From: Aridibaculum aurantiacum
GTDB lineage: Bacteria > Bacteroidota > Bacteroidia > Chitinophagales > Chitinophagaceae
Length of the DNA stretch: 64,000 nucleotides
Direction: 5' to 3'
NCBI RefSeq assembly: GCF_017355875.1
Contig: NZ_JAFEWC010000002.1
Location: 310,001-374,000, forward strand
In this document: piece after piece, positions 1 to 64,000 of the stretch
Numbering within the stretch: position 1 is the first letter of the stretch
Layout: every line of letters begins with the position of its first letter
Program-made: the position numbers and the translations under genes
The notes under the pieces: generated by a model
Databases searched by the model: none
What the model was told of the DNA's origin: nothing
Seen by the model: the letters and a program-made list of their open reading frames with translations, nothing else

Positions 1-454
1 CCCTTCCGCTACCTGCAGTTGGTAATGCAGGTTTTGCTGGCTGTATAGGAGTGATTTGTGGTCCTACCTGTACCTGTTGATTAGCAGGAGTTACTTGCTG
101 TACCTGTGGTTGTGCTGTATTAGCTACCGGTGAATTGAGCGGCGCACCTACAGGAATATCGCACCTATGGCCTGGCTGACCATGCTCAGGGTTCATTCCC
201 TTTGCAGCTTTCGCTTGTTGTGCGGGTGCTTGTTGCGGTGTAGGCACTGCTGTTACAGTCTGTGCACCTGCAGCAGGATTTACAGGAACTATTGTTTGAC
301 CTGTAGAATCTGTTTGAAATGCATTGGCAGGAGCTGTTCCTGGCATTGGCATTGGTTGGGTAGCAACCGGCTCGTTATAAGCTGGCGGATTGCCTGAACA
401 GGCTGTTAACGTAGCGGCGGCGCAAATACATGCACCCAGGAAGAATTTATTCAT
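1..454 (-). CDS. Lipoprotein with HGQPGHRCD motif, 3' end outside the window
   Basis: Reading the minus strand from the ATG at 454 gives an open frame of 151 codons that runs off the window edge. The N-terminus is a lipoprotein signal with lipobox LTAC and Cys19 as the predicted lipidated residue. The rest is low-complexity, rich in Pro, Gln, Ala and Val, as in a flexible spacer. The exception is a compact patch at residues 85-108, KGMNPEHGQPGHRCDIPVG and following, with two His and one Cys. I have the impression that this HGxPxHRCD patch recurs in small Bacteroidota lipoproteins, but I know no function. The His/Cys content would suit metal or heme binding, which is inference. It is divergent from the DUF5606 gene. 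The C-terminus is not visible. Confidence 0.75.
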   Translation of the reverse strand, partial: MNKFFLGACICAAATLTACSGNPPAYNEPVATQPMPMPGTAPANAFQTDSTGQTIVPVNPAAGAQTVTAVPTPQQAPAQQAKAAKGMNPEHGQPGHRCDIPVGAPLNSPVANTAQPQVQQVTPANQQVQVGPQITPIQPAKPALPTAGSGR

Positions 455-776
455 TGTAGGTTTTTGCTTTTTGTGAGAAAGTGGGTAAAGCTAAAGGATA
501 ATTTTCACTCGCTGTTGCCACCTGCTATAGAAGCTGTGGTAGTTAATGTTAAAACTTTGATGTAGCTACAGAACGTGTTGAATATGAAACTTATTGTATG
601 GGTAATGCACCAGTTTGATTTTGAAGAGCGTTTTTGGAAATGATGTTTGTGAGGTTGGCTTCATCTTCCGCAGCACCAGGTTTATTAGAATAACCTACGG
701 GTATTCATTAAAAAAATGCACTGAAAGCTTGGGTTGGTTAAATCGGTTTATATTGCACCTCCTAAAAAATGAACTT
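455..776. other. Intergenic region between divergent genes
   Basis: These 322 bases separate the divergent lipoprotein and DUF5606 genes and must hold both promoters. An in-frame upstream extension of the DUF5606 frame to 615 exists, but its residues do not resemble the family, so I treat it as non-coding. I see no convincing promoter match, hairpin or small gene. Confidence 0.5.
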
Positions 777-1292
777 ATGGAATATGGAAGAATAATTTCC
801 GTGACAGGTATTGGCGGGTTGTTTGAACTGGTGGGTAGCAAAAAAGATGGCGCAATTGTTCGTTCGCTGGAAGATAAAACCACTCGTTTTGTTGCAAGTC
901 GCATACATAACTTTTCGCATCTTGAGAGTATAGAAGTATATACGCAGCGCGATAATGTAAACCTCGTGGAAGTTTTCCAGGCTATGGACGCAAGCAGTGA
1001 AGCGTTGCCATCAGAAAAAGACAATGCAGCTATTAAGGCATATTTCCAGAAAGTTTTTCCTGATATGGATTTTGAGCGTGTATATGCCAGCGATATGAAA
1101 AAGATGGTGAAGTGGTATAATGTATTGAAGAAAAATAAAGTAGAGCTAAAACTGACTGATCATCCTGAAGAGGAAGAAGAAGCCAGTGAAGAAACACCTG
1201 AAAGTAGTGCAGCCGCTGATGTAGTAGCAGAGGAAACACCTGAAGAGGCTCCTAAGAAAAAAGCTACCAGGAAAAAGAAGACTGAAGAATAA
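777..1292 (+). CDS. DUF5606 domain protein
   Basis: The 171-residue protein begins MEYGRIISVTGIGGLFELVG, which matches the start of the DUF5606 family, a small Bacteroidota-restricted family of unknown function. The conserved part covers about residues 1-125, including the RFVASRIHNFSHLESIEVYT stretch and a Tyr/Lys-rich DMKKMVKWYNVLKKN end. It is followed by an acidic Glu-rich linker (about 130-160) and a basic KKKATRKKKTEE tail, so the tail is charge-segregated and probably disordered. I chose the ATG at 777 over one at 615 because the 54 extra residues look like translated spacer. No signal peptide is present, so the protein is probably cytoplasmic. A strong hairpin terminator follows, so it is probably transcribed alone. 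Confidence 0.8.
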   Translation: MEYGRIISVTGIGGLFELVGSKKDGAIVRSLEDKTTRFVASRIHNFSHLESIEVYTQRDNVNLVEVFQAMDASSEALPSEKDNAAIKAYFQKVFPDMDFERVYASDMKKMVKWYNVLKKNKVELKLTDHPEEEEEASEETPESSAAADVVAEETPEEAPKKKATRKKKTEE

Positions 1293-1314
1293 GTAGTGTA
1301 GAAAATAATTATAG

Positions 1315-1351
1315 AAGCTGCGGTTGTCATAGATGACCGCAGCTTTTTTTA
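1315..1351 (+). terminator. Rho-independent terminator after DUF5606 gene
   Basis: A perfect 10-bp stem, AAGCTGCGGT paired with ACCGCAGCTT, is followed by a run of T. It lies 22 nt after the DUF5606 stop codon. Confidence 0.85.
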
Positions 1352-1587
1352 TTGGTTGAAAAGGTAGCAGCGTTTTTGCGGCACCTTTCCAATGGCTTAT
1401 CAAATGCGCCTCTCCAACAAGAAGCAACTATCGAAAATAGATTGTGCTCGCCACTCTTAAACTTAAAGCTACCGGTGCTATACATGCTTCCTCTCTGCCA
1501 TCTAAATCTTACACCTAAATTTGCACACCCTACAGTAAGGCTGTAGTGGCTTACACATTGCATTACCAGAAGCTAAAAAAAACGATT

Positions 1588-3306
1588 ATGGAATTAAGTG
1601 CTGATATAAAGAAACTGGAAAGGAAGTACCTGCCTAAGGATTTTTCTGTAACAGATTGGGCCGGATTGGAGCCTTATTTTAAAGAGCTGCTGGAGCGTCC
1701 GATCAACAGCCGCGAAGACCTGGAGCAGTGGCTGAAAGACTCAAGTGAGCTCGAAGCAGTAATAAGTGAAGATGCATGCTGGCGCCAGATACGCATGACC
1801 TGCGATACCACCGACAAATCGCTGGAAGAAGCATTCAATTACTTCTGCATGCACATTCAGCCGCATATGCAGCCATATGCAGATAAGCTGAACCGCAAGC
1901 TCATTGAGAATCCTTTTACACAGGAACTTGATAAGGAAGAGTATTTTACTTACCTGCGCAATGTGCGCAAGAGCATCGATCTTTTCAGGGAAGAGAATAT
2001 TCCTATACAGGCTGAGCTGAGCGTGATGCAGCAGCAGTATGGCCAAATAGCAGGCGCTATGACCATAGAAGTTCGTGGGCAGGAGTATACGCTGCAGCAG
2101 GCTTCAAAATTTTTAGAAGATCACGACCGGAACCTGAGAGAAGAAGTCTACCGGAAAATAAATGAACGTCGCCGGCAGGACCAGGAGACGCTTCATACAC
2201 TTTACTCGCAGCTGATAGCAAAGCGTCATCAAATAGCACTGAACGCAGGTTTTGAAAACTACCGCGACTACAAGTTTGCAGAAATGGGTCGCTTCGACTA
2301 TACCAAAGAAGATTGTTTCAATTTTCACGAGGCGGTAAAGCTGCATGTACTGCCATTGGTAAAAAAGATATACGACAAAAAGAAGCAGAAGCTGGGCCTG
2401 GATACGCTGCGCCCATGGGATACGGAGGCAGAGCCGGAAGGAGTGCAGCCGCTTCATCCATTCAATACAGGAGAGGAACTAACGGAGAAGACAATCAAAT
2501 GCTTTGAACTGCTTAATCCATTCTTTGCTGACTGCCTGCGTAAGATGAAAGAACTGGGTCACCTGGACCTTGAAAGCAGGAAGGGTAAGGCGCCTGGAGG
2601 GTACAATTGTCCTTTAGCAGAAAGTGGTGCGCCATTCATCTTCATGAATGCGGCGGGGCAAATGCATGATGTGACGACGATGGTACACGAAGGAGGACAC
2701 GCCATCCATTCTTTCCTTAGCCACAGGCTCGCCTTAAGTGCTTTTAAAGAATACCCGATGGAGATAGCTGAGGTAGCAAGTATGGCTATGGAGCTTTTCA
2801 GCATGAATTTCTGGAATGTTTTCTTTGATAATGATGAAGACCTGAAGCGTGCAAAAGAGCATCAATTGGAGCGCACCATTACCATTTTCCCATGGATCGC
2901 AACCATCGATAAGTTTCAACATTGGGTTTATGAAAATCCAACGCATACTGTAGAAGAAAGAACCAGTAAGTGGATGGAGATACTGGAAGAGTTCAATACA
3001 GGTGCTGTTGATTTTACAGGATTAGATGAATACCGCAAAATTGGATGGCAGCGCCAGTTGCATTTGTTCGAGGTGCCTTTTTATTACATAGAATATGGTA
3101 TAGCTCAACTGGGTGCTATTGGTATGTGGAAACAGTTCCAGAGAGATAAAGAGCAGGCGCTGCGTAACTATATTAATGCCTTAAGCCTGGGCGGAACAAA
3201 AACACTTCCTGCACTATACGAAGCTGCGGGACTGGAATTCAATCTTTCACCTGATTATATAAAGTCACTAATGGAATTTGTGAACGAGGAGATGGAAAAG
3301 ATTTAG
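1588..3306 (+). CDS. M3 family oligoendopeptidase (PepF-like)
   Basis: This is a zinc metallopeptidase of family M3 (thimet oligopeptidase/oligoendopeptidase F group) of about 572 residues, the usual size. The active site HEGGH is at residues 367-371, with His367 and His371 as zinc ligands and Glu368 catalytic. The downstream EIAEVASMAMEL helix (about 392-402) supplies the third, Glu ligand. The N-terminal helical lobe includes the conserved SEDACWRQIRMTCDT segment. The C-terminal part contains the conserved YIEYGIAQLGA segment. It has no signal peptide, so it should degrade short peptides in the cytoplasm. An in-frame start at 1546 would add 14 residues. I prefer 1588 because family members begin about 10-15 residues before the RKYLPKDF motif. 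Confidence 0.93.
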   Translation: MELSADIKKLERKYLPKDFSVTDWAGLEPYFKELLERPINSREDLEQWLKDSSELEAVISEDACWRQIRMTCDTTDKSLEEAFNYFCMHIQPHMQPYADKLNRKLIENPFTQELDKEEYFTYLRNVRKSIDLFREENIPIQAELSVMQQQYGQIAGAMTIEVRGQEYTLQQASKFLEDHDRNLREEVYRKINERRRQDQETLHTLYSQLIAKRHQIALNAGFENYRDYKFAEMGRFDYTKEDCFNFHEAVKLHVLPLVKKIYDKKKQKLGLDTLRPWDTEAEPEGVQPLHPFNTGEELTEKTIKCFELLNPFFADCLRKMKELGHLDLESRKGKAPGGYNCPLAESGAPFIFMNAAGQMHDVTTMVHEGGHAIHSFLSHRLALSAFKEYPMEIAEVASMAMELFSMNFWNVFFDNDEDLKRAKEHQLERTITIFPWIATIDKFQHWVYENPTHTVEERTSKWMEILEEFNTGAVDFTGLDEYRKIGWQRQLHLFEVPFYYIEYGIAQLGAIGMWKQFQRDKEQALRNYINALSLGGTKTLPALYEAAGLEFNLSPDYIKSLMEFVNEEMEKI

Positions 3307-3323
3307 TGCTCTGAGATCAGTAG

Positions 3324-3370
3324 ATCAGTGACTAGATGAGAGAACAAAACCTTTCTACTAGTCACTGGTC
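3324..3370. repeat. Intergenic imperfect palindrome A
   Basis: A perfect 10-bp inverted repeat, CAGTGACTAG (3326-3335) and CTAGTCACTG (3358-3367), sits inside a longer imperfect palindrome spanning about 3311-3385. The arms are made of short near-repeated words (GATCAGTAGATCAGTG on one side, CACTGGTCTCTAGTCTC on the other). It lies between the convergent peptidase and tsaC genes and could act as a bidirectional terminator, although it has no T run. The architecture resembles the palindromes at 22652, 23671 and 23811. Confidence 0.6.
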
Positions 3371-3399
3371 TCTAGTCTCTAATCAACTACTTTACATTC

Positions 3400-4011
3400 C
3401 TACGGCTCCTCCCATTGGCCTAAGCCGTACCTGATCACCTCGTATGGTTCTGTGGTGCAATCAATGATTGTAGAAGGGTGCATGCCGCCATTTCCCCCAT
3501 CAATCACGATATCTACCAGCTTTTCAAATTTTTCATGCATAAGCTCTGGGTCAGTATACTCTTCTACCATATCACCTGGCAGCGATGCACTAAGAATTGG
3601 ATTCCCTAGTGCTTCTATAATTCCCAGAGCAATCTTATTATCAGGAATTCGAAGGCCGATCGTGTTCTTTTTGCTCTGCAGGATTTTAGGTACTTCACGA
3701 CTTGCGGGTAATATAAAAGTATAAGGACCTGGTAGGTGTTCTTTCAATGTTCTGTACAATGGCGTGGATACTGACTTAGTGTATTTACTTAAATCACTTA
3801 AGTCGTGACAAATAAAACTCAATTGCGCTTTTTGCGGGTCAACTTGTTTTATCCTGCAAATTCTTTCTACAGCCTTAGGTTTAAAGATATTGCATCCCAA
3901 CCCGTAGATGGTGTCAGTTGGATAAATAATGATCCCTCCGTCTAATAAACATTCTACTACCGTTTTTACCAACCGCGGCTGTGGATTTTCAGGATGTATT
4001 TGAAGTAGCAT
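3400..4011 (-). CDS. tsaC: L-threonylcarbamoyladenylate synthase (YrdC/Sua5 family)
   Basis: The 203-residue protein is a stand-alone YrdC domain. It begins with the family pattern of a short N-terminal strand followed by GGIIIYPTDTIYGLGCN (residues 25-41), part of the nucleotide/threonylcarbamoyl-AMP binding site. It continues with the KxxxPKAQLSFICHDLSDLS region, a GPYTFILPAS segment and IGLRIPDNK. The C-terminal half contains the STIIDCT motif that closes the domain. Proteins of this family make threonylcarbamoyl-AMP from threonine, bicarbonate and ATP for t6A modification of tRNAs reading ANN codons. The extra C-terminal Sua5 domain is absent, so it is the short TsaC/YrdC form. It is convergent with the M3 peptidase gene. 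The assignment is firm to family level. The symbol follows the family, since paralogs with other roles exist. Confidence 0.85.
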   Translation of the reverse strand: MLLQIHPENPQPRLVKTVVECLLDGGIIIYPTDTIYGLGCNIFKPKAVERICRIKQVDPQKAQLSFICHDLSDLSKYTKSVSTPLYRTLKEHLPGPYTFILPASREVPKILQSKKNTIGLRIPDNKIALGIIEALGNPILSASLPGDMVEEYTDPELMHEKFEKLVDIVIDGGNGGMHPSTIIDCTTEPYEVIRYGLGQWEEP

Positions 4012-4231
4012 CTTGGTTTTGTTTTAGGTCACTCAATGGGAATGTTTTTACCATCTTCCATTACTGTGCCTGAGGGCTGTTATTAAAAATGTTTAGCTTT
4101 TATTGAAAAATCACATATTTATGTGTTGCAAATATAAAAGCCTATGTATACTTTTATTTCTCCATCTATTCCTTAGAAATACCTCACAACTTATTCTTGC
4201 CATTTTTTATTGACAAATTATTTGCTAAGCT

Positions 4232-6862
4232 ATGGCTCAGTTAAATGGTACAGTTGGCGTAGGTAAAGTAACGGTAAAAGGGAAGTTCCTATTTAGAGGC
4301 AGACAAAAATTTTACATTAAGGGTGTTACATATGGCACCTTTGCCCCTGACGAAGAAGGCTTTCAATTTCCTGATGAAACAGTAATTGCGAAAGATTTCG
4401 AGATGATGGCTTTACATGGCATCAACTCAGTAAGGACTTATACAGTTCCTTCACAATCTATACTTAATCTTGCTTTACAAAATAACCTGCAAGTAATGGT
4501 GGGCCTGCCATGGGAACAACACATTACTTTTTTAGATACAAAAGAACGCCAGCAGGACATTATACGCAGGGTGAAAGAAGGTGTTCGTGCAAGTGCTGGG
4601 CATCCTGCAATCTTGTGTTACGCAATAGGAAATGAGATACCTGCTCCTATTGTTCGATGGTATGGCAAAGAGAAGATTGAGCGTTTCTTAAAAAGGCTCT
4701 ATAAAGCTGTAAAGGAAGAAGCGCCTGAAGCCTTGGTCACTTATGTAAACTATCCTACCACCGAGTATCTCGACCTAAGTTTTCTTGACTTTGATTGTTT
4801 CAACGTGTACCTGGAAACACCAGAGAAGCTTAGCAAGTATATTGCCCGGCTTCATAACCTGGCAGGCGACAGGCCGCTTGTGCTAGCAGAGATAGGACTG
4901 GATAGCATGCGCAATGGGCATGATAAACAATCTGAAGTGCTACGTTGGCAGGTAGAAACAATTTTTGGTAAAGGCTGCGCAGGCATGTTCGTATTTGCCT
5001 GGACCGACGAGTGGTGGCGTGGTGGATATGAAATAGAAGACTGGGATTTCGGTTTGGTTGATCGCTGCCGGCAAGCAAAGCCCGCACTATTTACAGTGGC
5101 TGCGTCCATGCTTGAAGTACCCGTGAGGATCGAGCACCATTTTCCTTCATTCTCAGTAGTTATTTGTACATATAATGGTTCGGCTACAATTAAAGATACT
5201 TTGGATGGCTTGCAGCGTTTGAAATATCCTAATTATGAAGTGATAGTAGTAAATGATGGTTCAAAAGATAATACCGTAGAGATAGTAAGCAAGTATGAGG
5301 ATGTAAGGCTGATAACTACTTCAAACTGTGGACTAAGCAGTGCCCGCAACACCGGGATGTATAATGCACGCGGAGAAATACTAGCCTATATAGACGATGA
5401 TGCATATCCTGATCCGCACTGGCTGCATTACCTGGCATATGCCTACAGCAATTCATCGCATGCAGCTATGGGTGGTCCCAATATCATTCCTGAAGAGGAT
5501 GGGCCTATAGCTACTTGCGTGGCAAATGCGCCCGGTGGTCCTGTGCATGTATTAGAGACAGATGAGATAGCTGAGCATATACCAGGTTGTAATTTGTCGG
5601 TACGCAAAGATGTACTTATGAAGATCGGTGGCTTCGATCCGATGTACCGCGCCGCCGGAGATGATGTAGACGTATGCTGGCGCATACAGGAAGCTGGTTA
5701 CACCATAGGCTTTCATCCGTCTGCGCTTGTATGGCACCACCGCCGCAATTCTATAAAAGCATATTGGAAACAGCAGAAAGGATATGGCAAAGCTGAAGCA
5801 TTATTAGAACATAAATGGCCGGAGAAATACAATGGCTTTGGTCACCTCACCTGGGCAGGCAGGATCTATGGTCATGGGTTTACGTTGCCGATAAAAACTA
5901 AGAAGGATCGTGTCTTTCACGGCACCTGGGGAAGCGCCTTGTTTCAGTCGGTGTACCAGCCGGCAGATGGGTTGTTAAATTGTATACCCCTGATGCCCGA
6001 ATACTATCTGATCACTGGCATGTTTGGCTTATTGGGCGCATTGGGTCTTTTCTGGCCACCACTGATATGGATGTGGTTGTTCTTTGCTGCATCAATTGTA
6101 ACAATAGTGGTACAGGCTGCTATTAGTTCATCTAAAAACTCTTCGCTCACCAAATCGCAGTCAGCCAACTGGAAATACAGGTTGCTGATATTCTTCTTTC
6201 ACATCATCCAGCCGGTAGCACGGTTAAGGGGAAGGATCAACAATGGCTTAACTCCCTGGCGAGTAAGAGGATCTGGTGGGTTGATACATAAAGCCCCGTT
6301 GGTTAGATCAAGGACATTAAAGCATTGGTCGGAAGCCGAGTGGAAAGGTAATGAGACCTGGCTTGAAGAACTGGAAAGCAATATCATCAAATGCAAGGCA
6401 AGGGTAAAAAGAGGTGGTGATTTCGACAGGTGGGATCTCCAGGTACGGACAGGACTATTCTCTTCAGCACGGAGCATATTAACCGTAGAAGAGCACGGAG
6501 CCAATAAGCAGTATGTAAAGATGAAGTATTGGGTAAGGCACTCATGGATTGGAATCTTCTTGGTGACTGCTTTTGTGAGTATAGATGTGGCGGCGGCATT
6601 GGAGCAAAGCTGGGTGGCACTTGGCCTGTTGGTAACAATTACTTCATTCATTCTTTTGAAATACGTGCAGGATATACAAAGAGTTTCAGGCTGTGTGCAG
6701 CACTCTTTTAATTCACTTTCATTACAAGGAGAAAAAGAAAGTAAGCTGGTGCTGGTAAAGGTAGATGGAATGGAGGAAGCAGAACAATCCGAAGCACCTG
6801 GTGTATACGAAGACAGCCATATGAGAAATTTCAGGAGTAACATAGTCAACGGTAAAATTTAA
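4232..6862 (+). CDS. Glycoside hydrolase-GT2 glycosyltransferase fusion, membrane protein
   Basis: One 876-residue chain carries two carbohydrate-active domains. Residues 1-300 form a TIM-barrel glycoside hydrolase of clan A type (GH2/GH5/GH17-like): CYAIGNEIP holds the acid/base Glu135, PLVLAEIGLDS holds the nucleophile Glu220, and FVFAWTDEWWRGG is the following strand. Residues 305-540 form a GT2 transferase with SVVICTYNGS, VVNDGSKDNT, the metal-binding DDD (388-390) and the acceptor motif GDDVDVCWR (476-484). Two hydrophobic hairpins (about 590-632 and 770-812) place it in the inner membrane. There is no signal peptide, so both enzymatic domains are probably cytoplasmic. Glucan synthases that fuse GH17 to GT2 use the hydrolase domain for transglycosylation, and a similar coupling is possible here, by inference. 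It is the first gene of a seven-gene operon, 11 nt before the ABC exporter. The exact GH family and the product are unknown. Confidence 0.85.
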   Translation: MAQLNGTVGVGKVTVKGKFLFRGRQKFYIKGVTYGTFAPDEEGFQFPDETVIAKDFEMMALHGINSVRTYTVPSQSILNLALQNNLQVMVGLPWEQHITFLDTKERQQDIIRRVKEGVRASAGHPAILCYAIGNEIPAPIVRWYGKEKIERFLKRLYKAVKEEAPEALVTYVNYPTTEYLDLSFLDFDCFNVYLETPEKLSKYIARLHNLAGDRPLVLAEIGLDSMRNGHDKQSEVLRWQVETIFGKGCAGMFVFAWTDEWWRGGYEIEDWDFGLVDRCRQAKPALFTVAASMLEVPVRIEHHFPSFSVVICTYNGSATIKDTLDGLQRLKYPNYEVIVVNDGSKDNTVEIVSKYEDVRLITTSNCGLSSARNTGMYNARGEILAYIDDDAYPDPHWLHYLAYAYSNSSHAAMGGPNIIPEEDGPIATCVANAPGGPVHVLETDEIAEHIPGCNLSVRKDVLMKIGGFDPMYRAAGDDVDVCWRIQEAGYTIGFHPSALVWHHRRNSIKAYWKQQKGYGKAEALLEHKWPEKYNGFGHLTWAGRIYGHGFTLPIKTKKDRVFHGTWGSALFQSVYQPADGLLNCIPLMPEYYLITGMFGLLGALGLFWPPLIWMWLFFAASIVTIVVQAAISSSKNSSLTKSQSANWKYRLLIFFFHIIQPVARLRGRINNGLTPWRVRGSGGLIHKAPLVRSRTLKHWSEAEWKGNETWLEELESNIIKCKARVKRGGDFDRWDLQVRTGLFSSARSILTVEEHGANKQYVKMKYWVRHSWIGIFLVTAFVSIDVAAALEQSWVALGLLVTITSFILLKYVQDIQRVSGCVQHSFNSLSLQGEKESKLVLVKVDGMEEAEQSEAPGVYEDSHMRNFRSNIVNGKI

Positions 6863-6873
6863 CCAGGCAAGAA

Positions 6874-8670
6874 ATGAGCAAAGCGCAGATACTTCTTCGT
6901 TTAATAAGATTTACGTATAACTACAAGGCAAGCATCCTATTGTTGGTGATCCTGGGTTTTTTAAGTGTTGGTTTCAGCGTGCTTCAGCCCCTGCCTGTGA
7001 AGTACATAATTGATAATGTGCTTTCAAATCATCCACTTCCTGAAAATTTGAGAAGTTTATTCTTGTATTTTGGAGAGGTTCCTGGCGATAAACAATTACT
7101 TCTCATTCTAGTAATTGCTTCTGTTTTAATGGTTATAGGAACGTCTGTTTTATCTTATATATCTACCGCTGTTACCACTAAAGTTTGCCAAAGGCTAGTT
7201 TATGATTTCTCCGTGGCTCTGTTCGATAAAATGCAGAAGCTTTCCCTTTCTTTTTTTTCTAAGAACAACGTGGGTGACTTGATGGCGCGGCTTTCGGGTG
7301 ATACGTATGTCATCTATTCTGTTGTTGGAGGTATCATGTTGCCAACTATACTTTCTGTTACATCACTCGTGTCTATGTTTTACGTGATGTACACAATCAA
7401 TTCAGGTCTTGCATTATTAGCAATTTCCACCGTTCCTCTTTTTGCTATTCTTTTATTTGTTTTCAATAAACCAATGACCCACACCTCTACTTATCAATCT
7501 GTAGTGTCAGGTCATCTCTGGTCGTTTATGCAGCAAAGCTTATCTGCAGTAAAAGTTATACAAGCTTACTCAAGAGAAAGCTTTACACGCGAACAATTTA
7601 AAAAGCAGAGTCATCAATACAATCAAGCCTCTTTGGCAAACACCAGGATCGGCATGGTGTACAATGGGTTGATTGGTATTGTTACCGGAATTGCTACGGC
7701 CATTGTTATTGGTATTGGAGGGTACAAAGGATTGAATGGAGAAATAACCACGGGAGAACTATTTCTTTTTATTAGTTATATCGGTAGCCTATTCGGACCT
7801 GTGAATTCTTTGGCTAGTATAATTGTTTCTTCATTTTCAATCACAGCAAGAGCAAAAAGAGTATTTGAGATACTTGACTCAGAGGAGGTAGTAAGTGAAA
7901 AATCTGATGCTGTAGAATTAACAAGTATAGAAGGACATGTGGAGTTGCGCAATGTTTCATTTGGTTATGGTATCAAACATGATGCAAGCGCCATTTTGAA
8001 CAACTTCAATTTAGAAGTAGACGCTGGAAAAGTAGTGGCAATTGTAGGTCCAACAGGCGCTGGTAAAACATCAATGATTTCTTTGCTTCTACGCTTCTAT
8101 GATCCATGGGAAGGCGATGTATTTATTGACGGCAAAAATCTAAAGGATGTTACTTTATCGTCACTAAGAAGAAATATTACTCTTGTTCTGCAGGATGCTT
8201 TCATCTTTCCAATATCTGTTGCAGATAATATTGCTTTTGGAAAACCAGGGGCAGCAAGAGATGAAATAATAGCTGCAGCAAAAGCTGCTCAGGCTCATGA
8301 ATTCATAAGCAGGCTACCTGAAGGATATGATACAGTGGTTAGTGAAGGCGGCTTATCCTTGTCGGGTGGAGAGAAGCAACGTTTATCATTAGCAAGAGCA
8401 TTCTTGAGAGATAGTCCAATTCTGATCTTAGATGAACCCACATCAGCAATGGACGTTCAAACAGAAGCCAAAATTTTTAAAGCTTTATCTACTTACTCAG
8501 CAGGGAGAACAGTATTTATAATATCACACCGCCTTTCCACGGTGCGACATGCTGATATGATCATTTCAATAAAAGATGGAGTGATTGTAGAAAAAGGAAA
8601 TCATGAAACTTTATTACAAGGGGGGAAAGTGTATGCGGAATTTTATAAACATCAAGGCGTTGCCGGCTAA
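6874..8670 (+). CDS. ABC exporter, MsbA-like half-transporter
   Basis: The 598-residue protein has an N-terminal six-helix exporter domain (about 20-320) fused to an ATPase domain. In the ATPase, Walker A is GPTGAGKTS (392-400), the signature is LSGGE (496-500), Walker B with the catalytic Glu is LILDEP (517-522), and the H-loop is ISHR. This is the layout of homodimeric type IV exporters such as MsbA, which flip or export lipid-linked or amphipathic substrates. The gene is sandwiched between glycosyltransferase genes, 11 nt on either side. Its cargo is therefore probably the glycolipid or oligosaccharide made by this operon, which is inference from context. Its DNA is markedly more AT-rich than the gene before it. 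Confidence 0.93.
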   Translation: MSKAQILLRLIRFTYNYKASILLLVILGFLSVGFSVLQPLPVKYIIDNVLSNHPLPENLRSLFLYFGEVPGDKQLLLILVIASVLMVIGTSVLSYISTAVTTKVCQRLVYDFSVALFDKMQKLSLSFFSKNNVGDLMARLSGDTYVIYSVVGGIMLPTILSVTSLVSMFYVMYTINSGLALLAISTVPLFAILLFVFNKPMTHTSTYQSVVSGHLWSFMQQSLSAVKVIQAYSRESFTREQFKKQSHQYNQASLANTRIGMVYNGLIGIVTGIATAIVIGIGGYKGLNGEITTGELFLFISYIGSLFGPVNSLASIIVSSFSITARAKRVFEILDSEEVVSEKSDAVELTSIEGHVELRNVSFGYGIKHDASAILNNFNLEVDAGKVVAIVGPTGAGKTSMISLLLRFYDPWEGDVFIDGKNLKDVTLSSLRRNITLVLQDAFIFPISVADNIAFGKPGAARDEIIAAAKAAQAHEFISRLPEGYDTVVSEGGLSLSGGEKQRLSLARAFLRDSPILILDEPTSAMDVQTEAKIFKALSTYSAGRTVFIISHRLSTVRHADMIISIKDGVIVEKGNHETLLQGGKVYAEFYKHQGVAG

Positions 8671-8681
8671 TTCTAAATAAG

Positions 8682-9857
8682 ATGAGTAAATTAAGAATCG
8701 TTGTCGGAGGCTATATTGCCTCTTACTGTACCTCTGGCGTTACATGGGATTACGTACAGTATCCCGTTGGGCTGCAGTTACTAGGGCACGACGTATATTA
8801 CATTGAGGATACTTTGGGCTACCATTGCCACTTTGACCCTAAGTACTCGTGGGATGATCCTACACCCGTTGTTAATTATCTTAAAGAAACAATGACTTTC
8901 TTCGGAATGAGCGAACGGTGGGCTTATAGAGACGCCGTTTCTGGAAAGTGTTTTGGTTTATCCGAAGAAAAGCTCCTGGAAGTATGCGCCTCGGCTGACG
9001 TGTTCATCAATGTATCATGTTCTACATTTCTTCGTGAGGAATATCTAAAAATTCCCACACGAGTTCTGATCGACAGTGATCCAATGTTCACCCAGATTCC
9101 TAATAATGAAAATCCCTCGCAAGTTGAAGCTATTCAAGCATCATTCAAAAATTATACTCACCTTTTCTCCTTCGGCGAAAACATCATGGCGGAAGACTCA
9201 AAAGTTCCTACCTATAGTTTTAAGTGGTACTCAACCAGGCAGCCCGTATGTCTAGATTACTGGGCAAATCAGCACGTAGTAAATAAGAAAACATTTACAA
9301 CAATAATGAATCTTTCTGCTAGGAAAAAAATTCAATACGACAACGAAGAATGGGGCCAAAAAGATTTGGAATTAGAGAAGGTTGTGCAGATACCTGAATT
9401 GTGTCAAACGGGTTTCTTCGAGATGATATTATCTTGTTCTGTAAACAACAGGAACGACGGTGAGCACACCTGGTTAAGACAGAACGGATGGAAAATACTC
9501 AAAGCTGTGGAAACGATAGGCCAAATACATGATTACAGCGCCTTCATTAAAAATTCGTATGCAGAGTTTTCTGTTGCTAAACATACTTATGTGAAAGCCA
9601 ATACGGGATGGTTTAGTTGTCGGTCCGCCTGCTATTTGGCTGCGGGGAAACCTGTCATTGTTCAGGATACAAAATGGTCCAAATATATACCAGCGGGGGA
9701 AGGGGCTCTTGCATTTGACTCTATATCAACCGCTAAAACTGCGGTGGACGATGTTCTGTGCAATTACGAAAAACATAAGAAACGGGCTAAGGAAATAGCT
9801 TATGAGTATTTTGATAGTCAAAAAGTGCTAAATCGAATGCTAGAAGATTTAAATTAA
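8682..9857 (+). CDS. Glycosyltransferase-like protein, paralog 1
   Basis: This 391-residue protein looks like a GT-B fold glycosyltransferase. Near the start it has [24 protein letters not shown], resembling the N-terminal Rossmann half with an acceptor loop. Near the end is [19 protein letters not shown] followed by a [13 protein letters not shown] loop, the place where GT4/GT1-type enzymes bind the nucleotide sugar. It is clearly paralogous to the protein at 11130, with which it shares the W(F)S-RS-YLA-GKPV-V-T core and the R[16 protein letters not shown] segment. I cannot assign a CAZy family, donor or acceptor. It starts 11 nt after the ABC exporter and ends 4 nt before an acyltransferase gene, so it is cotranscribed with them. 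No signal peptide or membrane segment is seen. Confidence 0.75.
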
Positions 9858-9861
9858 AGTT

Positions 9862-10467
9862 ATGGACAAACATGATCATCTTTTTCACCTTTTGGAACCC
9901 GGTAAGCTGCTCCTGGCTGACGGTTCAATGCAAGTGGTGCCTGCGAACATAGAAGTCGGAGAAGACACAAAAGCGGACTCAGCGTCTATTTTTAAAAACT
10001 TTTTTTCGAAGCTTCCCGTTGGACTACGGGTAGGAAGCAACGTAACCTTCTTTCGTTCTTATTTGGCGACTGAAGAAGCCGGCTACATCCAAATTGGTGA
10101 CTATACTTTTATGTCTAACGCTTCAATTGCATGTAATAGTGAAGTTGTCATCGGGAGCTACGTGTTTATAGCAGGGGGAGTTAACATAGTCGACACAGAT
10201 TTTCATCCAGTAGCACCAGCTGCTCGTTTGGCCGATACAATAGCTATTTCCACTGTCGGCAAAAGAAATCTGAGGCCGCACTTTAAGTCTTACCCCGTTT
10301 TAATTGAAGATGACGTTTGGATTGGTTATAACGCCACCATACTAAAAGGGGTGACAATTGGCAAAGGGGCCATTATTGAGCCAGGATCTGTTGTTTCAAA
10401 AGATGTTCCTGCAGGTGCTGTTGTATCAGGAAATCCAGCCATTGTAATAAATGATGTTTATGCATAA
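9862..10467 (+). CDS. Left-handed beta-helix (hexapeptide) O-acyltransferase
   Basis: The 201-residue protein is a hexapeptide-repeat acyltransferase of the LacA/NodL/maltose acetyltransferase type. Repeated [LIV]GxxxxI units run from about residue 75 to 185 ([53 protein letters not shown]). The chain ends with the usual GNPAxV. The catalytic His is probably His115 in DTDFHP. Such enzymes transfer an acetyl group from acetyl-CoA to a sugar hydroxyl. In this operon it would acylate the glycan or its precursor, by inference. Its last 17 bases overlap the start of a second acyltransferase gene, so the two are probably translationally coupled. Confidence 0.88.
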
Positions 10468-11128
10468 AAATATTGCTCAAAACCTGCTTTGTAACGAGCA
10501 GGGTGAATTGTCCATTGAGTATGATTGGTATCCTGCCCCTTTGCCTAAAAATATTCATCTGGACGAGATGACATATCCAGATACGGCCTATTCATTTGCT
10601 ACTTTTCATTCGGAAAAAAAGGATGGGTTTAAGTTAGGGTATGCCAGCGGCAATTATGGTCATAGTATCATTATGGCTGGAAAGAGCGGAGTAATTAATG
10701 TGGGTAAGTATGTAGTCTTGGAGTGTACTAATTTAATATCTAATTCATCGATCTTTATAGGGGACCATTGCATGTTCTCATGGGGCTCAATTGTAACCGA
10801 CTCATGGTTAAATCTACAGTCAAGTTCTATAGGAACGAGGAGAGAAATGTTGAAAGAAGCTGCCCATTCCAAGACACGACATGTAGAATTCTTACATCCA
10901 AAACCAGTAATCATTGAAGAAAATGTCTGGGTAGGTTTCGATGCTATTATCATGCCGGGTGTTCATCTAGGACGAGGATGTATTGTTGGATGCAAAGCAG
11001 TTGTACGGGAGGACGTTCCGCCTTACGCAGTAGTTACGGGCAACCCAGCTAGAACTATTAAATATCTGGAGGCGAATGATACAGATGAAGCTAAACAAGA
11101 GGCTTTAAGAACTTTGTTAGTAGTTTGA
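10451..11128 (+). CDS. Second left-handed beta-helix acyltransferase, atypical active site
   Basis: This 225-residue protein also has hexapeptide repeats: [50 protein letters not shown] and a terminal [12 protein letters not shown]. It is about 25 residues longer than its neighbour, with a WbbJ-like arrangement. At the place where relatives carry the catalytic His (an xDxDFH-like loop) the sequence is [12 protein letters not shown] (residues 113-124), with no His. It may therefore be inactive, use another residue, or have a shifted active site. There is a His at 137 in [16 protein letters not shown]. It starts inside the previous gene and ends 1 nt before the next, within a tightly packed operon. 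ATG codons at 10454 and 10460 are alternative starts. Confidence 0.82.
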
Positions 11129-11129
11129 T

Positions 11130-12269
11130 ATGAAAAAAATTCTTGTACTTGGCTACATAATCAGAGCTCCCTTTGGGGGACTTTGCTTTCATCATTTGCA
11201 GTACTTGTTAAGCTTAAAGAACTTGGGTCATGAAGTGCTTTTCTATGAGGACAGTGATGACTATCCAGGCTACTACAATAGCCAATCTATAGAAATAGCC
11301 AAACATTTAGGCTTCGACTTTATTAATAAGCTTTTTGCGTACTACGGTCTAGAAAATAAATGGGTTTTCTTTGATTCAGGAGTTAATGTTTGGCATGGTT
11401 TGTCACGAAACACATTCCTTAACTTTTGTTCTCAGGCTGACATAGTTCTAAATCTTTCTGGAGTTAATGTGTTGAGGGAATGGTGGTTGAAAATTCCTGT
11501 AAGGGCTTTTGTTGATACAGATCCTGTCTTCACTCAAATAAAAAATATTACGGATCCAAAGTTTAAAGAACTTGCTGCTGCACATACATGTCATTTTTCT
11601 TTTGGTGAGAATATTGGCAGGAATACTAGCTTGGTTCCTGATGATGGGTTTGATTGGAAAGAAACACGGCAACCAGTTGGAATTGAAATTTGGAAAGTAG
11701 CGACAGCGGTGAATTGTGGTCGGTGGACTACAGTTTTACAGTGGGATGCATATGATAAGTGCGAATATAGCGGAGAGATTTATGGGATGAAAAGTGCCTC
11801 CTTCAACAACTTTATAGATCTGCCGGCAAGAACGGGTGAGAAATTTGAACTAGCTATCAAGGCTGATGAAAAGACAATTATTTGGTTAGAAAATGCCAAC
11901 TGGTTAACAGTGGGATCCCTCATTCCAACTAAAGACTCCTGGAGCTATCAACTATATATTGCAGAGTCAAAAGCAGAATGGAGTATTGCGAAGCAAGGTT
12001 ATGTAAAGACAAGAAGCGGCTGGTTTAGCGAGAGGAGCCTTTCATATTTGGCTAGTGGCAAACCAGTTGTTGTTGAGAATACCGGATTTTCAGATTTTTT
12101 ACCAGTAGGTGAGGGCGTTTTTTGCTTTTCTACATTGGAAGAAGCTGTAGAGCATATTGCTAGGGTAAATAAAGAATATGCACGCCAATGTGGGAATGCT
12201 AGAACTTTTGTAGAAGAACATTTCGAAGGTAAATCAGTATTGATGTCCTTATTGAATCGTCTTTCATAA
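11130..12269 (+). CDS. Glycosyltransferase-like protein, paralog 2
   Basis: The 379-residue product is a paralog of the protein at 8682. Shared marks include the start ILVLGYIIRAPFGGLCFHHL, then LQYLLSLKNLGHEVLFYEDSDDYPGYY, an AFVDTDPVFTQI segment, FSFGENIG and WFSERSLSYLASGKPVVVEN with LPVGEGVFCF after it. The C-terminal part resembles the donor-binding half of GT-B enzymes. The central 200 residues differ most between the two paralogs, as expected if they add sugars to different acceptors, which is inference. It starts 1 nt after the second acyltransferase gene. Family, donor and acceptor are unknown. Confidence 0.75.
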   Translation: MKKILVLGYIIRAPFGGLCFHHLQYLLSLKNLGHEVLFYEDSDDYPGYYNSQSIEIAKHLGFDFINKLFAYYGLENKWVFFDSGVNVWHGLSRNTFLNFCSQADIVLNLSGVNVLREWWLKIPVRAFVDTDPVFTQIKNITDPKFKELAAAHTCHFSFGENIGRNTSLVPDDGFDWKETRQPVGIEIWKVATAVNCGRWTTVLQWDAYDKCEYSGEIYGMKSASFNNFIDLPARTGEKFELAIKADEKTIIWLENANWLTVGSLIPTKDSWSYQLYIAESKAEWSIAKQGYVKTRSGWFSERSLSYLASGKPVVVENTGFSDFLPVGEGVFCFSTLEEAVEHIARVNKEYARQCGNARTFVEEHFEGKSVLMSLLNRLS

Positions 12270-12297
12270 TTACATGTAAACTTATCAATAGCAACTC

Positions 12298-13077
12298 GTG
12301 ATACCGAACATCATCCACTTCATTCTTTTTGGGGACAGGCCCTTCAATCATATTCACTATGTAGCTATTAAATCAGCTTATGAAGTAAATTACCCTACTA
12401 AGATTTTTTTTATTTGTGAGGAGGAGCCAAATTCAAGATGGTTTAGTAAATGCATTCCTTTCATAGAATTAGTAAAATTGAGAGCTCCGAAAACTGTGTT
12501 TGGTAGGCCATTGCTTCATAATGCTCATAAAGCCGACGTAGTAAGGCTTGAACGACTAATAGAGTATGGAGGAATTTATCTTGATCTTGATACTATTTGT
12601 GTACGACCTTTCAAAGATTTGTTGGAACATGACTGTATTTTAGGGAGAGAATATGTCATTTGGGAAGGTAAGAAGTATATAAAAGGTCTAGGCAATGCAG
12701 TCATTCTTGCTAAACGCCAATCAAGTTTTCTGGTTCGCTGGTATGAAACTTACAAAAATTTTCGTTCGATCGGAAAAGACCAATATTGGGCGGAACAGTC
12801 TGTTCATGTCCCAGAGCTGCTGTCGAAAATTTATTGGGATGAGATAACTGTCTTGGATGAACTTGCATTTTTCACACCAAGTTATGATGCGGAAGAGTTG
12901 AATATGTTTTTTGAAGGAAATCACTGCTATCCCAATTCTTATGTCCATCATTTATGGGAGAGCGTTTCGTATGAAAGTCATCTATCTAATTTGTCCCCAT
13001 CCGCTATTCTAGGTTCAAAATCTACCTATGGCTTGGAAGCGAAAAAATATATCGGGCCAGCCGACATCTCTTCCTGA
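12298..13077 (+). CDS. GT32-type glycosyltransferase
   Basis: The 259-residue protein has the hallmarks of family GT32 (Gly_transf_sug, OCH1/capsular type). It starts with IPNIIHFILFGDRPFNHIHY. Then come LLHNAHKADVVRLERLIEYG and the DXD metal motif in GIYLDLDTICVRPF (Asp96, Asp98). Members use nucleotide sugars and act in capsule or O-antigen synthesis. The start codon appears to be GTG at 12298; no ATG lies in frame between the upstream stop and the conserved IPxIIH start. It follows the previous gene by 28 nt and is the last gene of the glycan operon. The next gene is convergent. Confidence 0.85.
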   Translation: MIPNIIHFILFGDRPFNHIHYVAIKSAYEVNYPTKIFFICEEEPNSRWFSKCIPFIELVKLRAPKTVFGRPLLHNAHKADVVRLERLIEYGGIYLDLDTICVRPFKDLLEHDCILGREYVIWEGKKYIKGLGNAVILAKRQSSFLVRWYETYKNFRSIGKDQYWAEQSVHVPELLSKIYWDEITVLDELAFFTPSYDAEELNMFFEGNHCYPNSYVHHLWESVSYESHLSNLSPSAILGSKSTYGLEAKKYIGPADISS

Positions 13078-13204
13078 GGCATCTAAAGTTCTAGATGTGT
13101 TTAGAAACTTTTCATACAGTGTTCGTCTATAAATGCAATAAGAGATTCTTCAAACCAAAGTGGCAGTTTATAAACCGGGGGAGGTACAAATTGAAAGACA
13201 ACCC

Positions 13205-14467
13205 CTACAACCCCTCCATCCTCGGGTTAATAAAATTATTCAACTTACTACCAAATCTGTAGTTGATACCAAAGCCTGTGTATAGCGTATAGTCGGTAGC
13301 TATTTGCCGTCTGCGGGTTAGTACATCCTGCTCCGATGCTTTTCCTTTTACAAGGTAAACCTGGTCGCGGACGATGCTGCCGCTGGTGTACATGTATATT
13401 GATAGGCCACCAGTAATGCGCACGTTCATGTTGATGTTGAGCGAAAGGTTGTTGAGCTGTGGGTCGTGCAGATAGTTGCGGTAGGCTAGCAATGAGTTGA
13501 GATTGCCCCATCGCTTGTTGAGCGTTAGGTTGGCTTGTGCTACTTGCCCATACAGCATTTCTTTTGTCTGGTAGTAGATGGTTGTATCATAATACCTGTT
13601 TTGCCTCGCATCTAAGCCGTAGCTGATGGTAAACAACTTCGTGTTCACTTCGCTGTAAGGAAAGATAGAGTATTCTATACCACCTTTGAGTAAGATCCGT
13701 TCTTTATTGTTGCTATAAGTGTTGTTGCTGTATGAGGCCCTGTAGCCGATGCCCCAGTGGCTGCCAAGGCTTTTGATGAGCGAATGCGCGATCTCGTAGT
13801 TTGAGTTGATAACCTCGAAGTCTACGTTGGTGCCATTGTCCTCATATGTATAGATTGATTGGTTATAGCCTCCTGATGCACCAAAGTAAATGCGACTTTT
13901 GTCAGTTATTCTATTGGCGGTAGTGTATCCTGTTCCGTTCAGGTTTTTGTACACTTGTTCGGCATTATAAGTGCCGTCTACACCCACGCGAAATACCCAG
14001 TAGTTCCAGGGATCTTTTGTTGTTTCAGCTTTTAGTTCCTGCTCTTTTTTCCTTTCCTCCGTTTTCATATCTACCGCTATCCATTTTGCATAAGGTGTTC
14101 GGGCAAGAAAACGAAGTAGACCGATTTTTAGAGTGCGCAACAATTCGTCCCTGTTCTCGGCTTCAGTGGCATTAGGTTCAGTATTGAAGCTATAGGTTTC
14201 TTGTTCTTTATCAAACTTGTTCTGGCCAAAGAATATGAGCTGGTAGTTTTTGCCACCGTTTCCATTTTCTACTGCAGTTATCAATACATGCACATCGGCT
14301 GCTAACTGGTCATTTAGGAAATCAACCAATTTTATTTCGGAACGTATGTAGTTGAAGTCGCACCACACATTGCTACAGTCAATAAAAACCTTCAATTTTT
14401 CTGCAGGCCCTTGTGAGCAAACAGCAACATGAATAAGTAGGAAAAAGATGAGCTTTGTAAATCGCAT
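13205..14467 (-). CDS. Probable outer-membrane beta-barrel protein
   Basis: The 420-residue protein starts MRFTKLIFFLLIHVAVCSQG, a clear signal peptide. An upstream ATG at 14506 would bury this signal, so 14467 is the better start. Residues about 25-150 form a soluble domain beginning KVFIDCSNVWCDFNYIRSEI, with two Cys that could form a disulfide. It contains a DVHVLIT strand and NYQLIFFGQNKF. From about residue 165 to the end the sequence alternates polar and aromatic residues in many short strands with Tyr- and Asn-rich turns (FRVGVDGTYN, IYFGASGGYNQ, HWGIGYRASYS, FTGFGINYRFG-like). This is typical of an outer-membrane barrel of 10-14 strands. I recognise the general Bacteroidota type but no function. 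Confidence 0.65.
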   Translation of the reverse strand: MRFTKLIFFLLIHVAVCSQGPAEKLKVFIDCSNVWCDFNYIRSEIKLVDFLNDQLAADVHVLITAVENGNGGKNYQLIFFGQNKFDKEQETYSFNTEPNATEAENRDELLRTLKIGLLRFLARTPYAKWIAVDMKTEERKKEQELKAETTKDPWNYWVFRVGVDGTYNAEQVYKNLNGTGYTTANRITDKSRIYFGASGGYNQSIYTYEDNGTNVDFEVINSNYEIAHSLIKSLGSHWGIGYRASYSNNTYSNNKERILLKGGIEYSIFPYSEVNTKLFTISYGLDARQNRYYDTTIYYQTKEMLYGQVAQANLTLNKRWGNLNSLLAYRNYLHDPQLNNLSLNINMNVRITGGLSIYMYTSGSIVRDQVYLVKGKASEQDVLTRRRQIATDYTLYTGFGINYRFGSKLNNFINPRMEGL

Positions 14468-14637
14468 GGTCGATTTGTTGATTATCAATAATAAAGCGGC
14501 AGGCATTGTTAAGGTCTTTCAACAAATCTTGGAGAAGGAAGCTGCAATTCGGTCAGTAATATACAAACTCCTCGCATTCATTTACTACAGTGATAGATAT
14601 TCTGCAAAAGGAAAAACCGCTACTTTCGACGCTGTAA

Positions 14638-15426
14638 ATGACAGCCGCACCTGATATACGAACCGTTGATGTTACCCGCTATGTAACACCCTTGCGTGAA
14701 GGTGGTTCGCTGCCGGCTATTGCCGAGGCAGATGATGGTTTCATGTATGTCATAAAGTTTCGTGGTGCGGGCCAGGGAGCTAAAGCACTAATAGCTGAAT
14801 TAATAGGCGGTGAAATAGCAAGAGCACTGGGTTTTAAAATGCCGGAAATTGTTTTTTGCAATCTTGATGAAGCCTTTGGTCGTACAGAACCTGACGAGGA
14901 AATACAGGATCTGCTGAAGGCCAGCGTTGGTCTCAATCTCGGCCTTCATTATTTATCTGGCGCCATCACATTCGACCCTGTGGTGAATAATGTGGATCCG
15001 ATGCTTGCTTCCAAAATAGTTTGGCTCGACAGCCTGCTGATGAATGTTGACCGTACGCCGCGTAATACCAATATGCTCATGTGGAACAAGGAGCTATGGC
15101 TGATAGATCATGGCGCCGCATTGTATTTTCACCATGCATGGCAAAATTTGGAGAAGCAGGGACGAAGACCGTTCCCGCAGGTAAAAGACCATGTGCTGCT
15201 GCCACTTGCTTCGCAGCTAGACGCGGTTAACGATGCTTTTCTACCTATTCTCCCGGCTAAAAAAATACAAGCTATTGTTTCTGTAGTGCCCGACGAATGG
15301 CTGCAGGATGAAAATGGAACTGCCGAAGAAAAGCGGCAAGTGTATGTTGATTTTCTTGTGTCTCGTCTAGCAATCTCCTCTCAAATTGTAAAAGAAGCCC
15401 AGGATGCCCGCCAAGCACTTATTTGA
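14638..15426 (+). CDS. HipA-like kinase domain protein (HipA_2 type)
   Basis: The 262-residue protein matches the compact HipA-like kinase family found next to DUF3037 proteins. It carries a Gly-rich/Lys region, YVIKFRGAGQGAKAL (residues 37-51), the catalytic loop NVDRTPRNTN (136-145, Asp138 and Asn143 or Asn145) and the metal-binding LIDHGAAL (155-162, Asp157), which stands for the DFG motif. Full HipA toxins are about 440 residues and come with a HipB repressor. Here the N-terminal subdomain and any HipB are missing, so a classical toxin-antitoxin role is not supported. The last 23 bases overlap the DUF3037 gene, indicating translational coupling. The substrate is unknown. Confidence 0.82.
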   Translation: MTAAPDIRTVDVTRYVTPLREGGSLPAIAEADDGFMYVIKFRGAGQGAKALIAELIGGEIARALGFKMPEIVFCNLDEAFGRTEPDEEIQDLLKASVGLNLGLHYLSGAITFDPVVNNVDPMLASKIVWLDSLLMNVDRTPRNTNMLMWNKELWLIDHGAALYFHHAWQNLEKQGRRPFPQVKDHVLLPLASQLDAVNDAFLPILPAKKIQAIVSVVPDEWLQDENGTAEEKRQVYVDFLVSRLAISSQIVKEAQDARQALI

Positions 15427-15787
15427 ATATGCCGTGATACGGGTAGTGCCACGTGTGGAGCGTGAGGAGTTCATGAACGTGGGCGTGATCGTTTATTGCC
15501 GCGACCTCAAGTTCCTGCAGATAAAATATGAACTGAAGGCTGAACGTCTGCGTGCATTTTCTGCAGGTATAGACCTGGAAGAATTAGAGCATCGCCTGCA
15601 GGCATTCTTCAAAATCTGTTGCGGCAAACCCGATGGTGGTCCAATAGGTGAATTGCCTCTTGCTTCACGTTTTAGATGGTTGGCTGCGGCACGTAGTACC
15701 ATTGTACAGGTATCTCCTACTCACCCGGGACTTACGCACGATCCGCAGCAGGCACTGGAGAAACTATATCATCAAATGGTTTTGTAG
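15404..15787 (+). CDS. DUF3037 domain protein
   Basis: The 127-residue product starts MPAKHLFEYAVIRVVPRVER and continues EEFMNVGVIVYCRDLKFLQIKY, the conserved start of DUF3037. It ends with the family's short LPLASRFRWLAAARSTIVQVSPTHPG stretch. The family has no known function but is repeatedly found beside HipA-like kinase genes. Here the two reading frames overlap by 23 bases. It is therefore a likely partner or regulator of that kinase, which is inference. It has no signal peptide or membrane segment. Confidence 0.85.
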   Translation: MPAKHLFEYAVIRVVPRVEREEFMNVGVIVYCRDLKFLQIKYELKAERLRAFSAGIDLEELEHRLQAFFKICCGKPDGGPIGELPLASRFRWLAAARSTIVQVSPTHPGLTHDPQQALEKLYHQMVL

Positions 15788-16019
15788 TTTCTTTTTCCGG
15801 TAAAGAAGTCGAGGCTTATTGCATCTGATCGCTGTGTACTACCCAATGCTTTTCTTTTATTTTTTATACAGGTAGCATCTTTAGTTTTTTCTATAGACAA
15901 TATGAACAGGAGCTTTTTAATTGGTTAAATATGGATAATCATTTTGTTGGGCCTTCAGCACATGCCCTATTCCTGTTACGAATTAAATATTGTATTCTTA
16001 CTAACTAAAACTATCAATT

Positions 16020-16256
16020 ATGAGAAAGATCAAAACCATGCTGAGTCACAGGTTTATTTTTGTACTAGTAGTGGCGTCATTTGTTCTCGCCAATATTGCA
16101 TGTGGTAGTAGTACTGAAGAAACTGAAGCTTCTACAACTACCGGTTCAGAAACTGTGGATACTACACAATTTAGAAACACTGATACATCGCAGGTTCCCA
16201 ACTTCAGGAATGATGATGAGGATACTACAAGAGGTGTGAAAACACCTAAGCTATAG
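16020..16256 (+). CDS. Small acidic lipoprotein
   Basis: The 78-residue product has a Lys/Arg-containing start, a hydrophobic stretch (residues 12-24) and a relaxed lipobox, ANIAC, with Cys28. The mature part is only about 50 residues and is rich in Thr, Ser, Glu and Asp. The acidic STEETE patch just after the Cys resembles the lipoprotein export signals that send some Bacteroidota lipoproteins to the cell surface. That resemblance is an inference from composition. No domain is recognisable. A start at residue 7 is also possible. Its stop lies 7 nt from the stop of the convergent TPR gene, with no strong terminator between them. Confidence 0.65.
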   Translation: MRKIKTMLSHRFIFVLVVASFVLANIACGSSTEETEASTTTGSETVDTTQFRNTDTSQVPNFRNDDEDTTRGVKTPKL

Positions 16257-16263
16257 CATACCA

Positions 16264-17625
16264 TTAATTAGTTTTTGCATGATGGTTTTTGCCTCCAATC
16301 CTGGCAAGAAACCAATGCTCTACCCGGTGATGTGATCGCGTAAGCAAAGTAGCAATGATAGAAAAAACAATAAGCTCAAACAGCGGTACATGATTGGTTA
16401 AATTAACCACTACCGGGTGCAATAGCAGTGTTATGTATTCAAAAAACATAAGCAGCGATACAAGGCCAAGGTATTCAATATATCTTGGCTTTACTTTCTT
16501 ATTGCGCAGGTAAAGCGTAAAAATGAACAGTAGCGGAATTAACACACCAATACCTATGTATTGAAGTCTTTGTTTCCACTCATATTTCTCTTTTATTATA
16601 AGTTCTTGTATTTCTTTTTGTCTTTGTTGTTCACTTAATGTTAGCAGGTAACCTTCTTTTATTTTTTCTATACTATGCAAGGAATCCTTAACTGCCATTA
16701 GATGTTGCTGGTATTTATAAGCACTGTCTATTTTTTGTTTACTGTCGTAATAGTTAACCAAAAAAGTGGAAGTTTCGAGCAGCCTGCGCTGAAAGCCAGC
16801 TGCATTTGATATGGCAAATGAAAGTTGAGCATAATGTCGGGCAGAGTCTTCAGCTTGTAATGCAAGAAAGGTTTTAGCTAAGCCAAGATAATTTTCACTA
16901 AGCATATCATCATCACCTGTTTCTTTCAAAAAAGGAATCGCCCTCCTGTAATTTTTTAATGCAAGATCAAATGTTTCAAGTTTCAAACAAACATTGGCCT
17001 GGTTGGTTAGCGCTGTTCCTACCAAGTTATCATCTCCAGCAGATTTAGCTGCAGCATATGCCCTGTTAGAAAAATCCATGGCAGAGTCCAGCTTGTTGAA
17101 CTTTTCGTAGATGTCACCAAGATTCAACAAGGTATATTTACGGTGGTTGATAAGGTTGTTTTCAACAAGTATTGAGTCTGCCAAAAAAGTATAATCAAGT
17201 GCCTTTCGGTATTCATGTTGAAATAGGTAAACTGTAGCAATATTTATTAGAGCAATGGCATGGCTGGTGGGATTATTTCCCTGTTCTACTATCTTCAGGC
17301 TTTGAATGTACAGCTCCAGCGCTTTAGGGTAGTTGCCCACCCAGTTAAAAGCATTAGCCATTTGGTTCAATGATTGAGCTTCGCCTTGTTTGAAATCAAT
17401 TCTCCTCGACAATATCAATGCATCCTGCGCCAGGATCAGTGTTGAATCTGGTTTGCTCCCTTGGTATAAAGCTGCCAGGTTATATAGGAGGATAGCGCGG
17501 TTGCTATCATTCTTTTCATGCTTTAGTAGTTGCCGGATGCTGTCTGTTTCACTACGTTGACTTAGCGCTATAGTGCAATTAACTGTTACCGCTACTATTG
17601 CTATTGCCATTTTAAGAATGTACAT
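16264..17625 (-). CDS. TPR-repeat protein with C-terminal membrane segments
   Basis: The 453-residue protein starts with a hydrophobic signal-like segment (about 5-22). A long tetratricopeptide array follows (about 35-300), visible as repeated A-x-x-L/Y-x-x-A-L patterns such as NYPKALELYIQSL, EYRKALDYTFLAD and TFDLALKNYRRAIPFL. After a charged helical linker come three hydrophobic segments (about 355-373, 382-403, 413-429) and a His/Arg-rich tail. The layout resembles the sensor half of Bacteroidota TPR histidine kinases, but no kinase domain follows. It is divergent from the caspase-like genes, with 246 bases between the start codons, so a shared regulatory region is possible. The function is unknown. 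Confidence 0.75.
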   Translation of the reverse strand: MYILKMAIAIVAVTVNCTIALSQRSETDSIRQLLKHEKNDSNRAILLYNLAALYQGSKPDSTLILAQDALILSRRIDFKQGEAQSLNQMANAFNWVGNYPKALELYIQSLKIVEQGNNPTSHAIALINIATVYLFQHEYRKALDYTFLADSILVENNLINHRKYTLLNLGDIYEKFNKLDSAMDFSNRAYAAAKSAGDDNLVGTALTNQANVCLKLETFDLALKNYRRAIPFLKETGDDDMLSENYLGLAKTFLALQAEDSARHYAQLSFAISNAAGFQRRLLETSTFLVNYYDSKQKIDSAYKYQQHLMAVKDSLHSIEKIKEGYLLTLSEQQRQKEIQELIIKEKYEWKQRLQYIGIGVLIPLLFIFTLYLRNKKVKPRYIEYLGLVSLLMFFEYITLLLHPVVVNLTNHVPLFELIVFSIIATLLTRSHHRVEHWFLARIGGKNHHAKTN

Positions 17626-17871
17626 TAGATGCAGTTGTGGTTTAGGCGATAAAATTTAATGTTACTCATTTCTTTAACTGTAGATAGGCCTATTCATATT
17701 CACTGCTCTTATTACTCTGTGAAAAACTCTCTATGCTCTTTGGGTAAAAAAAGAACACAATACACATTCACAATGGATAAGAAATTACTTCAGTGAACGG
17801 CAAAGCATGCTGGAATTTATTGCTCCTAATTTAATCTATATGTTGTCAATGGTCAACTAAAAACAAATATT

Positions 17872-19749
17872 ATGAAGACGGCTGTGTTTTTACTACTAGT
17901 ACTTTGCATGCCTGTAGTGCTAAAGGCACAAAAGAAACATGCACTCATCATTGGTATTGATAACTACTATGAAAGAAGGGGAGTAGTAAGTAAAAACATT
18001 AGCCTGAAAGGATGTGTGAACGATGCAATGGCTATTAAAGGATTATTGATGAATCGTTTTGGGTTCAAGGAAAATGAAATACAAACGGTATATAATGAAG
18101 AAGCCACAAAAGACAATATTTTAAGCAAGTTCATTTCGCTGGCAAACGTTTGCGGCAAGGATGATGTGGTTTTCATTTATTATGCAGGGCATGGCGTCAC
18201 ACTTTGGAATTCTTATTCACCTAAAGATGGCAAAAATCAAGGGATACTTGCCTCTGATCTTTATTCTAAAACTTCATCCCTCATTAGGGATAATGATCTT
18301 AAAACCTTTGTCAACAAAATGATTGATAAAAAAGCTGTCGTCACTTTTATAAACGACTGCTGCTTTGCCGGGGGATTGACTAAGGCTGCTCCGATAAGAG
18401 AAATTGATACTGTAGGTAGAATGAGGTCTATCAGGTACGTCCATAAAGAGCACGAGGATGAGGAAGATAGAGAAATTGAAGAAGCGATGAAGGATACGCT
18501 TCTTTCAAGGGCTTTGCCTGCTACTAATGTGGATATAAAAGATAAAACAATTGTACAGCGTCCAGAGGATAAGAAGAATTCCAGGTTTTTATTTTTTGCA
18601 GCAGCTACAGATTATGAAGAAAGTAATGAGCGGCTAGATCTGAACAATATTCCGCATGGTGCTTTTACTGCGGCATTCATCCATGTTATGAAAAAGATGC
18701 CTGTGTCTGCTACTAGTACCGAAATCCTGAACAACATAAACAAGGAGTTGACACGCCAGTACATATTTGGCTTACAAAAGCCATTGATGTATGGTGATCC
18801 TAACCGCTATAACATGAATTTATTAGGAAGTAATCTTCCGGCGTTATCAAATAAAACATTGGTAAGTGTTACTGCAATCAATCAAAATCAAATAATCTTA
18901 TCAGGTGGTGCATCGGCAGGTTTAGCCAGGGGAAATACTTTAGCCGGTACAGGTAGTAAAAAAGCCATCAAATTAAGAGTGGATGCACTGGCAGGTTTAA
19001 CCGCCGCAAAAGCAACCATTACGTATGGAAGTGCTGCTTCAATAAAAGTGGGAGATCAGTTTGAAGTAACAGGCTGGCATACCGTAAGCCTTCCCCGGCT
19101 AAAGGTTTATTTGCCTGCTTCCCCTTCTTTACATGCCTTCAACAGGTTTGTTAGTCAGGTGATACAACCTGCAATTTATGATGAACAATACAAAGACTAC
19201 AACCAGGTACCGGGTGATTACAGTTTTAATATTTACTTCTCTAAAGATAAATGGCAAAGCATACAACAGCAGCTGGCTCCAATTGACAGGGGTACCTATA
19301 AAGTGAAAAGTTATAAAACTATAAATGAATCAAAAGCGTCCTTTGCTGTTAATTCCATTGATTTTAAAAAACTGAAACAGGAAGTGAGTAAACTTGATTA
19401 CTTCATCTATTTGCCTTTGCCTGCAGAAGTATCTGCCCGGCTCAAATCGAACCTGGCATCCAACCAAAATATTCAGTTTGTAAATAATCCCTCAGAAGCA
19501 GATGTAAGTTTTTATGCTACTGTAGAAAGAGCGACGGGCGGGCTGATATTCTTAGTGAGTAAGGAAATCATAGGTGAAAAATTTTTAGATGGAGGCCATA
19601 TGCGCGAAAGACATAGCCACAGGATAGAAGGGTATAACATCAAACAGGATGCTGTAAATAAACTGGCTGTTGATCTGCAAAATCTTTTGCTTTTAAGCGC
19701 GAGCTACAAAGGATGGCTAAATGAATATGCCAGGAGTACAAATAGATAA
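17872..19749 (+). CDS. Secreted caspase-family (C14) protein, tandem copy 1
   Basis: The 625-residue protein has a signal peptide (cleavage after about LKAQ, residue 20). A caspase-like p20 domain follows directly: KHALIIGIDNYY (22-33), the catalytic His107 in YYAGHGV, and the catalytic Cys164 in NDCCFAGG. RFLFFAAATDYEESNE and GAFTAAFIHVM then match the p10-like part. The C-terminal 300 residues form a second region shared with the next gene, including LKVYLPA and a terminal YKGWLN. No T9SS tail is present, so the protein probably stays in the periplasm or is a soluble export product. Asp- or Arg/Lys-specificity cannot be read from the sequence. Both catalytic residues are intact. It lies 47 nt upstream of its paralog. 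Confidence 0.87.
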   Translation: MKTAVFLLLVLCMPVVLKAQKKHALIIGIDNYYERRGVVSKNISLKGCVNDAMAIKGLLMNRFGFKENEIQTVYNEEATKDNILSKFISLANVCGKDDVVFIYYAGHGVTLWNSYSPKDGKNQGILASDLYSKTSSLIRDNDLKTFVNKMIDKKAVVTFINDCCFAGGLTKAAPIREIDTVGRMRSIRYVHKEHEDEEDREIEEAMKDTLLSRALPATNVDIKDKTIVQRPEDKKNSRFLFFAAATDYEESNERLDLNNIPHGAFTAAFIHVMKKMPVSATSTEILNNINKELTRQYIFGLQKPLMYGDPNRYNMNLLGSNLPALSNKTLVSVTAINQNQIILSGGASAGLARGNTLAGTGSKKAIKLRVDALAGLTAAKATITYGSAASIKVGDQFEVTGWHTVSLPRLKVYLPASPSLHAFNRFVSQVIQPAIYDEQYKDYNQVPGDYSFNIYFSKDKWQSIQQQLAPIDRGTYKVKSYKTINESKASFAVNSIDFKKLKQEVSKLDYFIYLPLPAEVSARLKSNLASNQNIQFVNNPSEADVSFYATVERATGGLIFLVSKEIIGEKFLDGGHMRERHSHRIEGYNIKQDAVNKLAVDLQNLLLLSASYKGWLNEYARSTNR

Positions 19750-19796
19750 TAATATCCAGCTAAGTCTGCTTTATTACTCAACAACTTGCCCCTATA

Positions 19797-21605
19797 ATGA
19801 AATTGTTTCTACTCATCCCTTCGTTGATAGGATACTTATTTGTGGCTGCGCAAAACAGGCATGCCCTCATTATTGGCATCAACAATTATTATGAAAAGCC
19901 AGGACAGCTCCACTCTTTTAGCCTGAAAGGGTGTGTGAATGATGCAAAATCTATGAAGGCATTGTTACTGCACCGGTTTGGCTTCCGTGAAAGCGACATT
20001 GTTATGCTGCTCGACGAAGCAGCCACCAAAGACCAGATCAAAACTAACTTCATTTCCCTGGTAAACAGGGTTGCTAAAGACGACATTGTTTTCGTGTATT
20101 ATGCTGGTCATGGCGTTACCATCCGCAATACTTTATCGCGCACTGGGCAAATGACCCAGGGCATTCTTGCGTCAGATTTTTACTCCGGTACATCATCTGT
20201 CATTTTCGACAATGAGCTGAAACGATACTACAATGCCATCATAGATAAAAAAGGTGTTCTAACCGTTATCAATGATTGTTGCTACAGTGGAGGTATGGCC
20301 GCCGGTATGGCTTGCTGCTTTAGGGAAATGGAAGAAGAGACAAGCAGGTCGATCTATTTTACGGAAGCGGTGGAAGATACAAGCGACATAGATGATACAC
20401 GTGCGCTTACCGATCTTAACAGGGACCTGCGGGATGCCACGTTTGTTCAACCACCTGCTGAAAGACCCGGTTCACGCTTCTTATTTATTTCTGCCGCAAC
20501 TGACACACAGGAAAGCAAAGAGCGGAACGATTTAAATAATAACCGCCATGGCCTTTTTACAACTGCATTGGTGAATGTGATGAAGCGTAACTCTGCTTCA
20601 ATTTCTGGTAATGCTTTATTGAGAGGTGTAAAGGAAGAGTTGGACAAGCAGTTTGTAATCGGCTCGCAGGATCCTTTAATGTATGGAGACATCAACCGTT
20701 TCGACAAAAACTTATTAGGCTTTCCAGGTGCTGTACCAACTAACAGTACCCAATTGCAGGTAGTGGAAGTAAAGGGTAAGATGGTGTGGCTGAAAAATGC
20801 CATTGAACTAGGCCTTCACCGGGGTAATAAGTTGAGGGGCTTAGGCAGCAAGCAATATATCACCCTTGTGGTAGAGGAAACTGCAAATGGTAAAACCGCG
20901 GCAAGAGTAACGGCAGGGAATGCCGCAATATTGAAAGCAGGTGACGAAATGAAAGTGGTGGATTGGAATAGTCGGTCAATGCCAAGGTTGAAAATTTACC
21001 TGCCAGTTCATTCTATTTCGCTGGCTGAATACAATGCTATTGTAAAAAATGTGCTGCAACCTGCCCTGGCTGATCCGCTGTTCCAGGATTATGAAAGCTT
21101 AGGCCCTCATGATGTCAGGTATATCTACTATCACAACGGTTGGAAATATTGGCAAGCTAAAGAGGGAGACATGGTACGGGGAAGTACGCCTCCAAGCACT
21201 GCTATAAATCTTTCTTCATTCCAGCAACTGAAGCAAGCCATGAAAGATAAGTCCTACTTTATTTATCTGCCACTTCCCTCTGAGGTGTCAAAACAGCTAA
21301 AACAATTGCTAGCCGGAGATCAAAACATTCAATTTGTAACTAACCCTGCCGAGGCTGATATGGCTATCTATTCCGCTTACCACAACAGGGAAAACGAAAT
21401 GGTTTTTGTGGTAAGTGTAGAAGTGGTAGGTAATCGCTTTGAAGGCAGCACCCATTTCCGGGAAAAATTAAGTCACTCTGAAGCAGCACCTCTGATAACT
21501 GCTAACCGGGTGCAACCTATTGCTGCAGCGCTCAGGCAAATAATACTAAAAAGAGCGAGTTTCAAGGGTTGGTTAAATGATTCCAGGATTTTTTCTTCCC
21601 TGTAG
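19797..21605 (+). CDS. Secreted caspase-family (C14) protein, tandem copy 2
   Basis: The 602-residue protein is a full-length paralog of the preceding gene. It has a signal peptide (MKLFLLIPSLIGYLFVAAQ) and then RHALIIGINNYY. The catalytic His105 is in YYAGHGV and Cys162 in NDCCYSGG, followed by an extra Cys pair in GMACCFREM. The p10-like part is SRFLFISAATDTQESKE and HGLFTTALVNVM. The C-terminal region is also shared (RLKIYLPV, YFIYLPLPSEVS, FKGWLN). The two copies probably arose by tandem duplication and are cotranscribed. Both active sites are intact, so neither looks like a decoy. Confidence 0.87.
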   Translation: MKLFLLIPSLIGYLFVAAQNRHALIIGINNYYEKPGQLHSFSLKGCVNDAKSMKALLLHRFGFRESDIVMLLDEAATKDQIKTNFISLVNRVAKDDIVFVYYAGHGVTIRNTLSRTGQMTQGILASDFYSGTSSVIFDNELKRYYNAIIDKKGVLTVINDCCYSGGMAAGMACCFREMEEETSRSIYFTEAVEDTSDIDDTRALTDLNRDLRDATFVQPPAERPGSRFLFISAATDTQESKERNDLNNNRHGLFTTALVNVMKRNSASISGNALLRGVKEELDKQFVIGSQDPLMYGDINRFDKNLLGFPGAVPTNSTQLQVVEVKGKMVWLKNAIELGLHRGNKLRGLGSKQYITLVVEETANGKTAARVTAGNAAILKAGDEMKVVDWNSRSMPRLKIYLPVHSISLAEYNAIVKNVLQPALADPLFQDYESLGPHDVRYIYYHNGWKYWQAKEGDMVRGSTPPSTAINLSSFQQLKQAMKDKSYFIYLPLPSEVSKQLKQLLAGDQNIQFVTNPAEADMAIYSAYHNRENEMVFVVSVEVVGNRFEGSTHFREKLSHSEAAPLITANRVQPIAAALRQIILKRASFKGWLNDSRIFSSL

Positions 21606-21737
21606 CCGGAGTAATAAAATTTTAACAACAAAATTTTAGTTGATAATCAGCTTGTTGTGCAGGTGCGGTAAAAAATAGTTATCTAAAACTTGTACATTTC
21701 CACATCATCCTCCTACCTTCGCCGCTCATTTTAAAAT

Positions 21738-21755
21738 CCGGTGGGATAGCGCCGG
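21738..21755 (+). promoter_or_regulatory. Possible leader hairpin of the rplM operon
   Basis: A short stem, CCGGTG with CGCCGG (6 bp including one T-G pair, loop GGATAG), ends 21 nt before the rplM start codon. Upstream at about 21691-21700 the sequence TACATTTC is close to the Bacteroidota -7 element TAnnTTTG, but I see no matching upstream -33 motif at the right distance. Ribosomal protein operons are often controlled through leader structures, so this could be such a site. The evidence is weak. Confidence 0.3.
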
Positions 21756-21776
21756 TAATAATTAAACAACAGAATA

Positions 21777-22220
21777 ATGAGCAAACTACATTTCACAACC
21801 AAACATGCGAACGAGGCTACCGTGCAGCGCAACTGGTACGTTGTAGACGGTACTAATCAAACCGTAGGTCGCGTATGTGCTAAAATCGCAGCAGTTCTTC
21901 GTGGTAAGAACAAAGCGTACTACACTCCACACGTTGATACTGGAGATTTCGTAATTGTAATCAACTGCGAAAAGGTAAAATTCACTGGAAACAAGCTGGA
22001 TGAGAAAGTTTACCTGAACTTCTCTGGTTATCCAGGTGGTAAAAAAGAAGAAGTTGCTAAAGACCTTCAGAAGCGTCGCCCAGAGGTGATAGTAGAAAGA
22101 GCGGTAAAAGGTATGCTTCCTAAAAACAGGCTTGGCCGTAAGATGTACAAAAAGCTTTTTGTATATGCTGGTCCTAACCACCCGCACACTGCACAACAAC
22201 CTAAGGAACTGAAGTTCTAA
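21777..22220 (+). CDS. rplM: 50S ribosomal protein L13
   Basis: The 147-residue protein has the typical L13 features: RNWYVVDGTNQTVGRVCAKI near the start, AYYTPHVDTGDFVIVINCEKV, and the conserved AVKGMLPKNRLGRKMYKKLFVY region near the end. Length is normal. It binds 23S rRNA in early 50S assembly. The stop is 34 nt before rpsI, the universal bacterial partner gene, so the two form the usual L13-S9 operon. Confidence 0.98.
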   Translation: MSKLHFTTKHANEATVQRNWYVVDGTNQTVGRVCAKIAAVLRGKNKAYYTPHVDTGDFVIVINCEKVKFTGNKLDEKVYLNFSGYPGGKKEEVAKDLQKRRPEVIVERAVKGMLPKNRLGRKMYKKLFVYAGPNHPHTAQQPKELKF

Positions 22221-22254
22221 TTCAACCAATCACAAATTTTCAAATTCCTCATAA

Positions 22255-22644
22255 ATGGAAAAGCAAAAAAATGCCGTAGGTCGTCGTAAGGAAGCAGTTA
22301 CCCGCGTATTCCTTAGCCGTGGCGAAGGCAAGATCACTATCAACGATAAAGACTACAAATCATACTTTCCACTGGTATACCTGCAAAACCAGGTAGAGCA
22401 GCCGCTGAAAGCTGTAGAAGGTGCTGACAAATTTGATATCAAGATAAATGCAACAGGTGGTGGTCTGAAAGGCCAGGCTGAAGCAGCAAAACTTGGTATT
22501 GCTCGTGCGCTTATCGAAACCAATCCTGAATTACGTCCTACTCTTAAAGCTGCCGGTTTACTTAAGCGTGACCCTCGTAGCGTAGAGCGTAAGAAGCCAG
22601 GTAAGAAGAAAGCAAGAAAGAGCTTCCAGTTCTCTAAGAGATAA
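22255..22644 (+). CDS. rpsI: 30S ribosomal protein S9
   Basis: The 129-residue protein contains the S9 signatures AVGRRKEAVTRVFL at the N-terminus and GGGLKGQAEAAKLGIARAL in the middle. The conserved basic tail, ERKKPGKKKARKSFQFSKR, reaches the decoding centre through its final Lys-Arg. Length is normal. It follows rplM, and a large palindrome lies directly after it, before rpsB. Confidence 0.98.
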   Translation: MEKQKNAVGRRKEAVTRVFLSRGEGKITINDKDYKSYFPLVYLQNQVEQPLKAVEGADKFDIKINATGGGLKGQAEAAKLGIARALIETNPELRPTLKAAGLLKRDPRSVERKKPGKKKARKSFQFSKR

Positions 22645-22651
22645 TGAAGAA

Positions 22652-22723
22652 GGTATCAGCCATGAGGTATGGGCTATCAGCAAGCAGCTGTTCTCTCACA
22701 CCTCATACCTCATACCTGACACC
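22652..22723. repeat. Intergenic imperfect palindrome B
   Basis: Two 29-nt arms (22652-22680 and 22695-22723) pair over most of their length around a perfect core, ATGAGGTATG with CATACCTCAT. The loop is about 14 nt. The right arm is built from repeated words, CACCTCATACCTCATACCTG. It begins 7 nt after the rpsI stop and occupies most of the 114-nt gap before rpsB. It may shape the mRNA end or partly terminate transcription, although no T run follows. Confidence 0.7.
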
Positions 22724-22758
22724 ATACATATTCAAATCATTTTAATACTCGTTTACAA

Positions 22759-23664
22759 ATGGAAAATAACACTTCACTACAACAGCAACTTCTGGAGGCC
22801 GGCGTACACTTTGGTCACCTGAAGAAGAAGTGGAACCCAAAGATGTTGCCTTACATCTTCGCTGAAAAGAAAGGTATTCACATCATCGACCTGAACAAGA
22901 CTGTAGAAGGTCTTCAGGAAGCTGCTGCAGCTATGAAATCTATTGCTAAAAGCGGTAAGAAGATCATGTTTGTAGCTACTAAAAAGCAAGCTAAAGAAAT
23001 TGTTACTGAAGCTGCTCAAAAGATCAACATGCCTTACGTTACTGAGCGTTGGTTAGGTGGTATGCTTACCAACTTCAACACCGTGCGTAAGAGCGTAAAG
23101 AAAATGCAGAGCATCGAAAAAATGCTTGCTGACGGAAGCGCAGAAAGCCTTACTAAAAAAGAGCGTCTGACACTTACCCGCGATAAAGAAAAGATGGAAA
23201 AAGTATTAGGTGGTATCAGCCAACTTGGCCGTGCCCCGGCTGCTTTGTTCCTGGTAGATATAGGTCACGAGCATATTGCGCTTGCTGAAGCTAAGCGTCT
23301 TGGCATCACTACTTTTGGTATGGTTGATACCAACAGCGATCCTAACAAAGTTGACTTTGCAATCCCTGCAAACGACGATGCTACCAAATCTGTAGCCATC
23401 ATCACCAACTACATCGCTGCTGCTATTGCAGAAGGTCTTGCCGAAAGACAAGCAAACAAAGATGAAGACGGATCTGATGATGTAGACAACGATGCAGAAA
23501 AGCGTGCTGCTCGCCTGCAAGCTGAGGCAGAAGCTGAAGCTGGTCGTGGTGGTCGTGGTGGTCGTGGTGCCGGAACAAATGCTGGCGGTGGTGCCGGTGG
23601 TGCACAAAAGCGCCGTGTACCAGGTGGTGCAAGCCGTCGTCCACAAGGTGGCGGACCTAGATAA
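22759..23664 (+). CDS. rpsB: 30S ribosomal protein S2 with long Arg/Gly-rich tail
   Basis: Residues 1-230 are a standard S2: LLEAGVHFGHLKKKWNPKM, VGTKKQA-like VATKKQAKEIV, RWLGGMLTNFNTVRKS, and DTNSDPNKVDFAIPANDDA near the end of the domain. The remaining roughly 70 residues are an added tail. It starts acidic (NKDEDGSDDVDNDAEK), passes through an Ala/Glu helix and ends in Gly, Arg and Ala repeats (GRGGRGGRGAG, then RRVPGGASRRPQGGGPR). S2 binds late on the 30S subunit near the mRNA exit and S1. The RG-rich tail could contact RNA there, which is inference. It lies upstream of tsf, the usual pairing, but separated by 244 nt with two palindromes. Confidence 0.97.
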   Translation: MENNTSLQQQLLEAGVHFGHLKKKWNPKMLPYIFAEKKGIHIIDLNKTVEGLQEAAAAMKSIAKSGKKIMFVATKKQAKEIVTEAAQKINMPYVTERWLGGMLTNFNTVRKSVKKMQSIEKMLADGSAESLTKKERLTLTRDKEKMEKVLGGISQLGRAPAALFLVDIGHEHIALAEAKRLGITTFGMVDTNSDPNKVDFAIPANDDATKSVAIITNYIAAAIAEGLAERQANKDEDGSDDVDNDAEKRAARLQAEAEAEAGRGGRGGRGAGTNAGGGAGGAQKRRVPGGASRRPQGGGPR

Positions 23665-23670
23665 GCTGAT

Positions 23671-23739
23671 TAGTTGATAAGTTGATCAGTTGATAAGTAA
23701 TGAAGATTATGTAGTCAGCTGATCAACTTCATTCAACTA
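23671..23739. repeat. Intergenic imperfect palindrome C
   Basis: The left arm TAGTTGATAAGTTGATCAG (23671-23689) pairs with the right arm at 23719-23739 (CTGATCAACTTCATTCAAC then TA), leaving only a 2-nt bulge. The left arm is a run of GTTGAT(A/C)AG words. It begins 6 nt after the rpsB stop codon. No T run follows, so if it ends transcription it is not a classical terminator. Confidence 0.75.
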
Positions 23740-23810
23740 CTGTTGCGTCGCACACTTGTGCTATTGTACAGGTGTCAGCAATTGCCAGTTGGCAGACGTG
23801 AAACATCTAA

Positions 23811-23868
23811 CGTGAGAAATCAGCAATGTAGAGGTTACTTATTCCAGTCTCGCCTCTCACATCTCACG
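23811..23868. repeat. Intergenic imperfect palindrome D
   Basis: The words CGTGAGA (23811-23817) and TCTCACG (23862-23868) form a 7-bp stem inside a region of repeated words (GACGTGAAAC and AACGTGAGAA on the left, CCTCTCACATCTCACG on the right). It lies 40 nt before the tsf start codon and is weaker than the other three members of this group. Confidence 0.45.
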
Positions 23869-23908
23869 ACTTTTGAATTTTTAATTTTGACTTTTTAATT
23901 TATATAAT

Positions 23909-24748
23909 ATGTCTACTGCAACTATTACTGCACAAGATATCAATAAACTTCGCCAGGCTACCGGCGCCGGTATGATGGATTGCCGTAAAGCACTTACTGA
24001 AACCAATGGCGATTTCGAAGCTGCTATCGACTGGCTGCGTAAGCAAGGTCAAAAAGTGGCTGCTAAGCGTAGCGATCGCGAAGCAAAAGAAGGTGTTGTA
24101 ATTGCACGCACCAACTTCGAGCACACTGCAGGTATCGTAGTTCATATCTCTTCTGAAACTGATTTCGTAAGTAAGAACGCTGATTTCGTAGCTTTTGCTA
24201 CCAGCATTGCTGATGCAGCTATTGCAAACGATGTAAAGAGCGCAGAAGAACTGAACGATGTAACCATCAATGGTGCTAAGGTTTCTGACATGATCAATGA
24301 TAAACTGGCTTCTATCGGTGAAAAAATTGGTGTTGCTCGTTTTGAAAGATTGGAAGCTCCTTATGTTGCTTCATACATCCACGGTGCTAACCGTATTGGT
24401 GTACTGGTTGCTTTCAACAAAACTGCTGAAGAAGCTGGTAAAGATGTAGCAATGCAGATTGCTGCTATGAACCCGCTGGCTGTTGATCCAAGCGCAGTTC
24501 CTGCTGATGTTATCGAAAGAGAAAGAGCAATCGTTACTGAGCAGATAGCAGCTGATCCTAAGATGGCAGGTAAGCCAGCTGAAATGATTGCTAAAATTGC
24601 TGACGGTAAATTGAATTCATTCTTCAAAGACAATACACTGGCTGCACAGCCTTATGTAAAAGACAACAGCAAATCAGTTACTGACTTCCTGAAGAGCGTA
24701 GACAGTGAACTGAAAGTTGTAGATTTTAGAAGAGTAGCCCTTGGATAA
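23909..24748 (+). CDS. tsf: Elongation factor Ts
   Basis: The 279-residue protein has the EF-Ts marks: TAQDINKLRQATGAGMMDCRKAL at the N-terminal UBA-like domain, then FEAAIDWLRKQGQKVAAKR. VHISSETDFVSKNADF follows in the core, the contact region for EF-Tu, and YIHGANRIGVLVAFN later. The length is the usual one. It catalyses GDP/GTP exchange on EF-Tu. It follows rpsB in the conserved order and ends at a strong terminator. Confidence 0.98.
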   Translation: MSTATITAQDINKLRQATGAGMMDCRKALTETNGDFEAAIDWLRKQGQKVAAKRSDREAKEGVVIARTNFEHTAGIVVHISSETDFVSKNADFVAFATSIADAAIANDVKSAEELNDVTINGAKVSDMINDKLASIGEKIGVARFERLEAPYVASYIHGANRIGVLVAFNKTAEEAGKDVAMQIAAMNPLAVDPSAVPADVIERERAIVTEQIAADPKMAGKPAEMIAKIADGKLNSFFKDNTLAAQPYVKDNSKSVTDFLKSVDSELKVVDFRRVALG

Positions 24749-24771
24749 TTATCATTTGGTTTTAGATATTG

Positions 24772-24803
24772 AACCCGCTGCACATTTGCAGCGGGTTTTT
24801 TGT
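24772..24803 (+). terminator. Rho-independent terminator after tsf
   Basis: A perfect 10-bp stem (AACCCGCTGC with GCAGCGGGTT, loop ACATTT) is followed directly by a T run. It closes the ribosomal protein/tsf operon. Confidence 0.9.
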
Positions 24804-24824
24804 TTTAGCGCATTTCCAATTAAA
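24774..24824. repeat. Direct repeat flanking the first adhesin gene, copy 1
   Basis: The order CCCGCTG, loop, CAGCGGGTTTTTTGTTTT, then TTCCAATTAAA is found here and again at 31092-31150. The two copies bracket the uORF and adhesin gene at 25061-30972. Copy 1 includes the tsf terminator. Confidence 0.5.
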
Positions 24825-25060
24825 AATTAGGCTCTACCAGCTTATTTATATTCTTTTACCAGCACTTGCTTTACACCTTAGTGCTTATTTTAATGCATTA
24901 AATATGGAAATAACCTATTCTTCTATATGTGGTAGAATGGGAAAATATTACAGTACAGCGCAACATTCTTTAGCGGGTTAATAGATTAAAATAAAAAATA
25001 TAGATGCGGCTGCACAATAATGTTAAAAAAATTGCAGAAGTTTAAAGCTGAGATAAACGT

Positions 25061-25120
25061 ATGCTTTCCTACAATTCCCATCCTATAGAATGGCGCTCAG
25101 TTCCTAAGCCTCCATTTTAA
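25061..25120 (+). CDS. Micro-ORF 1, conserved leader peptide upstream of adhesin gene
   Basis: A 19-codon frame starts at ATG 25061 and ends at TAA 25118, encoding MLSYNSHPIEWRSVPKPPF. A stop codon lies 9 nt upstream in frame, so this ATG fixes the start. The core YNSHPIEWRSVPKPPF aligns without gaps to peptides encoded at 36418 and 43541, sharing Y, HP, EW, P, PPF and a V/I. It lies 77 nt before the start of the 1924-residue surface protein, in the mRNA leader if transcription starts upstream. There is no Shine-Dalgarno match, which is normal in Bacteroidota. I do not know this peptide family. A regulatory leader peptide is the favoured reading; a free functional peptide is possible. Confidence 0.65.
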   Translation: MLSYNSHPIEWRSVPKPPF

Positions 25121-25197
25121 GGTTCCTAACGATACTTCCACTTGAAACGCCGCAGCTGCCGTCTGCATCTTTTTTACACCACTAACTATACTAGCTG

Positions 25198-28100
25198 ATG
25201 AGAAGTTTTTACGCTCTTGTTTTACTATTCTTTTGCCTGCTTACAAATGTAGTGCATGCACAAACCTCCACTATTTCCACCACGTTTACCAACAACAATG
25301 GTAACGGGCAGGTAACTTTCAATTTTCAAAATACCAATGGCTACCCAGTACGTATCACTGAGATTGCCAGTGTTACCAGCAGTACAGGGTCTATACCTGT
25401 ACAGGCATGGTATAGAACTACACCAATTAATAGTGCTACCGCGCCGCCAGCTGTTACCACAGCTAACGGCTGGACACAATTTGGTAGTGCAACCATTACT
25501 GCTGTAGCAAATTCAACTACTACCACACCCCAAACTTTCATGACTGGCCTGGACCTGGTAGTACCAGCAGGAGCTACTTATGGTATAGTAGTAGGTGCAA
25601 CAAATTTGCGCTATAGCTCATTGGCTGCGGGTACTTACACAGAGTCAAGTGGTGGGTGCAGCATAATTACCGGAACTAATATTGGTTGGGCAGGGGGAGC
25701 CATTCCGGCTAATTTTGCTAACAATGAGCGTGGGTTCATTGGTACAGTAACTTTTGAATCTGTTGGCCCTTGTACTTCACCTCCTAATACCGGTACTATT
25801 AGCAGTACACAAAATCCTGCTTGTTCAGGTTCTAATTTTACACTAACCCTTGTAGGCGGTACTGGTGGCACAGGACAAACTTATCAGTGGCAATCATCTA
25901 CGGATGATGCTACTTGGAGTAATATTGCAGGAGCAACTACTGCTACGCTTACTACATCTCAAACAGCTTCTACTTATTATCGTGCTATAGTAACCTGCGG
26001 AACAGCTGTTACTTCTTCCAGCGTGCAAATCACTACTCCGGCACTTGTATCTGGCAACTTTACCATCAACAGTGGCTTGCCAACAGGAGGTGGAGTTTTC
26101 CAAACCTTTACTGAAGCCATCAATCATATCAAATGTGGTATCAGTGGACCGGTGACATTTACTGTTGAACCAGGATCAGGTCCATATAACGAGCGGGTAG
26201 TGATACCACAAATTGGCGGCGCATCAGCAACCAACAAAGTAACATTCATAGGTAATGGTGCAACCATCTTGCACAATACCAGCGATGGTAACAACAGGAC
26301 AGCTGTTACTTTTAATGGTGCAGATCACATAGTGCTGGATAGCCTGGTGGTGGATGCTTCTTCCGGAACTTTTGGCTGGGGTATAGTATTGACGGGACAG
26401 GCTGATAGTAATATTATCCGTAACTGTACCATCGTAACAAACAAGAGCTCTACCTCTACCAACTACATGGGTATCCTTATCAATGGTTCTACTACAGCTA
26501 CAGGTTCATCTGGTAATAATGCAAACGGAAACTTAATAGCTAATAACACCATTGATGGAGGTTATCATGGAATCTACTTATATGGTAGCACAACACCTTA
26601 CAATCAAAACAATATAGTTGCAGGAAATAGGGTTTTAGACTTTTACAACTATGGCATCTACTTCTACGGTAATAACAACATAACGATCAGTGGTAACGAT
26701 ATTAGTCGCCCGACGAGAACTGCTGTAACAAGTACTTATTCTATCTATATTTCTACCAATACCAATGCACTGGTGGAGAAAAATAAGATCCACAACCTGT
26801 TTGATGCTGCTACTGGTAGCACATCACTTTGCTATGGTATTTATGTCATTGCATCGGGATTGTCTGCAGCACAGCCAAATCGTATAGAAAACAACCTGCT
26901 ATACAACTTCAATAATGGTGCAGGTACGCAAGCAGGTATTTATGCTTTGGGTTACAATAACTACAACTACTATCACAACACGGTGGTACTGGATGATGCA
27001 GCTTCTACGGCGGGTACTACTTATGGTATGTACGTGTATGGTACAGCCACCAATGTGAAGAACAATATCGTGATCGTAAGCCGTGGTGGTACAGGTACAA
27101 AATATACAATGTACTATTCTACCACTGGCGTTACTACATCTAATAACAACGTATTGCAGATGTTGTCTACTACGGGTACTACCAATGTACTTGTAAACAG
27201 GAGCAGCGTGAATTATACAACACTGGCAGGATGGCAAGCATCAAACAGCAATGCATTTGATCAGCAGAGCGTGGATGTAGATCCAATGTTCTTGAATCCT
27301 TCTGCCGGTGAATACATACCACAGTCGCCAACGCTTAACAATCTTGGTGCTAACGTAGGCGTAGCTACAGATATTGATAACAAACCTCGTACGGTAGCTT
27401 CGCCAGATCCGGGTGCTTATGAATTTAATCTTGGTTCTTGTACTTATCCATTAACACCAGGAACGGTGGTAGCACCTACTACTGTTTGTGCAAATACGCC
27501 ATTCATTCTTACACTTGACAACAGCAGCACTGGCGATGGATTAACCTACCAGTGGCAGTCATCAACTGATAACGTAACATGGACAAACCTGGCAACGCCT
27601 TCAACGGCTATTTCTTTCCAGGCATCACAAGCATCTGCTACATGGTACCGTGCTGCGTTGCAGTGTGGAACGGGTGCTATAGTGCATACTGCGTCTGTAC
27701 AGGTAGCTTCGCCAGCTTTGGTGTCAGGTACATATACAATCAATTCAGGACTTCCCACAGGCTCAGGGAACTTCCAAAATTTTGCTGATGCTATCAATCA
27801 TGTAGCATGTGGTATCAATGGTCCTGTAGTGTTTGATGTTGCCCCAGGCAGTGGACCTTATATGGACCAGGTCGTTATTCCACAAATAAAAGGAGCTTCA
27901 CCAGTAAATACTATCACCTTCAATGGTAATGGTGCTACTATTACTTATTCACCTACTGATGGTTCTTTACGTTCAGCTATTTTATTAAATGGCTCAGACC
28001 ACGTGATTATTGACAGCTTCATAGTAGATGTTTCAAACGGAACTTTTGGATGGGGTATTTCCTTGGCTGGCCAGGCGGATAGCAACACCATCAGGAACTG

Positions 28101-30972
28101 TAAGATCATAAACAATACGACATCTACCAGTACCAATTACATGGGTATCATCCTTAATGGATCGGCTACATCTACGGCTTCTTCTGGTAACAATGCTAAT
28201 GGAAACCTGGTGACAGGTAATACAATCACTGGTGGATACTATGGCATTTATGCCTATGGTAGCACCGCGCCATACAACAAGAGAAACATATTCAGCAACA
28301 ACAAAGTGGAGGACTTCTATTCCTATGGTATCTATACATATGGCCAGGACTCTATCATCATAAGCGGCAATGATATCTCGAGGCCAGCACGTACTGCAGT
28401 TACAAGTGCTTATGGTATTTATCCAGCCTCTTGTACAAATTTTCTGGTGGAGAAAAACAGCATTCACAACCTGTTTGACGGAGCGCCTTCAAGCACATCC
28501 AGTTCATATCCTATTTACGTGGCATCAACAGGACTGGCAGCGTCACCTAACAGGATAGAAAACAACATTGTATACAACCTGAACAATGGCGCAGGGCTTA
28601 TCTATGGCTTGTATGGTTCCAGCTATAATTACAATAATTATTATCACAATACGGTAGTGATAGATGACGCAAGTGCTACTGCTGGTACAACCTATGGTTT
28701 GCTGGTAAGTGGTACAGGCGTTAATGTAAGAAACAATATCGTGATAATAAGCAGGGGTGGTACCGGTGCTAAATACAACCTGTACTATTCTACAACAGGT
28801 GTTACTTCTTCTAACAACAACATCCTAATAAATACTTCTACCGGTGGAACTACCAACGCTATAGCATATCATTCCACTGGTTTCAATACTCTTGCTGCAT
28901 GGCAAGCTGCTAACAGCAACAATGATCCCCAGAGCCTTGAAATTGATCCTGCATTTGCCAATGCTGCCGGTGGTGATTTTACACCAACCAATAGCCTGGC
29001 AAACAATAAGGGTGCAGCAGTAGGAGTGTTAACTGATTTTTACGACAGTACCAGGAGTACTACCACACCTGATATTGGTGCAATAGAATTCTCTACTTTG
29101 ACTGCAGGCAATAACATGAGCGCAGAACAACTTGTAACACCGACGGCAAAAGCTAGTGGTTGTTATACTGCAAGTGAGCAAGTGACAGTACGGATTAGAA
29201 ACTCAAGTTTATCTGCTATTGATTTTGCTGTTACCCCAGTTACGATCACTGTAGAAGTATCTGGTGCAACAAACCAATACTTTACGCATACACTCAACAC
29301 GGGTACAATGCAATCAGACGCAACAATGGATGTATTGATGCCGCAACTGTTAGATATGTCAGCTGCAGGTACGTACACTTTTGCTGCAGCAACTTCTGTA
29401 GCAAATGATGCTAATCCTTCAAACGATGCTATAGTGCCGGTTGTACGCACTAAACAGCAATTAACAGCAGGTACTGCTGTATCTGCCCCTGATTCATATT
29501 GTGCTCAGTCTTCTATAATGCCTATGCTAAAAACAAGCGGCGCTGCAGGATATAACAACTTGCAATGGCTACAAAGCACATCGGCAACTGGAGGATGGTC
29601 CACAATACCAGGTGCAACAGGTACTACTTATCAACTGGCAACTGCACCTACACAAACCATGTATTACAAATTGTCTTCTACTTGTGGTACCAGTGTAGAT
29701 ACAAGTGCGATGATAATGCTGGAATACAATAATCCAACTATCACGTCTACCACGCCAGCTGCACGTTGTGGTGCAGGTAATGTAACAATGTCTGCCGCGG
29801 GTTCAGCGAGCAACATCAATTGGTACAGAACTGCTACAGGTGGTGCTCCTATTTATACAGGTAATTCTTTTACCACTGCTATTTCATCCGATACTACATT
29901 CTATGTAGCAGCAGGGCAGGGTGGTGGTTCTGAATATGTAGGTCCGGCAGATATTGCTATTGGTGCATCTATATCTGTAAACTATAACTACTACCTGACT
30001 TTTGATGTGCTACAACCAACAACTATTGTTTCTGTTGACATTTTCCCTACAGATGCAATAGGTACTTCGGCTTCTATCCAGATTACCAACAGTACAGGAA
30101 CTGTTTTATATACCATTCCATATACTACAACGGTAACAGGTGGTAACAAGCAAACAGTTGTTCTAAACCAAACAATGACTCCGGGCTCTTATAGAATGCA
30201 GCAGGGCGGTACGCATATCAACCTGCATCGTAATTCAACGGGTGCAAGCTTCCCTTATACTTCGTCTGCTGTTTCTATCACAGGTCATAGTTTCAGTTTC
30301 GCAAGCAATCCTACGTTCTACTACTACTTCTACAACTGGCAAGTGAGCTCTGGTTGTGAAAGTGCACGTATGCCTATTACGGCTTCTATCACTGATTGTC
30401 CTGTGCCAGTGAACCTGTACAGCTTCAAAGGTGAAAAACAAGCGAGCACCAACAGGCTTGAGTGGACAACACTTACTGAAGCGAACAATGCAGGTTTTGA
30501 ACTTCAGCGTAGTGCTGATGGCACCAACTTCAGTGCATTGGCATTTGCTGAGTCTAAAGCTGCGAATGGCTTTAGCAACAGGCCACTCACTTATTCTTAC
30601 AATGATGTACGTCCGTTAGCTACAAACAACTATTACAGGTTGAAGCAAATGGACAAGGACGGAAAGGTTACCTTCTCTCAAATAGTATTGCTAAAAGGAG
30701 CAAAGGTGAATGCAGTAACCATTAGCAACATTTATCCAAATCCTGTGAAGAATGATCTGAATGTTGTAATCGCTTCACCTGCTACAGAGAAAATTCAGCT
30801 GGTAGTAACGGATGTTACTGGTAAAGTAATGGCCAACGCTGCTTACCAGTTGCAGGCTGGAGACAATGTCATCAAGTTGGATGTTGAAAGATATTCAACG
30901 GGTACATACATCATTAAAGCAACTTGTGCTAATGGATGCGATATAGCTTCATTTAAGTTCATAAAGCAGTAA
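25198..30972 (+). CDS. Giant surface protein with two parallel beta-helix modules, T9SS type A tail
   Basis: This 1924-residue protein has a signal peptide (MRSFYALVLLFFCLLTNVVHAQ). Layout: an N-terminal strand-rich domain (about 25-195), an Ig-like unit with TYQWQSSTDDATW (about 200-280), beta-helix module 1 (284-745), a second Ig-like unit, beta-helix module 2 (842-1299), a CARDB-like domain starting SGCYTASEQVTVRIRNSS (about 1320-1420), two further Ig-like units, and a membrane-distal FELQRSADG domain (about 1734-1830). The type A sorting tail covers 1842-1924 (NIYPNPVKNDLN, GTYIIKATCANGC, KFIKQ). Each beta-helix module starts TINSGLPTG-G-FQ-F and ends GA-EF. The tail sends it through T9SS to the cell surface. 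It is preceded by micro-ORF 1 and followed by a terminator. It probably acts in adhesion or polymer contact, which is inference. Confidence 0.9.
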   Translation: MRSFYALVLLFFCLLTNVVHAQTSTISTTFTNNNGNGQVTFNFQNTNGYPVRITEIASVTSSTGSIPVQAWYRTTPINSATAPPAVTTANGWTQFGSATITAVANSTTTTPQTFMTGLDLVVPAGATYGIVVGATNLRYSSLAAGTYTESSGGCSIITGTNIGWAGGAIPANFANNERGFIGTVTFESVGPCTSPPNTGTISSTQNPACSGSNFTLTLVGGTGGTGQTYQWQSSTDDATWSNIAGATTATLTTSQTASTYYRAIVTCGTAVTSSSVQITTPALVSGNFTINSGLPTGGGVFQTFTEAINHIKCGISGPVTFTVEPGSGPYNERVVIPQIGGASATNKVTFIGNGATILHNTSDGNNRTAVTFNGADHIVLDSLVVDASSGTFGWGIVLTGQADSNIIRNCTIVTNKSSTSTNYMGILINGSTTATGSSGNNANGNLIANNTIDGGYHGIYLYGSTTPYNQNNIVAGNRVLDFYNYGIYFYGNNNITISGNDISRPTRTAVTSTYSIYISTNTNALVEKNKIHNLFDAATGSTSLCYGIYVIASGLSAAQPNRIENNLLYNFNNGAGTQAGIYALGYNNYNYYHNTVVLDDAASTAGTTYGMYVYGTATNVKNNIVIVSRGGTGTKYTMYYSTTGVTTSNNNVLQMLSTTGTTNVLVNRSSVNYTTLAGWQASNSNAFDQQSVDVDPMFLNPSAGEYIPQSPTLNNLGANVGVATDIDNKPRTVASPDPGAYEFNLGSCTYPLTPGTVVAPTTVCANTPFILTLDNSSTGDGLTYQWQSSTDNVTWTNLATPSTAISFQASQASATWYRAALQCGTGAIVHTASVQVASPALVSGTYTINSGLPTGSGNFQNFADAINHVACGINGPVVFDVAPGSGPYMDQVVIPQIKGASPVNTITFNGNGATITYSPTDGSLRSAILLNGSDHVIIDSFIVDVSNGTFGWGISLAGQADSNTIRNCKIINNTTSTSTNYMGIILNGSATSTASSGNNANGNLVTGNTITGGYYGIYAYGSTAPYNKRNIFSNNKVEDFYSYGIYTYGQDSIIISGNDISRPARTAVTSAYGIYPASCTNFLVEKNSIHNLFDGAPSSTSSSYPIYVASTGLAASPNRIENNIVYNLNNGAGLIYGLYGSSYNYNNYYHNTVVIDDASATAGTTYGLLVSGTGVNVRNNIVIISRGGTGAKYNLYYSTTGVTSSNNNILINTSTGGTTNAIAYHSTGFNTLAAWQAANSNNDPQSLEIDPAFANAAGGDFTPTNSLANNKGAAVGVLTDFYDSTRSTTTPDIGAIEFSTLTAGNNMSAEQLVTPTAKASGCYTASEQVTVRIRNSSLSAIDFAVTPVTITVEVSGATNQYFTHTLNTGTMQSDATMDVLMPQLLDMSAAGTYTFAAATSVANDANPSNDAIVPVVRTKQQLTAGTAVSAPDSYCAQSSIMPMLKTSGAAGYNNLQWLQSTSATGGWSTIPGATGTTYQLATAPTQTMYYKLSSTCGTSVDTSAMIMLEYNNPTITSTTPAARCGAGNVTMSAAGSASNINWYRTATGGAPIYTGNSFTTAISSDTTFYVAAGQGGGSEYVGPADIAIGASISVNYNYYLTFDVLQPTTIVSVDIFPTDAIGTSASIQITNSTGTVLYTIPYTTTVTGGNKQTVVLNQTMTPGSYRMQQGGTHINLHRNSTGASFPYTSSAVSITGHSFSFASNPTFYYYFYNWQVSSGCESARMPITASITDCPVPVNLYSFKGEKQASTNRLEWTTLTEANNAGFELQRSADGTNFSALAFAESKAANGFSNRPLTYSYNDVRPLATNNYYRLKQMDKDGKVTFSQIVLLKGAKVNAVTISNIYPNPVKNDLNVVIASPATEKIQLVVTDVTGKVMANAAYQLQAGDNVIKLDVERYSTGTYIIKATCANGCDIASFKFIKQ

Positions 30973-30984
30973 AATGAAATAACG

Positions 30985-31012
30985 AAAGACCCGGTAAAAC
31001 GGGTCTTTTTTT
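30985..31012 (+). terminator. Rho-independent terminator after the first adhesin gene
   Basis: A perfect 9-bp stem (AAAGACCCG with CGGGTCTTT, loop GTAAAA) runs into eight T residues, 13 nt after the stop codon. Confidence 0.9.
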
Positions 31013-31091
31013 TGAAATTTTATTAGGATATATAGGAATATAAATTCCTGGAATAGGCCTGAAATCAACAAATCAATATTTCACAATTTAG

Positions 31092-31150
31092 CCCGCTGAT
31101 TTATATGCAGCGGGTTTTTTGTTTTGAATTATCTATTAATTCCAATTAAA
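31092..31150. repeat. Direct repeat copy 2, terminator-like
   Basis: This is the second copy of the CCCGCTG, CAGCGGGTTTTTTGTTTT, TTCCAATTAAA series seen after tsf. It can fold as a 7-bp stem followed by a T run, but it lies 120 nt after the adhesin stop and behind that gene's own terminator, so it looks redundant. It may mark the edge of an inserted or duplicated block. Confidence 0.5.
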
Positions 31151-31390
31151 TTTTGCTTTAGTAAATAAGCTCAATTATTAATTTATTTACCAAAATAATT
31201 TTAAACACTAATGCGGTTATCATTAGAATTAAAAGCTTTTACTCCCACACTAAATAGAGAGAAAATAACTTGAAATAATTGTAATTATTGCTTTAAAAAC
31301 AGGTGTAATAAAATATTTCATTTAAAAAAATCTGTCAATTTTTCTATTTTATTAATTACCTTACCACCTATTCCCAAAATAATTCGCTTT

Positions 31391-34300
31391 ATGAGAAAAC
31401 TGTACACTTTCCTATTAGGGAGTTTTTTGCTTTTGATGCAGGTAGCATCAGGGCAAACAAATATCGCCGCTTATCCCTACTCCACTTCTGTTGGAACCTA
31501 CACACCTATCACCGGTACTACCATTTGGAGCGGTACCTGGGATAGCGAGATCAGTGCCTCCTTACCCTTAGGTGGCACATTCACTTATGGTGGTGTAGCC
31601 TTTACCTCAGCGTATGTATCAGCCAATGGTTGGCTGGCTCTAGGTTCTACCGCTCCATCATCTAGTAGCAGTCCTTTAAGTTCTTCAGTAGGAACAGTAG
31701 GAGGTGTAATATCCGCTTATGGTAATGATGGTTCCAACTCTACTGCTACAGGCGCTTCTCCCCTGGTGAGCTATGCCAACGTTGGTGGTGCAACTGGAGA
31801 ATTTGTAGTTCAATTTAGAGATCACGCCCGTTGGTCAAACCGTACAACTGAGAGGCTGAACTTCCAGATCAGGCTTAACCTGGCTACAGGCGCCATCAAC
31901 ATCGTATATGGTTCATTCACGCCTTCAGGTAGTACAGCTACCACATCGCAGGTTGGTATAAGGGGCAATAGCACTACTTATGCTAGTAATGTAAACAACC
32001 TGATGGTAGCTAATATACCAGCAGGCACCACCTGTAACTGGCAGTCACCAGTGACAGGTTTCTCTAATGCAAGCACTATGGTATATACCGGTGACAATAA
32101 TAATATTTCAGTGCCTAACGGCCTTACCTATACATGGACACCACAATCAACCGTGCTGCCTGTTCGTGTATTCTCAGCAGTTTCAGCAATTACAACTACT
32201 AGTGCTACTATATCGTGGACTGCTTCAACAGGTGCTACTTCTTATAACGTTCAGTACCGCGCATTAGGTAGTTGTACATGGACGAATGTACCATCTGTTA
32301 CTACCACTACAGCTACTTTAAATGGCTTAACCCCGAGCACTGTTTACCAGGTGCGTGTACAAGCTGCAGCTGGTGCTGATGTGTCACCTTGGTCGCACAT
32401 TCCTAATTCAGCAGGTACGGGTGATGGATATACTGCTACAGGAACTTTTACTACTACTGCTATACCTACTGACCTGCAGGCAAGCCAACTGGTTTCACCA
32501 GTTACCAATGCAAGTGGCTGTTATACTACCGCGCCTGTTACAGTTCGTATTCGTAATGCCGGTACAGATGCAATTGACTTTAGCACCAATAATGCAACTG
32601 TGAGCGGTTCTGTTACCGGACCTAATGCTACCACTTTCACTCCAGTAGTCATCAACTCTGGTACGCTGGCAGCGGGTGCTACACAAGATGTAGTATTAGC
32701 ACCAACATATAATATGACAGCTGTGGGAACGTATACATTCAATGCTTCTGTTACCTTAGCCACTCCTGATGCTAACCCTGGTAATAATGCCATTGCTCCG
32801 GTTAGTTTTACAACTACTGCCCCGGCTTCTTTACCACAAATTGTAAATTTTACAGGCTATAGCGGAACACCTGCTTCGCTTAATACAGCTTTCCCTGGAT
32901 GGACAGAAGGTTCAGGTACTGTAGTACCTGTGTTTGGTGGCAATGGTTCATTTACCAATACTTCATCTACAACCCAAGTAGGTAAATATGGTGCTGCCGC
33001 TAAGATCAACTTGTACAACGCCACCAGTGGTTGGCTTATTTCTCCTAGAGTAGTACCTACAGCAAATCATAAGTTTAAATACAAGGCAGCCCTTGTTGGT
33101 TATGCAAATGCAACTGCTGCAGATTTTGGTACCACTGATACGGTTAAAGCATTGATCAGTACTGACTGCGGCAATAGCTGGATAACGCTGAGAGAGTTTA
33201 ATAGCTCTACAACACATGGCCTTGATAATTCTTCTAATGATCTACGATTCTTTGAAGAAGATCTTACACCTTATGCTGGTCAGACAGTGATATTAGCTAT
33301 TTATGCGCGGAGGCTTTCAGGTGCTTCTCCTGATATTGATTTTGTAATAGATGATCTTGCAGTGGATTTACCTACTACTTGTTATGAGCCTTCAGGTATC
33401 TCTGTTTCAGCAATAACAACAACCGGTGCAGAAGTACAATGGTCAGCTCCTTCAACTGGTTCTGCGCCAGCATACCAGATTTACTACAGTACGAGTTCTA
33501 CTGTTCCAACAGGTGCTACTACTCCCATGGTAACAGCTGTACCTAACAGTCCTTATACTTTAGCTGGTCTTACAGCTGGTACTTCATACTTCCTGTGGGT
33601 AAGAACTGATTGCGGTACTACTGATGGCGTAAGCCATTGGGCTGGACCTGTGCAATTTGTATCGCTATGTAATCCTGTTACTTCATTCAGTCAAGATTTT
33701 AGCAGTGTTACAGTACCTGCATTACCTGCTTGTTGGGCAAAAGTTGGAGCAGGCGGATCTGCTTCTACACAAACTACCAATGCACATTCTGTTCCTAATA
33801 CGCTGTTCATTAACTCTAGTTCTACCTCTTCACTTGCAGTTGTTTCTTTGCCACCTGTAAGTAATCTTGACCAGGCGACACACAGGCTTACTTTCAAAGC
33901 AAGAGCAAGTTCTACAATCAATGGTGTCATTGAAGTAGGTTTCCTTACTGATCCTTCTGATGCTACTACCTTCAACCTGATAGAGCAGAAGACCATCAGC
34001 ACGCTTACATACCAGGACTATGTTGTAGTGCCTTCACCAATGCCTGGCATCCAGGTACTTGCTTTCCGCCATGCTGGTAGCCCTGCTAATGCAGTGTTGA
34101 TAGATAATGTGGAATGGGCTCCTATTCCAACGTGTGATGTGCCTTCTGCCGTGACCGTTTCAAATATTACTGTGAATTCGGCAGAAGTAGAGTGGACAGC
34201 ACCGACTGTTGGCTCAACTTTGAGCTACGACATCTATCACAGCACTACTAATACAGCGCCTACTGCTGCTACTACTCCTTCAATAACAGGTGTGGTGAGC

Positions 34301-36229
34301 ACTACTCACACTATCACAGGTCTTGCATCTAACACTGTGCACTATGTATGGGTTCGCTCTGCATGTGGTCCTTCAGGCAACAGCATTTGGACATCAGTAG
34401 CATCATTCAGAACACTTTGTGACGCTACCAATTTACCATACTCAGAGAATTTTGAATCTGCAGCTCCTCCTGCACTTCCTCCATGTACTTCAAGGGAAAA
34501 CGTAGGAACTGGTAACAACTGGGCGATTACGAATAATCCAGGATCAGGATTTACAAGTAACACCTTACAGTATACATATAACTCCAGCAATCCTGCTAAT
34601 GCATGGTTCTATACACGTGCTATCAACCTTACAGCGGGTACCTCTTACAGGCTCACGTTTAAGTATGGTAATAACAGCACCACTTATACTGAGAAACTAG
34701 CGGTGAAATACGGAGTAGCGGCTAATAGTAGCGCTATGTCTGATCTTATCGTAGATCTTCAATCGATCAGCATCAATGGTTCAGCTGTATCTGTAACAGA
34801 TTTTACACCATCTACCACAGGCGCTTACTTCCTGGGCTTCAATGTGTATTCTGCAACTGACCAGTATTACCTTTTTGTAGATGATATCTCTGTAACAGTA
34901 ACGCCAACATGTGTAGCACCAACTGGTTTGGTTGCAAGTAATGTTACATCTACAACTGCACAGCTTGATTGGGGAACTCCTACCATTGGAACACCTAGCA
35001 GCTACGAATTGTATTATAGTACTTCTAATACATCTCCTACAGGTGCTACTACACCAACAACAGCAACTATAACTGGTAACTCTACTTACTTGTCAGGTCT
35101 TACACCAGCTACCACATACTACATGTGGATGCGCACCCGTTGCTCATCAACAGATGCCAGCGACTGGACTACTATGCTGGCTATTACCACTAATTGTACA
35201 TCGGTAGATACCTTCTTCCATACCTTTGATAACGTAACGGCTCCGGCTATGCCAAACTGCTGGCAGAAAGTAGGATCAGGTGGCAGTGTTAATACACAAA
35301 CCACTAATCCTTTCAGTGGAACAAATACACTATACATCTACTCTTCTTCTACCACATCCTTAGCAGTGGTAGCACTGCCAAGTGTTAGCAATCTTGCTGC
35401 AGGTACACACATGCTGACGTTTAAGGGAAGAGCTAACTTCACCGCAGGTGGAGTGTTGGAATTAGGTTACTTAACTAATCCTTCTGATGCCTCTTCATTT
35501 ACGATGTTGCAATCAGTAACCCTGTCATCACTTACGTACCAGTCGTACAGCTTCGATCCGGGTGCGCTACCAGGAATGACAGTGCTGGCAATGAGGCATA
35601 CAGGTAGTCCTGCTTACAGTGTTCTGGTAGATGATGTAAGGTGGGTGTCTAAAGCACTTCTGCCTGTTACACTTGCAAAATTCAGTGGCGAGAAAGCAGG
35701 TACAATCAATAAGCTTGAATGGAGCACACTTACAGAGTTGAACAATGCAGGTTTTGAACTGCAGCGTAGTGCTGATGGTGTAAGCTTCAGCAAGCTGACT
35801 TATGTGGCTTCTAAAGCACAAAATGGAATGAGCAACGGAAGCTTAACCTACAACTTTGATGATGCTAAGCCTTTTGCTGGCAACAGTTATTACAGGCTGA
35901 AGCAAATAGATAAAGATGGCAAGTATGCTTATTCTCCAATTGTTCTTATCAAAGGAACTAAGCCAGGTGCAATTACTATCAGCAGCATTTATCCTAACCC
36001 GGTAAAGAGCGATATCAATATGATCATCTCTTCTCCGTCAGTAGAAAAAGTAAAACTGATGGTAACAGATATAACTGGTAAACTGGTTGCTCAGCATGGC
36101 GCGCAACTTGTAACTGGAGACAATCAACTCCAGGTGCCTGTTCAGCAACTTGCACCAGGTACATACATCATAAAAGCTGTATGTGCTAATGGATGTGAAA
36201 CTGCTGTACACAAGTTTGTAAAACAATAG
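31391..36229 (+). CDS. Giant surface protein with fibronectin III and cleaved-adhesin-like domains, T9SS type A tail
   Basis: The 1612-residue protein has a signal peptide (MRKLYTFLLGSFLLLMQVASGQ). It carries an N-terminal domain (about 25-240), and then an FN3 domain with SYNVQYRALGSCTW (about 255-340). A CARDB-like domain follows (SGCYTTAPVTVRIRN, about 375-475), and then a choice-of-anchor/cleaved-adhesin-like domain (about 490-665). After these, three further FN3 units (each with YxIYYSTS or similar and YxWVR) alternate with two related MAM-like units that contain CWxKVGxGGS and FLTDPSDATTF/YLTNPSDASSF. The C-terminal FELQRSADG domain is followed by the type A sorting tail (SIYPNPVKSDIN, CANGC, KFVKQ). 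Unlike its three neighbours it has no beta-helix module and no upstream micro-ORF. Its role is probably adhesive. Confidence 0.9.
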   Translation: MRKLYTFLLGSFLLLMQVASGQTNIAAYPYSTSVGTYTPITGTTIWSGTWDSEISASLPLGGTFTYGGVAFTSAYVSANGWLALGSTAPSSSSSPLSSSVGTVGGVISAYGNDGSNSTATGASPLVSYANVGGATGEFVVQFRDHARWSNRTTERLNFQIRLNLATGAINIVYGSFTPSGSTATTSQVGIRGNSTTYASNVNNLMVANIPAGTTCNWQSPVTGFSNASTMVYTGDNNNISVPNGLTYTWTPQSTVLPVRVFSAVSAITTTSATISWTASTGATSYNVQYRALGSCTWTNVPSVTTTTATLNGLTPSTVYQVRVQAAAGADVSPWSHIPNSAGTGDGYTATGTFTTTAIPTDLQASQLVSPVTNASGCYTTAPVTVRIRNAGTDAIDFSTNNATVSGSVTGPNATTFTPVVINSGTLAAGATQDVVLAPTYNMTAVGTYTFNASVTLATPDANPGNNAIAPVSFTTTAPASLPQIVNFTGYSGTPASLNTAFPGWTEGSGTVVPVFGGNGSFTNTSSTTQVGKYGAAAKINLYNATSGWLISPRVVPTANHKFKYKAALVGYANATAADFGTTDTVKALISTDCGNSWITLREFNSSTTHGLDNSSNDLRFFEEDLTPYAGQTVILAIYARRLSGASPDIDFVIDDLAVDLPTTCYEPSGISVSAITTTGAEVQWSAPSTGSAPAYQIYYSTSSTVPTGATTPMVTAVPNSPYTLAGLTAGTSYFLWVRTDCGTTDGVSHWAGPVQFVSLCNPVTSFSQDFSSVTVPALPACWAKVGAGGSASTQTTNAHSVPNTLFINSSSTSSLAVVSLPPVSNLDQATHRLTFKARASSTINGVIEVGFLTDPSDATTFNLIEQKTISTLTYQDYVVVPSPMPGIQVLAFRHAGSPANAVLIDNVEWAPIPTCDVPSAVTVSNITVNSAEVEWTAPTVGSTLSYDIYHSTTNTAPTAATTPSITGVVSTTHTITGLASNTVHYVWVRSACGPSGNSIWTSVASFRTLCDATNLPYSENFESAAPPALPPCTSRENVGTGNNWAITNNPGSGFTSNTLQYTYNSSNPANAWFYTRAINLTAGTSYRLTFKYGNNSTTYTEKLAVKYGVAANSSAMSDLIVDLQSISINGSAVSVTDFTPSTTGAYFLGFNVYSATDQYYLFVDDISVTVTPTCVAPTGLVASNVTSTTAQLDWGTPTIGTPSSYELYYSTSNTSPTGATTPTTATITGNSTYLSGLTPATTYYMWMRTRCSSTDASDWTTMLAITTNCTSVDTFFHTFDNVTAPAMPNCWQKVGSGGSVNTQTTNPFSGTNTLYIYSSSTTSLAVVALPSVSNLAAGTHMLTFKGRANFTAGGVLELGYLTNPSDASSFTMLQSVTLSSLTYQSYSFDPGALPGMTVLAMRHTGSPAYSVLVDDVRWVSKALLPVTLAKFSGEKAGTINKLEWSTLTELNNAGFELQRSADGVSFSKLTYVASKAQNGMSNGSLTYNFDDAKPFAGNSYYRLKQIDKDGKYAYSPIVLIKGTKPGAITISSIYPNPVKSDINMIISSPSVEKVKLMVTDITGKLVAQHGAQLVTGDNQLQVPVQQLAPGTYIIKAVCANGCETAVHKFVKQ

Positions 36230-36251
36230 AACTACCCATTTGTAATTAAGA

Positions 36252-36278
36252 AGCCTGGCTAAATGCCGGGCTTTTTTT
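36252..36278 (+). terminator. Rho-independent terminator after the FN3 adhesin gene
   Basis: AGCCTGGC pairs with GCCGGGCT (one T-G pair, loop TAAAT), followed by a seven-T run, 22 nt after the stop codon. Confidence 0.85.
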
Positions 36279-36417
36279 ATGTGCATAATTTAATGAAAAG
36301 CAGGCAGTGCCTGCTGGTTTCCCCAATTTTAAGACTCATTAGAATGCGGTTAGAATACACCGTAACAGAAGCTGCCGGTGCTCTTTTAAGATAATTTTAA
36401 AGTTCAAATCATTATTC

Positions 36418-36492
36418 ATGTACGGCATCAAGATCTTCTATCACCAACATCCTGGTGAATGGATACTCATTCCTTCACCTCCTTTTCTCTAA
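36418..36492 (+). CDS. Micro-ORF 2, conserved leader peptide upstream of adhesin gene
   Basis: A 24-codon frame starts at ATG 36418 and ends at TAA 36490. After an MYGIKIF start it encodes YHQHPGEWILIPSPPFL. The 16-residue core matches micro-ORFs 1 and 3 at Y, HP, EW, the V/I, P and PPF. It ends 52 nt before the start codon of the 1961-residue surface protein. It overlaps, in another frame, a possible upstream extension of that protein (from 36455), which I reject. The peptide has no signal sequence and is too short for a folded domain. A role in controlling the downstream gene is inference. Confidence 0.65.
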   Translation: MYGIKIFYHQHPGEWILIPSPPFL

Positions 36493-36544
36493 TGTTTTTA
36501 TTGCATTTGAATTCCCCCCATTATTCAACTATTACTTCTTCATT

Positions 36545-39500
36545 ATGAGAAAACTTTACGCGTTTTTATTTTTTACGATGTGCTTGTTTGGAATAAGTCC
36601 TTCCACTACAGGCCAAACAGTAACCATAGAAGGTACTGGCACAGCCAGCAGCCATCTTTACGGTCCCATCTATACGTGGAATGCAGCGCCCCGTAGCTAC
36701 AGGAGCGCACTTATCTATCCAAAAACTTTGCTCACAGGTATGCAGGCTGGTAGTATCATTACGCAGCTATCATTTAGTCGTGGTGCAGATGGTGTATCGC
36801 TTCCTGCCGGGAACAACCTGAAACTTTACCTGATGAACACCACTCTCAACGATTGGGGTTCTGGCTCACTTCCGTGGGATGTGTCAGGAGCTGTATTGAT
36901 ATACGATGGAGATCCTGCCAACATTATTGGAAGTACAGCAGGTTATAAGGGATTTCCTGCCATGCAATCATTTACCTACTCAGGAGATAACCTGGTTGTT
37001 TTTTCTGAATATGCACAAGTGGCTGCTCCATCAAGTACCATAGGATGGCATTATAATACATCTACCACACAGCCTGCTTATTCTACCAATCAAATCAAGT
37101 ATACGGCTAACAGTAATACGACAATGCCTGCTTCGCTTGGCTCAAGCAATGCCAACCATGCTAATATGATCATTGATTATGCTGCCAGTGGTCCATGTAC
37201 CAATCCTCCTATGGCAGGTACTGCTGAATCAAATCCTGCCACGGCTGTGTGCAGTGGAGCTTCTGTAAGTTTAAACCTAACTGGTAATACAAGCGGTACT
37301 GGTCAAACTTACCAATGGCAGGAAGCGTCAGACCCTGCAGGTCCTTATACCAATTTTGGTTCTGCTTCAAATACTGCATTCGTTACGGTTAATCCTACCA
37401 CTACTACGTACTATCGCGCAGTGGTTACTTGTAATGGCGTTAGCGATACATCGCAACCCGTAACTGTTATTGTTACTCCGCCAATGTCCGGCAGCTATAC
37501 CATCAACAACGGCCTGCCAAGTGGCAGTGGTAACTTCCAGACATTTGCTGAAGCCATCAATAGCCTTACTTGTGGTATCAATGGCCCGGTACGTTTTGAT
37601 GTAACACATGGTGTGTACAATGAACAGGTAGTTATCCCTGCAATACCTGGTGCATCTGCTACTAATACAATTACTTTCAAAGGTAATCTTGCTACTATTT
37701 CTTTCAATTCTACTACCTCTGGTTCACGTGCTGGTATCACGCTTAATGGTGCAGATCATATCATCATCGACAGCCTGAATGTAGATGCAGGCACAGGAAC
37801 TTATGGCTGGGGTATATTACTTACCAACCAGGCAGATTCCAATGTCATTTCCAATTGCCAGGTCACTACTAATACCTCTGCTACAACTACCAATTATGGT
37901 GGTATTGTTATCAGTGGCTCTGCTACTTCGTTAAGCTCAGCTGGTAACAATGGTAACTATAACCTGATAACTGGCAATACGGTAACGGGTGGTTATTATG
38001 GTATATCAGCTTATGGTAGCACAACCACATACAACAAAGGAAATGTGATCAGCAACAACCTGGTGACCGACTATTACTACTACAGCATTTACAGCTATGG
38101 TAACGATAGCATCACCATCAGCAGCAACGAGCTAACAAGACCAACACGTACCAGCGTTTCCAGTTACAATCTCTATTTATCATCAAGTACCGGAATTTTG
38201 GCAGAGAAGAACAGGATGCACAACTTGTTTGGTGGTGCTACCTCTAGTACTTCTGCCTTCTATAATATTTACATCAGCACTTCTGGTACAGCTACTGCTG
38301 TAAACAGGTTGGAGAATAACCTGGTGTATAATATCAACAATGGTGGCGGAGCTATATACGGAGTATATGCATTAGGCTACAACTACTGGAATATTTACCA
38401 CAACACCATAGTACTAGACGATGCTGCTGCTACTGCAGGTACCACCTATGGTATATATGCATATGGTTCTACGGAAATGCATGTAAAGAACAACATCGTA
38501 TACATCACTCGTGGTGGTACGGGTACAAAATATGCCCTGTATTATTCTACTACAGGTGTTACATCTTCTAACAACAACGTGCTGTACATGAATGCACCTG
38601 CAGGAACAAACAACCTGGCATATCACAGTACAGCTTATGCTACACTGGCTGATTGGCAGCAGGCACCTGCAGGTTACGACCAGAACAGCCTTAGCTTAGA
38701 TCCTATGTTCCAGGCGCCGGGAGCTGGCGACTTCAAACCAATGGAGCCGAACATCAACAACATGGGCGACAACGTAGGTGTAACAACAGATATATTGGAC
38801 AGTGCACGTTTGGTAACAGCACCTGATCCTGGAGCATACGAGTTTCAGCTGCCTGCATGTACCAATCCTCCTGTTCCTGGTATGGTATCTACAAGTGAAA
38901 TGAATGCATGCGCCGGAGCAGAATTCACGCTTGATCTTTCTGGTAACAGTGCAGGTGAATACCAGCTTTACCAGTGGCAGTCATCTACAGATAACATCAA
39001 CTTTACAAACATTGGTGCTGCGCAAACAATAACTTCATACACCACATCGCAACAAACCAGTACATGGTATAGAGCAATGGTAACATGTAGTGGAGGCGCA
39101 CCAGTATATTCTGATACAATACTTGTTTCCACGCCAGCATTTGTGTCAGGAACATTTAGCATCAATAGTGGCCAGCCTACAGGTGGTGGCAGCTTCCAGA
39201 CATTTACTGAAGCAATTAACCACATTAAGTGCGGCATCAATGGTCCTGTAGTATTGAATGTAGCGCCAGGAAGCAGCTACAACGAACAGTTTACCATTCC
39301 TGCTATTGCGGGTACTTCGGCTACTAACACCATTACTATAAATGGTAACGGAGCATATATTTCTTATACTTCTACATCATCGTCGGACAGGGCCATCATC
39401 AAACTGGATGGTGCAGATTATGTAACTGTTGATAGCTTATTCATAACAGCTACCGGCTCTGCCACTACAGAATATGGTTATGGTATACAGCTGGTGAATG

Positions 39501-42430
39501 ATGCAGATCACAACACGATCACAAGAAACACGATCATGTTGACATCAACTCCTGCAACTGCTGCATCATCAGCTTTTGCCGGTATAGTAGTAAACAGCAG
39601 TGGTGCTACTTCACCTACAGGTACAGGCGATAGCAGGAGCGATAGTAACTACATTGCCCACAACAGGATCTCCGGAGGCTATTCTGGTATATCACTTACA
39701 GCAAGTGGTACCACCAGCAACATCTTTGGAAACGTAGTTGCTAATAATATTATAGAAGACTTCTACCTGTATGGTATTTACCTGAATGGTACACATGGTA
39801 CTGTAGTAGAAGGTAACGACATAAGCAGGATGACACGTAGTTCTGTTAGCACATTTAACGGAGTGTACATGAGTACAGGAAATGTAGGTGTGCATATTAA
39901 CAGGAACAAAATTCACGATGCATTTAATGGTAACACCAGCAGTACCAGTGCAGCATATGGCGTGTATACTTCAGGTAGTGACGCCACAGCTGCTAATCCA
40001 AACATCATTAGTAACAATATGATCTTTGGTTTCAACAACGCCGGTACACAGTATGGTATTTATAATACAGGCTCCGATAGCGCGAAGTACTATTTCAATT
40101 CTATCCTGCTTGATGGACAGGCTAATACTTCTACCACTTATGTTACACGTGGTATATACCAAACCACCCTTGCATATGGATTGGAGTTCAAGAATAATAT
40201 AATAGTTGTAAGCAGGCAGAGCGTTGGCCAGAACCATGGTATTTATATGAATACTGCTACCACTACTTTCGTATCAGATCACAACAATATTTATGTTCCT
40301 ACTGCTACCGGTTCAGTTAATAATGTTGGATATGCCGGTGGATCAGAATATATCACCTTGGCTGACTGGAAAACAGGAACATCGCAAGATGCAAATTCGT
40401 GGAGCGTAGATCCTCTGTTTGTTTCTTCATCTGATCTTCATCTGATTGCAGGTTCGCCTATGGATGATAAAGGCACTCCTGTAGGAATAACAACAGATAT
40501 TGATGGCGATGCAAGAGATGCTAATACGCCTGATATAGGTGCTGATGAAATGCCATTGAGCACAGGCGTAGATCTTCAAATGGTAGGGTTGGTTTCTCCT
40601 TTATCCACAACTACTTGTTACAACCAGGAGCCTGTTGTGGTTGAAATAAAGAACAACAGCCAGAATCCAATAAGCTTTGCAAACAACAATGCTACTGTAG
40701 TAGTAGAAGTAACCGGAGCTACAAATGCTAACTTCTCTGCAATAGTAGATACAGGTTCACTAGCTAGCGGTGAAACCAGGTTGATAACGCTTAGTCCTGC
40801 AACACTTAATATGAGTGCTCCGGGTGGTTACACTTTTAAAGCTACAGTGGCTGTTAATGGTGATGTGAATCCAGCCAATGACCAGGCGCCAATTGTAACA
40901 TTGACAAAAGAAACACTTGCCGCAGGTAATATAGAAGCTGAATCTACTGATCTATGCTTGAGTGGTACGCCATCAATGAAACTGCAGAACGTGCAAGGTT
41001 ATGGTTCATTGCAGTGGCAGCAAAGTACTACAACGGGTACCGGGTTTGTAGACATTGCCGGTGCTACCGATACTGTATACACTGCAGCTGCACCTATCAA
41101 CCAGACCATGTACTACAGGGTTATAGCTGTGTGTGGCAGTGACTCTGCTACTTCTCCGGAACAAATTATAGTAGTAACCCAGCCATTGGTGATGAATACC
41201 ACCTCAGGTGCACGTTGCGGAAGTGGAACAGTAACTATGAGCGCAACCGCAAATGCAGGTGCTACCATTCATTGGTATAAAGATGCTATTGGCGGAGCAC
41301 CTTTGTATACAGGAAACTCCTTTACCACAACCATTAGCTCAGATACCAGCTTCTTTGTGTCTGCTTCTATTGGTGGTGCAAATGAAACAGTAGGAGCACC
41401 AAACAATTCCATAGGAACGACCAGTGCATACGCTACTGATTTTTATTACCTGACCTTTGATGTGCTACAACGCGTTACCATCAGGTCGGTGGATGTTTAT
41501 CCAAATGTGGCAGCAGGTACATCGGCTTATATAGAAATACTCAACAATACAGGGTCTGTACTTCATAGCATACCATACACTACAACTGTAGCAAGTGGAA
41601 GTGTGCAGACCGTGCCGCTAAATGTAACCCTGCCTGCCGGTTCTTATCGTATGAAGCAAGGTTCTGGTTCAGGTAATTATATATCCTTGTTTAGAAATAC
41701 AACAGGCGGGTCATTCCCTTACCAGTCGCAGGCGCTTAATATTACCGGTCACAACCTTTCTGGTAGCCCGCAGTACTATTATTTCTTCTACAACTGGCAG
41801 ATCTCTACAGGCTGCGAAAGTGGACGTACAGAAGTACTGGCTACGGTGAATGATTGTGCGATGCCGGTAACGCTGGTAAATTTTAAAGGTGAGCGTAAAG
41901 GAGAGGTGAACCAACTGGATTGGACAACACTAACAGAAGTGAACAATGCAGGATTCGAACTACAACGCAGTGCAGATGGTGCAGCGTTTACTAAGCTGGC
42001 TTATGTAGCCTCAAGAACTGTTGATGGCAACAGCACCAGTAGTCTTACTTACACATTTGATGATGTAAGACCATTTGCAGGCAACAGCTACTACAGGCTG
42101 AAGCAACTGGATAAGGATGGTAAGTTTAGCTACTCACCGGTTGTTTTGATCAAAGGAGCTAAAGCCAATTCTGTAATCATCAGCAGCATTTACCCTAACC
42201 CGGTAAGGAACCAGCTGAATATGGTAGTTGCAGCACCATCAGCAGAAAAGGTGAACTTGCTGGTAACAGACTTTAGTGGTAAAGTGGTGATACAGCAAGC
42301 CGCCCAACTTGTAAGTGGCGATAACCAACTACAGGTACCGGTGCAGCAACTGTCTTCAGGTACATACATTATTAAGGCAATATGTGCCAATGGATGTGAA
42401 ACTGCAGTTCACAAATTTGTGAAGCAGTAA
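36545..42430 (+). CDS. Giant surface protein with two parallel beta-helix modules, T9SS type A tail (second)
   Basis: The 1961-residue protein starts MRKLYAFLFFTMCLFGISP, a signal peptide. An in-frame ATG at 36455 would bury it behind 30 residues and overlaps micro-ORF 2. Layout: an N-terminal domain (about 26-210), Ig-like units (215-312), beta-helix module 1 (about 314-768), an Ig-like unit, beta-helix module 2 (about 867-1335), a CARDB-like domain (SLTTCYNQEPVVVEIKNNS-like, about 1345-1455), Ig-like units, the FELQRSADG domain (from about 1774) and the type A sorting tail (1879-1961). It is a close relative of the protein at 25198 in order and content. T9SS should carry it to the cell surface. 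A bidirectional terminator follows. Confidence 0.9.
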   Translation: MRKLYAFLFFTMCLFGISPSTTGQTVTIEGTGTASSHLYGPIYTWNAAPRSYRSALIYPKTLLTGMQAGSIITQLSFSRGADGVSLPAGNNLKLYLMNTTLNDWGSGSLPWDVSGAVLIYDGDPANIIGSTAGYKGFPAMQSFTYSGDNLVVFSEYAQVAAPSSTIGWHYNTSTTQPAYSTNQIKYTANSNTTMPASLGSSNANHANMIIDYAASGPCTNPPMAGTAESNPATAVCSGASVSLNLTGNTSGTGQTYQWQEASDPAGPYTNFGSASNTAFVTVNPTTTTYYRAVVTCNGVSDTSQPVTVIVTPPMSGSYTINNGLPSGSGNFQTFAEAINSLTCGINGPVRFDVTHGVYNEQVVIPAIPGASATNTITFKGNLATISFNSTTSGSRAGITLNGADHIIIDSLNVDAGTGTYGWGILLTNQADSNVISNCQVTTNTSATTTNYGGIVISGSATSLSSAGNNGNYNLITGNTVTGGYYGISAYGSTTTYNKGNVISNNLVTDYYYYSIYSYGNDSITISSNELTRPTRTSVSSYNLYLSSSTGILAEKNRMHNLFGGATSSTSAFYNIYISTSGTATAVNRLENNLVYNINNGGGAIYGVYALGYNYWNIYHNTIVLDDAAATAGTTYGIYAYGSTEMHVKNNIVYITRGGTGTKYALYYSTTGVTSSNNNVLYMNAPAGTNNLAYHSTAYATLADWQQAPAGYDQNSLSLDPMFQAPGAGDFKPMEPNINNMGDNVGVTTDILDSARLVTAPDPGAYEFQLPACTNPPVPGMVSTSEMNACAGAEFTLDLSGNSAGEYQLYQWQSSTDNINFTNIGAAQTITSYTTSQQTSTWYRAMVTCSGGAPVYSDTILVSTPAFVSGTFSINSGQPTGGGSFQTFTEAINHIKCGINGPVVLNVAPGSSYNEQFTIPAIAGTSATNTITINGNGAYISYTSTSSSDRAIIKLDGADYVTVDSLFITATGSATTEYGYGIQLVNDADHNTITRNTIMLTSTPATAASSAFAGIVVNSSGATSPTGTGDSRSDSNYIAHNRISGGYSGISLTASGTTSNIFGNVVANNIIEDFYLYGIYLNGTHGTVVEGNDISRMTRSSVSTFNGVYMSTGNVGVHINRNKIHDAFNGNTSSTSAAYGVYTSGSDATAANPNIISNNMIFGFNNAGTQYGIYNTGSDSAKYYFNSILLDGQANTSTTYVTRGIYQTTLAYGLEFKNNIIVVSRQSVGQNHGIYMNTATTTFVSDHNNIYVPTATGSVNNVGYAGGSEYITLADWKTGTSQDANSWSVDPLFVSSSDLHLIAGSPMDDKGTPVGITTDIDGDARDANTPDIGADEMPLSTGVDLQMVGLVSPLSTTTCYNQEPVVVEIKNNSQNPISFANNNATVVVEVTGATNANFSAIVDTGSLASGETRLITLSPATLNMSAPGGYTFKATVAVNGDVNPANDQAPIVTLTKETLAAGNIEAESTDLCLSGTPSMKLQNVQGYGSLQWQQSTTTGTGFVDIAGATDTVYTAAAPINQTMYYRVIAVCGSDSATSPEQIIVVTQPLVMNTTSGARCGSGTVTMSATANAGATIHWYKDAIGGAPLYTGNSFTTTISSDTSFFVSASIGGANETVGAPNNSIGTTSAYATDFYYLTFDVLQRVTIRSVDVYPNVAAGTSAYIEILNNTGSVLHSIPYTTTVASGSVQTVPLNVTLPAGSYRMKQGSGSGNYISLFRNTTGGSFPYQSQALNITGHNLSGSPQYYYFFYNWQISTGCESGRTEVLATVNDCAMPVTLVNFKGERKGEVNQLDWTTLTEVNNAGFELQRSADGAAFTKLAYVASRTVDGNSTSSLTYTFDDVRPFAGNSYYRLKQLDKDGKFSYSPVVLIKGAKANSVIISSIYPNPVRNQLNMVVAAPSAEKVNLLVTDFSGKVVIQQAAQLVSGDNQLQVPVQQLSSGTYIIKAICANGCETAVHKFVKQ

Positions 42431-42448
42431 CTTTTATGCTATAGTTTC

Positions 42449-42475
42449 AAAGGCCTTGCACTATGCAAGGCCTTT
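42449..42475. terminator. Hairpin terminator between convergent genes
   Basis: A perfect 12-bp stem, AAAGGCCTTGCA with TGCAAGGCCTTT (loop CTA), lies between the adhesin gene and the convergent VOC gene. It carries T-rich sequence on its plus-strand exit, so it could serve both directions. Confidence 0.8.
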
Positions 42476-42519
42476 GTTGTTATTCTAGTTTTGAAAAGAC
42501 AAAATTGAGAAGGAGAAAC

Positions 42520-42996
42520 CTAATGATCCATCCTTGCGGCTTCCTCAAGTTTGGCTATATCCATCTTATTCATTTGAAGCATGGCATCCATCACACGTTT
42601 TGCCTGTTGAGCATCCTGCACATAAATCAGCCGTTGCAAAGCGGAAGGTATGATCTGCCACGACACACCAAACTTGTCCTGGAGCCAGCCGCACCGTTGC
42701 TGTTGTCCTCCGGCAGAAAGCTTTTCCCATAGTTCATCTACCTCTTCCTGTGTTTCACAGTTTACAAATAAAGAAATGGCAGGAGAGAATGAGAACATCG
42801 GCCCGCCGTTCAATGCCATGAATTGCTGCCCTTCTAACCAAAATGTAGCAGTAAACAAACTTCCTTTGGCGCCAGGCATGCTGCCATTGTTATACACTTT
42901 GTGACCTATTTCAGAATTTTTGAAGATGCCGGTATACATTTCAATGGCCTCTTCAGCATTATCATTGAACCATAGAAAAGGAGTTATTTTTTGCAT
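42520..42996 (-). CDS. VOC-family (PhnB-like) protein
   Basis: The 158-residue protein starts MQKITPFLWFNDNAEEAIEMY, followed by FKNSEIG, the typical start of the PhnB-like branch of the vicinal oxygen chelate superfamily. It continues with FTATFWLEGQQFMALNGGP and a SLFVNCETQEEVDELWEKLSAGG segment, and then CGWLQDKFGVSWQIIPSAL. This is the pattern of two beta-alpha-beta-beta-beta units. Members of this branch are mostly uncharacterised and often mislabelled as methyltransferases. No substrate can be assigned. It is cytoplasmic, with no signal peptide. It sits alone on the minus strand inside the adhesin region. Confidence 0.88.
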   Translation of the reverse strand: MQKITPFLWFNDNAEEAIEMYTGIFKNSEIGHKVYNNGSMPGAKGSLFTATFWLEGQQFMALNGGPMFSFSPAISLFVNCETQEEVDELWEKLSAGGQQQRCGWLQDKFGVSWQIIPSALQRLIYVQDAQQAKRVMDAMLQMNKMDIAKLEEAARMDH

Positions 42997-43540
42997 ATAT
43001 ATTTATTTTATTAAATAGCAAACTAGCATTCCTTTCTAAAAACCTGCAGGTATTTTTACGGCAAAATGCGGGTATTTACGGTTTTTCTTATAAATAATTT
43101 CTATTGCTTTTTTGACAAAATAGTAAGTATAACATTAGAAATAGAGCAGGCTATTTCGAAGAAAATACATGAACAAATGATGGTAAATAACCTGCGGAGT
43201 AATAAGCTTATCTAAAAAAATGCAGCCATTATCTTTTTATTAACCTCTGTATAAATAGTAGGAGTGAAACTGTAAAGAAGGTGAATTTATATTATGATAT
43301 ACAATTAAGTTGTAATCTGTATAGACGCATAATGCATTTCAATTTATTTGGATTTGATGTGCTAGTGAGCTTGAAATGCTGATGGGGAGGGCTTTTCAGC
43401 AAATTAATGAGAGAGGAAAAACGTGAGTTGGGAATTTATTCTACATTAAAATTTGCCACTTTTTGTGCCGAGCGGTAAAAAAGTTTGTGAATTAACCTAT
43501 TTTTAGAACGTCATTTTAAACACCCCCAAATAATTCATTG
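42997..43540. other. AT-rich intergenic region upstream of micro-ORF 3
   Basis: These 544 bases lie between the divergent VOC gene and micro-ORF 3. A short imperfect direct repeat (about GGTATTTTTACGG and GGTATTTACGG) occurs at 43051-43082. No gene is supported. The promoter of the giant type B operon should lie near the right end, but I cannot place it with confidence. Confidence 0.5.
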
Positions 43541-43606
43541 ATGTTTTTTTACAAAGAGCACCCTATCGAGTGGCGTTTGATTCCTTCACCGCCTTTTCTA
43601 CAGTAG
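43541..43606 (+). CDS. Micro-ORF 3, conserved leader peptide upstream of giant type B operon
   Basis: A 21-codon frame starts at ATG 43541 and ends at TAG 43604. After MFF it encodes YKEHPIEWRLIPSPPFLQ. It shares HPIEWR with micro-ORF 1 and IPSPPFL with micro-ORF 2. Against micro-ORF 1 the codons for H (CAC/CAT), E (GAG/GAA), R (CGT/CGC) and I (ATC/ATA) differ only synonymously. This is the pattern expected of a translated peptide. The stop lies 87 nt before the ATG of the 3643-residue protein, with two T runs in between. Function unknown; a leader peptide role is inferred. Confidence 0.68.
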   Translation: MFFYKEHPIEWRLIPSPPFLQ

Positions 43607-43693
43607 TTGCCGATTGCCCCAGTGAACTATACATATAACGATATTTTTTTGCCGCTATTATTTGATCTCTAGATTTTTTTTTCAAACTCGTTC

Positions 43694-46600
43694 ATGATGA
43701 GAAAACTTTTTACACTGCTTTTCCTTTTTGTACTTTCTTGTGTTACAGTTTCAACGGCCCAGACCGATATTGCTATTGGAACTGGAAACGTAGGAAATGG
43801 TACAACAACCTACCCTGCCCCGTTACAAGACTACTGGGAAGGACACAGGCAGCAATACCTTTACCGTGCTTCGGAACTGACCGCTGCAGGTATGGGGCCT
43901 GGTTTCATTAGCGCTCTTAAGTGGAATGTGCTTGCGCTAACTACCAGTACAAATGCTTTCCCTGCGCTAGAGCAGTACACCATCAAAATAGGAGGAACTA
44001 CAATTGCTTCGCTTGGTACTACTACCTGGGAGCCTGTAAGCAGCACGGTATACGGACCGATAGACTACCTGCCGGTGATGGGTGTAAATACGTTCAATTT
44101 CTCACAACCTTTCTTTTGGAATGGAACAGATAATATAATAGTAGAAGTATGCGGCGGCGATCCTAATAATGCTTCTGACTTATATTATACAAATAATAGC
44201 GTAATTCCCTGGACTACCGGTTTGTCGTTTAATGCATCTAGAGTATACGCAGCAGATAATTTAGGTAATGCTTGTGGTACAACCTTAAATACTAATGGCT
44301 CTGCTACCACTACAGCTACCTCTCGTCCTAATGTTACTTTTAGCTGGACACCTGCTGCTACTTGCAACGGCATGCCAACTGCAGGAAATGCAGTTTCTAC
44401 ATTAACCACCATCCTTTGTGCTGGTTCTAATTTTACCGTTAGTTTATCTGGCGCCACTGTGGCAACAGGGCTTACTTACCAGTGGCAATCTTCTACTGAT
44501 AATGTAAACTTCACCAACATAGCTGCAGGTACTTCTTCTAATTATACAACTACACAAACAGCTCCTGTAATGTATTACAGGGCAATCGTTACTTGTGGTG
44601 GTCAAAGTGCTACTTCTGGTTCAGTACAGGTAACCGTTAATACTGCACCGCAATACGCTACACTACCTTACAACGAAAGCTTCGAAAATGAATGGCTGAG
44701 TGCATGTAACACAAGAGAACTTCCTAACCAGTTCTGGAGAAATACTCCAGGTACAGGCAACAACTCGTGGAGAAGAAATGATGATGGTGCTTCTGGTGCA
44801 TGGACATCTATAACTACCGGAGCATATACTCCTACAGGTTCTGTAGGAAATTTCTCTGCACGTTTTCATAGTGACATAGCTACCAACGGTTCTAAAGGTC
44901 AACTAGATCTTCACTTTGATGGTAATACTGCTGCTTCTGCTAAAAGGCTGATGTTTGATTACATCAACACAACAGGTAATGATAGCCTTGTTGTATTACT
45001 TTCTACAAATGGCGGTACCAGCTTTGTTCGCTTAGACAGCTTCAGAACTACTTCTGCATGGTCTACCAAAACCATCACATTTACTACTACATCCGCTACC
45101 AGTATCATTCGTTTTGAAGGAACTGCAGATGCTGGTGTAAGTGACATTGGTCTAGATAATATTATACTTACAACATTTGCTGATTGTTCAGGCACGCCAG
45201 TAGGTGGAACCACAAGTACTACTAAAACCAACGTATGTGTTGGTGAAACATTTACCATCAGCTTTACTGGCTCTACAGATGGAAATGGTATAAGCTACCA
45301 ATGGCAGCGTTCTATAGATGGTGGAACTACCTGGACTGATATCACTGGTCAAACCGGTTTTACCTATACAGGTACACAAGTACAAACTACATTATATAGA
45401 GTATTAGTAAGATGTAGTTTCTCAAACGCTTCAGCTCCTTCTACAGCTGTACAGGTTAGCTCACCTACACCTGTTATAGGTAATTATACCATAAACAATG
45501 GTGCACCTACCAATATACCAGCAAGAACTTTCAACAGTTTCAACGATGCCTATAACTTTATTAAGTGCGGTATTGCCGGCGCAGTTACATTCAATGTTCA
45601 GACCTCTAACGTAGGTCCTTACAACGAGCAGCTGATCATGGATGCCGTTCCTGGTGCATCTCAAACTTTTACGGTTACATTCAAAGGAGATGGTACAGCA
45701 GCAATTGGTTTCAATGCTACTACCAATACACAGCGTGCGATCATCAAACTTCGTGCAGCTGACCATATCATCTTTGATAGCCTGATCATTAATGCGAATA
45801 CAGGTACTTATGGTTACGGTGTACAGCTGGTGAATATTACCGGAGGCGATGGTGCTGACTTCAACGTAGTAAGGAATTGTATTATCAATAGTTCCATGAC
45901 TGCAAGCAACGGAAACTTTGCAGGTATTGTTGTTAGCGGATCTGACACCGATCCTATAGCTACAGGTTCTAATGTAGTAGCCGATAACAACACCTTTGAG
46001 AATAATACCATCATTGGTGGTTTCTACGGTATCACTTTAAGTGCAACATTTACCGGGGGTGCAAATGGTAACAACAACATCTTATATAATGACATCAAGG
46101 ATTTCCATCAGACAGGTATATATATAGCTGGTAGCTACGGAACGAACGTAGTAGGCAATCGCCTTCACCGCCCAAGCCGTACTACAGTTGGTGCTTTCAC
46201 AGGTATATTGGCTACTGCCCAAAAGAGCACTTTGCTTAATGTAGCAAAGAACAGGATCTATAATCCTTATGGTGGTGCACCTACTAATGCAAGCACCTTT
46301 ACCGGTATCAGCTTCGAGAATGCAGATGGTACTTCAGGTACAGGTGAAAACTTTGTTTCTAACAACTCTATCTTCCGTATCAATGGTAATGGTGCATGGA
46401 CTGGTATCAACAACATCAGCTCAGACTATGTGTATTACATGCACAATACAATAGACTTCAATGACTCTGCTTCAACAGCTACGGCTGCTACAAGAGCGTT
46501 CAACCAGCAGACAGCGGCAGCTTCATTGTTCTTCTATAATAATATGATCTCTATTACCCGCGGTGGTTCAGGAAGTAAGCATGCAATGTACCTGGCTTCA

Positions 46601-49600
46601 GGTACACTGGCTGGTCTTGACTTCAATAACTACTTTGTAGGAAATGTAGGGACCAACAACTTCACCGGCTTCCTTTCTTCCAATCGTGCTACACTGGCTG
46701 ATTGGAGAACTGCAACCAATGATGAAGCAGGTTCTTATGCCATCAATCCTTATTTCGTTAACAGGGCAAGCGACGACAGGATACCTGGTAATGCTGCCAT
46801 AGACAATAAAGGTTTATTTGTAGGTGTTCCTGATGATATCAATGACGTTCCACGTGCTGATGGTACGCCTACACCTACCAATCCAAATGGTAATCCTGAT
46901 ATTGGAGCACACGAGTTCACACCTCCCCCATGCGTTATTCCACCAGCTACAGGTCCGGTGGCAATCACTCCAACAATCACTTGTCAAAATACGCCAGTGT
47001 CTTTGACAGCCAATGTAGGTCCTTACGGTTCTGCACAAACATTCCAGTGGCAAACATCAACTACACAAAGCGGAACATACACCAGCATAGGCACACCAAT
47101 GAACACGCCTGATACAACTATCATGGCATCATCTACATTATGGTATCGTCTTGCTATCACATGTTCTGGTGTTACAGTATTTACTGATGCTGTTCAATTA
47201 ACAGTTAATCCTGCTTTACCAGCAGGTACTTATACCATCAACAATGGCCAGCCTACTACTTATGCAGGTCCAAATACAGGTACCAACTTCGCTAGCTTCA
47301 ACGATGCTAAAAATGCAATGTTTTGTGGTATACTAGGTGCAGTTACTTTTAATGTAGATGCTAACTCTGGTCCTTATGTGGAGCAACTGATACTTGATAG
47401 CATTAAAGGTGCAAGTGAAATCTTTACCGTTACATTCAATGGTAATGGTAGAACCATTCGCTTCAGCCCTTCTAGTACAAGTGGAAATGAAAGAGCTGTT
47501 ATTAAGCTGAAGGGTGCAGATCACATTATTTTTGATAGCCTGGTGATAGATGCAACCGGTGGTACGTTTGGTTATGGTGTTCAGCTAATAAACAATGCTG
47601 ACTCTAATACCATCCGCAGGTCTACAATCATTACTCCGGTAACTACCAGCACCAACTTTGCAGGTATAGTAGTAAATGCTACTGATGCAGGTGTAATAGC
47701 AACTGGTAATACCCTAAGCGATGGCAACACCTTCCAGGGTAATACAGTGATCGGAGGCTTCTATGGAGCTACTCTTATAGGAAGCACAACTTCTACAGCA
47801 TACATCAACAACAATAAGTTCATAGGTAACACCTTCAGGGATTTCTACTCTACAGGTATACAGGTAACTGGTACATCTAATACAGTGATAGAAGGTAACA
47901 GGTTTAGTCGCCCGACTATCACCAACCATCCTACTATTGTATATGGAGTATTTGCTACCGTTGCTCCTAGCTTACGTTTGAAGATCACAAGGAACAGGTT
48001 CCATAACTTCTTTACCGCTACTCCTACAAGTACATCTGTTTTCTATGGTGTAAACCATAACAACGTAGATGTGTCTTCTGGTAGTGAAAATGAGGTAAGC
48101 AACAACCTGTTCTATAACATTGAGCACAATGGACCACTGTACGCTATGTACAACACCAGCGCCGACAATGTTAACTACTACCATAACACTGTTTCTTTAG
48201 ATAATACTGCAAGTACTGCTACAGGTGCTACTGCTGGTTTCTTCCAGACAACAACTGCAGTTGGTATCAACTTCCAGAACAACTTGATCACCATTTCACG
48301 TGGTGGTAATGGTTTGAAGCACGGGCTTTACCTGGCTACTACTGCAAGTGAAATAATCTCAGACTACAACAACATCTTCCTGAATGGCACTAACAGCTAT
48401 TTTGGTTTCAGCGGTGGTAACAGGCTTTCTTTGGCTGACTGGCGCCTTGCTACTAATAAGGATATGAATTCGTTTGACATCAATCCACTTTATGTAGATA
48501 GTGCCAACGGTAACTATGCTCCTGGCATCACACCACTAAACGACAAAGGAAACTTTGTAGGAGTATCGGTTGATATCAACCTGGCTCCAAGACCAACAGA
48601 TCCGAATGCACCGGCTCCAACGCCACGTCCTGATATCGGTGCTTTTGAATTTATGCCACCAACATGTGCTAACCCTCCTGTTGCAGGTACAGCTACAGTT
48701 ACACCAAACAGCAGTATCTGTTTGGAGACGCCACTGCGCCTTGACATCACAGGTCATTCACCTGTTGGTTCTATTACTTTCCAATGGTTCTCATCTCCTG
48801 ATGGCACCAACTGGACTCCATTAAGCGGCATCCAGTACGGACCACGTTACGATACATTGGCAACTACCAACACATACTACCGTGCAGCGGTAACATGTAA
48901 TGGCGTTACTACATTCACAAACGTAGTACAGGTAACACTTGGCAACATATTGCCAGCAGGTACCTATACTATCAGCTCAAGCCCTACCACATACCCAGGC
49001 GGAACAAACTTCCAGGGTTTCCAATCTGCAGTTAATGCAATGCAGTGTGGTATTGGTGGTAAAATAGTATTTAATGTAGCTGCAGGTACTTACGACGAGC
49101 AGATTAGGATCGGTAACATTCGTGGTGTAACAGCTGCGAGAACTGTAACCTTCCAATCAGCTAACGGCGATCCTTCAAGTGTAAACCTTACTTACAATTC
49201 TACTACTGCTACTAACTATACTTTAAGGTTAGACAGCACCAGGTACTTCATATTTAAGAACCTGACCATTAGCGCAACCAATGCTACATTCGGTCGTGCA
49301 GTAGAACTGGCTGGTAATTCTTCTTACGACAGCATTCTTAATTGCGTGATAACTACTCCTGTTGCCGGTGCATCTACACCTAATATAGTTGGTGTATACG
49401 CAGGAGGTTTCCGTGGTACGGAGATCGTTGTAAAAGGAAACACGATCAACAATGGTTCTTATGGTGTGTTCTTTACCGGTGTAGGACAGGCAGCTAACCT
49501 AACAGTTAACCAGCTGATTGATAGCAACACTGTGAATAATGCTTTTGCATACGGTATCTATACCAGCTTCCATAAGCGTGCAAACATTACACGTAATACG

Positions 49601-52600
49601 GTAAATGTTACTTCGCCTGCTTCACCTACTACTTATGGTATCTATGCCAACGATAATGACTCTGTCTTCAACATCTCTGGCAACCGTGTGAACATCAACA
49701 ACACTACATCTAATGTGTATGGTATCTATGTAAACAATAGTGACAGTTCGCTTACTGAACTCAGCAGGCTAGCTAATAACATTGTTGCATCTACTGGTAC
49801 CAATACAGGATGGTTGTATGGTATATACATGAACAACTCTCATGGTCACATGGCAGTTAACAACGTGGTATCGCTAAATAATACCGGCACCACTTCATGG
49901 GGATTATGGACAAACTCCACCGGTACATCGTACTGGAATAACTCGATTAAGTTGACTGCAACATCTACAACCAACGGTTACGCAGCCTACTTCCAAACTA
50001 CGGCTAGCACAAACATGAGCATTCGCAACAACATCTTTAGCAATGAGGGTGGTGGTAGAGCCATGTATGTAAATGCTACAAACCAAAGCGGTGCATCAGA
50101 TTACAACATGTTGTATACAACAGGTAGTGTACTGGTACAACGTGGAACACCAGCAGCCAGCTTCAATACCCTTGGAGCATGGTCTACAGCAAGCTTCTGG
50201 GATGCAAATTCAATAGTATACCAACCGGCATTTGCAAATAATACCACCCTGCAACCAAACCTTTCTAACCCGGATGTTTGGGCTATGCATGGACGTGGTG
50301 TGCAGATACCTGCAAACAATGTAGATTTCAATGGTCAGGCTCGTCCTACCACACTTACAGCTGGTGTGCCAGACCTGGGTGCTTATGAATTCTATCCAAC
50401 AGTACAGCCAACTGTACTAACAGCTATACCGGCAGTACCAGCGCCAAATACTACACAGGCCTTCATGTATGGAACCGATACAGTAATGAAGGTGACATGG
50501 GGTGCAACTGCTCCGCCAACAGTAGAAGGTAGAAGGTTCTCTGGAGTAGTGCCGCAAGGCTTACCTGCTGGAATGGACTCTATGTACTTCTATACTAAAC
50601 TTGAGTCTCCTGCCGGCGGAACATTTCCGTACACTATGGAGCTGTTCTACCTTGATCCTTGGCAGGGTTCTATACCAGATCAAAATCAACTTGGTCTTGG
50701 TAAAACAACACCTTCTCTTGTGAATTGGGTTGTTGGCTTTAGCAGCAGGGTAGAAGTGAGAAGAAAACTCATCCGTCAAACTAATCTTGACTTCTTTGAT
50801 AAGTTCACTGGATTATTAAATCCATATGCACCACCGGTACTTCCTGAAAAGGACAGCTCGAACCGTGGTCGCAAATTCTGGGTAGCTTATGGACACCACC
50901 AGAGCATGGGTGATGGTGGAAGCTCAGGTGCACAGAACATGGTGCTTTACCTGAGTGCACAAGAGCCTACTACAGTTAAAGTAACATTGAACAGTACCGG
51001 CTGGACACGTACTTATAACATTCCAGCTAACACGGCTATAGCTACAGATCCAATGCCTAAAGTTGTAGGTGGTGATGACGCAAGGATCGTGAATGAAGGC
51101 TTCTTTAACCGGGGCATCAGTATAGAAAGCCAGGAACCGATAGAGGCTTATGCTCATACTTATGATGGAGCAAACTCTGGCGCTACCATGCTATTCCCTG
51201 TTGGTGTGTACGGGTATGAATACATCACGCTTAACTCGTCGCAGTACTATGCTTCCAATACTTACTCATGGTCGCTGGTAATTGCAGATAAGGATAATAC
51301 TGTTGTAGAAATTACACCGTCTGTTACCACACGTGCTGGTCGACCTGCAGGTGTACCATTCACTGTTACACTAAACAAAGGTGAGGTGTACAACATCATG
51401 GGTACAACCAGCGGTTCTGCAGGTACGGATCTTACAGGTACCAAATTCAAATCAATTCCTAACTCAAATGGTGATTGTTTCCCAATAGCTGTTTTTGCAG
51501 GTAGCAGCCGTACTGCCCTGTGTAATACTTCTAACGGTGATAACATGATCAACCAAATCTTCCCTTACTCAGCGTGGGGTAAGCGTTATGCTACATTCCT
51601 TACTGCTCAGTCTACATCTACTACCAATTACAACACTAATAAGTTTAGAGTTCTGGTAAAAGATCCAACTACCATTGTTATGGCAAATGGTAACCAGCTT
51701 ACGGGTATGGTTACGCCAGGCAACTACTATGATTTCTTTATTAACTCAGCTGGTGCTGCTAACGCTGGGGTGTACATAGAAGCTGATAAACCAGTACTGG
51801 TGGCTCAATACCTGATCTCAACTTCTGCTACCACTGGTGGTGCAAATGGTTGTCCTGGTATTACTTCTCCAACGGGTGTTGGTGATCCATCAATGATCTA
51901 CCTGAGCCCGATAGAGCAGGGTATTAAAAAAGCGATTTTCTACAACACAAATGCAAGTGCAATTACTGGTAACTATATAAATGTGGTGATACCTACACCA
52001 GGTTTGGCATCACTTAAGATAGATAACCAGTCTGTGTTCACGCATACTTTCCCACATCCTACTTTGCCGGGTTATACCTGCGTAAGGCAGAACCTGCCGG
52101 CAACTGCAGGCCAGCACAGTATTGAAAGTGACTCTGCCTTTACTGCCATCACTTATGGTTTAGGTAGTGTAGAAAGTTATGGTTACCTGGCAGGTACGTT
52201 GGTGAAGAGTTTAAATGCATTAGGTGCAATCAACAACACACTGGATACCTTGAACCAATCACACGAGTATACCTGCGTTGGTTCACCGTTCAGGATTACT
52301 GCGCTGCTTCCGCTTCAGCCAACCAGCATTACATGGAAATTCAGTGCTGTTCCTGGTTTGAACCCTGGCCGCGATACAACGATCAGCAACCCGGTTTCTC
52401 TTAGCACGCAAGTGATCAATGGAACTACTTATTATGAATATTCAGTAAACCAGGACTTCACACTTGCTACTCCAGGTTTGTACCCAGTGCAGATATTCTA
52501 TGCACACCCGGATGTAGAAAGCTGCGACAACACGCGTCGTGATGTGATCTACATACAGGTACTGCCTTCACCAAAGACCAACTTCACTATCAACTTTACA

Positions 52601-54625
52601 GGTTGTGAAGGCGAGACAGCACAATTTGTTGGTGATGCGCAAACTGACAATGGTGTAACCATCAACAACTGGAGATGGACATTCCATGATAACAGTGTAA
52701 CTACTGGTCAAAATACCAGCTATACCTATAACACACCTGGAACCTTCAACGTTACCTTACGTACCGTTACACCGGATGGATGTTTGGGTGATAGTACCAA
52801 ACCTGTAGTGGTTAATCCTAAGCCTGTAGTCAACGTGGTTACAGATTCTCTGAATGCTTGTACGGGTGCTTCTGTTACTTATAACGTTGCTAACCCTGCA
52901 ACTGGTGTCACCTACAACTGGTATAGTACTTCTACCGGTGGTACACCAATCAGTACAGGTACAAGTTTCACAATTAATCCTATCACAGGACCGGCAGAAT
53001 ACTTTGTAGAAGCTGTTTCTGCAGTGGGATGTACAAGTGATGTTCGCAAACGTGTGGTACTAACAACATTGTCACCATTTGCTCCTACAGTAGCAACGGT
53101 TACAGGTTCCGGACCAAGCTCTGTAACATTTACTTGGACAGCAGTACCAGGTGCTAGTTCTTACCAGGTATCATTAGATAACGGTGTTACATTTATAACG
53201 CCAAGCTCAGGTGCTCAAGGGCTTACTCACACTGCTTCTGGTCTATCTACTTTACAATCTGTTTGTATCATAGTTAGAGCTAACGGAAGCACACCGTGCG
53301 AAACAAGTATATCAGCCCCTGTATGTGGTTGTGCGGTTTCATCGGCTGTGGTAGTTACAGACTCTATAGCTGTATGTAGCGGTGCAGACGCAACCTTCAA
53401 TATTCAATCACCAGCAGCAGGTGTTACCTACACATGGTACAATGCAGCAACCGGTGGTACTGCGGTAGGTACAGGATCTACATTTACTGCAACAGCCATT
53501 ACAGGAACCAGCCAATTCTGGGTAGAACAAACAACTGCCGCAGGATGTAGCAGTGCAGTAAGAACAAGAGTTGTTGCAAGTGTATTAACTGCATTAGCGC
53601 AGCCGGTTGTAACAGTGAGTGGAGCAAACGCTACTTCAGTATCCTTTACATGGGCTGCTGTACCAGGTGCAACAGGTTACCAGGTTTCTACCAATGGTGG
53701 TACTACTTTCGGTGCAGTTTCTACCAATACTACACATACTGTAAGTGGTCTTACAAGTCTTCAGTCTGTATGTATCATAGTAAGAGCGGTAGGTGCTAAC
53801 AGTTGTCAGAATAGCCAGTCTACAGAAGTATGTGGATGTAATGTTTCTACTGTTGTTGTTACACCAACTACTACTTCTATATGTAGCGGTTCTACTACTA
53901 CATTCAATGTACAGTCACCTGTAGCAGGAAGCAACTACAACTGGTACACTACAGCTACTGGTGGTACGCCTATCTACACAGGATCAAGCTTTACAACACC
54001 AGCTGTTACAGGTACTACAGAATATTTTGTAGAACAATCAGCAGGAGGATGTACTAGTCCTACACGTACAAGGGTAGAGGTAACAGTACTGGCTCCATTG
54101 GCAGTGCCTGTACCAACTATGACGTCAGCTACCGCTAACAGCATCACGTTTACATGGTCTGCTGTACCGGGTGCTACAGGTTACCAGGTTTCTACCGACA
54201 ACGGAACAACATTCGGCGCAGTTACTTCCAGTACTACACATACGATTACAGGATTGAACCCAATGCAGCAAGCTACAATTGTGGTGAGAGCAGTAGGCAA
54301 TATTGCTTGCCAGAACAGTACATCGGCTGCGGTTACGGGTAGATCATTAGGCGACCAGGTATTTATACCAAACACCTTTACACCAAACGGTGACGGAGTG
54401 AACGACGTTCTGCAGGTGTATGGTGATATAGTAAGAGAAGTTGTATTTATGGTCTTCAACCAGTGGGGTGAAAAGATCCATGAATCTAGAGACAAAAACA
54501 GGGTTTGGGATGGTACCTCAAAAGGTAAAAACCAACCTGTGGGGGTTTATATATATGCTTGCCGTGTGACATTGCTTGACGGATCAGTGATAGAGAGAAA
54601 AGGCTCAATAAACCTTGTGAGATAA
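43694..54625 (+). CDS. Giant surface protein with three beta-helix modules, T9SS type B (CHU_C) tail
   Basis: At 3643 residues this is the largest protein of the window. After the signal peptide (MMRKLFTLLFLFVLSCVTVSTAQ; the second ATG at 43697 fits relatives equally well) come an N-terminal domain, Ig-like units and a MAM-like domain. Three parallel beta-helix modules follow (about 595-1075, 1177-1650, 1755-2230), each starting TI-xx-G/S-PT and ending IGA-EF or LGAYEF. A region like IgGFc-binding domains covers about 2391-2850 (FWVAYGHHQ, AYAHTYDGANSGATMLFPV). A PKD domain (about 2964-3045) and three Ig-plus-FN3 pairs (to about 3545) follow. Residues 3553-3643 are a gliding-associated CHU_C tail (IPNTFTPNGDGVND, FNQWGEKI, PVGVYIY). 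Type B tails need an SprF partner, and one lies downstream in the same direction. The next gene starts 21 nt later. Confidence 0.92.
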   Translation: MMRKLFTLLFLFVLSCVTVSTAQTDIAIGTGNVGNGTTTYPAPLQDYWEGHRQQYLYRASELTAAGMGPGFISALKWNVLALTTSTNAFPALEQYTIKIGGTTIASLGTTTWEPVSSTVYGPIDYLPVMGVNTFNFSQPFFWNGTDNIIVEVCGGDPNNASDLYYTNNSVIPWTTGLSFNASRVYAADNLGNACGTTLNTNGSATTTATSRPNVTFSWTPAATCNGMPTAGNAVSTLTTILCAGSNFTVSLSGATVATGLTYQWQSSTDNVNFTNIAAGTSSNYTTTQTAPVMYYRAIVTCGGQSATSGSVQVTVNTAPQYATLPYNESFENEWLSACNTRELPNQFWRNTPGTGNNSWRRNDDGASGAWTSITTGAYTPTGSVGNFSARFHSDIATNGSKGQLDLHFDGNTAASAKRLMFDYINTTGNDSLVVLLSTNGGTSFVRLDSFRTTSAWSTKTITFTTTSATSIIRFEGTADAGVSDIGLDNIILTTFADCSGTPVGGTTSTTKTNVCVGETFTISFTGSTDGNGISYQWQRSIDGGTTWTDITGQTGFTYTGTQVQTTLYRVLVRCSFSNASAPSTAVQVSSPTPVIGNYTINNGAPTNIPARTFNSFNDAYNFIKCGIAGAVTFNVQTSNVGPYNEQLIMDAVPGASQTFTVTFKGDGTAAIGFNATTNTQRAIIKLRAADHIIFDSLIINANTGTYGYGVQLVNITGGDGADFNVVRNCIINSSMTASNGNFAGIVVSGSDTDPIATGSNVVADNNTFENNTIIGGFYGITLSATFTGGANGNNNILYNDIKDFHQTGIYIAGSYGTNVVGNRLHRPSRTTVGAFTGILATAQKSTLLNVAKNRIYNPYGGAPTNASTFTGISFENADGTSGTGENFVSNNSIFRINGNGAWTGINNISSDYVYYMHNTIDFNDSASTATAATRAFNQQTAAASLFFYNNMISITRGGSGSKHAMYLASGTLAGLDFNNYFVGNVGTNNFTGFLSSNRATLADWRTATNDEAGSYAINPYFVNRASDDRIPGNAAIDNKGLFVGVPDDINDVPRADGTPTPTNPNGNPDIGAHEFTPPPCVIPPATGPVAITPTITCQNTPVSLTANVGPYGSAQTFQWQTSTTQSGTYTSIGTPMNTPDTTIMASSTLWYRLAITCSGVTVFTDAVQLTVNPALPAGTYTINNGQPTTYAGPNTGTNFASFNDAKNAMFCGILGAVTFNVDANSGPYVEQLILDSIKGASEIFTVTFNGNGRTIRFSPSSTSGNERAVIKLKGADHIIFDSLVIDATGGTFGYGVQLINNADSNTIRRSTIITPVTTSTNFAGIVVNATDAGVIATGNTLSDGNTFQGNTVIGGFYGATLIGSTTSTAYINNNKFIGNTFRDFYSTGIQVTGTSNTVIEGNRFSRPTITNHPTIVYGVFATVAPSLRLKITRNRFHNFFTATPTSTSVFYGVNHNNVDVSSGSENEVSNNLFYNIEHNGPLYAMYNTSADNVNYYHNTVSLDNTASTATGATAGFFQTTTAVGINFQNNLITISRGGNGLKHGLYLATTASEIISDYNNIFLNGTNSYFGFSGGNRLSLADWRLATNKDMNSFDINPLYVDSANGNYAPGITPLNDKGNFVGVSVDINLAPRPTDPNAPAPTPRPDIGAFEFMPPTCANPPVAGTATVTPNSSICLETPLRLDITGHSPVGSITFQWFSSPDGTNWTPLSGIQYGPRYDTLATTNTYYRAAVTCNGVTTFTNVVQVTLGNILPAGTYTISSSPTTYPGGTNFQGFQSAVNAMQCGIGGKIVFNVAAGTYDEQIRIGNIRGVTAARTVTFQSANGDPSSVNLTYNSTTATNYTLRLDSTRYFIFKNLTISATNATFGRAVELAGNSSYDSILNCVITTPVAGASTPNIVGVYAGGFRGTEIVVKGNTINNGSYGVFFTGVGQAANLTVNQLIDSNTVNNAFAYGIYTSFHKRANITRNTVNVTSPASPTTYGIYANDNDSVFNISGNRVNINNTTSNVYGIYVNNSDSSLTELSRLANNIVASTGTNTGWLYGIYMNNSHGHMAVNNVVSLNNTGTTSWGLWTNSTGTSYWNNSIKLTATSTTNGYAAYFQTTASTNMSIRNNIFSNEGGGRAMYVNATNQSGASDYNMLYTTGSVLVQRGTPAASFNTLGAWSTASFWDANSIVYQPAFANNTTLQPNLSNPDVWAMHGRGVQIPANNVDFNGQARPTTLTAGVPDLGAYEFYPTVQPTVLTAIPAVPAPNTTQAFMYGTDTVMKVTWGATAPPTVEGRRFSGVVPQGLPAGMDSMYFYTKLESPAGGTFPYTMELFYLDPWQGSIPDQNQLGLGKTTPSLVNWVVGFSSRVEVRRKLIRQTNLDFFDKFTGLLNPYAPPVLPEKDSSNRGRKFWVAYGHHQSMGDGGSSGAQNMVLYLSAQEPTTVKVTLNSTGWTRTYNIPANTAIATDPMPKVVGGDDARIVNEGFFNRGISIESQEPIEAYAHTYDGANSGATMLFPVGVYGYEYITLNSSQYYASNTYSWSLVIADKDNTVVEITPSVTTRAGRPAGVPFTVTLNKGEVYNIMGTTSGSAGTDLTGTKFKSIPNSNGDCFPIAVFAGSSRTALCNTSNGDNMINQIFPYSAWGKRYATFLTAQSTSTTNYNTNKFRVLVKDPTTIVMANGNQLTGMVTPGNYYDFFINSAGAANAGVYIEADKPVLVAQYLISTSATTGGANGCPGITSPTGVGDPSMIYLSPIEQGIKKAIFYNTNASAITGNYINVVIPTPGLASLKIDNQSVFTHTFPHPTLPGYTCVRQNLPATAGQHSIESDSAFTAITYGLGSVESYGYLAGTLVKSLNALGAINNTLDTLNQSHEYTCVGSPFRITALLPLQPTSITWKFSAVPGLNPGRDTTISNPVSLSTQVINGTTYYEYSVNQDFTLATPGLYPVQIFYAHPDVESCDNTRRDVIYIQVLPSPKTNFTINFTGCEGETAQFVGDAQTDNGVTINNWRWTFHDNSVTTGQNTSYTYNTPGTFNVTLRTVTPDGCLGDSTKPVVVNPKPVVNVVTDSLNACTGASVTYNVANPATGVTYNWYSTSTGGTPISTGTSFTINPITGPAEYFVEAVSAVGCTSDVRKRVVLTTLSPFAPTVATVTGSGPSSVTFTWTAVPGASSYQVSLDNGVTFITPSSGAQGLTHTASGLSTLQSVCIIVRANGSTPCETSISAPVCGCAVSSAVVVTDSIAVCSGADATFNIQSPAAGVTYTWYNAATGGTAVGTGSTFTATAITGTSQFWVEQTTAAGCSSAVRTRVVASVLTALAQPVVTVSGANATSVSFTWAAVPGATGYQVSTNGGTTFGAVSTNTTHTVSGLTSLQSVCIIVRAVGANSCQNSQSTEVCGCNVSTVVVTPTTTSICSGSTTTFNVQSPVAGSNYNWYTTATGGTPIYTGSSFTTPAVTGTTEYFVEQSAGGCTSPTRTRVEVTVLAPLAVPVPTMTSATANSITFTWSAVPGATGYQVSTDNGTTFGAVTSSTTHTITGLNPMQQATIVVRAVGNIACQNSTSAAVTGRSLGDQVFIPNTFTPNGDGVNDVLQVYGDIVREVVFMVFNQWGEKIHESRDKNRVWDGTSKGKNQPVGVYIYACRVTLLDGSVIERKGSINLVR

Positions 54626-54646
54626 TAACTGCACACATACTATACT

Positions 54647-57600
54647 ATGAGAGTGACTTCTAGGATATTTACGTTAATTGGCCTGCTATTCTTAGGAATA
54701 GCAGGTTTTAGCCAAGGTATTTCCAACAAGGGAAAAGAATTCTGGGTAGGGTATGGCCACCACCAGTTTATGGAAACTGGCACCAACACCCAGGAGATGA
54801 CCATCTACCTAAGTGCTGAAGAACAACCTGCTACTGTTACCGTTACAATCGACAGCAGTGGTCTGTTTCCGGCTAATTGGTGGAGACGTACCTACAATAT
54901 TCCGGCATATACAGTTATCTCCATAGAAGATGTGAATGCAAATACATTCTCAAATGCTGCAGGTGCCAGGGGACCAATACCCAAGGGAGCAACCGGGCAG
55001 CAATATGATGCAAGATTGTATACAGACCCTCCACCTTCAGGTACCGGCGGAGCGGGACTTTTCCGGAAAAAGGGTATCAGAATCCAAAGTGATGTTCCAA
55101 TTGTAGCCTATGCACATATCTATGGTTCAGCATCATCAGGTGCTACTACACTCATTCCTGTAGAAGCATGGGGATATGACTATGTATCTATCAACAGCAA
55201 GCAGAGCTACGCTTCTAACTGCTACAATTGGATGTACATAATTGCATCACGCGATAACACAGTGGTAGAAATAACTCCTTCAGTGAAAACAAGAGCACAG
55301 GATAAAACAGGTTTACGTCCTGGTCAGCCTACGCTGGTAACGCTTATGAAGGGGCAGATGTACCAGGTAATAGGTGCGAATGATGGATCGGACGCAAATG
55401 GTAATGGTGGAACATCCAGTACAGGTTTGGAGCTTACCGGTACGCGTGTACGTTCGTTTGCACAGCCAGGTGGTGAATGTTTCCCCATAGCTGTTTTCTC
55501 TGGAAGCAGCCGTACTTCTAACCCTGCTTCTTGTGGCAGCGGTGGTGGCGATAACGACAACTACCAGATGTACCCGCAGCATGCATGGGGCAGGCGCTAC
55601 CTGTTAGCACCATTCTCAAGTGGCGCAGGGGTAAGTTCATATGCCACAGCTACCTATAAGATTGCTATTAAAGATGTAGGCCAGACTGAGGTAAAAAGAA
55701 ATGGACAAACCGTAGTTGCTGTTGGTCAAAATACAGCTGTCTACCAGTTTGAAAGCAACGGTTTTGAGTACATTGAATCAACAAAGCCCATCACCATTGT
55801 TCAGTTTATGACTGGCGGTGGTTGTATGCCAGGCAGTATAGGTGATCCGGCTAAAGTGGCTATCAGTCCACTAGAACAGGGAATTAAACAAGTAGGGTTT
55901 TATAGAAATACAAAGGAAGGCATTAGTGTAAATTACCTGACACTTATAGTAAAATCAGCTGGGGTACCTAGTTTACGCATAGATAATTCTAATGCGTTTG
56001 ACCAGGTAGTGCCTCATCCGAGATTGGCCGGATACTCTGTAGTGACCAAAAGGTGGAACGCGGCCAAAGCCCAGGTAATTGTGAAATGTGATTCGGCGTT
56101 CAATGCCATTACTTATGGATTGGGTAGTGTAGAAAGTTACGCATACAGTGCAGGTGCTTATTTCAATAACCTAAACGCGATCTCCAACATCAGCAATATA
56201 CCTGATACCAGTAATGGTGGTAACAACAGGCACTTGTATACATGTGTCAATACGCCATCGAAACTTTCGGTGTTGATGCGTTACCAACCATTGACATTGA
56301 AGTGGAACCTTGCCAGCATGTGTAACGTGGTGGCGCCTTGCCAGGATGTGACCATGAATCCCGCATCTACTTATTATGAAGGTCCTGTTACCGTAGATGG
56401 TATTGTGTACCACAAGTATACTTTGCCCGGTACTTATACATTTAGCCAGGTTGGTATGCACGATATAAAAGTGGAGGCTACCAGTCTTACCCTTGACCAG
56501 TGTAATAATAAAGAAGACTTATATATTTCAATAGATGTAAAGCCAAAGCCATACGTCAACTTTAGTATAAACCACACTACCCGCTGCGAACTGGATACGG
56601 CTTATTTTAATGGACCTGCCTCCTCGGCTAACGGCTATACCCTTGGATATTGGGACTGGTCGTTTGACAATGGAGCAGTGATAGATAGTGTTCGTAATCC
56701 AAAACATTTGTTTGCACCGGGTGCGCACACGGCCAAACTTACTATTGCCACCACGCAAGGTTGTGCTGCTGATACTAGTATCAACTTTAATGTTGTGGCA
56801 AAACCTACAGCTGATTTTACAGCTAACCCACCAGCTGTTTGTTTAGGGCAGGCCATTACCTTTAATGGAACATCAACCTATACAGGTCCAACGGGTATCA
56901 ATGGATGGCATTGGGATTTTGGAAATGGAACAACTGTAAATGCTACCAATGGTAATGCACAAACTGTTACCTATACAACACCAGACCAATACGTGGTAAA
57001 GCATATGGTAAAAGTGTCAGCACTTTGTGTGAGTGATACGGTTGAGAAAATTGTTCCAGTTCATCCTGGTGCTGTACTTGGATTTACTTATCCTACCGGT
57101 TGTTTACCATCATCAGGAATTGCACAGTTCACCGCCGATGCTACCGATGTAGGTGGGCAACCAATCGTTTCTTACCTATGGAATTTTGGTGATCCAAATG
57201 CTACTGCTAGTAATCCTAATACTTCTACTGCTCAAAATCCAACACATACTTACTCAGCTTTTGGCAACTACACAGTTACGCTTAGTGTAGTTACTGCAAG
57301 TGGTTGTGCCGGAGATACTGCAGCATTGATATCAATGAATGTGCAGCCTACGACTACATATCCTGCACTGAATCCTGTTTGTATAAATAGTGGAGTTATA
57401 TCAGTTGCCACTGCTTCTGTTACCAATGGTGTTCCTGGAAGAGGTAAATATTTTGGGGCAGGTACAGATACATTAGGAAACTTCAATCCTGCTGTTGCAG
57501 GTGCAGGCCCTCATGAAATCAGGTGGATCTTTGTTTCAGATGGTGGCTGTACAGATACTGCTCGCCGAACAATAATTGTTAATCCGCTGCCTGCTAAACC

Positions 57601-60600
57601 AGTTGTTTCCTCGCCGGTAAATTATTGCCAGAATGCTACTGCTACGGCATTAACTGCTACCGGTGATGCAGGAAGTACTTTCATCTGGTATAATAATGCA
57701 GCGCTTGGTAATGGTAGTCCTACCGCACCTACGCCTTCTACGGCTACGGCAGGTTCTACTACTTACTATGTTACTCAAACCAATACAGAAGGCTGTACAA
57801 GTGATACAGCTACTATAGAAATAGTAGTTAGCCCGGGTATAACAGGTAATACAATAGGTGCTGATCAAACATTATGTTCGAGTGGCGCTTCGGCTGATAC
57901 ACTTCGCTCAACTACAACTGTAGGAGGTGGAAACGGAACTTTGAATTACCAGTGGCAACAATCAACAGACAATGGTGCTACCTGGACAAATATACCTGGT
58001 GCAACGACTGAAGCATATTTCCCTGGTGCAGTTAATGGTGAAGTAAGATTTAGAAGAATAATCACCAGCGGCCTTTGTACCAGCACATCAAATGTTGTTA
58101 CTGTTACAGTGGTACAAGGCTTCACCAATGCTGATATTGCTGCAAGTCAAACGATATGTGAAGGAAGTGCTCCGTCATTGCTCAATGGTCAGACCGCACA
58201 AGGTGGTGGAACCATTGCTTACCAATGGCAGGTTTCTACTGACGGTACCACATGGACAAATATTGCCGGTGCTACTGGTGAAGATTACCAACCAGGCAGC
58301 TTGACCACAACAACCTATTACCGCAGGCAAGTTAGCAACAGTGTATGTACTGCTACTTCTTCTGTGGTAGAAATAACAGTAACTCCAATAGCAAACGGAG
58401 CCATCACAGGTCCTGCAGCTATATGTGCTTATGATGCTGCCGCAGTTACATTTAATGCATCTGCAGGCACTGCACCGTTCACTGTTCAATTAACTATCAC
58501 TGCTCCCGGAGGCGCTAGCAGCACCATAACAGAAACTGTGAATAATGCTGGTCCTGCTACTATAAATGTATTAGCAGCCAACAGTGCAGCAGGCAATTAT
58601 ACAGTTGCCATCAGCAGTTTACAAGATGTAAATGGTTGTGCTCGTACTACAGGTTTTGCTCCTGTAAACATCACAGTGCATCCTAAGCCAGTGCTTACTG
58701 TAACTGCTGATGTAGCAGTTTGTGCAGGCACATCTACTACTTTACAAGCAAGTGGTGCAACTGACTATAGCTGGTCGCCAGCCACTGGACTAAACGCCTC
58801 AACAGGAAACCAGGTGATAGCAACACCAACTGCCACAACTACTTATACAGTAACTGGAACAGCAAATGGCTGTGCCGCTGACCCGGTAAGTGTAACTGTA
58901 ACAGTTAATCCTGTTCCAGCAAAACCTACAGTAACTACACCTGTGGCTTATTGCCAGAATGATGTAGCTACCGCACTAAGTGCAACAGCTGCTGCAGGTA
59001 ATACACTTACCTGGTACAACAATGCTGCATTAACCAACGGTACAACAACTGCTCCTACGCCTTCTACGGCAGTAGGTGGTACATCTAATTATTACGTAAC
59101 ACAAACCAACGCGGCAAGCTGCGTAAGCGATACAGCTACTATCACTGTAACTGTTCAGCCATCTATTACAGGAAACAATATTGGTGCAGATCAAACATTA
59201 TGTTCTGCCGGTGCTGCAGCTGCTCTAAATGGTACTGCTACAGTAGCAGGTGGAACAGGAACTTATACTTATGTGTGGGAGCAATCAGTAGATGGTGGTA
59301 CTACATGGACTAGCATTACTTCAGCTACTGCAGCATCGTATAGCCCGGGGACACTGACCACTACTACAATGTACAGGAGGTCGATCACAAGTGGTCTTTG
59401 TTCCAGCACATCAAACGTAGTTACCATTACAGTACTTGCACCATTTACCGGTACAGGTATCAACGGTAGCCAGGTTGTTTGTGCCAATGTAGCACCTTCT
59501 GTTTTAGATGGAGATGCTGCATCAGCAGGTACTGCTGCTGTAAATTACCAGTGGCAACAATCCCTGGATAACGTTACGTTCAATAACATTGCTGGCGCTG
59601 TTGCAGAAGATTACCAGCCGCCGGTTCTTACCGCTACTACACATTTCCGCAGGCAGGTAAGCAATGCTACTTGTAATGCAATGTCTAATGTGATAACTGT
59701 AACGGTTAATCCTTTACCTAATGGTGCTATCACTGGTCCTGCATCTATTTGTGTGTATGACGAAGGTTCTGTAACATTTACTGCTAATACAGGTGCAGCA
59801 CCTTATACCGTTCAACTAACAGTTACAGGTCCTGCTGGTTATTCCAATACAGTTACGCAAACTGTACCTAATAATAATGCTGCAACTATTAGTGTGATAC
59901 CTGCCAATAGTGCTGCAGGATCTTACCAGGTAGTTATCAGCAGCATTACTGACAACAACACCTGTTCGCGAACTACTGGTTTTACACCGGTTACTATTAC
60001 TGTAAATCCAAAACCTGTATTGACTGTAAGTGCAAACACTGCAATATGCGGAGGAGACTCTACTGCTCTTACAGTTACAGGCGCCACTACGTACACATGG
60101 TCACCAGCTACAGGACTTAGCAATACTACCGGCAGTACAGTGATGGCTAAACCAACAGCAACCACTACTTATACTGTAAACGGAACTTCTAATGGTTGTA
60201 CAGCTGACGCGGTAACTGTAACGGTAACTGTTAATCCTGTTCCGGCTAAGCCTGCGGTTACACGCCCGGTTGCTTACTGCCAGGATGCAACTGCAACACC
60301 ATTGAACGCTACCGCAGCAGCAGGCAATACGCTTACATGGTATAACAATGCTGCATTAACCAATGGAAGTAATACTGCTCCTACACCAACTACTGCTTCA
60401 CCAGGAAGTACCAGCTATTTTGTAACACAAACAAGCAGTGCAGGATGTACAAGTGATACTTCAAGAATAGTGGTAGTGGTGAGTCCATTGCCTACTGTCA
60501 ACTTCCAGTTACCAGAAGCAATGTGTATGACCAATGGCCGGGCTACGGTTCAGTTTATGAACCAAACATCAGTAGTTGGTGGTGGTGCATTCACCTCTAG

Positions 60601-61525
60601 TTGGAATTTTGGTGATGGCAATACATCAACTGAAAGAAATCCTGTTCATTCATATTCTACTCCTGGTCCACACCAGGTAACACTGGAAGTAACAACCGCC
60701 GGTGGTTGTATAGGCCAGGTAGTGAAGACGCTTCCTGCTTTCCTTCAGAAGCCGGTTGCAGACTTTGCTGTTACACCTGATACTCTTTGCCAGGGAACAC
60801 CTAGTTCATTCACTGATCTAAGTACTGCACAAGGCAGCACTGTACAATCATGGAGATGGTCGTTTGGTGATGGTTCTACATCGCAACTAAGAAACCCTGT
60901 GAAGAACTACCCGCTTCCAGGTAATTATACTGTGAAGCTGACTGTGATGAATGCGCAGGGATGTCAATCTGATACTACACGTACAGTGAGGGTATACCTG
61001 CAGCCGGTGATTGATGCAGGTCCGTCATTCGTGGTAGCGCAAGGTACAGTGGTCACTTTTGCTCCTTTTGTAAAAGACTCTACTAACCTTACCTACCTAT
61101 GGACTACATCTTCTAATACGCTACCACCAGCTTCAGGATTAAGTGATCCAACCATACTTTCACCTTCATTGGTTGTTGAGCGTGACCAGGTGTATGCGCT
61201 TACTGCTACAGGCCAGGGTCAGTGTACGGCTAGCGATACATTGTATGTAAAATCACTGCTGCCACTGCGTATTCCAAATGCGTTCTCTCCAAATGGCGAT
61301 GGCATCAACGACACATGGGAAATCCCTAACCTGAGAGATTACCCGGGAAGTACCGTAGAGGTATTCAACAGGTATGGCCAGAGTGTGTACAGGACTATTG
61401 GTTACGACAAAGGATGGAATGGAACCTTCAACGGTTCTCCTCTTCCTGTAGGCGTTTACTATTACATCATCGAGTTGAAGAATGGTTTCAACCAGGTAAC
61501 TGGTTCGGTGACCATATTGAAATAA
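54647..61525 (+). CDS. Giant surface protein with PKD and Ig-like repeats, T9SS type B (CHU_C) tail
   Basis: This 2292-residue protein starts with a signal peptide (RVTSRIFTLIGLLFLGIAGFSQ after Met) and an IgGFc-binding-like domain (FWVGYGHHQFM at about 31, to about 500). The latter is homologous to the one inside the preceding protein. PKD domains follow (about 638-900; YWDWSFDNG, WHWDFGNG, YLWNFGDPN). Residues about 979-1862 are two copies of a 442-residue block of Ig-like units, with part of a third copy after them. Two more PKD domains (WNFGDGNTS, WRWSFGDGST) precede the CHU_C tail at 2208-2292 (IPNAFSPNGDGINDTWEIPN, FNRYGQSVY, PVGVYYYIIELKNG). It is cotranscribed with the upstream giant gene and followed after 44 nt by a PorP/SprF gene. 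It is probably a surface filament or adhesin. Confidence 0.92.
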   Translation: MRVTSRIFTLIGLLFLGIAGFSQGISNKGKEFWVGYGHHQFMETGTNTQEMTIYLSAEEQPATVTVTIDSSGLFPANWWRRTYNIPAYTVISIEDVNANTFSNAAGARGPIPKGATGQQYDARLYTDPPPSGTGGAGLFRKKGIRIQSDVPIVAYAHIYGSASSGATTLIPVEAWGYDYVSINSKQSYASNCYNWMYIIASRDNTVVEITPSVKTRAQDKTGLRPGQPTLVTLMKGQMYQVIGANDGSDANGNGGTSSTGLELTGTRVRSFAQPGGECFPIAVFSGSSRTSNPASCGSGGGDNDNYQMYPQHAWGRRYLLAPFSSGAGVSSYATATYKIAIKDVGQTEVKRNGQTVVAVGQNTAVYQFESNGFEYIESTKPITIVQFMTGGGCMPGSIGDPAKVAISPLEQGIKQVGFYRNTKEGISVNYLTLIVKSAGVPSLRIDNSNAFDQVVPHPRLAGYSVVTKRWNAAKAQVIVKCDSAFNAITYGLGSVESYAYSAGAYFNNLNAISNISNIPDTSNGGNNRHLYTCVNTPSKLSVLMRYQPLTLKWNLASMCNVVAPCQDVTMNPASTYYEGPVTVDGIVYHKYTLPGTYTFSQVGMHDIKVEATSLTLDQCNNKEDLYISIDVKPKPYVNFSINHTTRCELDTAYFNGPASSANGYTLGYWDWSFDNGAVIDSVRNPKHLFAPGAHTAKLTIATTQGCAADTSINFNVVAKPTADFTANPPAVCLGQAITFNGTSTYTGPTGINGWHWDFGNGTTVNATNGNAQTVTYTTPDQYVVKHMVKVSALCVSDTVEKIVPVHPGAVLGFTYPTGCLPSSGIAQFTADATDVGGQPIVSYLWNFGDPNATASNPNTSTAQNPTHTYSAFGNYTVTLSVVTASGCAGDTAALISMNVQPTTTYPALNPVCINSGVISVATASVTNGVPGRGKYFGAGTDTLGNFNPAVAGAGPHEIRWIFVSDGGCTDTARRTIIVNPLPAKPVVSSPVNYCQNATATALTATGDAGSTFIWYNNAALGNGSPTAPTPSTATAGSTTYYVTQTNTEGCTSDTATIEIVVSPGITGNTIGADQTLCSSGASADTLRSTTTVGGGNGTLNYQWQQSTDNGATWTNIPGATTEAYFPGAVNGEVRFRRIITSGLCTSTSNVVTVTVVQGFTNADIAASQTICEGSAPSLLNGQTAQGGGTIAYQWQVSTDGTTWTNIAGATGEDYQPGSLTTTTYYRRQVSNSVCTATSSVVEITVTPIANGAITGPAAICAYDAAAVTFNASAGTAPFTVQLTITAPGGASSTITETVNNAGPATINVLAANSAAGNYTVAISSLQDVNGCARTTGFAPVNITVHPKPVLTVTADVAVCAGTSTTLQASGATDYSWSPATGLNASTGNQVIATPTATTTYTVTGTANGCAADPVSVTVTVNPVPAKPTVTTPVAYCQNDVATALSATAAAGNTLTWYNNAALTNGTTTAPTPSTAVGGTSNYYVTQTNAASCVSDTATITVTVQPSITGNNIGADQTLCSAGAAAALNGTATVAGGTGTYTYVWEQSVDGGTTWTSITSATAASYSPGTLTTTTMYRRSITSGLCSSTSNVVTITVLAPFTGTGINGSQVVCANVAPSVLDGDAASAGTAAVNYQWQQSLDNVTFNNIAGAVAEDYQPPVLTATTHFRRQVSNATCNAMSNVITVTVNPLPNGAITGPASICVYDEGSVTFTANTGAAPYTVQLTVTGPAGYSNTVTQTVPNNNAATISVIPANSAAGSYQVVISSITDNNTCSRTTGFTPVTITVNPKPVLTVSANTAICGGDSTALTVTGATTYTWSPATGLSNTTGSTVMAKPTATTTYTVNGTSNGCTADAVTVTVTVNPVPAKPAVTRPVAYCQDATATPLNATAAAGNTLTWYNNAALTNGSNTAPTPTTASPGSTSYFVTQTSSAGCTSDTSRIVVVVSPLPTVNFQLPEAMCMTNGRATVQFMNQTSVVGGGAFTSSWNFGDGNTSTERNPVHSYSTPGPHQVTLEVTTAGGCIGQVVKTLPAFLQKPVADFAVTPDTLCQGTPSSFTDLSTAQGSTVQSWRWSFGDGSTSQLRNPVKNYPLPGNYTVKLTVMNAQGCQSDTTRTVRVYLQPVIDAGPSFVVAQGTVVTFAPFVKDSTNLTYLWTTSSNTLPPASGLSDPTILSPSLVVERDQVYALTATGQGQCTASDTLYVKSLLPLRIPNAFSPNGDGINDTWEIPNLRDYPGSTVEVFNRYGQSVYRTIGYDKGWNGTFNGSPLPVGVYYYIIELKNGFNQVTGSVTILK
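57581..60480 (+). repeat. Tandem 1326-nt repeat inside the second type B gene
   Basis: The anchor AATCC(G/T)(C/G)TGCC... at the NP-PAKP motif recurs at 57581, 58907 and 60233, exactly 1326 nt (442 codons) apart both times. The third copy is partial and covers only the first Ig-like unit (YCQ, TWYNNAAL, APTPTTA). The copies are clearly diverged in base sequence, but no insertions or deletions have accumulated in total length. Confidence 0.85.
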
Positions 61526-61569
61526 AGAAATTGAAGAGTACAAGTTTTTAATATTACAACTAGAACACC

Positions 61570-62574
61570 ATGAAATATTTTTACCGTCTTTCGCTGTCAT
61601 TGCTCTTGCTAACTGTGTGTAAAGGTTTAGTAGCGCAGATCGATCCACATTTCACCCAGTATTATGTTTATCCTTCGTGGCTCAATCCTGCATTAACAGG
61701 TGCTTTCGATGGCGACTACCGTATTTCGGGCATTTACAGGAACCAGTGGGGAAATGTATCAGCTCCTTTTAGCACACCGGGTATATCAGTAGATTTCGCT
61801 GGAAATAAGAACCTGAACTATGGTGTAAGTGCTTTGAATCAAACAGCGGGAAATGGCGGTTACCGCTACCTTACTGCGTACGGATCATTAGCATATACTG
61901 GTGTTCGTTTTGGTGCAAATGGCAATCAACGCGTAGTATTCGGTATGCAGGCAGGTTTGATCAACAGGCGCTTCGATCGTTCTAAGTTCACCTTTGGTGA
62001 CCAGTACAATCCAACTACAGGTTACAATCCTTCAAATCCAACTATGGATATTCCTACCATCAACCAATCTATGGTGTTAGACATTGGTGCAGGTGTGTTG
62101 TACTACGATGCACAGCCGGGTAAGAAGGCAAACTTTTATGGTGGATTTTCTGTGGCACATCTTAACCAGCCTGAAGATGCATTTGTACAGTCAGCAAAAG
62201 AAAAGCTGCCAATGCGTTTTACAGGTCACGCAGGTGTTCGCCTATTGGTATCGGATGTGCTAAGCATTACACCCAATGTAATGTACGCACGCCAGGGAAC
62301 TGCAGAAGAAAAAATGGTAGGTGCGTATGCACAACTTCGTGCTACTGAAAATACAGAGCTTTTGTTAGGAGCCAATATGCGTTTGAATGATGCCATCTCT
62401 CCTTATGTTGGTTTTTACCACAAGAACATGGTTTTAGGTGTTAGCTACGACATCACTACTTCAGACCTGGGAAAGATAGCAAGGTCTGCCAGCAGCTTCG
62501 AGATCTCTTTATCATTTATTGGCAGAAGATCAGTTAGTACACCAGAACAAAACTTCATCTGTCCAAGGCTGTAA
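61570..62574 (+). CDS. PorP/SprF family T9SS outer-membrane protein
   Basis: The 334-residue protein has a signal peptide (MKYFYRLSLSLLLLTVCKGLVAQ) and then the diagnostic PorP/SprF start, IDPHFTQYYVYPSWLNPALTG, followed by YRISGIYRNQWGNVSAPFSTPGISVD. The rest is a barrel of alternating strands (LNYGVSAL, RVVFGMQAGLINRRF, LLLGANMRLNDAISPYVGFYH, MVLGVSYDIT) ending in FEISLSFIGRR. In Flavobacterium, SprF-like proteins are needed for secretion of the CHU_C cargo encoded beside them. Two such cargo genes lie immediately upstream, so this protein is probably their dedicated partner. It starts 44 nt after the second cargo gene. Confidence 0.94.
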   Translation: MKYFYRLSLSLLLLTVCKGLVAQIDPHFTQYYVYPSWLNPALTGAFDGDYRISGIYRNQWGNVSAPFSTPGISVDFAGNKNLNYGVSALNQTAGNGGYRYLTAYGSLAYTGVRFGANGNQRVVFGMQAGLINRRFDRSKFTFGDQYNPTTGYNPSNPTMDIPTINQSMVLDIGAGVLYYDAQPGKKANFYGGFSVAHLNQPEDAFVQSAKEKLPMRFTGHAGVRLLVSDVLSITPNVMYARQGTAEEKMVGAYAQLRATENTELLLGANMRLNDAISPYVGFYHKNMVLGVSYDITTSDLGKIARSASSFEISLSFIGRRSVSTPEQNFICPRL

Positions 62575-62624
62575 TTGTTCCAGTTTTAACCAACACGTCG
62601 TGGAGACACATTCTAGTATTATCG

Positions 62625-64000
62625 ATGAAAAAATATATTAACCCTCGTATGAAGAAAGCCTTGTTGTTTGCCGGATGCTTTATGCTGGTACAGGCATTGG
62701 ATGCACAGTTTGCTTATAATTATTTAAAAGCAGCAGACGACTACTATAAAAAAGGTGACTATTTTTCTGCAGCACAGTATTATGAAAGAGCGCTTGGCCA
62801 AAAACCAAGCAAGCTGGATAAAGTAGATCCTTATAAAATTGAGTCTCTAAAAAAAGAGGCGCAGACCAATACTGCTAGCAACCGCGAACAGGTATTGTAT
62901 AAGACAGCTGAAAGCTATAGGATGGTAAATAACTACCTGAAAGCTGAGCCTTATTATAAAGAAGCTGCTGACCTGGCGCCTGCTGCTTTTCCATTAGCCC
63001 GCTACTGGTATGGTAAAAGCCTTCGCTACAATTCCAGGTTTGCTGAAGCGGAAGCTGCACTTACACAGTTTTTACAAGAATTTACATCCACTGATGAACA
63101 GGCAGCTGATGCCCGAAAAGAGATAGCTAACCTGCAGTTTATACAGAAAGAACTGAGAAAAGATACAAGTGTATACACGGTGCAGAAAATATCTGCAGAT
63201 GCATATACCAATGGTGCCGATTATGCTCCATCATTGATGAACAATTCGACGCTTGTTTTCACTTCTACAAGAGCAGACGAGAAAGCAACTAAGAACACTC
63301 CTCACCTTAACCGCCTTTACAAAGGAACAGCAGGAACAGGTGTAACCTTTGCGGCTACTAAAGTAGAAGTACCACAGGCATTAGATGTGCACCAGGGTGT
63401 AGCTACTTTTACGCCTGATGGCAACACCATGTACCTTACTCGCTGGACTGGTTTGAATGGCCGTAACACTGCTTCAATATTTACCAGTACTAAAACTGGA
63501 GACACATGGAGTGAACCAACACCATTGAAAGGTGATGTGAACGTAGAAGGTTATAGCTCGCAACAACCTTTTGTTTCTGCTGATGGTAAATACCTTTTCT
63601 ATGCAAGCAACAAGCCTGGTGGTAAAGGCAAGTTCGATCTTTATGTTACTCCTGTAGAAGGTAGTGGTGTATCAACTAATTTAGGTGATGCCATCAACAC
63701 TGAAGATGATGAGCAAGCTCCTTATTATCATCCTGGCTCTGGCTCTTTGATCTTTTCGAGCAAAGGAAGAGTAGGTATGGGTGGATTTGATTTCTACCAG
63801 GCAAAAGGAACAGTAGGTTCTTTTGCTACACCAGTTAATCTTGGCTATCCTGTTAACTCTGTAAAAGATGACATTTATGTAGTTAGTACCGGGGATAAAT
63901 ATGTGCTTGATAATATCTACTTCAGCTCAGATCGTTCTTCTGTTTGTTGTTTAGAAATGTTCACCCTGAACAAAAAGCGCTTTAAGAAAACGATTTTTGG
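62625..64000 (+). CDS. PorE/OmpA-like protein with TPR and beta-propeller repeats, 3' end outside window
   Basis: From ATG 62625 the frame stays open for 458 codons to the window edge. The signal sequence fits best from the second Met (MKKALLFAGCFMLVQALDAQ, ATG at 62649). Residues about 35-175 are TPR-like (YYKKGDYFSAAQYYERAL, YLKAEPYYKEAADLAP, ARYWYGKSLRYNSRFAEAEAAL). A PD40/WD40-type propeller follows, with repeats like GADYAPSLMNNSTLVFTSTR, QQPFVSADGKYLFYASNKPG and APYYHPGSGSLIFSSKGR. This is the order seen in PorE-type T9SS proteins, which end in a peptidoglycan-binding OmpA domain. That domain would lie beyond the window and is not seen here. It is the last member of the cargo-SprF-PorE series, 50 nt after the SprF gene. 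Confidence 0.88.
   Translation, partial: MKKYINPRMKKALLFAGCFMLVQALDAQFAYNYLKAADDYYKKGDYFSAAQYYERALGQKPSKLDKVDPYKIESLKKEAQTNTASNREQVLYKTAESYRMVNNYLKAEPYYKEAADLAPAAFPLARYWYGKSLRYNSRFAEAEAALTQFLQEFTSTDEQAADARKEIANLQFIQKELRKDTSVYTVQKISADAYTNGADYAPSLMNNSTLVFTSTRADEKATKNTPHLNRLYKGTAGTGVTFAATKVEVPQALDVHQGVATFTPDGNTMYLTRWTGLNGRNTASIFTSTKTGDTWSEPTPLKGDVNVEGYSSQQPFVSADGKYLFYASNKPGGKGKFDLYVTPVEGSGVSTNLGDAINTEDDEQAPYYHPGSGSLIFSSKGRVGMGGFDFYQAKGTVGSFATPVNLGYPVNSVKDDIYVVSTGDKYVLDNIYFSSDRSSVCCLEMFTLNKKRFKKTIF

Follow-up and report, generated by a model that had tools for sequence, protein, structure and literature searches.

Results

Micro-ORFs and giant genes at the locus

The 64,000-nt stretch of DNA analyzed here (the window) carries a cluster of giant genes on the forward strand, three of which are each preceded by a very short open reading frame (micro-ORF). 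The features lie in the following order.

24771..24798, + strand: terminator-like hairpin, 12 pairs
25061..25120, + strand: micro-ORF 1 (W25), 19 codons, MLSYNSHPIEWRSVPKPPF, with the stop immediately following PPF
25198..30972, + strand: giant T9SS surface protein, 1924 aa, behind micro-ORF 1 (beta-helix, Ig_7, Por_Secre_tail)
31391..36229, + strand: fourth giant in the cluster, 1612 aa, without a micro-ORF upstream (fn3, Por_Secre_tail)
36418..36492, + strand: micro-ORF 2 (W36), 24 codons, MYGIKIFYHQHPGEWILIPSPPFL and stop
36545..42430, + strand: giant T9SS surface protein, 1961 aa, behind micro-ORF 2 (beta-helix, Ig_7, Por_Secre_tail)
42448..42476, + strand: terminator-like hairpin, 13 pairs, between that giant and micro-ORF 3
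43541..43606, + strand: micro-ORF 3 (W43), 21 codons, MFFYKEHPIEWRLIPSPPFLQ and stop
43694..54625, + strand: giant T9SS surface protein, 3643 aa, behind micro-ORF 3 (Ig_7, IgGFc_binding, PKD, CHU_C)
54647..61525, + strand: giant, 2292 aa, without a micro-ORF of its own (PKD, IgGFc_binding, CHU_C)
61570..62574, + strand: PorP/SprF-type T9SS membrane protein

Coordinates and lengths of the three micro-ORFs all match those in the initial annotation, and its gapless alignment of the three peptides holds for the window copies, which agree at nine positions (Y, H, P, E, W, P, P, P, and F). Each micro-ORF lies on the same strand as its giant and ends 77, 52, and 87 nt (W25, W36, and W43, respectively) before the ATG, in agreement with the 52 to 87 nt first described; the second giant was taken to start at 36545, where its signal peptide begins, and not at the GTG at 36455 in the ORF list. 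When the motif was written as a degenerate DNA pattern, the window gave 3 matches compared with 0 in 100 shuffles, and a search of the 4.86-Mb genome with two mismatches allowed returned the three window sites only. None of the four micro-ORF peptides queried against Pfam and NCBIfam had a match.

The proposed pairing of micro-ORFs with giants stood in one direction: every window micro-ORF precedes a giant, but the converse fails. The 54647..61525 giant, which lacks one, starts 21 nt past the stop of the 43694..54625 gene. Across the genome, 97 T9SS-tail matches exceeded the cutoff (73 to PF18962 and 24 to PF13585) compared with only 3 micro-ORFs, ruling out a general T9SS leader.

Copies in other genomes

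The initial annotation held that an absence of further copies from related genomes would count against its reading; copies were found in four other genomes of the bacterial family and on one MAG contig. Close copies of the form [HY]PxEWxx[IV]PxPPF precede related genes, either giant or cut off by the contig, in three genomes (one other genus), and another (L012) lies ahead of a related gene on a short MAG contig that is probably chimeric. In a fourth genome of this other genus (G357), two diverged copies were found by profile; three motif residues differ, and no in-frame ATG, GTG, or TTG is present. The motif as first written, YxxHPxEWxx[IV]PxPPF, therefore applies within the source genome, and its histidine is tyrosine elsewhere, both in four further copies that otherwise keep the motif and in G357. 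Because the search pattern specified codons, it favors copies with intact amino acids. A candidate in G010 has the first half of the motif only, and its downstream gene is unrelated.

In all eight strong copies with enough contig, a gene whose start resembles a signal peptide follows shortly 3' on the same strand. Outside the window, the stop-to-start gaps were 89, 227 (G232), 182 (G333), and 73 nt, with 64 nt for another copy. An in-frame ATG is present in seven of the nine strong copies and lies near the core in five of these, which encode 19 to 26 aa with no hydrophobic stretch by eye; in G181 the ATG is farther upstream and a TTG is nearer to the core. The downstream genes form one homologous group by blastp without composition correction, with some pairs giving no match, and the giant behind micro-ORF 3 resembles those behind the G232 and G333 copies. 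By eye, G232 also has a relative of the gene that follows the giant of micro-ORF 3.

Conservation of the peptide

Selection on the peptide, as originally claimed, is supported by three features of the copies. Mean pair mismatch was 0.32, 0.24, and 0.53 at codon positions 1, 2, and 3 (column-permutation P of ~0.01), the BLOSUM score in frame 0 exceeded that of 5000 of 5000 column shuffles, and the orthologous leaders of G232 and G333 differ over 22 codons by 7 synonymous changes and 1 nonsynonymous change (P = 0.00045). Among six copies, pair identity was 0.64 in the core and averaged 0.32 and 0.29 in the two flanks. Eight residues do not vary among these six, including E, W, Y, and F; the 13-residue core contains four Pro and one Trp of this set. 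The conserved block lies at the C-terminal end, and the lengths of the frames vary.

Comparison of G232 with G333 shows a conserved DNA block made up of a match to a Bacteroidetes-type promoter (TTTG-19-TATTTTTA), the 5' UTR, and the micro-ORF. Beyond the PPFL codons, conservation is mostly gone across most of the ~200-nt spacer. The 16 nt ahead of the start codons were similar only in the pairs W25/G333 (11/16) and G232/G333 (10/16) among 21 pairs. Taken from the sequences, the micro-ORF peptide looks to be under selection. Its position, peptide-level conservation, and cis linkage to one adhesin family are supported; moreover, since each copy stands beside its own gene and these genes are homologous, a cis element fits better than a diffusible product.

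RNA structure, promoters, and terminators

Folding of eight leaders revealed no common structure (z-scores of -3.1 to +1.3), and an RNA switch or attenuator fold was therefore rejected. Within the 48 nt from the Phe codon, a locally stable fold was seen only in G181 (z of -3.8), G232 (-2.1), and W36 (-2.1). As a pairing partner for the giant start, the PPFL codons were the best available in one of eight leaders (W36), within about the best tenth in G333, L012, and G232, and unremarkable in the other four; sequestration of the start site by these codons was rejected, as they are the best partner in W36 alone. Rfam covariance models gave no match at the gathering threshold in the whole window, and the three window spacers contain no terminator-like site.

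The hairpin at 24771..24798 would stop an upstream transcript ahead of micro-ORF 1, and it is among the two longest terminator-like sites of the region, where 15 were found compared with 14.3 expected; the same caveat applies to 42448..42476. For the window copies, the top promoter matches fall within or 3' of the micro-ORF (scores of 8.0, 8.0, and 10.0), and the match of 10.0 for W43 lies in the spacer and equals the G232/G333 site. Because the best matches lie within or after the micro-ORF, its co-transcription with the giant, as judged from promoter and terminator matches, is not secured for the window copies.

Patchy distribution and wider searches

Among 30 homologous giant starts in 30 genomes, 2 carry a micro-ORF, both of them previously known copies. 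The element is thus a patchy accessory and dispensable, given that 28 of the 30 starts lack it. The element was likewise absent from eight upstream regions taken from four genomes in the other genus; two of these regions repeat loci of the 30. The sequence ATTGAATTTTAAA, present in the start region of the G181 micro-ORF, also occurs in the leader of a G181 paralogue, which lacks the core.

A phage or plasmid origin was rejected: viral contigs gave no exact pattern match, tblastn of one 25-aa peptide against phages and plasmids gave E values of 0.7 to 4 only, and no plasmid DNA was similar to the W43 leader. Searches of wider taxa added one match in an order sample of 396 genomes (E of 0.008, antisense inside an ORF), six others in a class sample of 395 genomes (E of 0.0016 to 0.0098, all overlapping longer ORFs), and, in 58 relatives of the L012 genome, its own match plus five weak ones (E of 0.0098 to 0.084, all over longer ORFs). 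Among eight pattern matches in genome contigs, four (L008, L009, L013, and L014) were rejected since they overlap other frames on either strand, merely an 84-aa frame in the case of L009, and none precedes a secreted giant.

Of the family-sample profile matches weaker than G010, 24 were examined as loci. L029 and L044 were rejected as two related short frames antisense within a gene, and L028 (E of 0.028) lies outside long ORFs. L022 (G329, E of 0.0027, FYRHLPIEWISV) has no start codon, PPF, or covering ORF and likewise lies outside long ORFs; a 199-aa frame that begins like a signal sequence follows 130 nt downstream, and, on sequence grounds, it is the sole one of the 24 that could be a distant relative. 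A search for any other conserved uORF before homologous giants, covering 424 upstream frames at 29 loci, yielded mainly apparent C-termini of preceding genes and close-relative pairs.

Discussion

The micro-ORFs appear to constitute a new regulatory leader peptide family, in that each is a short same-strand ORF directly 5' of a gene and its peptide shows signs of selection, the latter subject to the bias of a search by codon pattern. We propose, as a reading with about an even chance of being correct, that the peptide acts in cis and that its nascent chain pauses the ribosome at PPF, gating adhesin expression. The micro-ORF would belong to the 5' leader of the adhesin transcript and be translated ahead of the adhesin itself, and the nascent chain Y..[HY]P.EW..[IV]P would contact the exit tunnel. 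Slow formation of the Pro-Pro bond before Phe, together with the nascent chain, may then pause or arrest the ribosome at PPF, and this pause would set the quantity of the costly adhesin produced. The most likely route would be that ribosomes held 50 to 230 nt 5' of the adhesin start either limit loading or keep Rho off the leader, with release by a translation-related signal such as EF-P capacity, Pro or Trp supply, or some ligand. Translation, pausing, the direction of the effect, and the signal are what we infer here. Proline-run stalling varies with upstream residues, according to the available part of one study (PMC4176338), and the word PPF is absent from the available parts of this and a second paper on proline stalling (PMC11611912), which thus give no grounds for regarding it as a strong stall motif.

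T9SS adhesins of 2000 to 4000 residues must be costly to produce, and our literature searches turned up nothing on the control of giant T9SS adhesin synthesis. A conserved leader peptide before such genes is a concrete control point open to testing, and it may represent a new arrest motif for ribosomes that are not dependent on Shine-Dalgarno pairing. More tentatively, and with the balance somewhat against it, the micro-ORFs may be a dedicated family of leaders that arrest through the nascent chain and control secretion substrates and not the machinery, with giant T9SS adhesins carrying their own stalling peptide in cis. If true, a translation-state signal would adjust adhesin synthesis with neither Shine-Dalgarno masking nor RNA switches, in a phylum with mRNAs devoid of Shine-Dalgarno sequences. 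A survey of arrest peptides in >30,000 genomes is described, in the part of the text available, as restricted to those upstream of secA, secDF, and yidC and as requiring a localization signal (PMC10987492), so that a family like the micro-ORFs would be missed; leaders of secretion substrates may form a broader unexplored class.

Leader occupancy could alternatively be set by slow decoding of Pro (and Trp) codons that lie close together, with no recognition in the tunnel, as in an attenuator responding to amino acid supply or EF-P. The invariant prolines and tryptophan of the core suit this mechanism, as does the assistance that EF-P/EfpL give to the proline-containing leader MgtL in the available text of PMC11611912, but Glu, Phe, and Tyr vary no more than Pro does in the six copies. 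Because E, W, Y, and F are all invariant, conservation exceeds what a pure codon-supply attenuator would need, and one of the his/trp type fits poorly with window spacers devoid of terminator-like sites and with downstream genes for T9SS surface proteins in place of a biosynthetic or transport operon. We regard this explanation as unlikely. A plain uORF, whose translation makes the mRNA accessible or supplies ribosomes to the giant start while its peptide sequence is of little import, seems to us distinctly unlikely. Six of eight measured gaps are a compatible 52 to 89 nt, and mRNA structure is described as tuning initiation in Bacteroidetes, which lack Shine-Dalgarno sequences (PMC6847099, available part); nevertheless, the longer gaps of G333 (182 nt) and G232 (227 nt) do not fit, and such a uORF would not keep eight residues invariant amid synonymous change.

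The strong conservation of the peptide would also be expected of a small protein acting in trans, for instance as the adhesin's membrane or secretion partner, and L012, if begun at the single in-frame ATG that it has far upstream, would be a 49-aa protein with an N-terminal hydrophobic stretch. We consider this improbable, as one genome has three copies, each adjoining its own giant, five ATG-started copies are just 19 to 26 aa, and the conserved part is C-terminal in frames that differ in length. A formerly useful leader that was duplicated along with the adhesin genes and is decaying today would account for its rarity (2 of 30 homologous starts and 0 of 8 upstream regions of the other genus), for the coreless leader of the G181 paralogue, and for the G357 copies with three changed motif residues and no usual start; still, with seven of eight G232/G333 differences synonymous while the adjoining spacer diverged, a relic is very improbable. 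A DNA or RNA motif (protein-binding site, structured leader, or recombination site) that is open in frame by chance is highly unlikely; in its favor, one reverse-strand frame scores 505 compared with 993 for frame 0, but variation is codon periodic, the frame-0 score is above that of every shuffle, the fold is inconsistent, and Rfam gave no match in the window.

The cis-acting leader peptide that we favor resembles known systems in part. With the arrest peptides that monitor Sec or YidC (SecM, MifM, VemP, ApcA, ApdA/ApdP, and the RQH family), it shares a short uORF that is patchy and in cis to an export-related gene, as well as a proline-containing, conserved C-terminal block behind a variable N-terminus. 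As described in the available part of PMC10987492, those peptides precede secA, secDF, or yidC and bear an N-terminal localization signal >30 residues before the arrest site, and by these published criteria the micro-ORF is not one of them. The genes behind micro-ORFs are T9SS substrates or homologues; five of nine strong copies are just 19 to 26 aa with no secretion signal or transmembrane segment by eye; and a signal-to-arrest distance of >30 residues is impossible in these five peptides and is 25 residues in L012. Furthermore, the micro-ORFs end in xPPF, in contrast to the RAPP-like, NSP-stop, or NAP-stop motifs of the monitors.

TnaC and other ligand-sensing leader peptides are, like the micro-ORFs, ~20 aa in length. 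TnaC has an essential Trp upstream of its proline stall site, and the micro-ORFs likewise have Trp before Pro; TnaC arrest occurs at its own stop codon, and the micro-ORF stop sits 0 to 6 codons past PPF. MgtL, the leader of mgtA, differs from the micro-ORFs in sequence and gene type and, in addition, no structured leader was found for the latter. Both are short proline leaders, that of MgtL being EF-P/EfpL assisted in the text available (PMC11611912). The toiL leader works via RNA structure over the RBS, in the part of PMC12121999 available, and no such structure was found for the micro-ORFs. CutF, a copper-sensing nascent exported protein of Rhodobacter, similarly has a proline-rich C-terminal motif 5' of a secreted-protein gene and exerts translational control in cis, but its Sec signal, its CxxxC copper site, and the stem-loop covering the next SD, as described in the available text (PMC9973294), are not shared features of the micro-ORFs. 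Finally, short stall motifs such as WPPP, as presented in the available part of PMC11669330, also place Trp and consecutive Pro near the peptidyl transferase center, whereas the spacing in the micro-ORFs is W-x-x-[IV]-P-x-P-P-F.

Three micro-ORFs and their gene cluster

On sequence evidence, a real, peptide-coding-like and narrowly distributed family of leader ORFs precedes giant genes for type IX secretion system (T9SS) adhesins; it was not found in the databases searched. The frames of 19, 24 and 21 codons claimed by the initial annotation are all present, and its common core, Y-x-x-H-P-x-E-W-x-x-[IV]-P-x-P-P-F, was found in all three peptides. The gaps to the giant genes' ATGs, claimed to span 52-87 nt, measured as listed here.

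Micro-ORFs of the window
Micro-ORF 1 (W25), 25061-25120: 19 residues, stop 77 nt before the giant's ATG
Micro-ORF 2 (W36), 36418-36492: 24 residues, stop 52 nt before the giant's ATG
Micro-ORF 3 (W43), 43541-43606: 21 residues, stop 87 nt before the giant's ATG

A degenerate pattern matched exactly these three places in the window, versus none in 100 shuffles. Throughout the 4.86-Mb genome it matched only there, even with two mismatches allowed, and a reversed control pattern had no match. The giants behind micro-ORFs 1, 2 and 3 (1924, 1961 and 3643 aa) carry, in order, the Pfam T9SS sorting domains Por_Secre_tail, Por_Secre_tail and CHU_C, with Ig_7, beta-helix or PKD as further domains. The region upstream of a 1612-aa giant at 31391, in the same cluster, is without such a frame, and a PorP/SprF protein stands at the cluster end. 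At 43694-61525, two consecutive IgGFc_binding/PKD giants (3643 and 2292 aa, 21 nt between them) precede the PorP/SprF gene; look-alikes of both are adjacent in G232, a genome of another genus.

Copies in related genomes

The initial annotation had staked its reading on further copies in related genomes, and the Chitinophagaceae sample holds them beyond the own genome. A codon pattern with at most two mismatches was run on 394 genomes, the own one among them, sampled evenly from a larger group. Four matched: the own genome and three that belong to one other genus (G181, G232 and G333), all three with Y in place of H; the reversed control matched one of the 394. Within that genus, 3 of 10 genomes matched. 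A slightly looser exact pattern matched eight stretches in a collection of 84,980 species: three were the same genomes (the MAGs UBA1930, nzgw143 and ACE_BAC18), one was a new copy, L012, on a 3.5-kb contig of the Bacteroidia MAG BROCD021, and four overlapped other frames and were rejected as unrelated.

With a six-row profile, run on as many family genomes, two more copies emerged, diverged but nearly identical to each other, from a fourth genome of the other genus, G357 (E 6e-6); G010 matched over half the motif (E 2.6e-4). The totals are nine strong copies (three in the window, one each in G181, G232, G333 and L012, two in G357) and one doubtful copy (G010). With E up to 1, 193 of the 394 genomes had some match, so chance matches abound; the 24 lower-ranked matches whose loci were retrieved (E at least 0.001) lay mostly in or antisense to coding frames, with L022 and L028 as exceptions. 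On the reverse strand of L022 (G329:C11), a frame at 1471-1578 of the reversed locus has SSFYRHLPIEWISV, half the motif, without a start codon or the final Pro-Pro-Phe (PPF), and lies 130 nt ahead of a 199-aa frame that has a signal-like start and looks secreted; it is possibly a distant or decayed relative. The order and class samples (396 and 395 genomes, samples rather than every species) yielded no further member.

Selection on the peptide

The claim that selection acts on the peptide held, more weakly once bias was allowed for. Six copies were compared (W25, W36, W43, G232, G181 and L012), without the redundant or degenerate G333 and G357. In frame 0 the six had a pair score of 993, versus 8 to 505 in the other five frames and a maximum of 683 in 5000 column shuffles. 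Mismatch at codon positions 1, 2 and 3 was 0.32, 0.24 and 0.53 (P about 0.01, column permutation), or 0.30, 0.28 and 0.52 over all eight rows (P 0.008), and at the eight residues invariant among the six copies every difference fell at the third position. Pair identity was 0.64 in the core, 0.32 in the upstream flank and 0.29 in the downstream flank. Between G232 and G333, seven of eight differences over 22 codons were synonymous, with 2.2 expected (P = 0.00045).

Two biases bear on these figures: the first three copies were chosen by a reader for peptide likeness, and four were found by a codon-written pattern, which favours intact residues. At codons left free by the pattern, 5 of 6 G232/G333 differences were synonymous (probability near 0.007, by hand, at the same per-change rate of 0.275), so the signal holds, though weaker.

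Genes behind the leader

Wherever the contig is long enough, which is so for eight strong copies, a gene whose start resembles a signal peptide follows on the same strand. Outside the window the stop-to-gene gaps are 89 (G181), 227 (G232), 182 (G333), 73 (L012) and 64 nt (G357). The downstream genes are giants wherever the contig permits (G232, 4010 aa; G333, 4155 aa or more; G357, 1478 aa or more); in G181 the contig stops 321 aa into the gene, and the L012 frame is only 276 aa long. Over their first 300 residues they form one homologous group (blastp, composition correction off, repeats included; some pairs without a match).

At 2000-2350 of L012 the surface-protein frame passes into odd sequence and then an unrelated response-regulator gene; by eye the contig seems to be an assembly chimera, which leaves the organism of this copy uncertain. 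The second G357 copy has no gene behind it. Both near-identical leaders there stand at contig ends (G357:C55, L045; C106, L046), which suggests that a repeated leader-plus-adhesin unit broke the assembly. By eye, the gene behind the G232 giant begins like the one at 54647 in the window, which makes W43 and G232 look like syntenic loci. The G232 micro-ORF and giant adjoin rpsL-rpsG and the G333 ones rpsG (identified by eye), a ribosomal-protein neighbourhood conserved in both.

A leader of T9SS genes in general was rejected, the own genome having 73 PF18962 and 24 PF13585 matches over cut-off versus three micro-ORFs. A leader tied to every homologous giant was likewise ruled out. A profile built on the N-termini of the giants had matches in 119 of 294 family genomes, and among 30 fetched loci (one per genome, best scores, own and G181 included) the motif was absent from 28, the other two being known copies. 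Eight regions upstream of homologues in four other-genus genomes (two repeating the 30) were without the motif; in one, an isolated PIEW stands some 630 nt upstream. Of 19 candidates in the own genome, 9 were scored with this profile; two genes reached E 1e-8 or lower, both with a micro-ORF. Elsewhere in that genome, a T9SS sorting domain (G000:C1:1150959-1151177) ends a 7274-aa open frame.

Leader anatomy and proposed mechanism

N-terminal length is variable. In five copies an ATG stands 6 to 10 codons ahead of the H/Y; the G181 micro-ORF has a TTG nearby and ATGs further up. Neither ATG nor GTG nor TTG is present in the G357 frames, in which three motif residues are changed. L012 has a single ATG; read from it, the frame spans 49 residues, and its hydrophobic stretch stops 25 residues short of the second Pro of PPF. 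The stop follows PPF by 0 (W25), 1 (W36), 2 (W43, L012), 4 (G181, G333), 5 (G232) or 6 codons (G357). Directly before the possible TTG start in G181 (L005:1460-1490) stands GAGGAG, odd for a phylum without Shine-Dalgarno (SD) use. The leader of a G181 paralogue (L101) shares ATTGAATTTTAAA and the preceding GAGGAG with this start region; the core is absent and looks to have been lost.

The favoured and plausible reading, in which we infer translation, pausing, sign of effect and signal alike, is a cis-acting leader peptide at whose Pro-Pro-Phe the ribosome would pause. It is favoured by the location upstream of giants, by peptide-level constraint limited to about 16 residues beside Pro-Pro, and by the invariance of the non-proline residues Y, E, W and F at tunnel distance. 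A diffusible product is disfavoured by the presence of one copy per gene, and arrest at the stop codon by the freedom of its position. The pause would affect the flow of ribosomes or the access of Rho, and not a hairpin that masks an SD, since Bacteroidetes are described in the available text of PMC6847099 as lacking SD sequences and no shared RNA fold was found among the copies. Rfam had no match in the window, and Pfam and NCBIfam none for four peptides.

Promoter and terminator signals

The G232/G333 alignment shows a conserved promoter-like block (TTTG, 19, TATTTTTA), 5' UTR and micro-ORF; conservation then disappears through most of the spacer and returns in short stretches before the giant's start. 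The flavobacterial sigma-A minus-7 consensus is given as TAnnTTTG in the available part of PMC9723704. With a simple scorer, the best promoter matches of the window copies fall inside or downstream of the micro-ORF rather than upstream (8.0, 8.0 and, in the W43 spacer, 10.0). Co-transcription of micro-ORF and giant is therefore judged likely from G232/G333 and is no more than presumed in the window, and the W43 spacer promoter, if real, would speak against the leader reading at W43. Terminator-like hairpins, the region's two longest, precede micro-ORFs 1 and 3; the region is not enriched in such sites relative to shuffles, and the window spacers have none.

Comparison with known leader peptides

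Leader peptides of T9SS substrates were not recognised among the literature matches listed, most subscription journals and all preprints lying outside the scope. According to the available part of PMC9723704, flavobacterial transcriptomics gave indications of attenuation by leader peptides ahead of operons for amino-acid biosynthesis. Among described classes, the Sec/YidC-linked arrest peptides come closest, and a survey of them covers more than 30,000 genomes. As set out in the available text (PMC10987492), it was confined to secA, secDF and yidC uORFs in which over 30 residues separate a localization signal from the conserved end; its clusters found solely in Bacteroidota terminate in NSP or NAP. 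The PPF leaders fall outside those limits and so are not members of the class; they may work like them.
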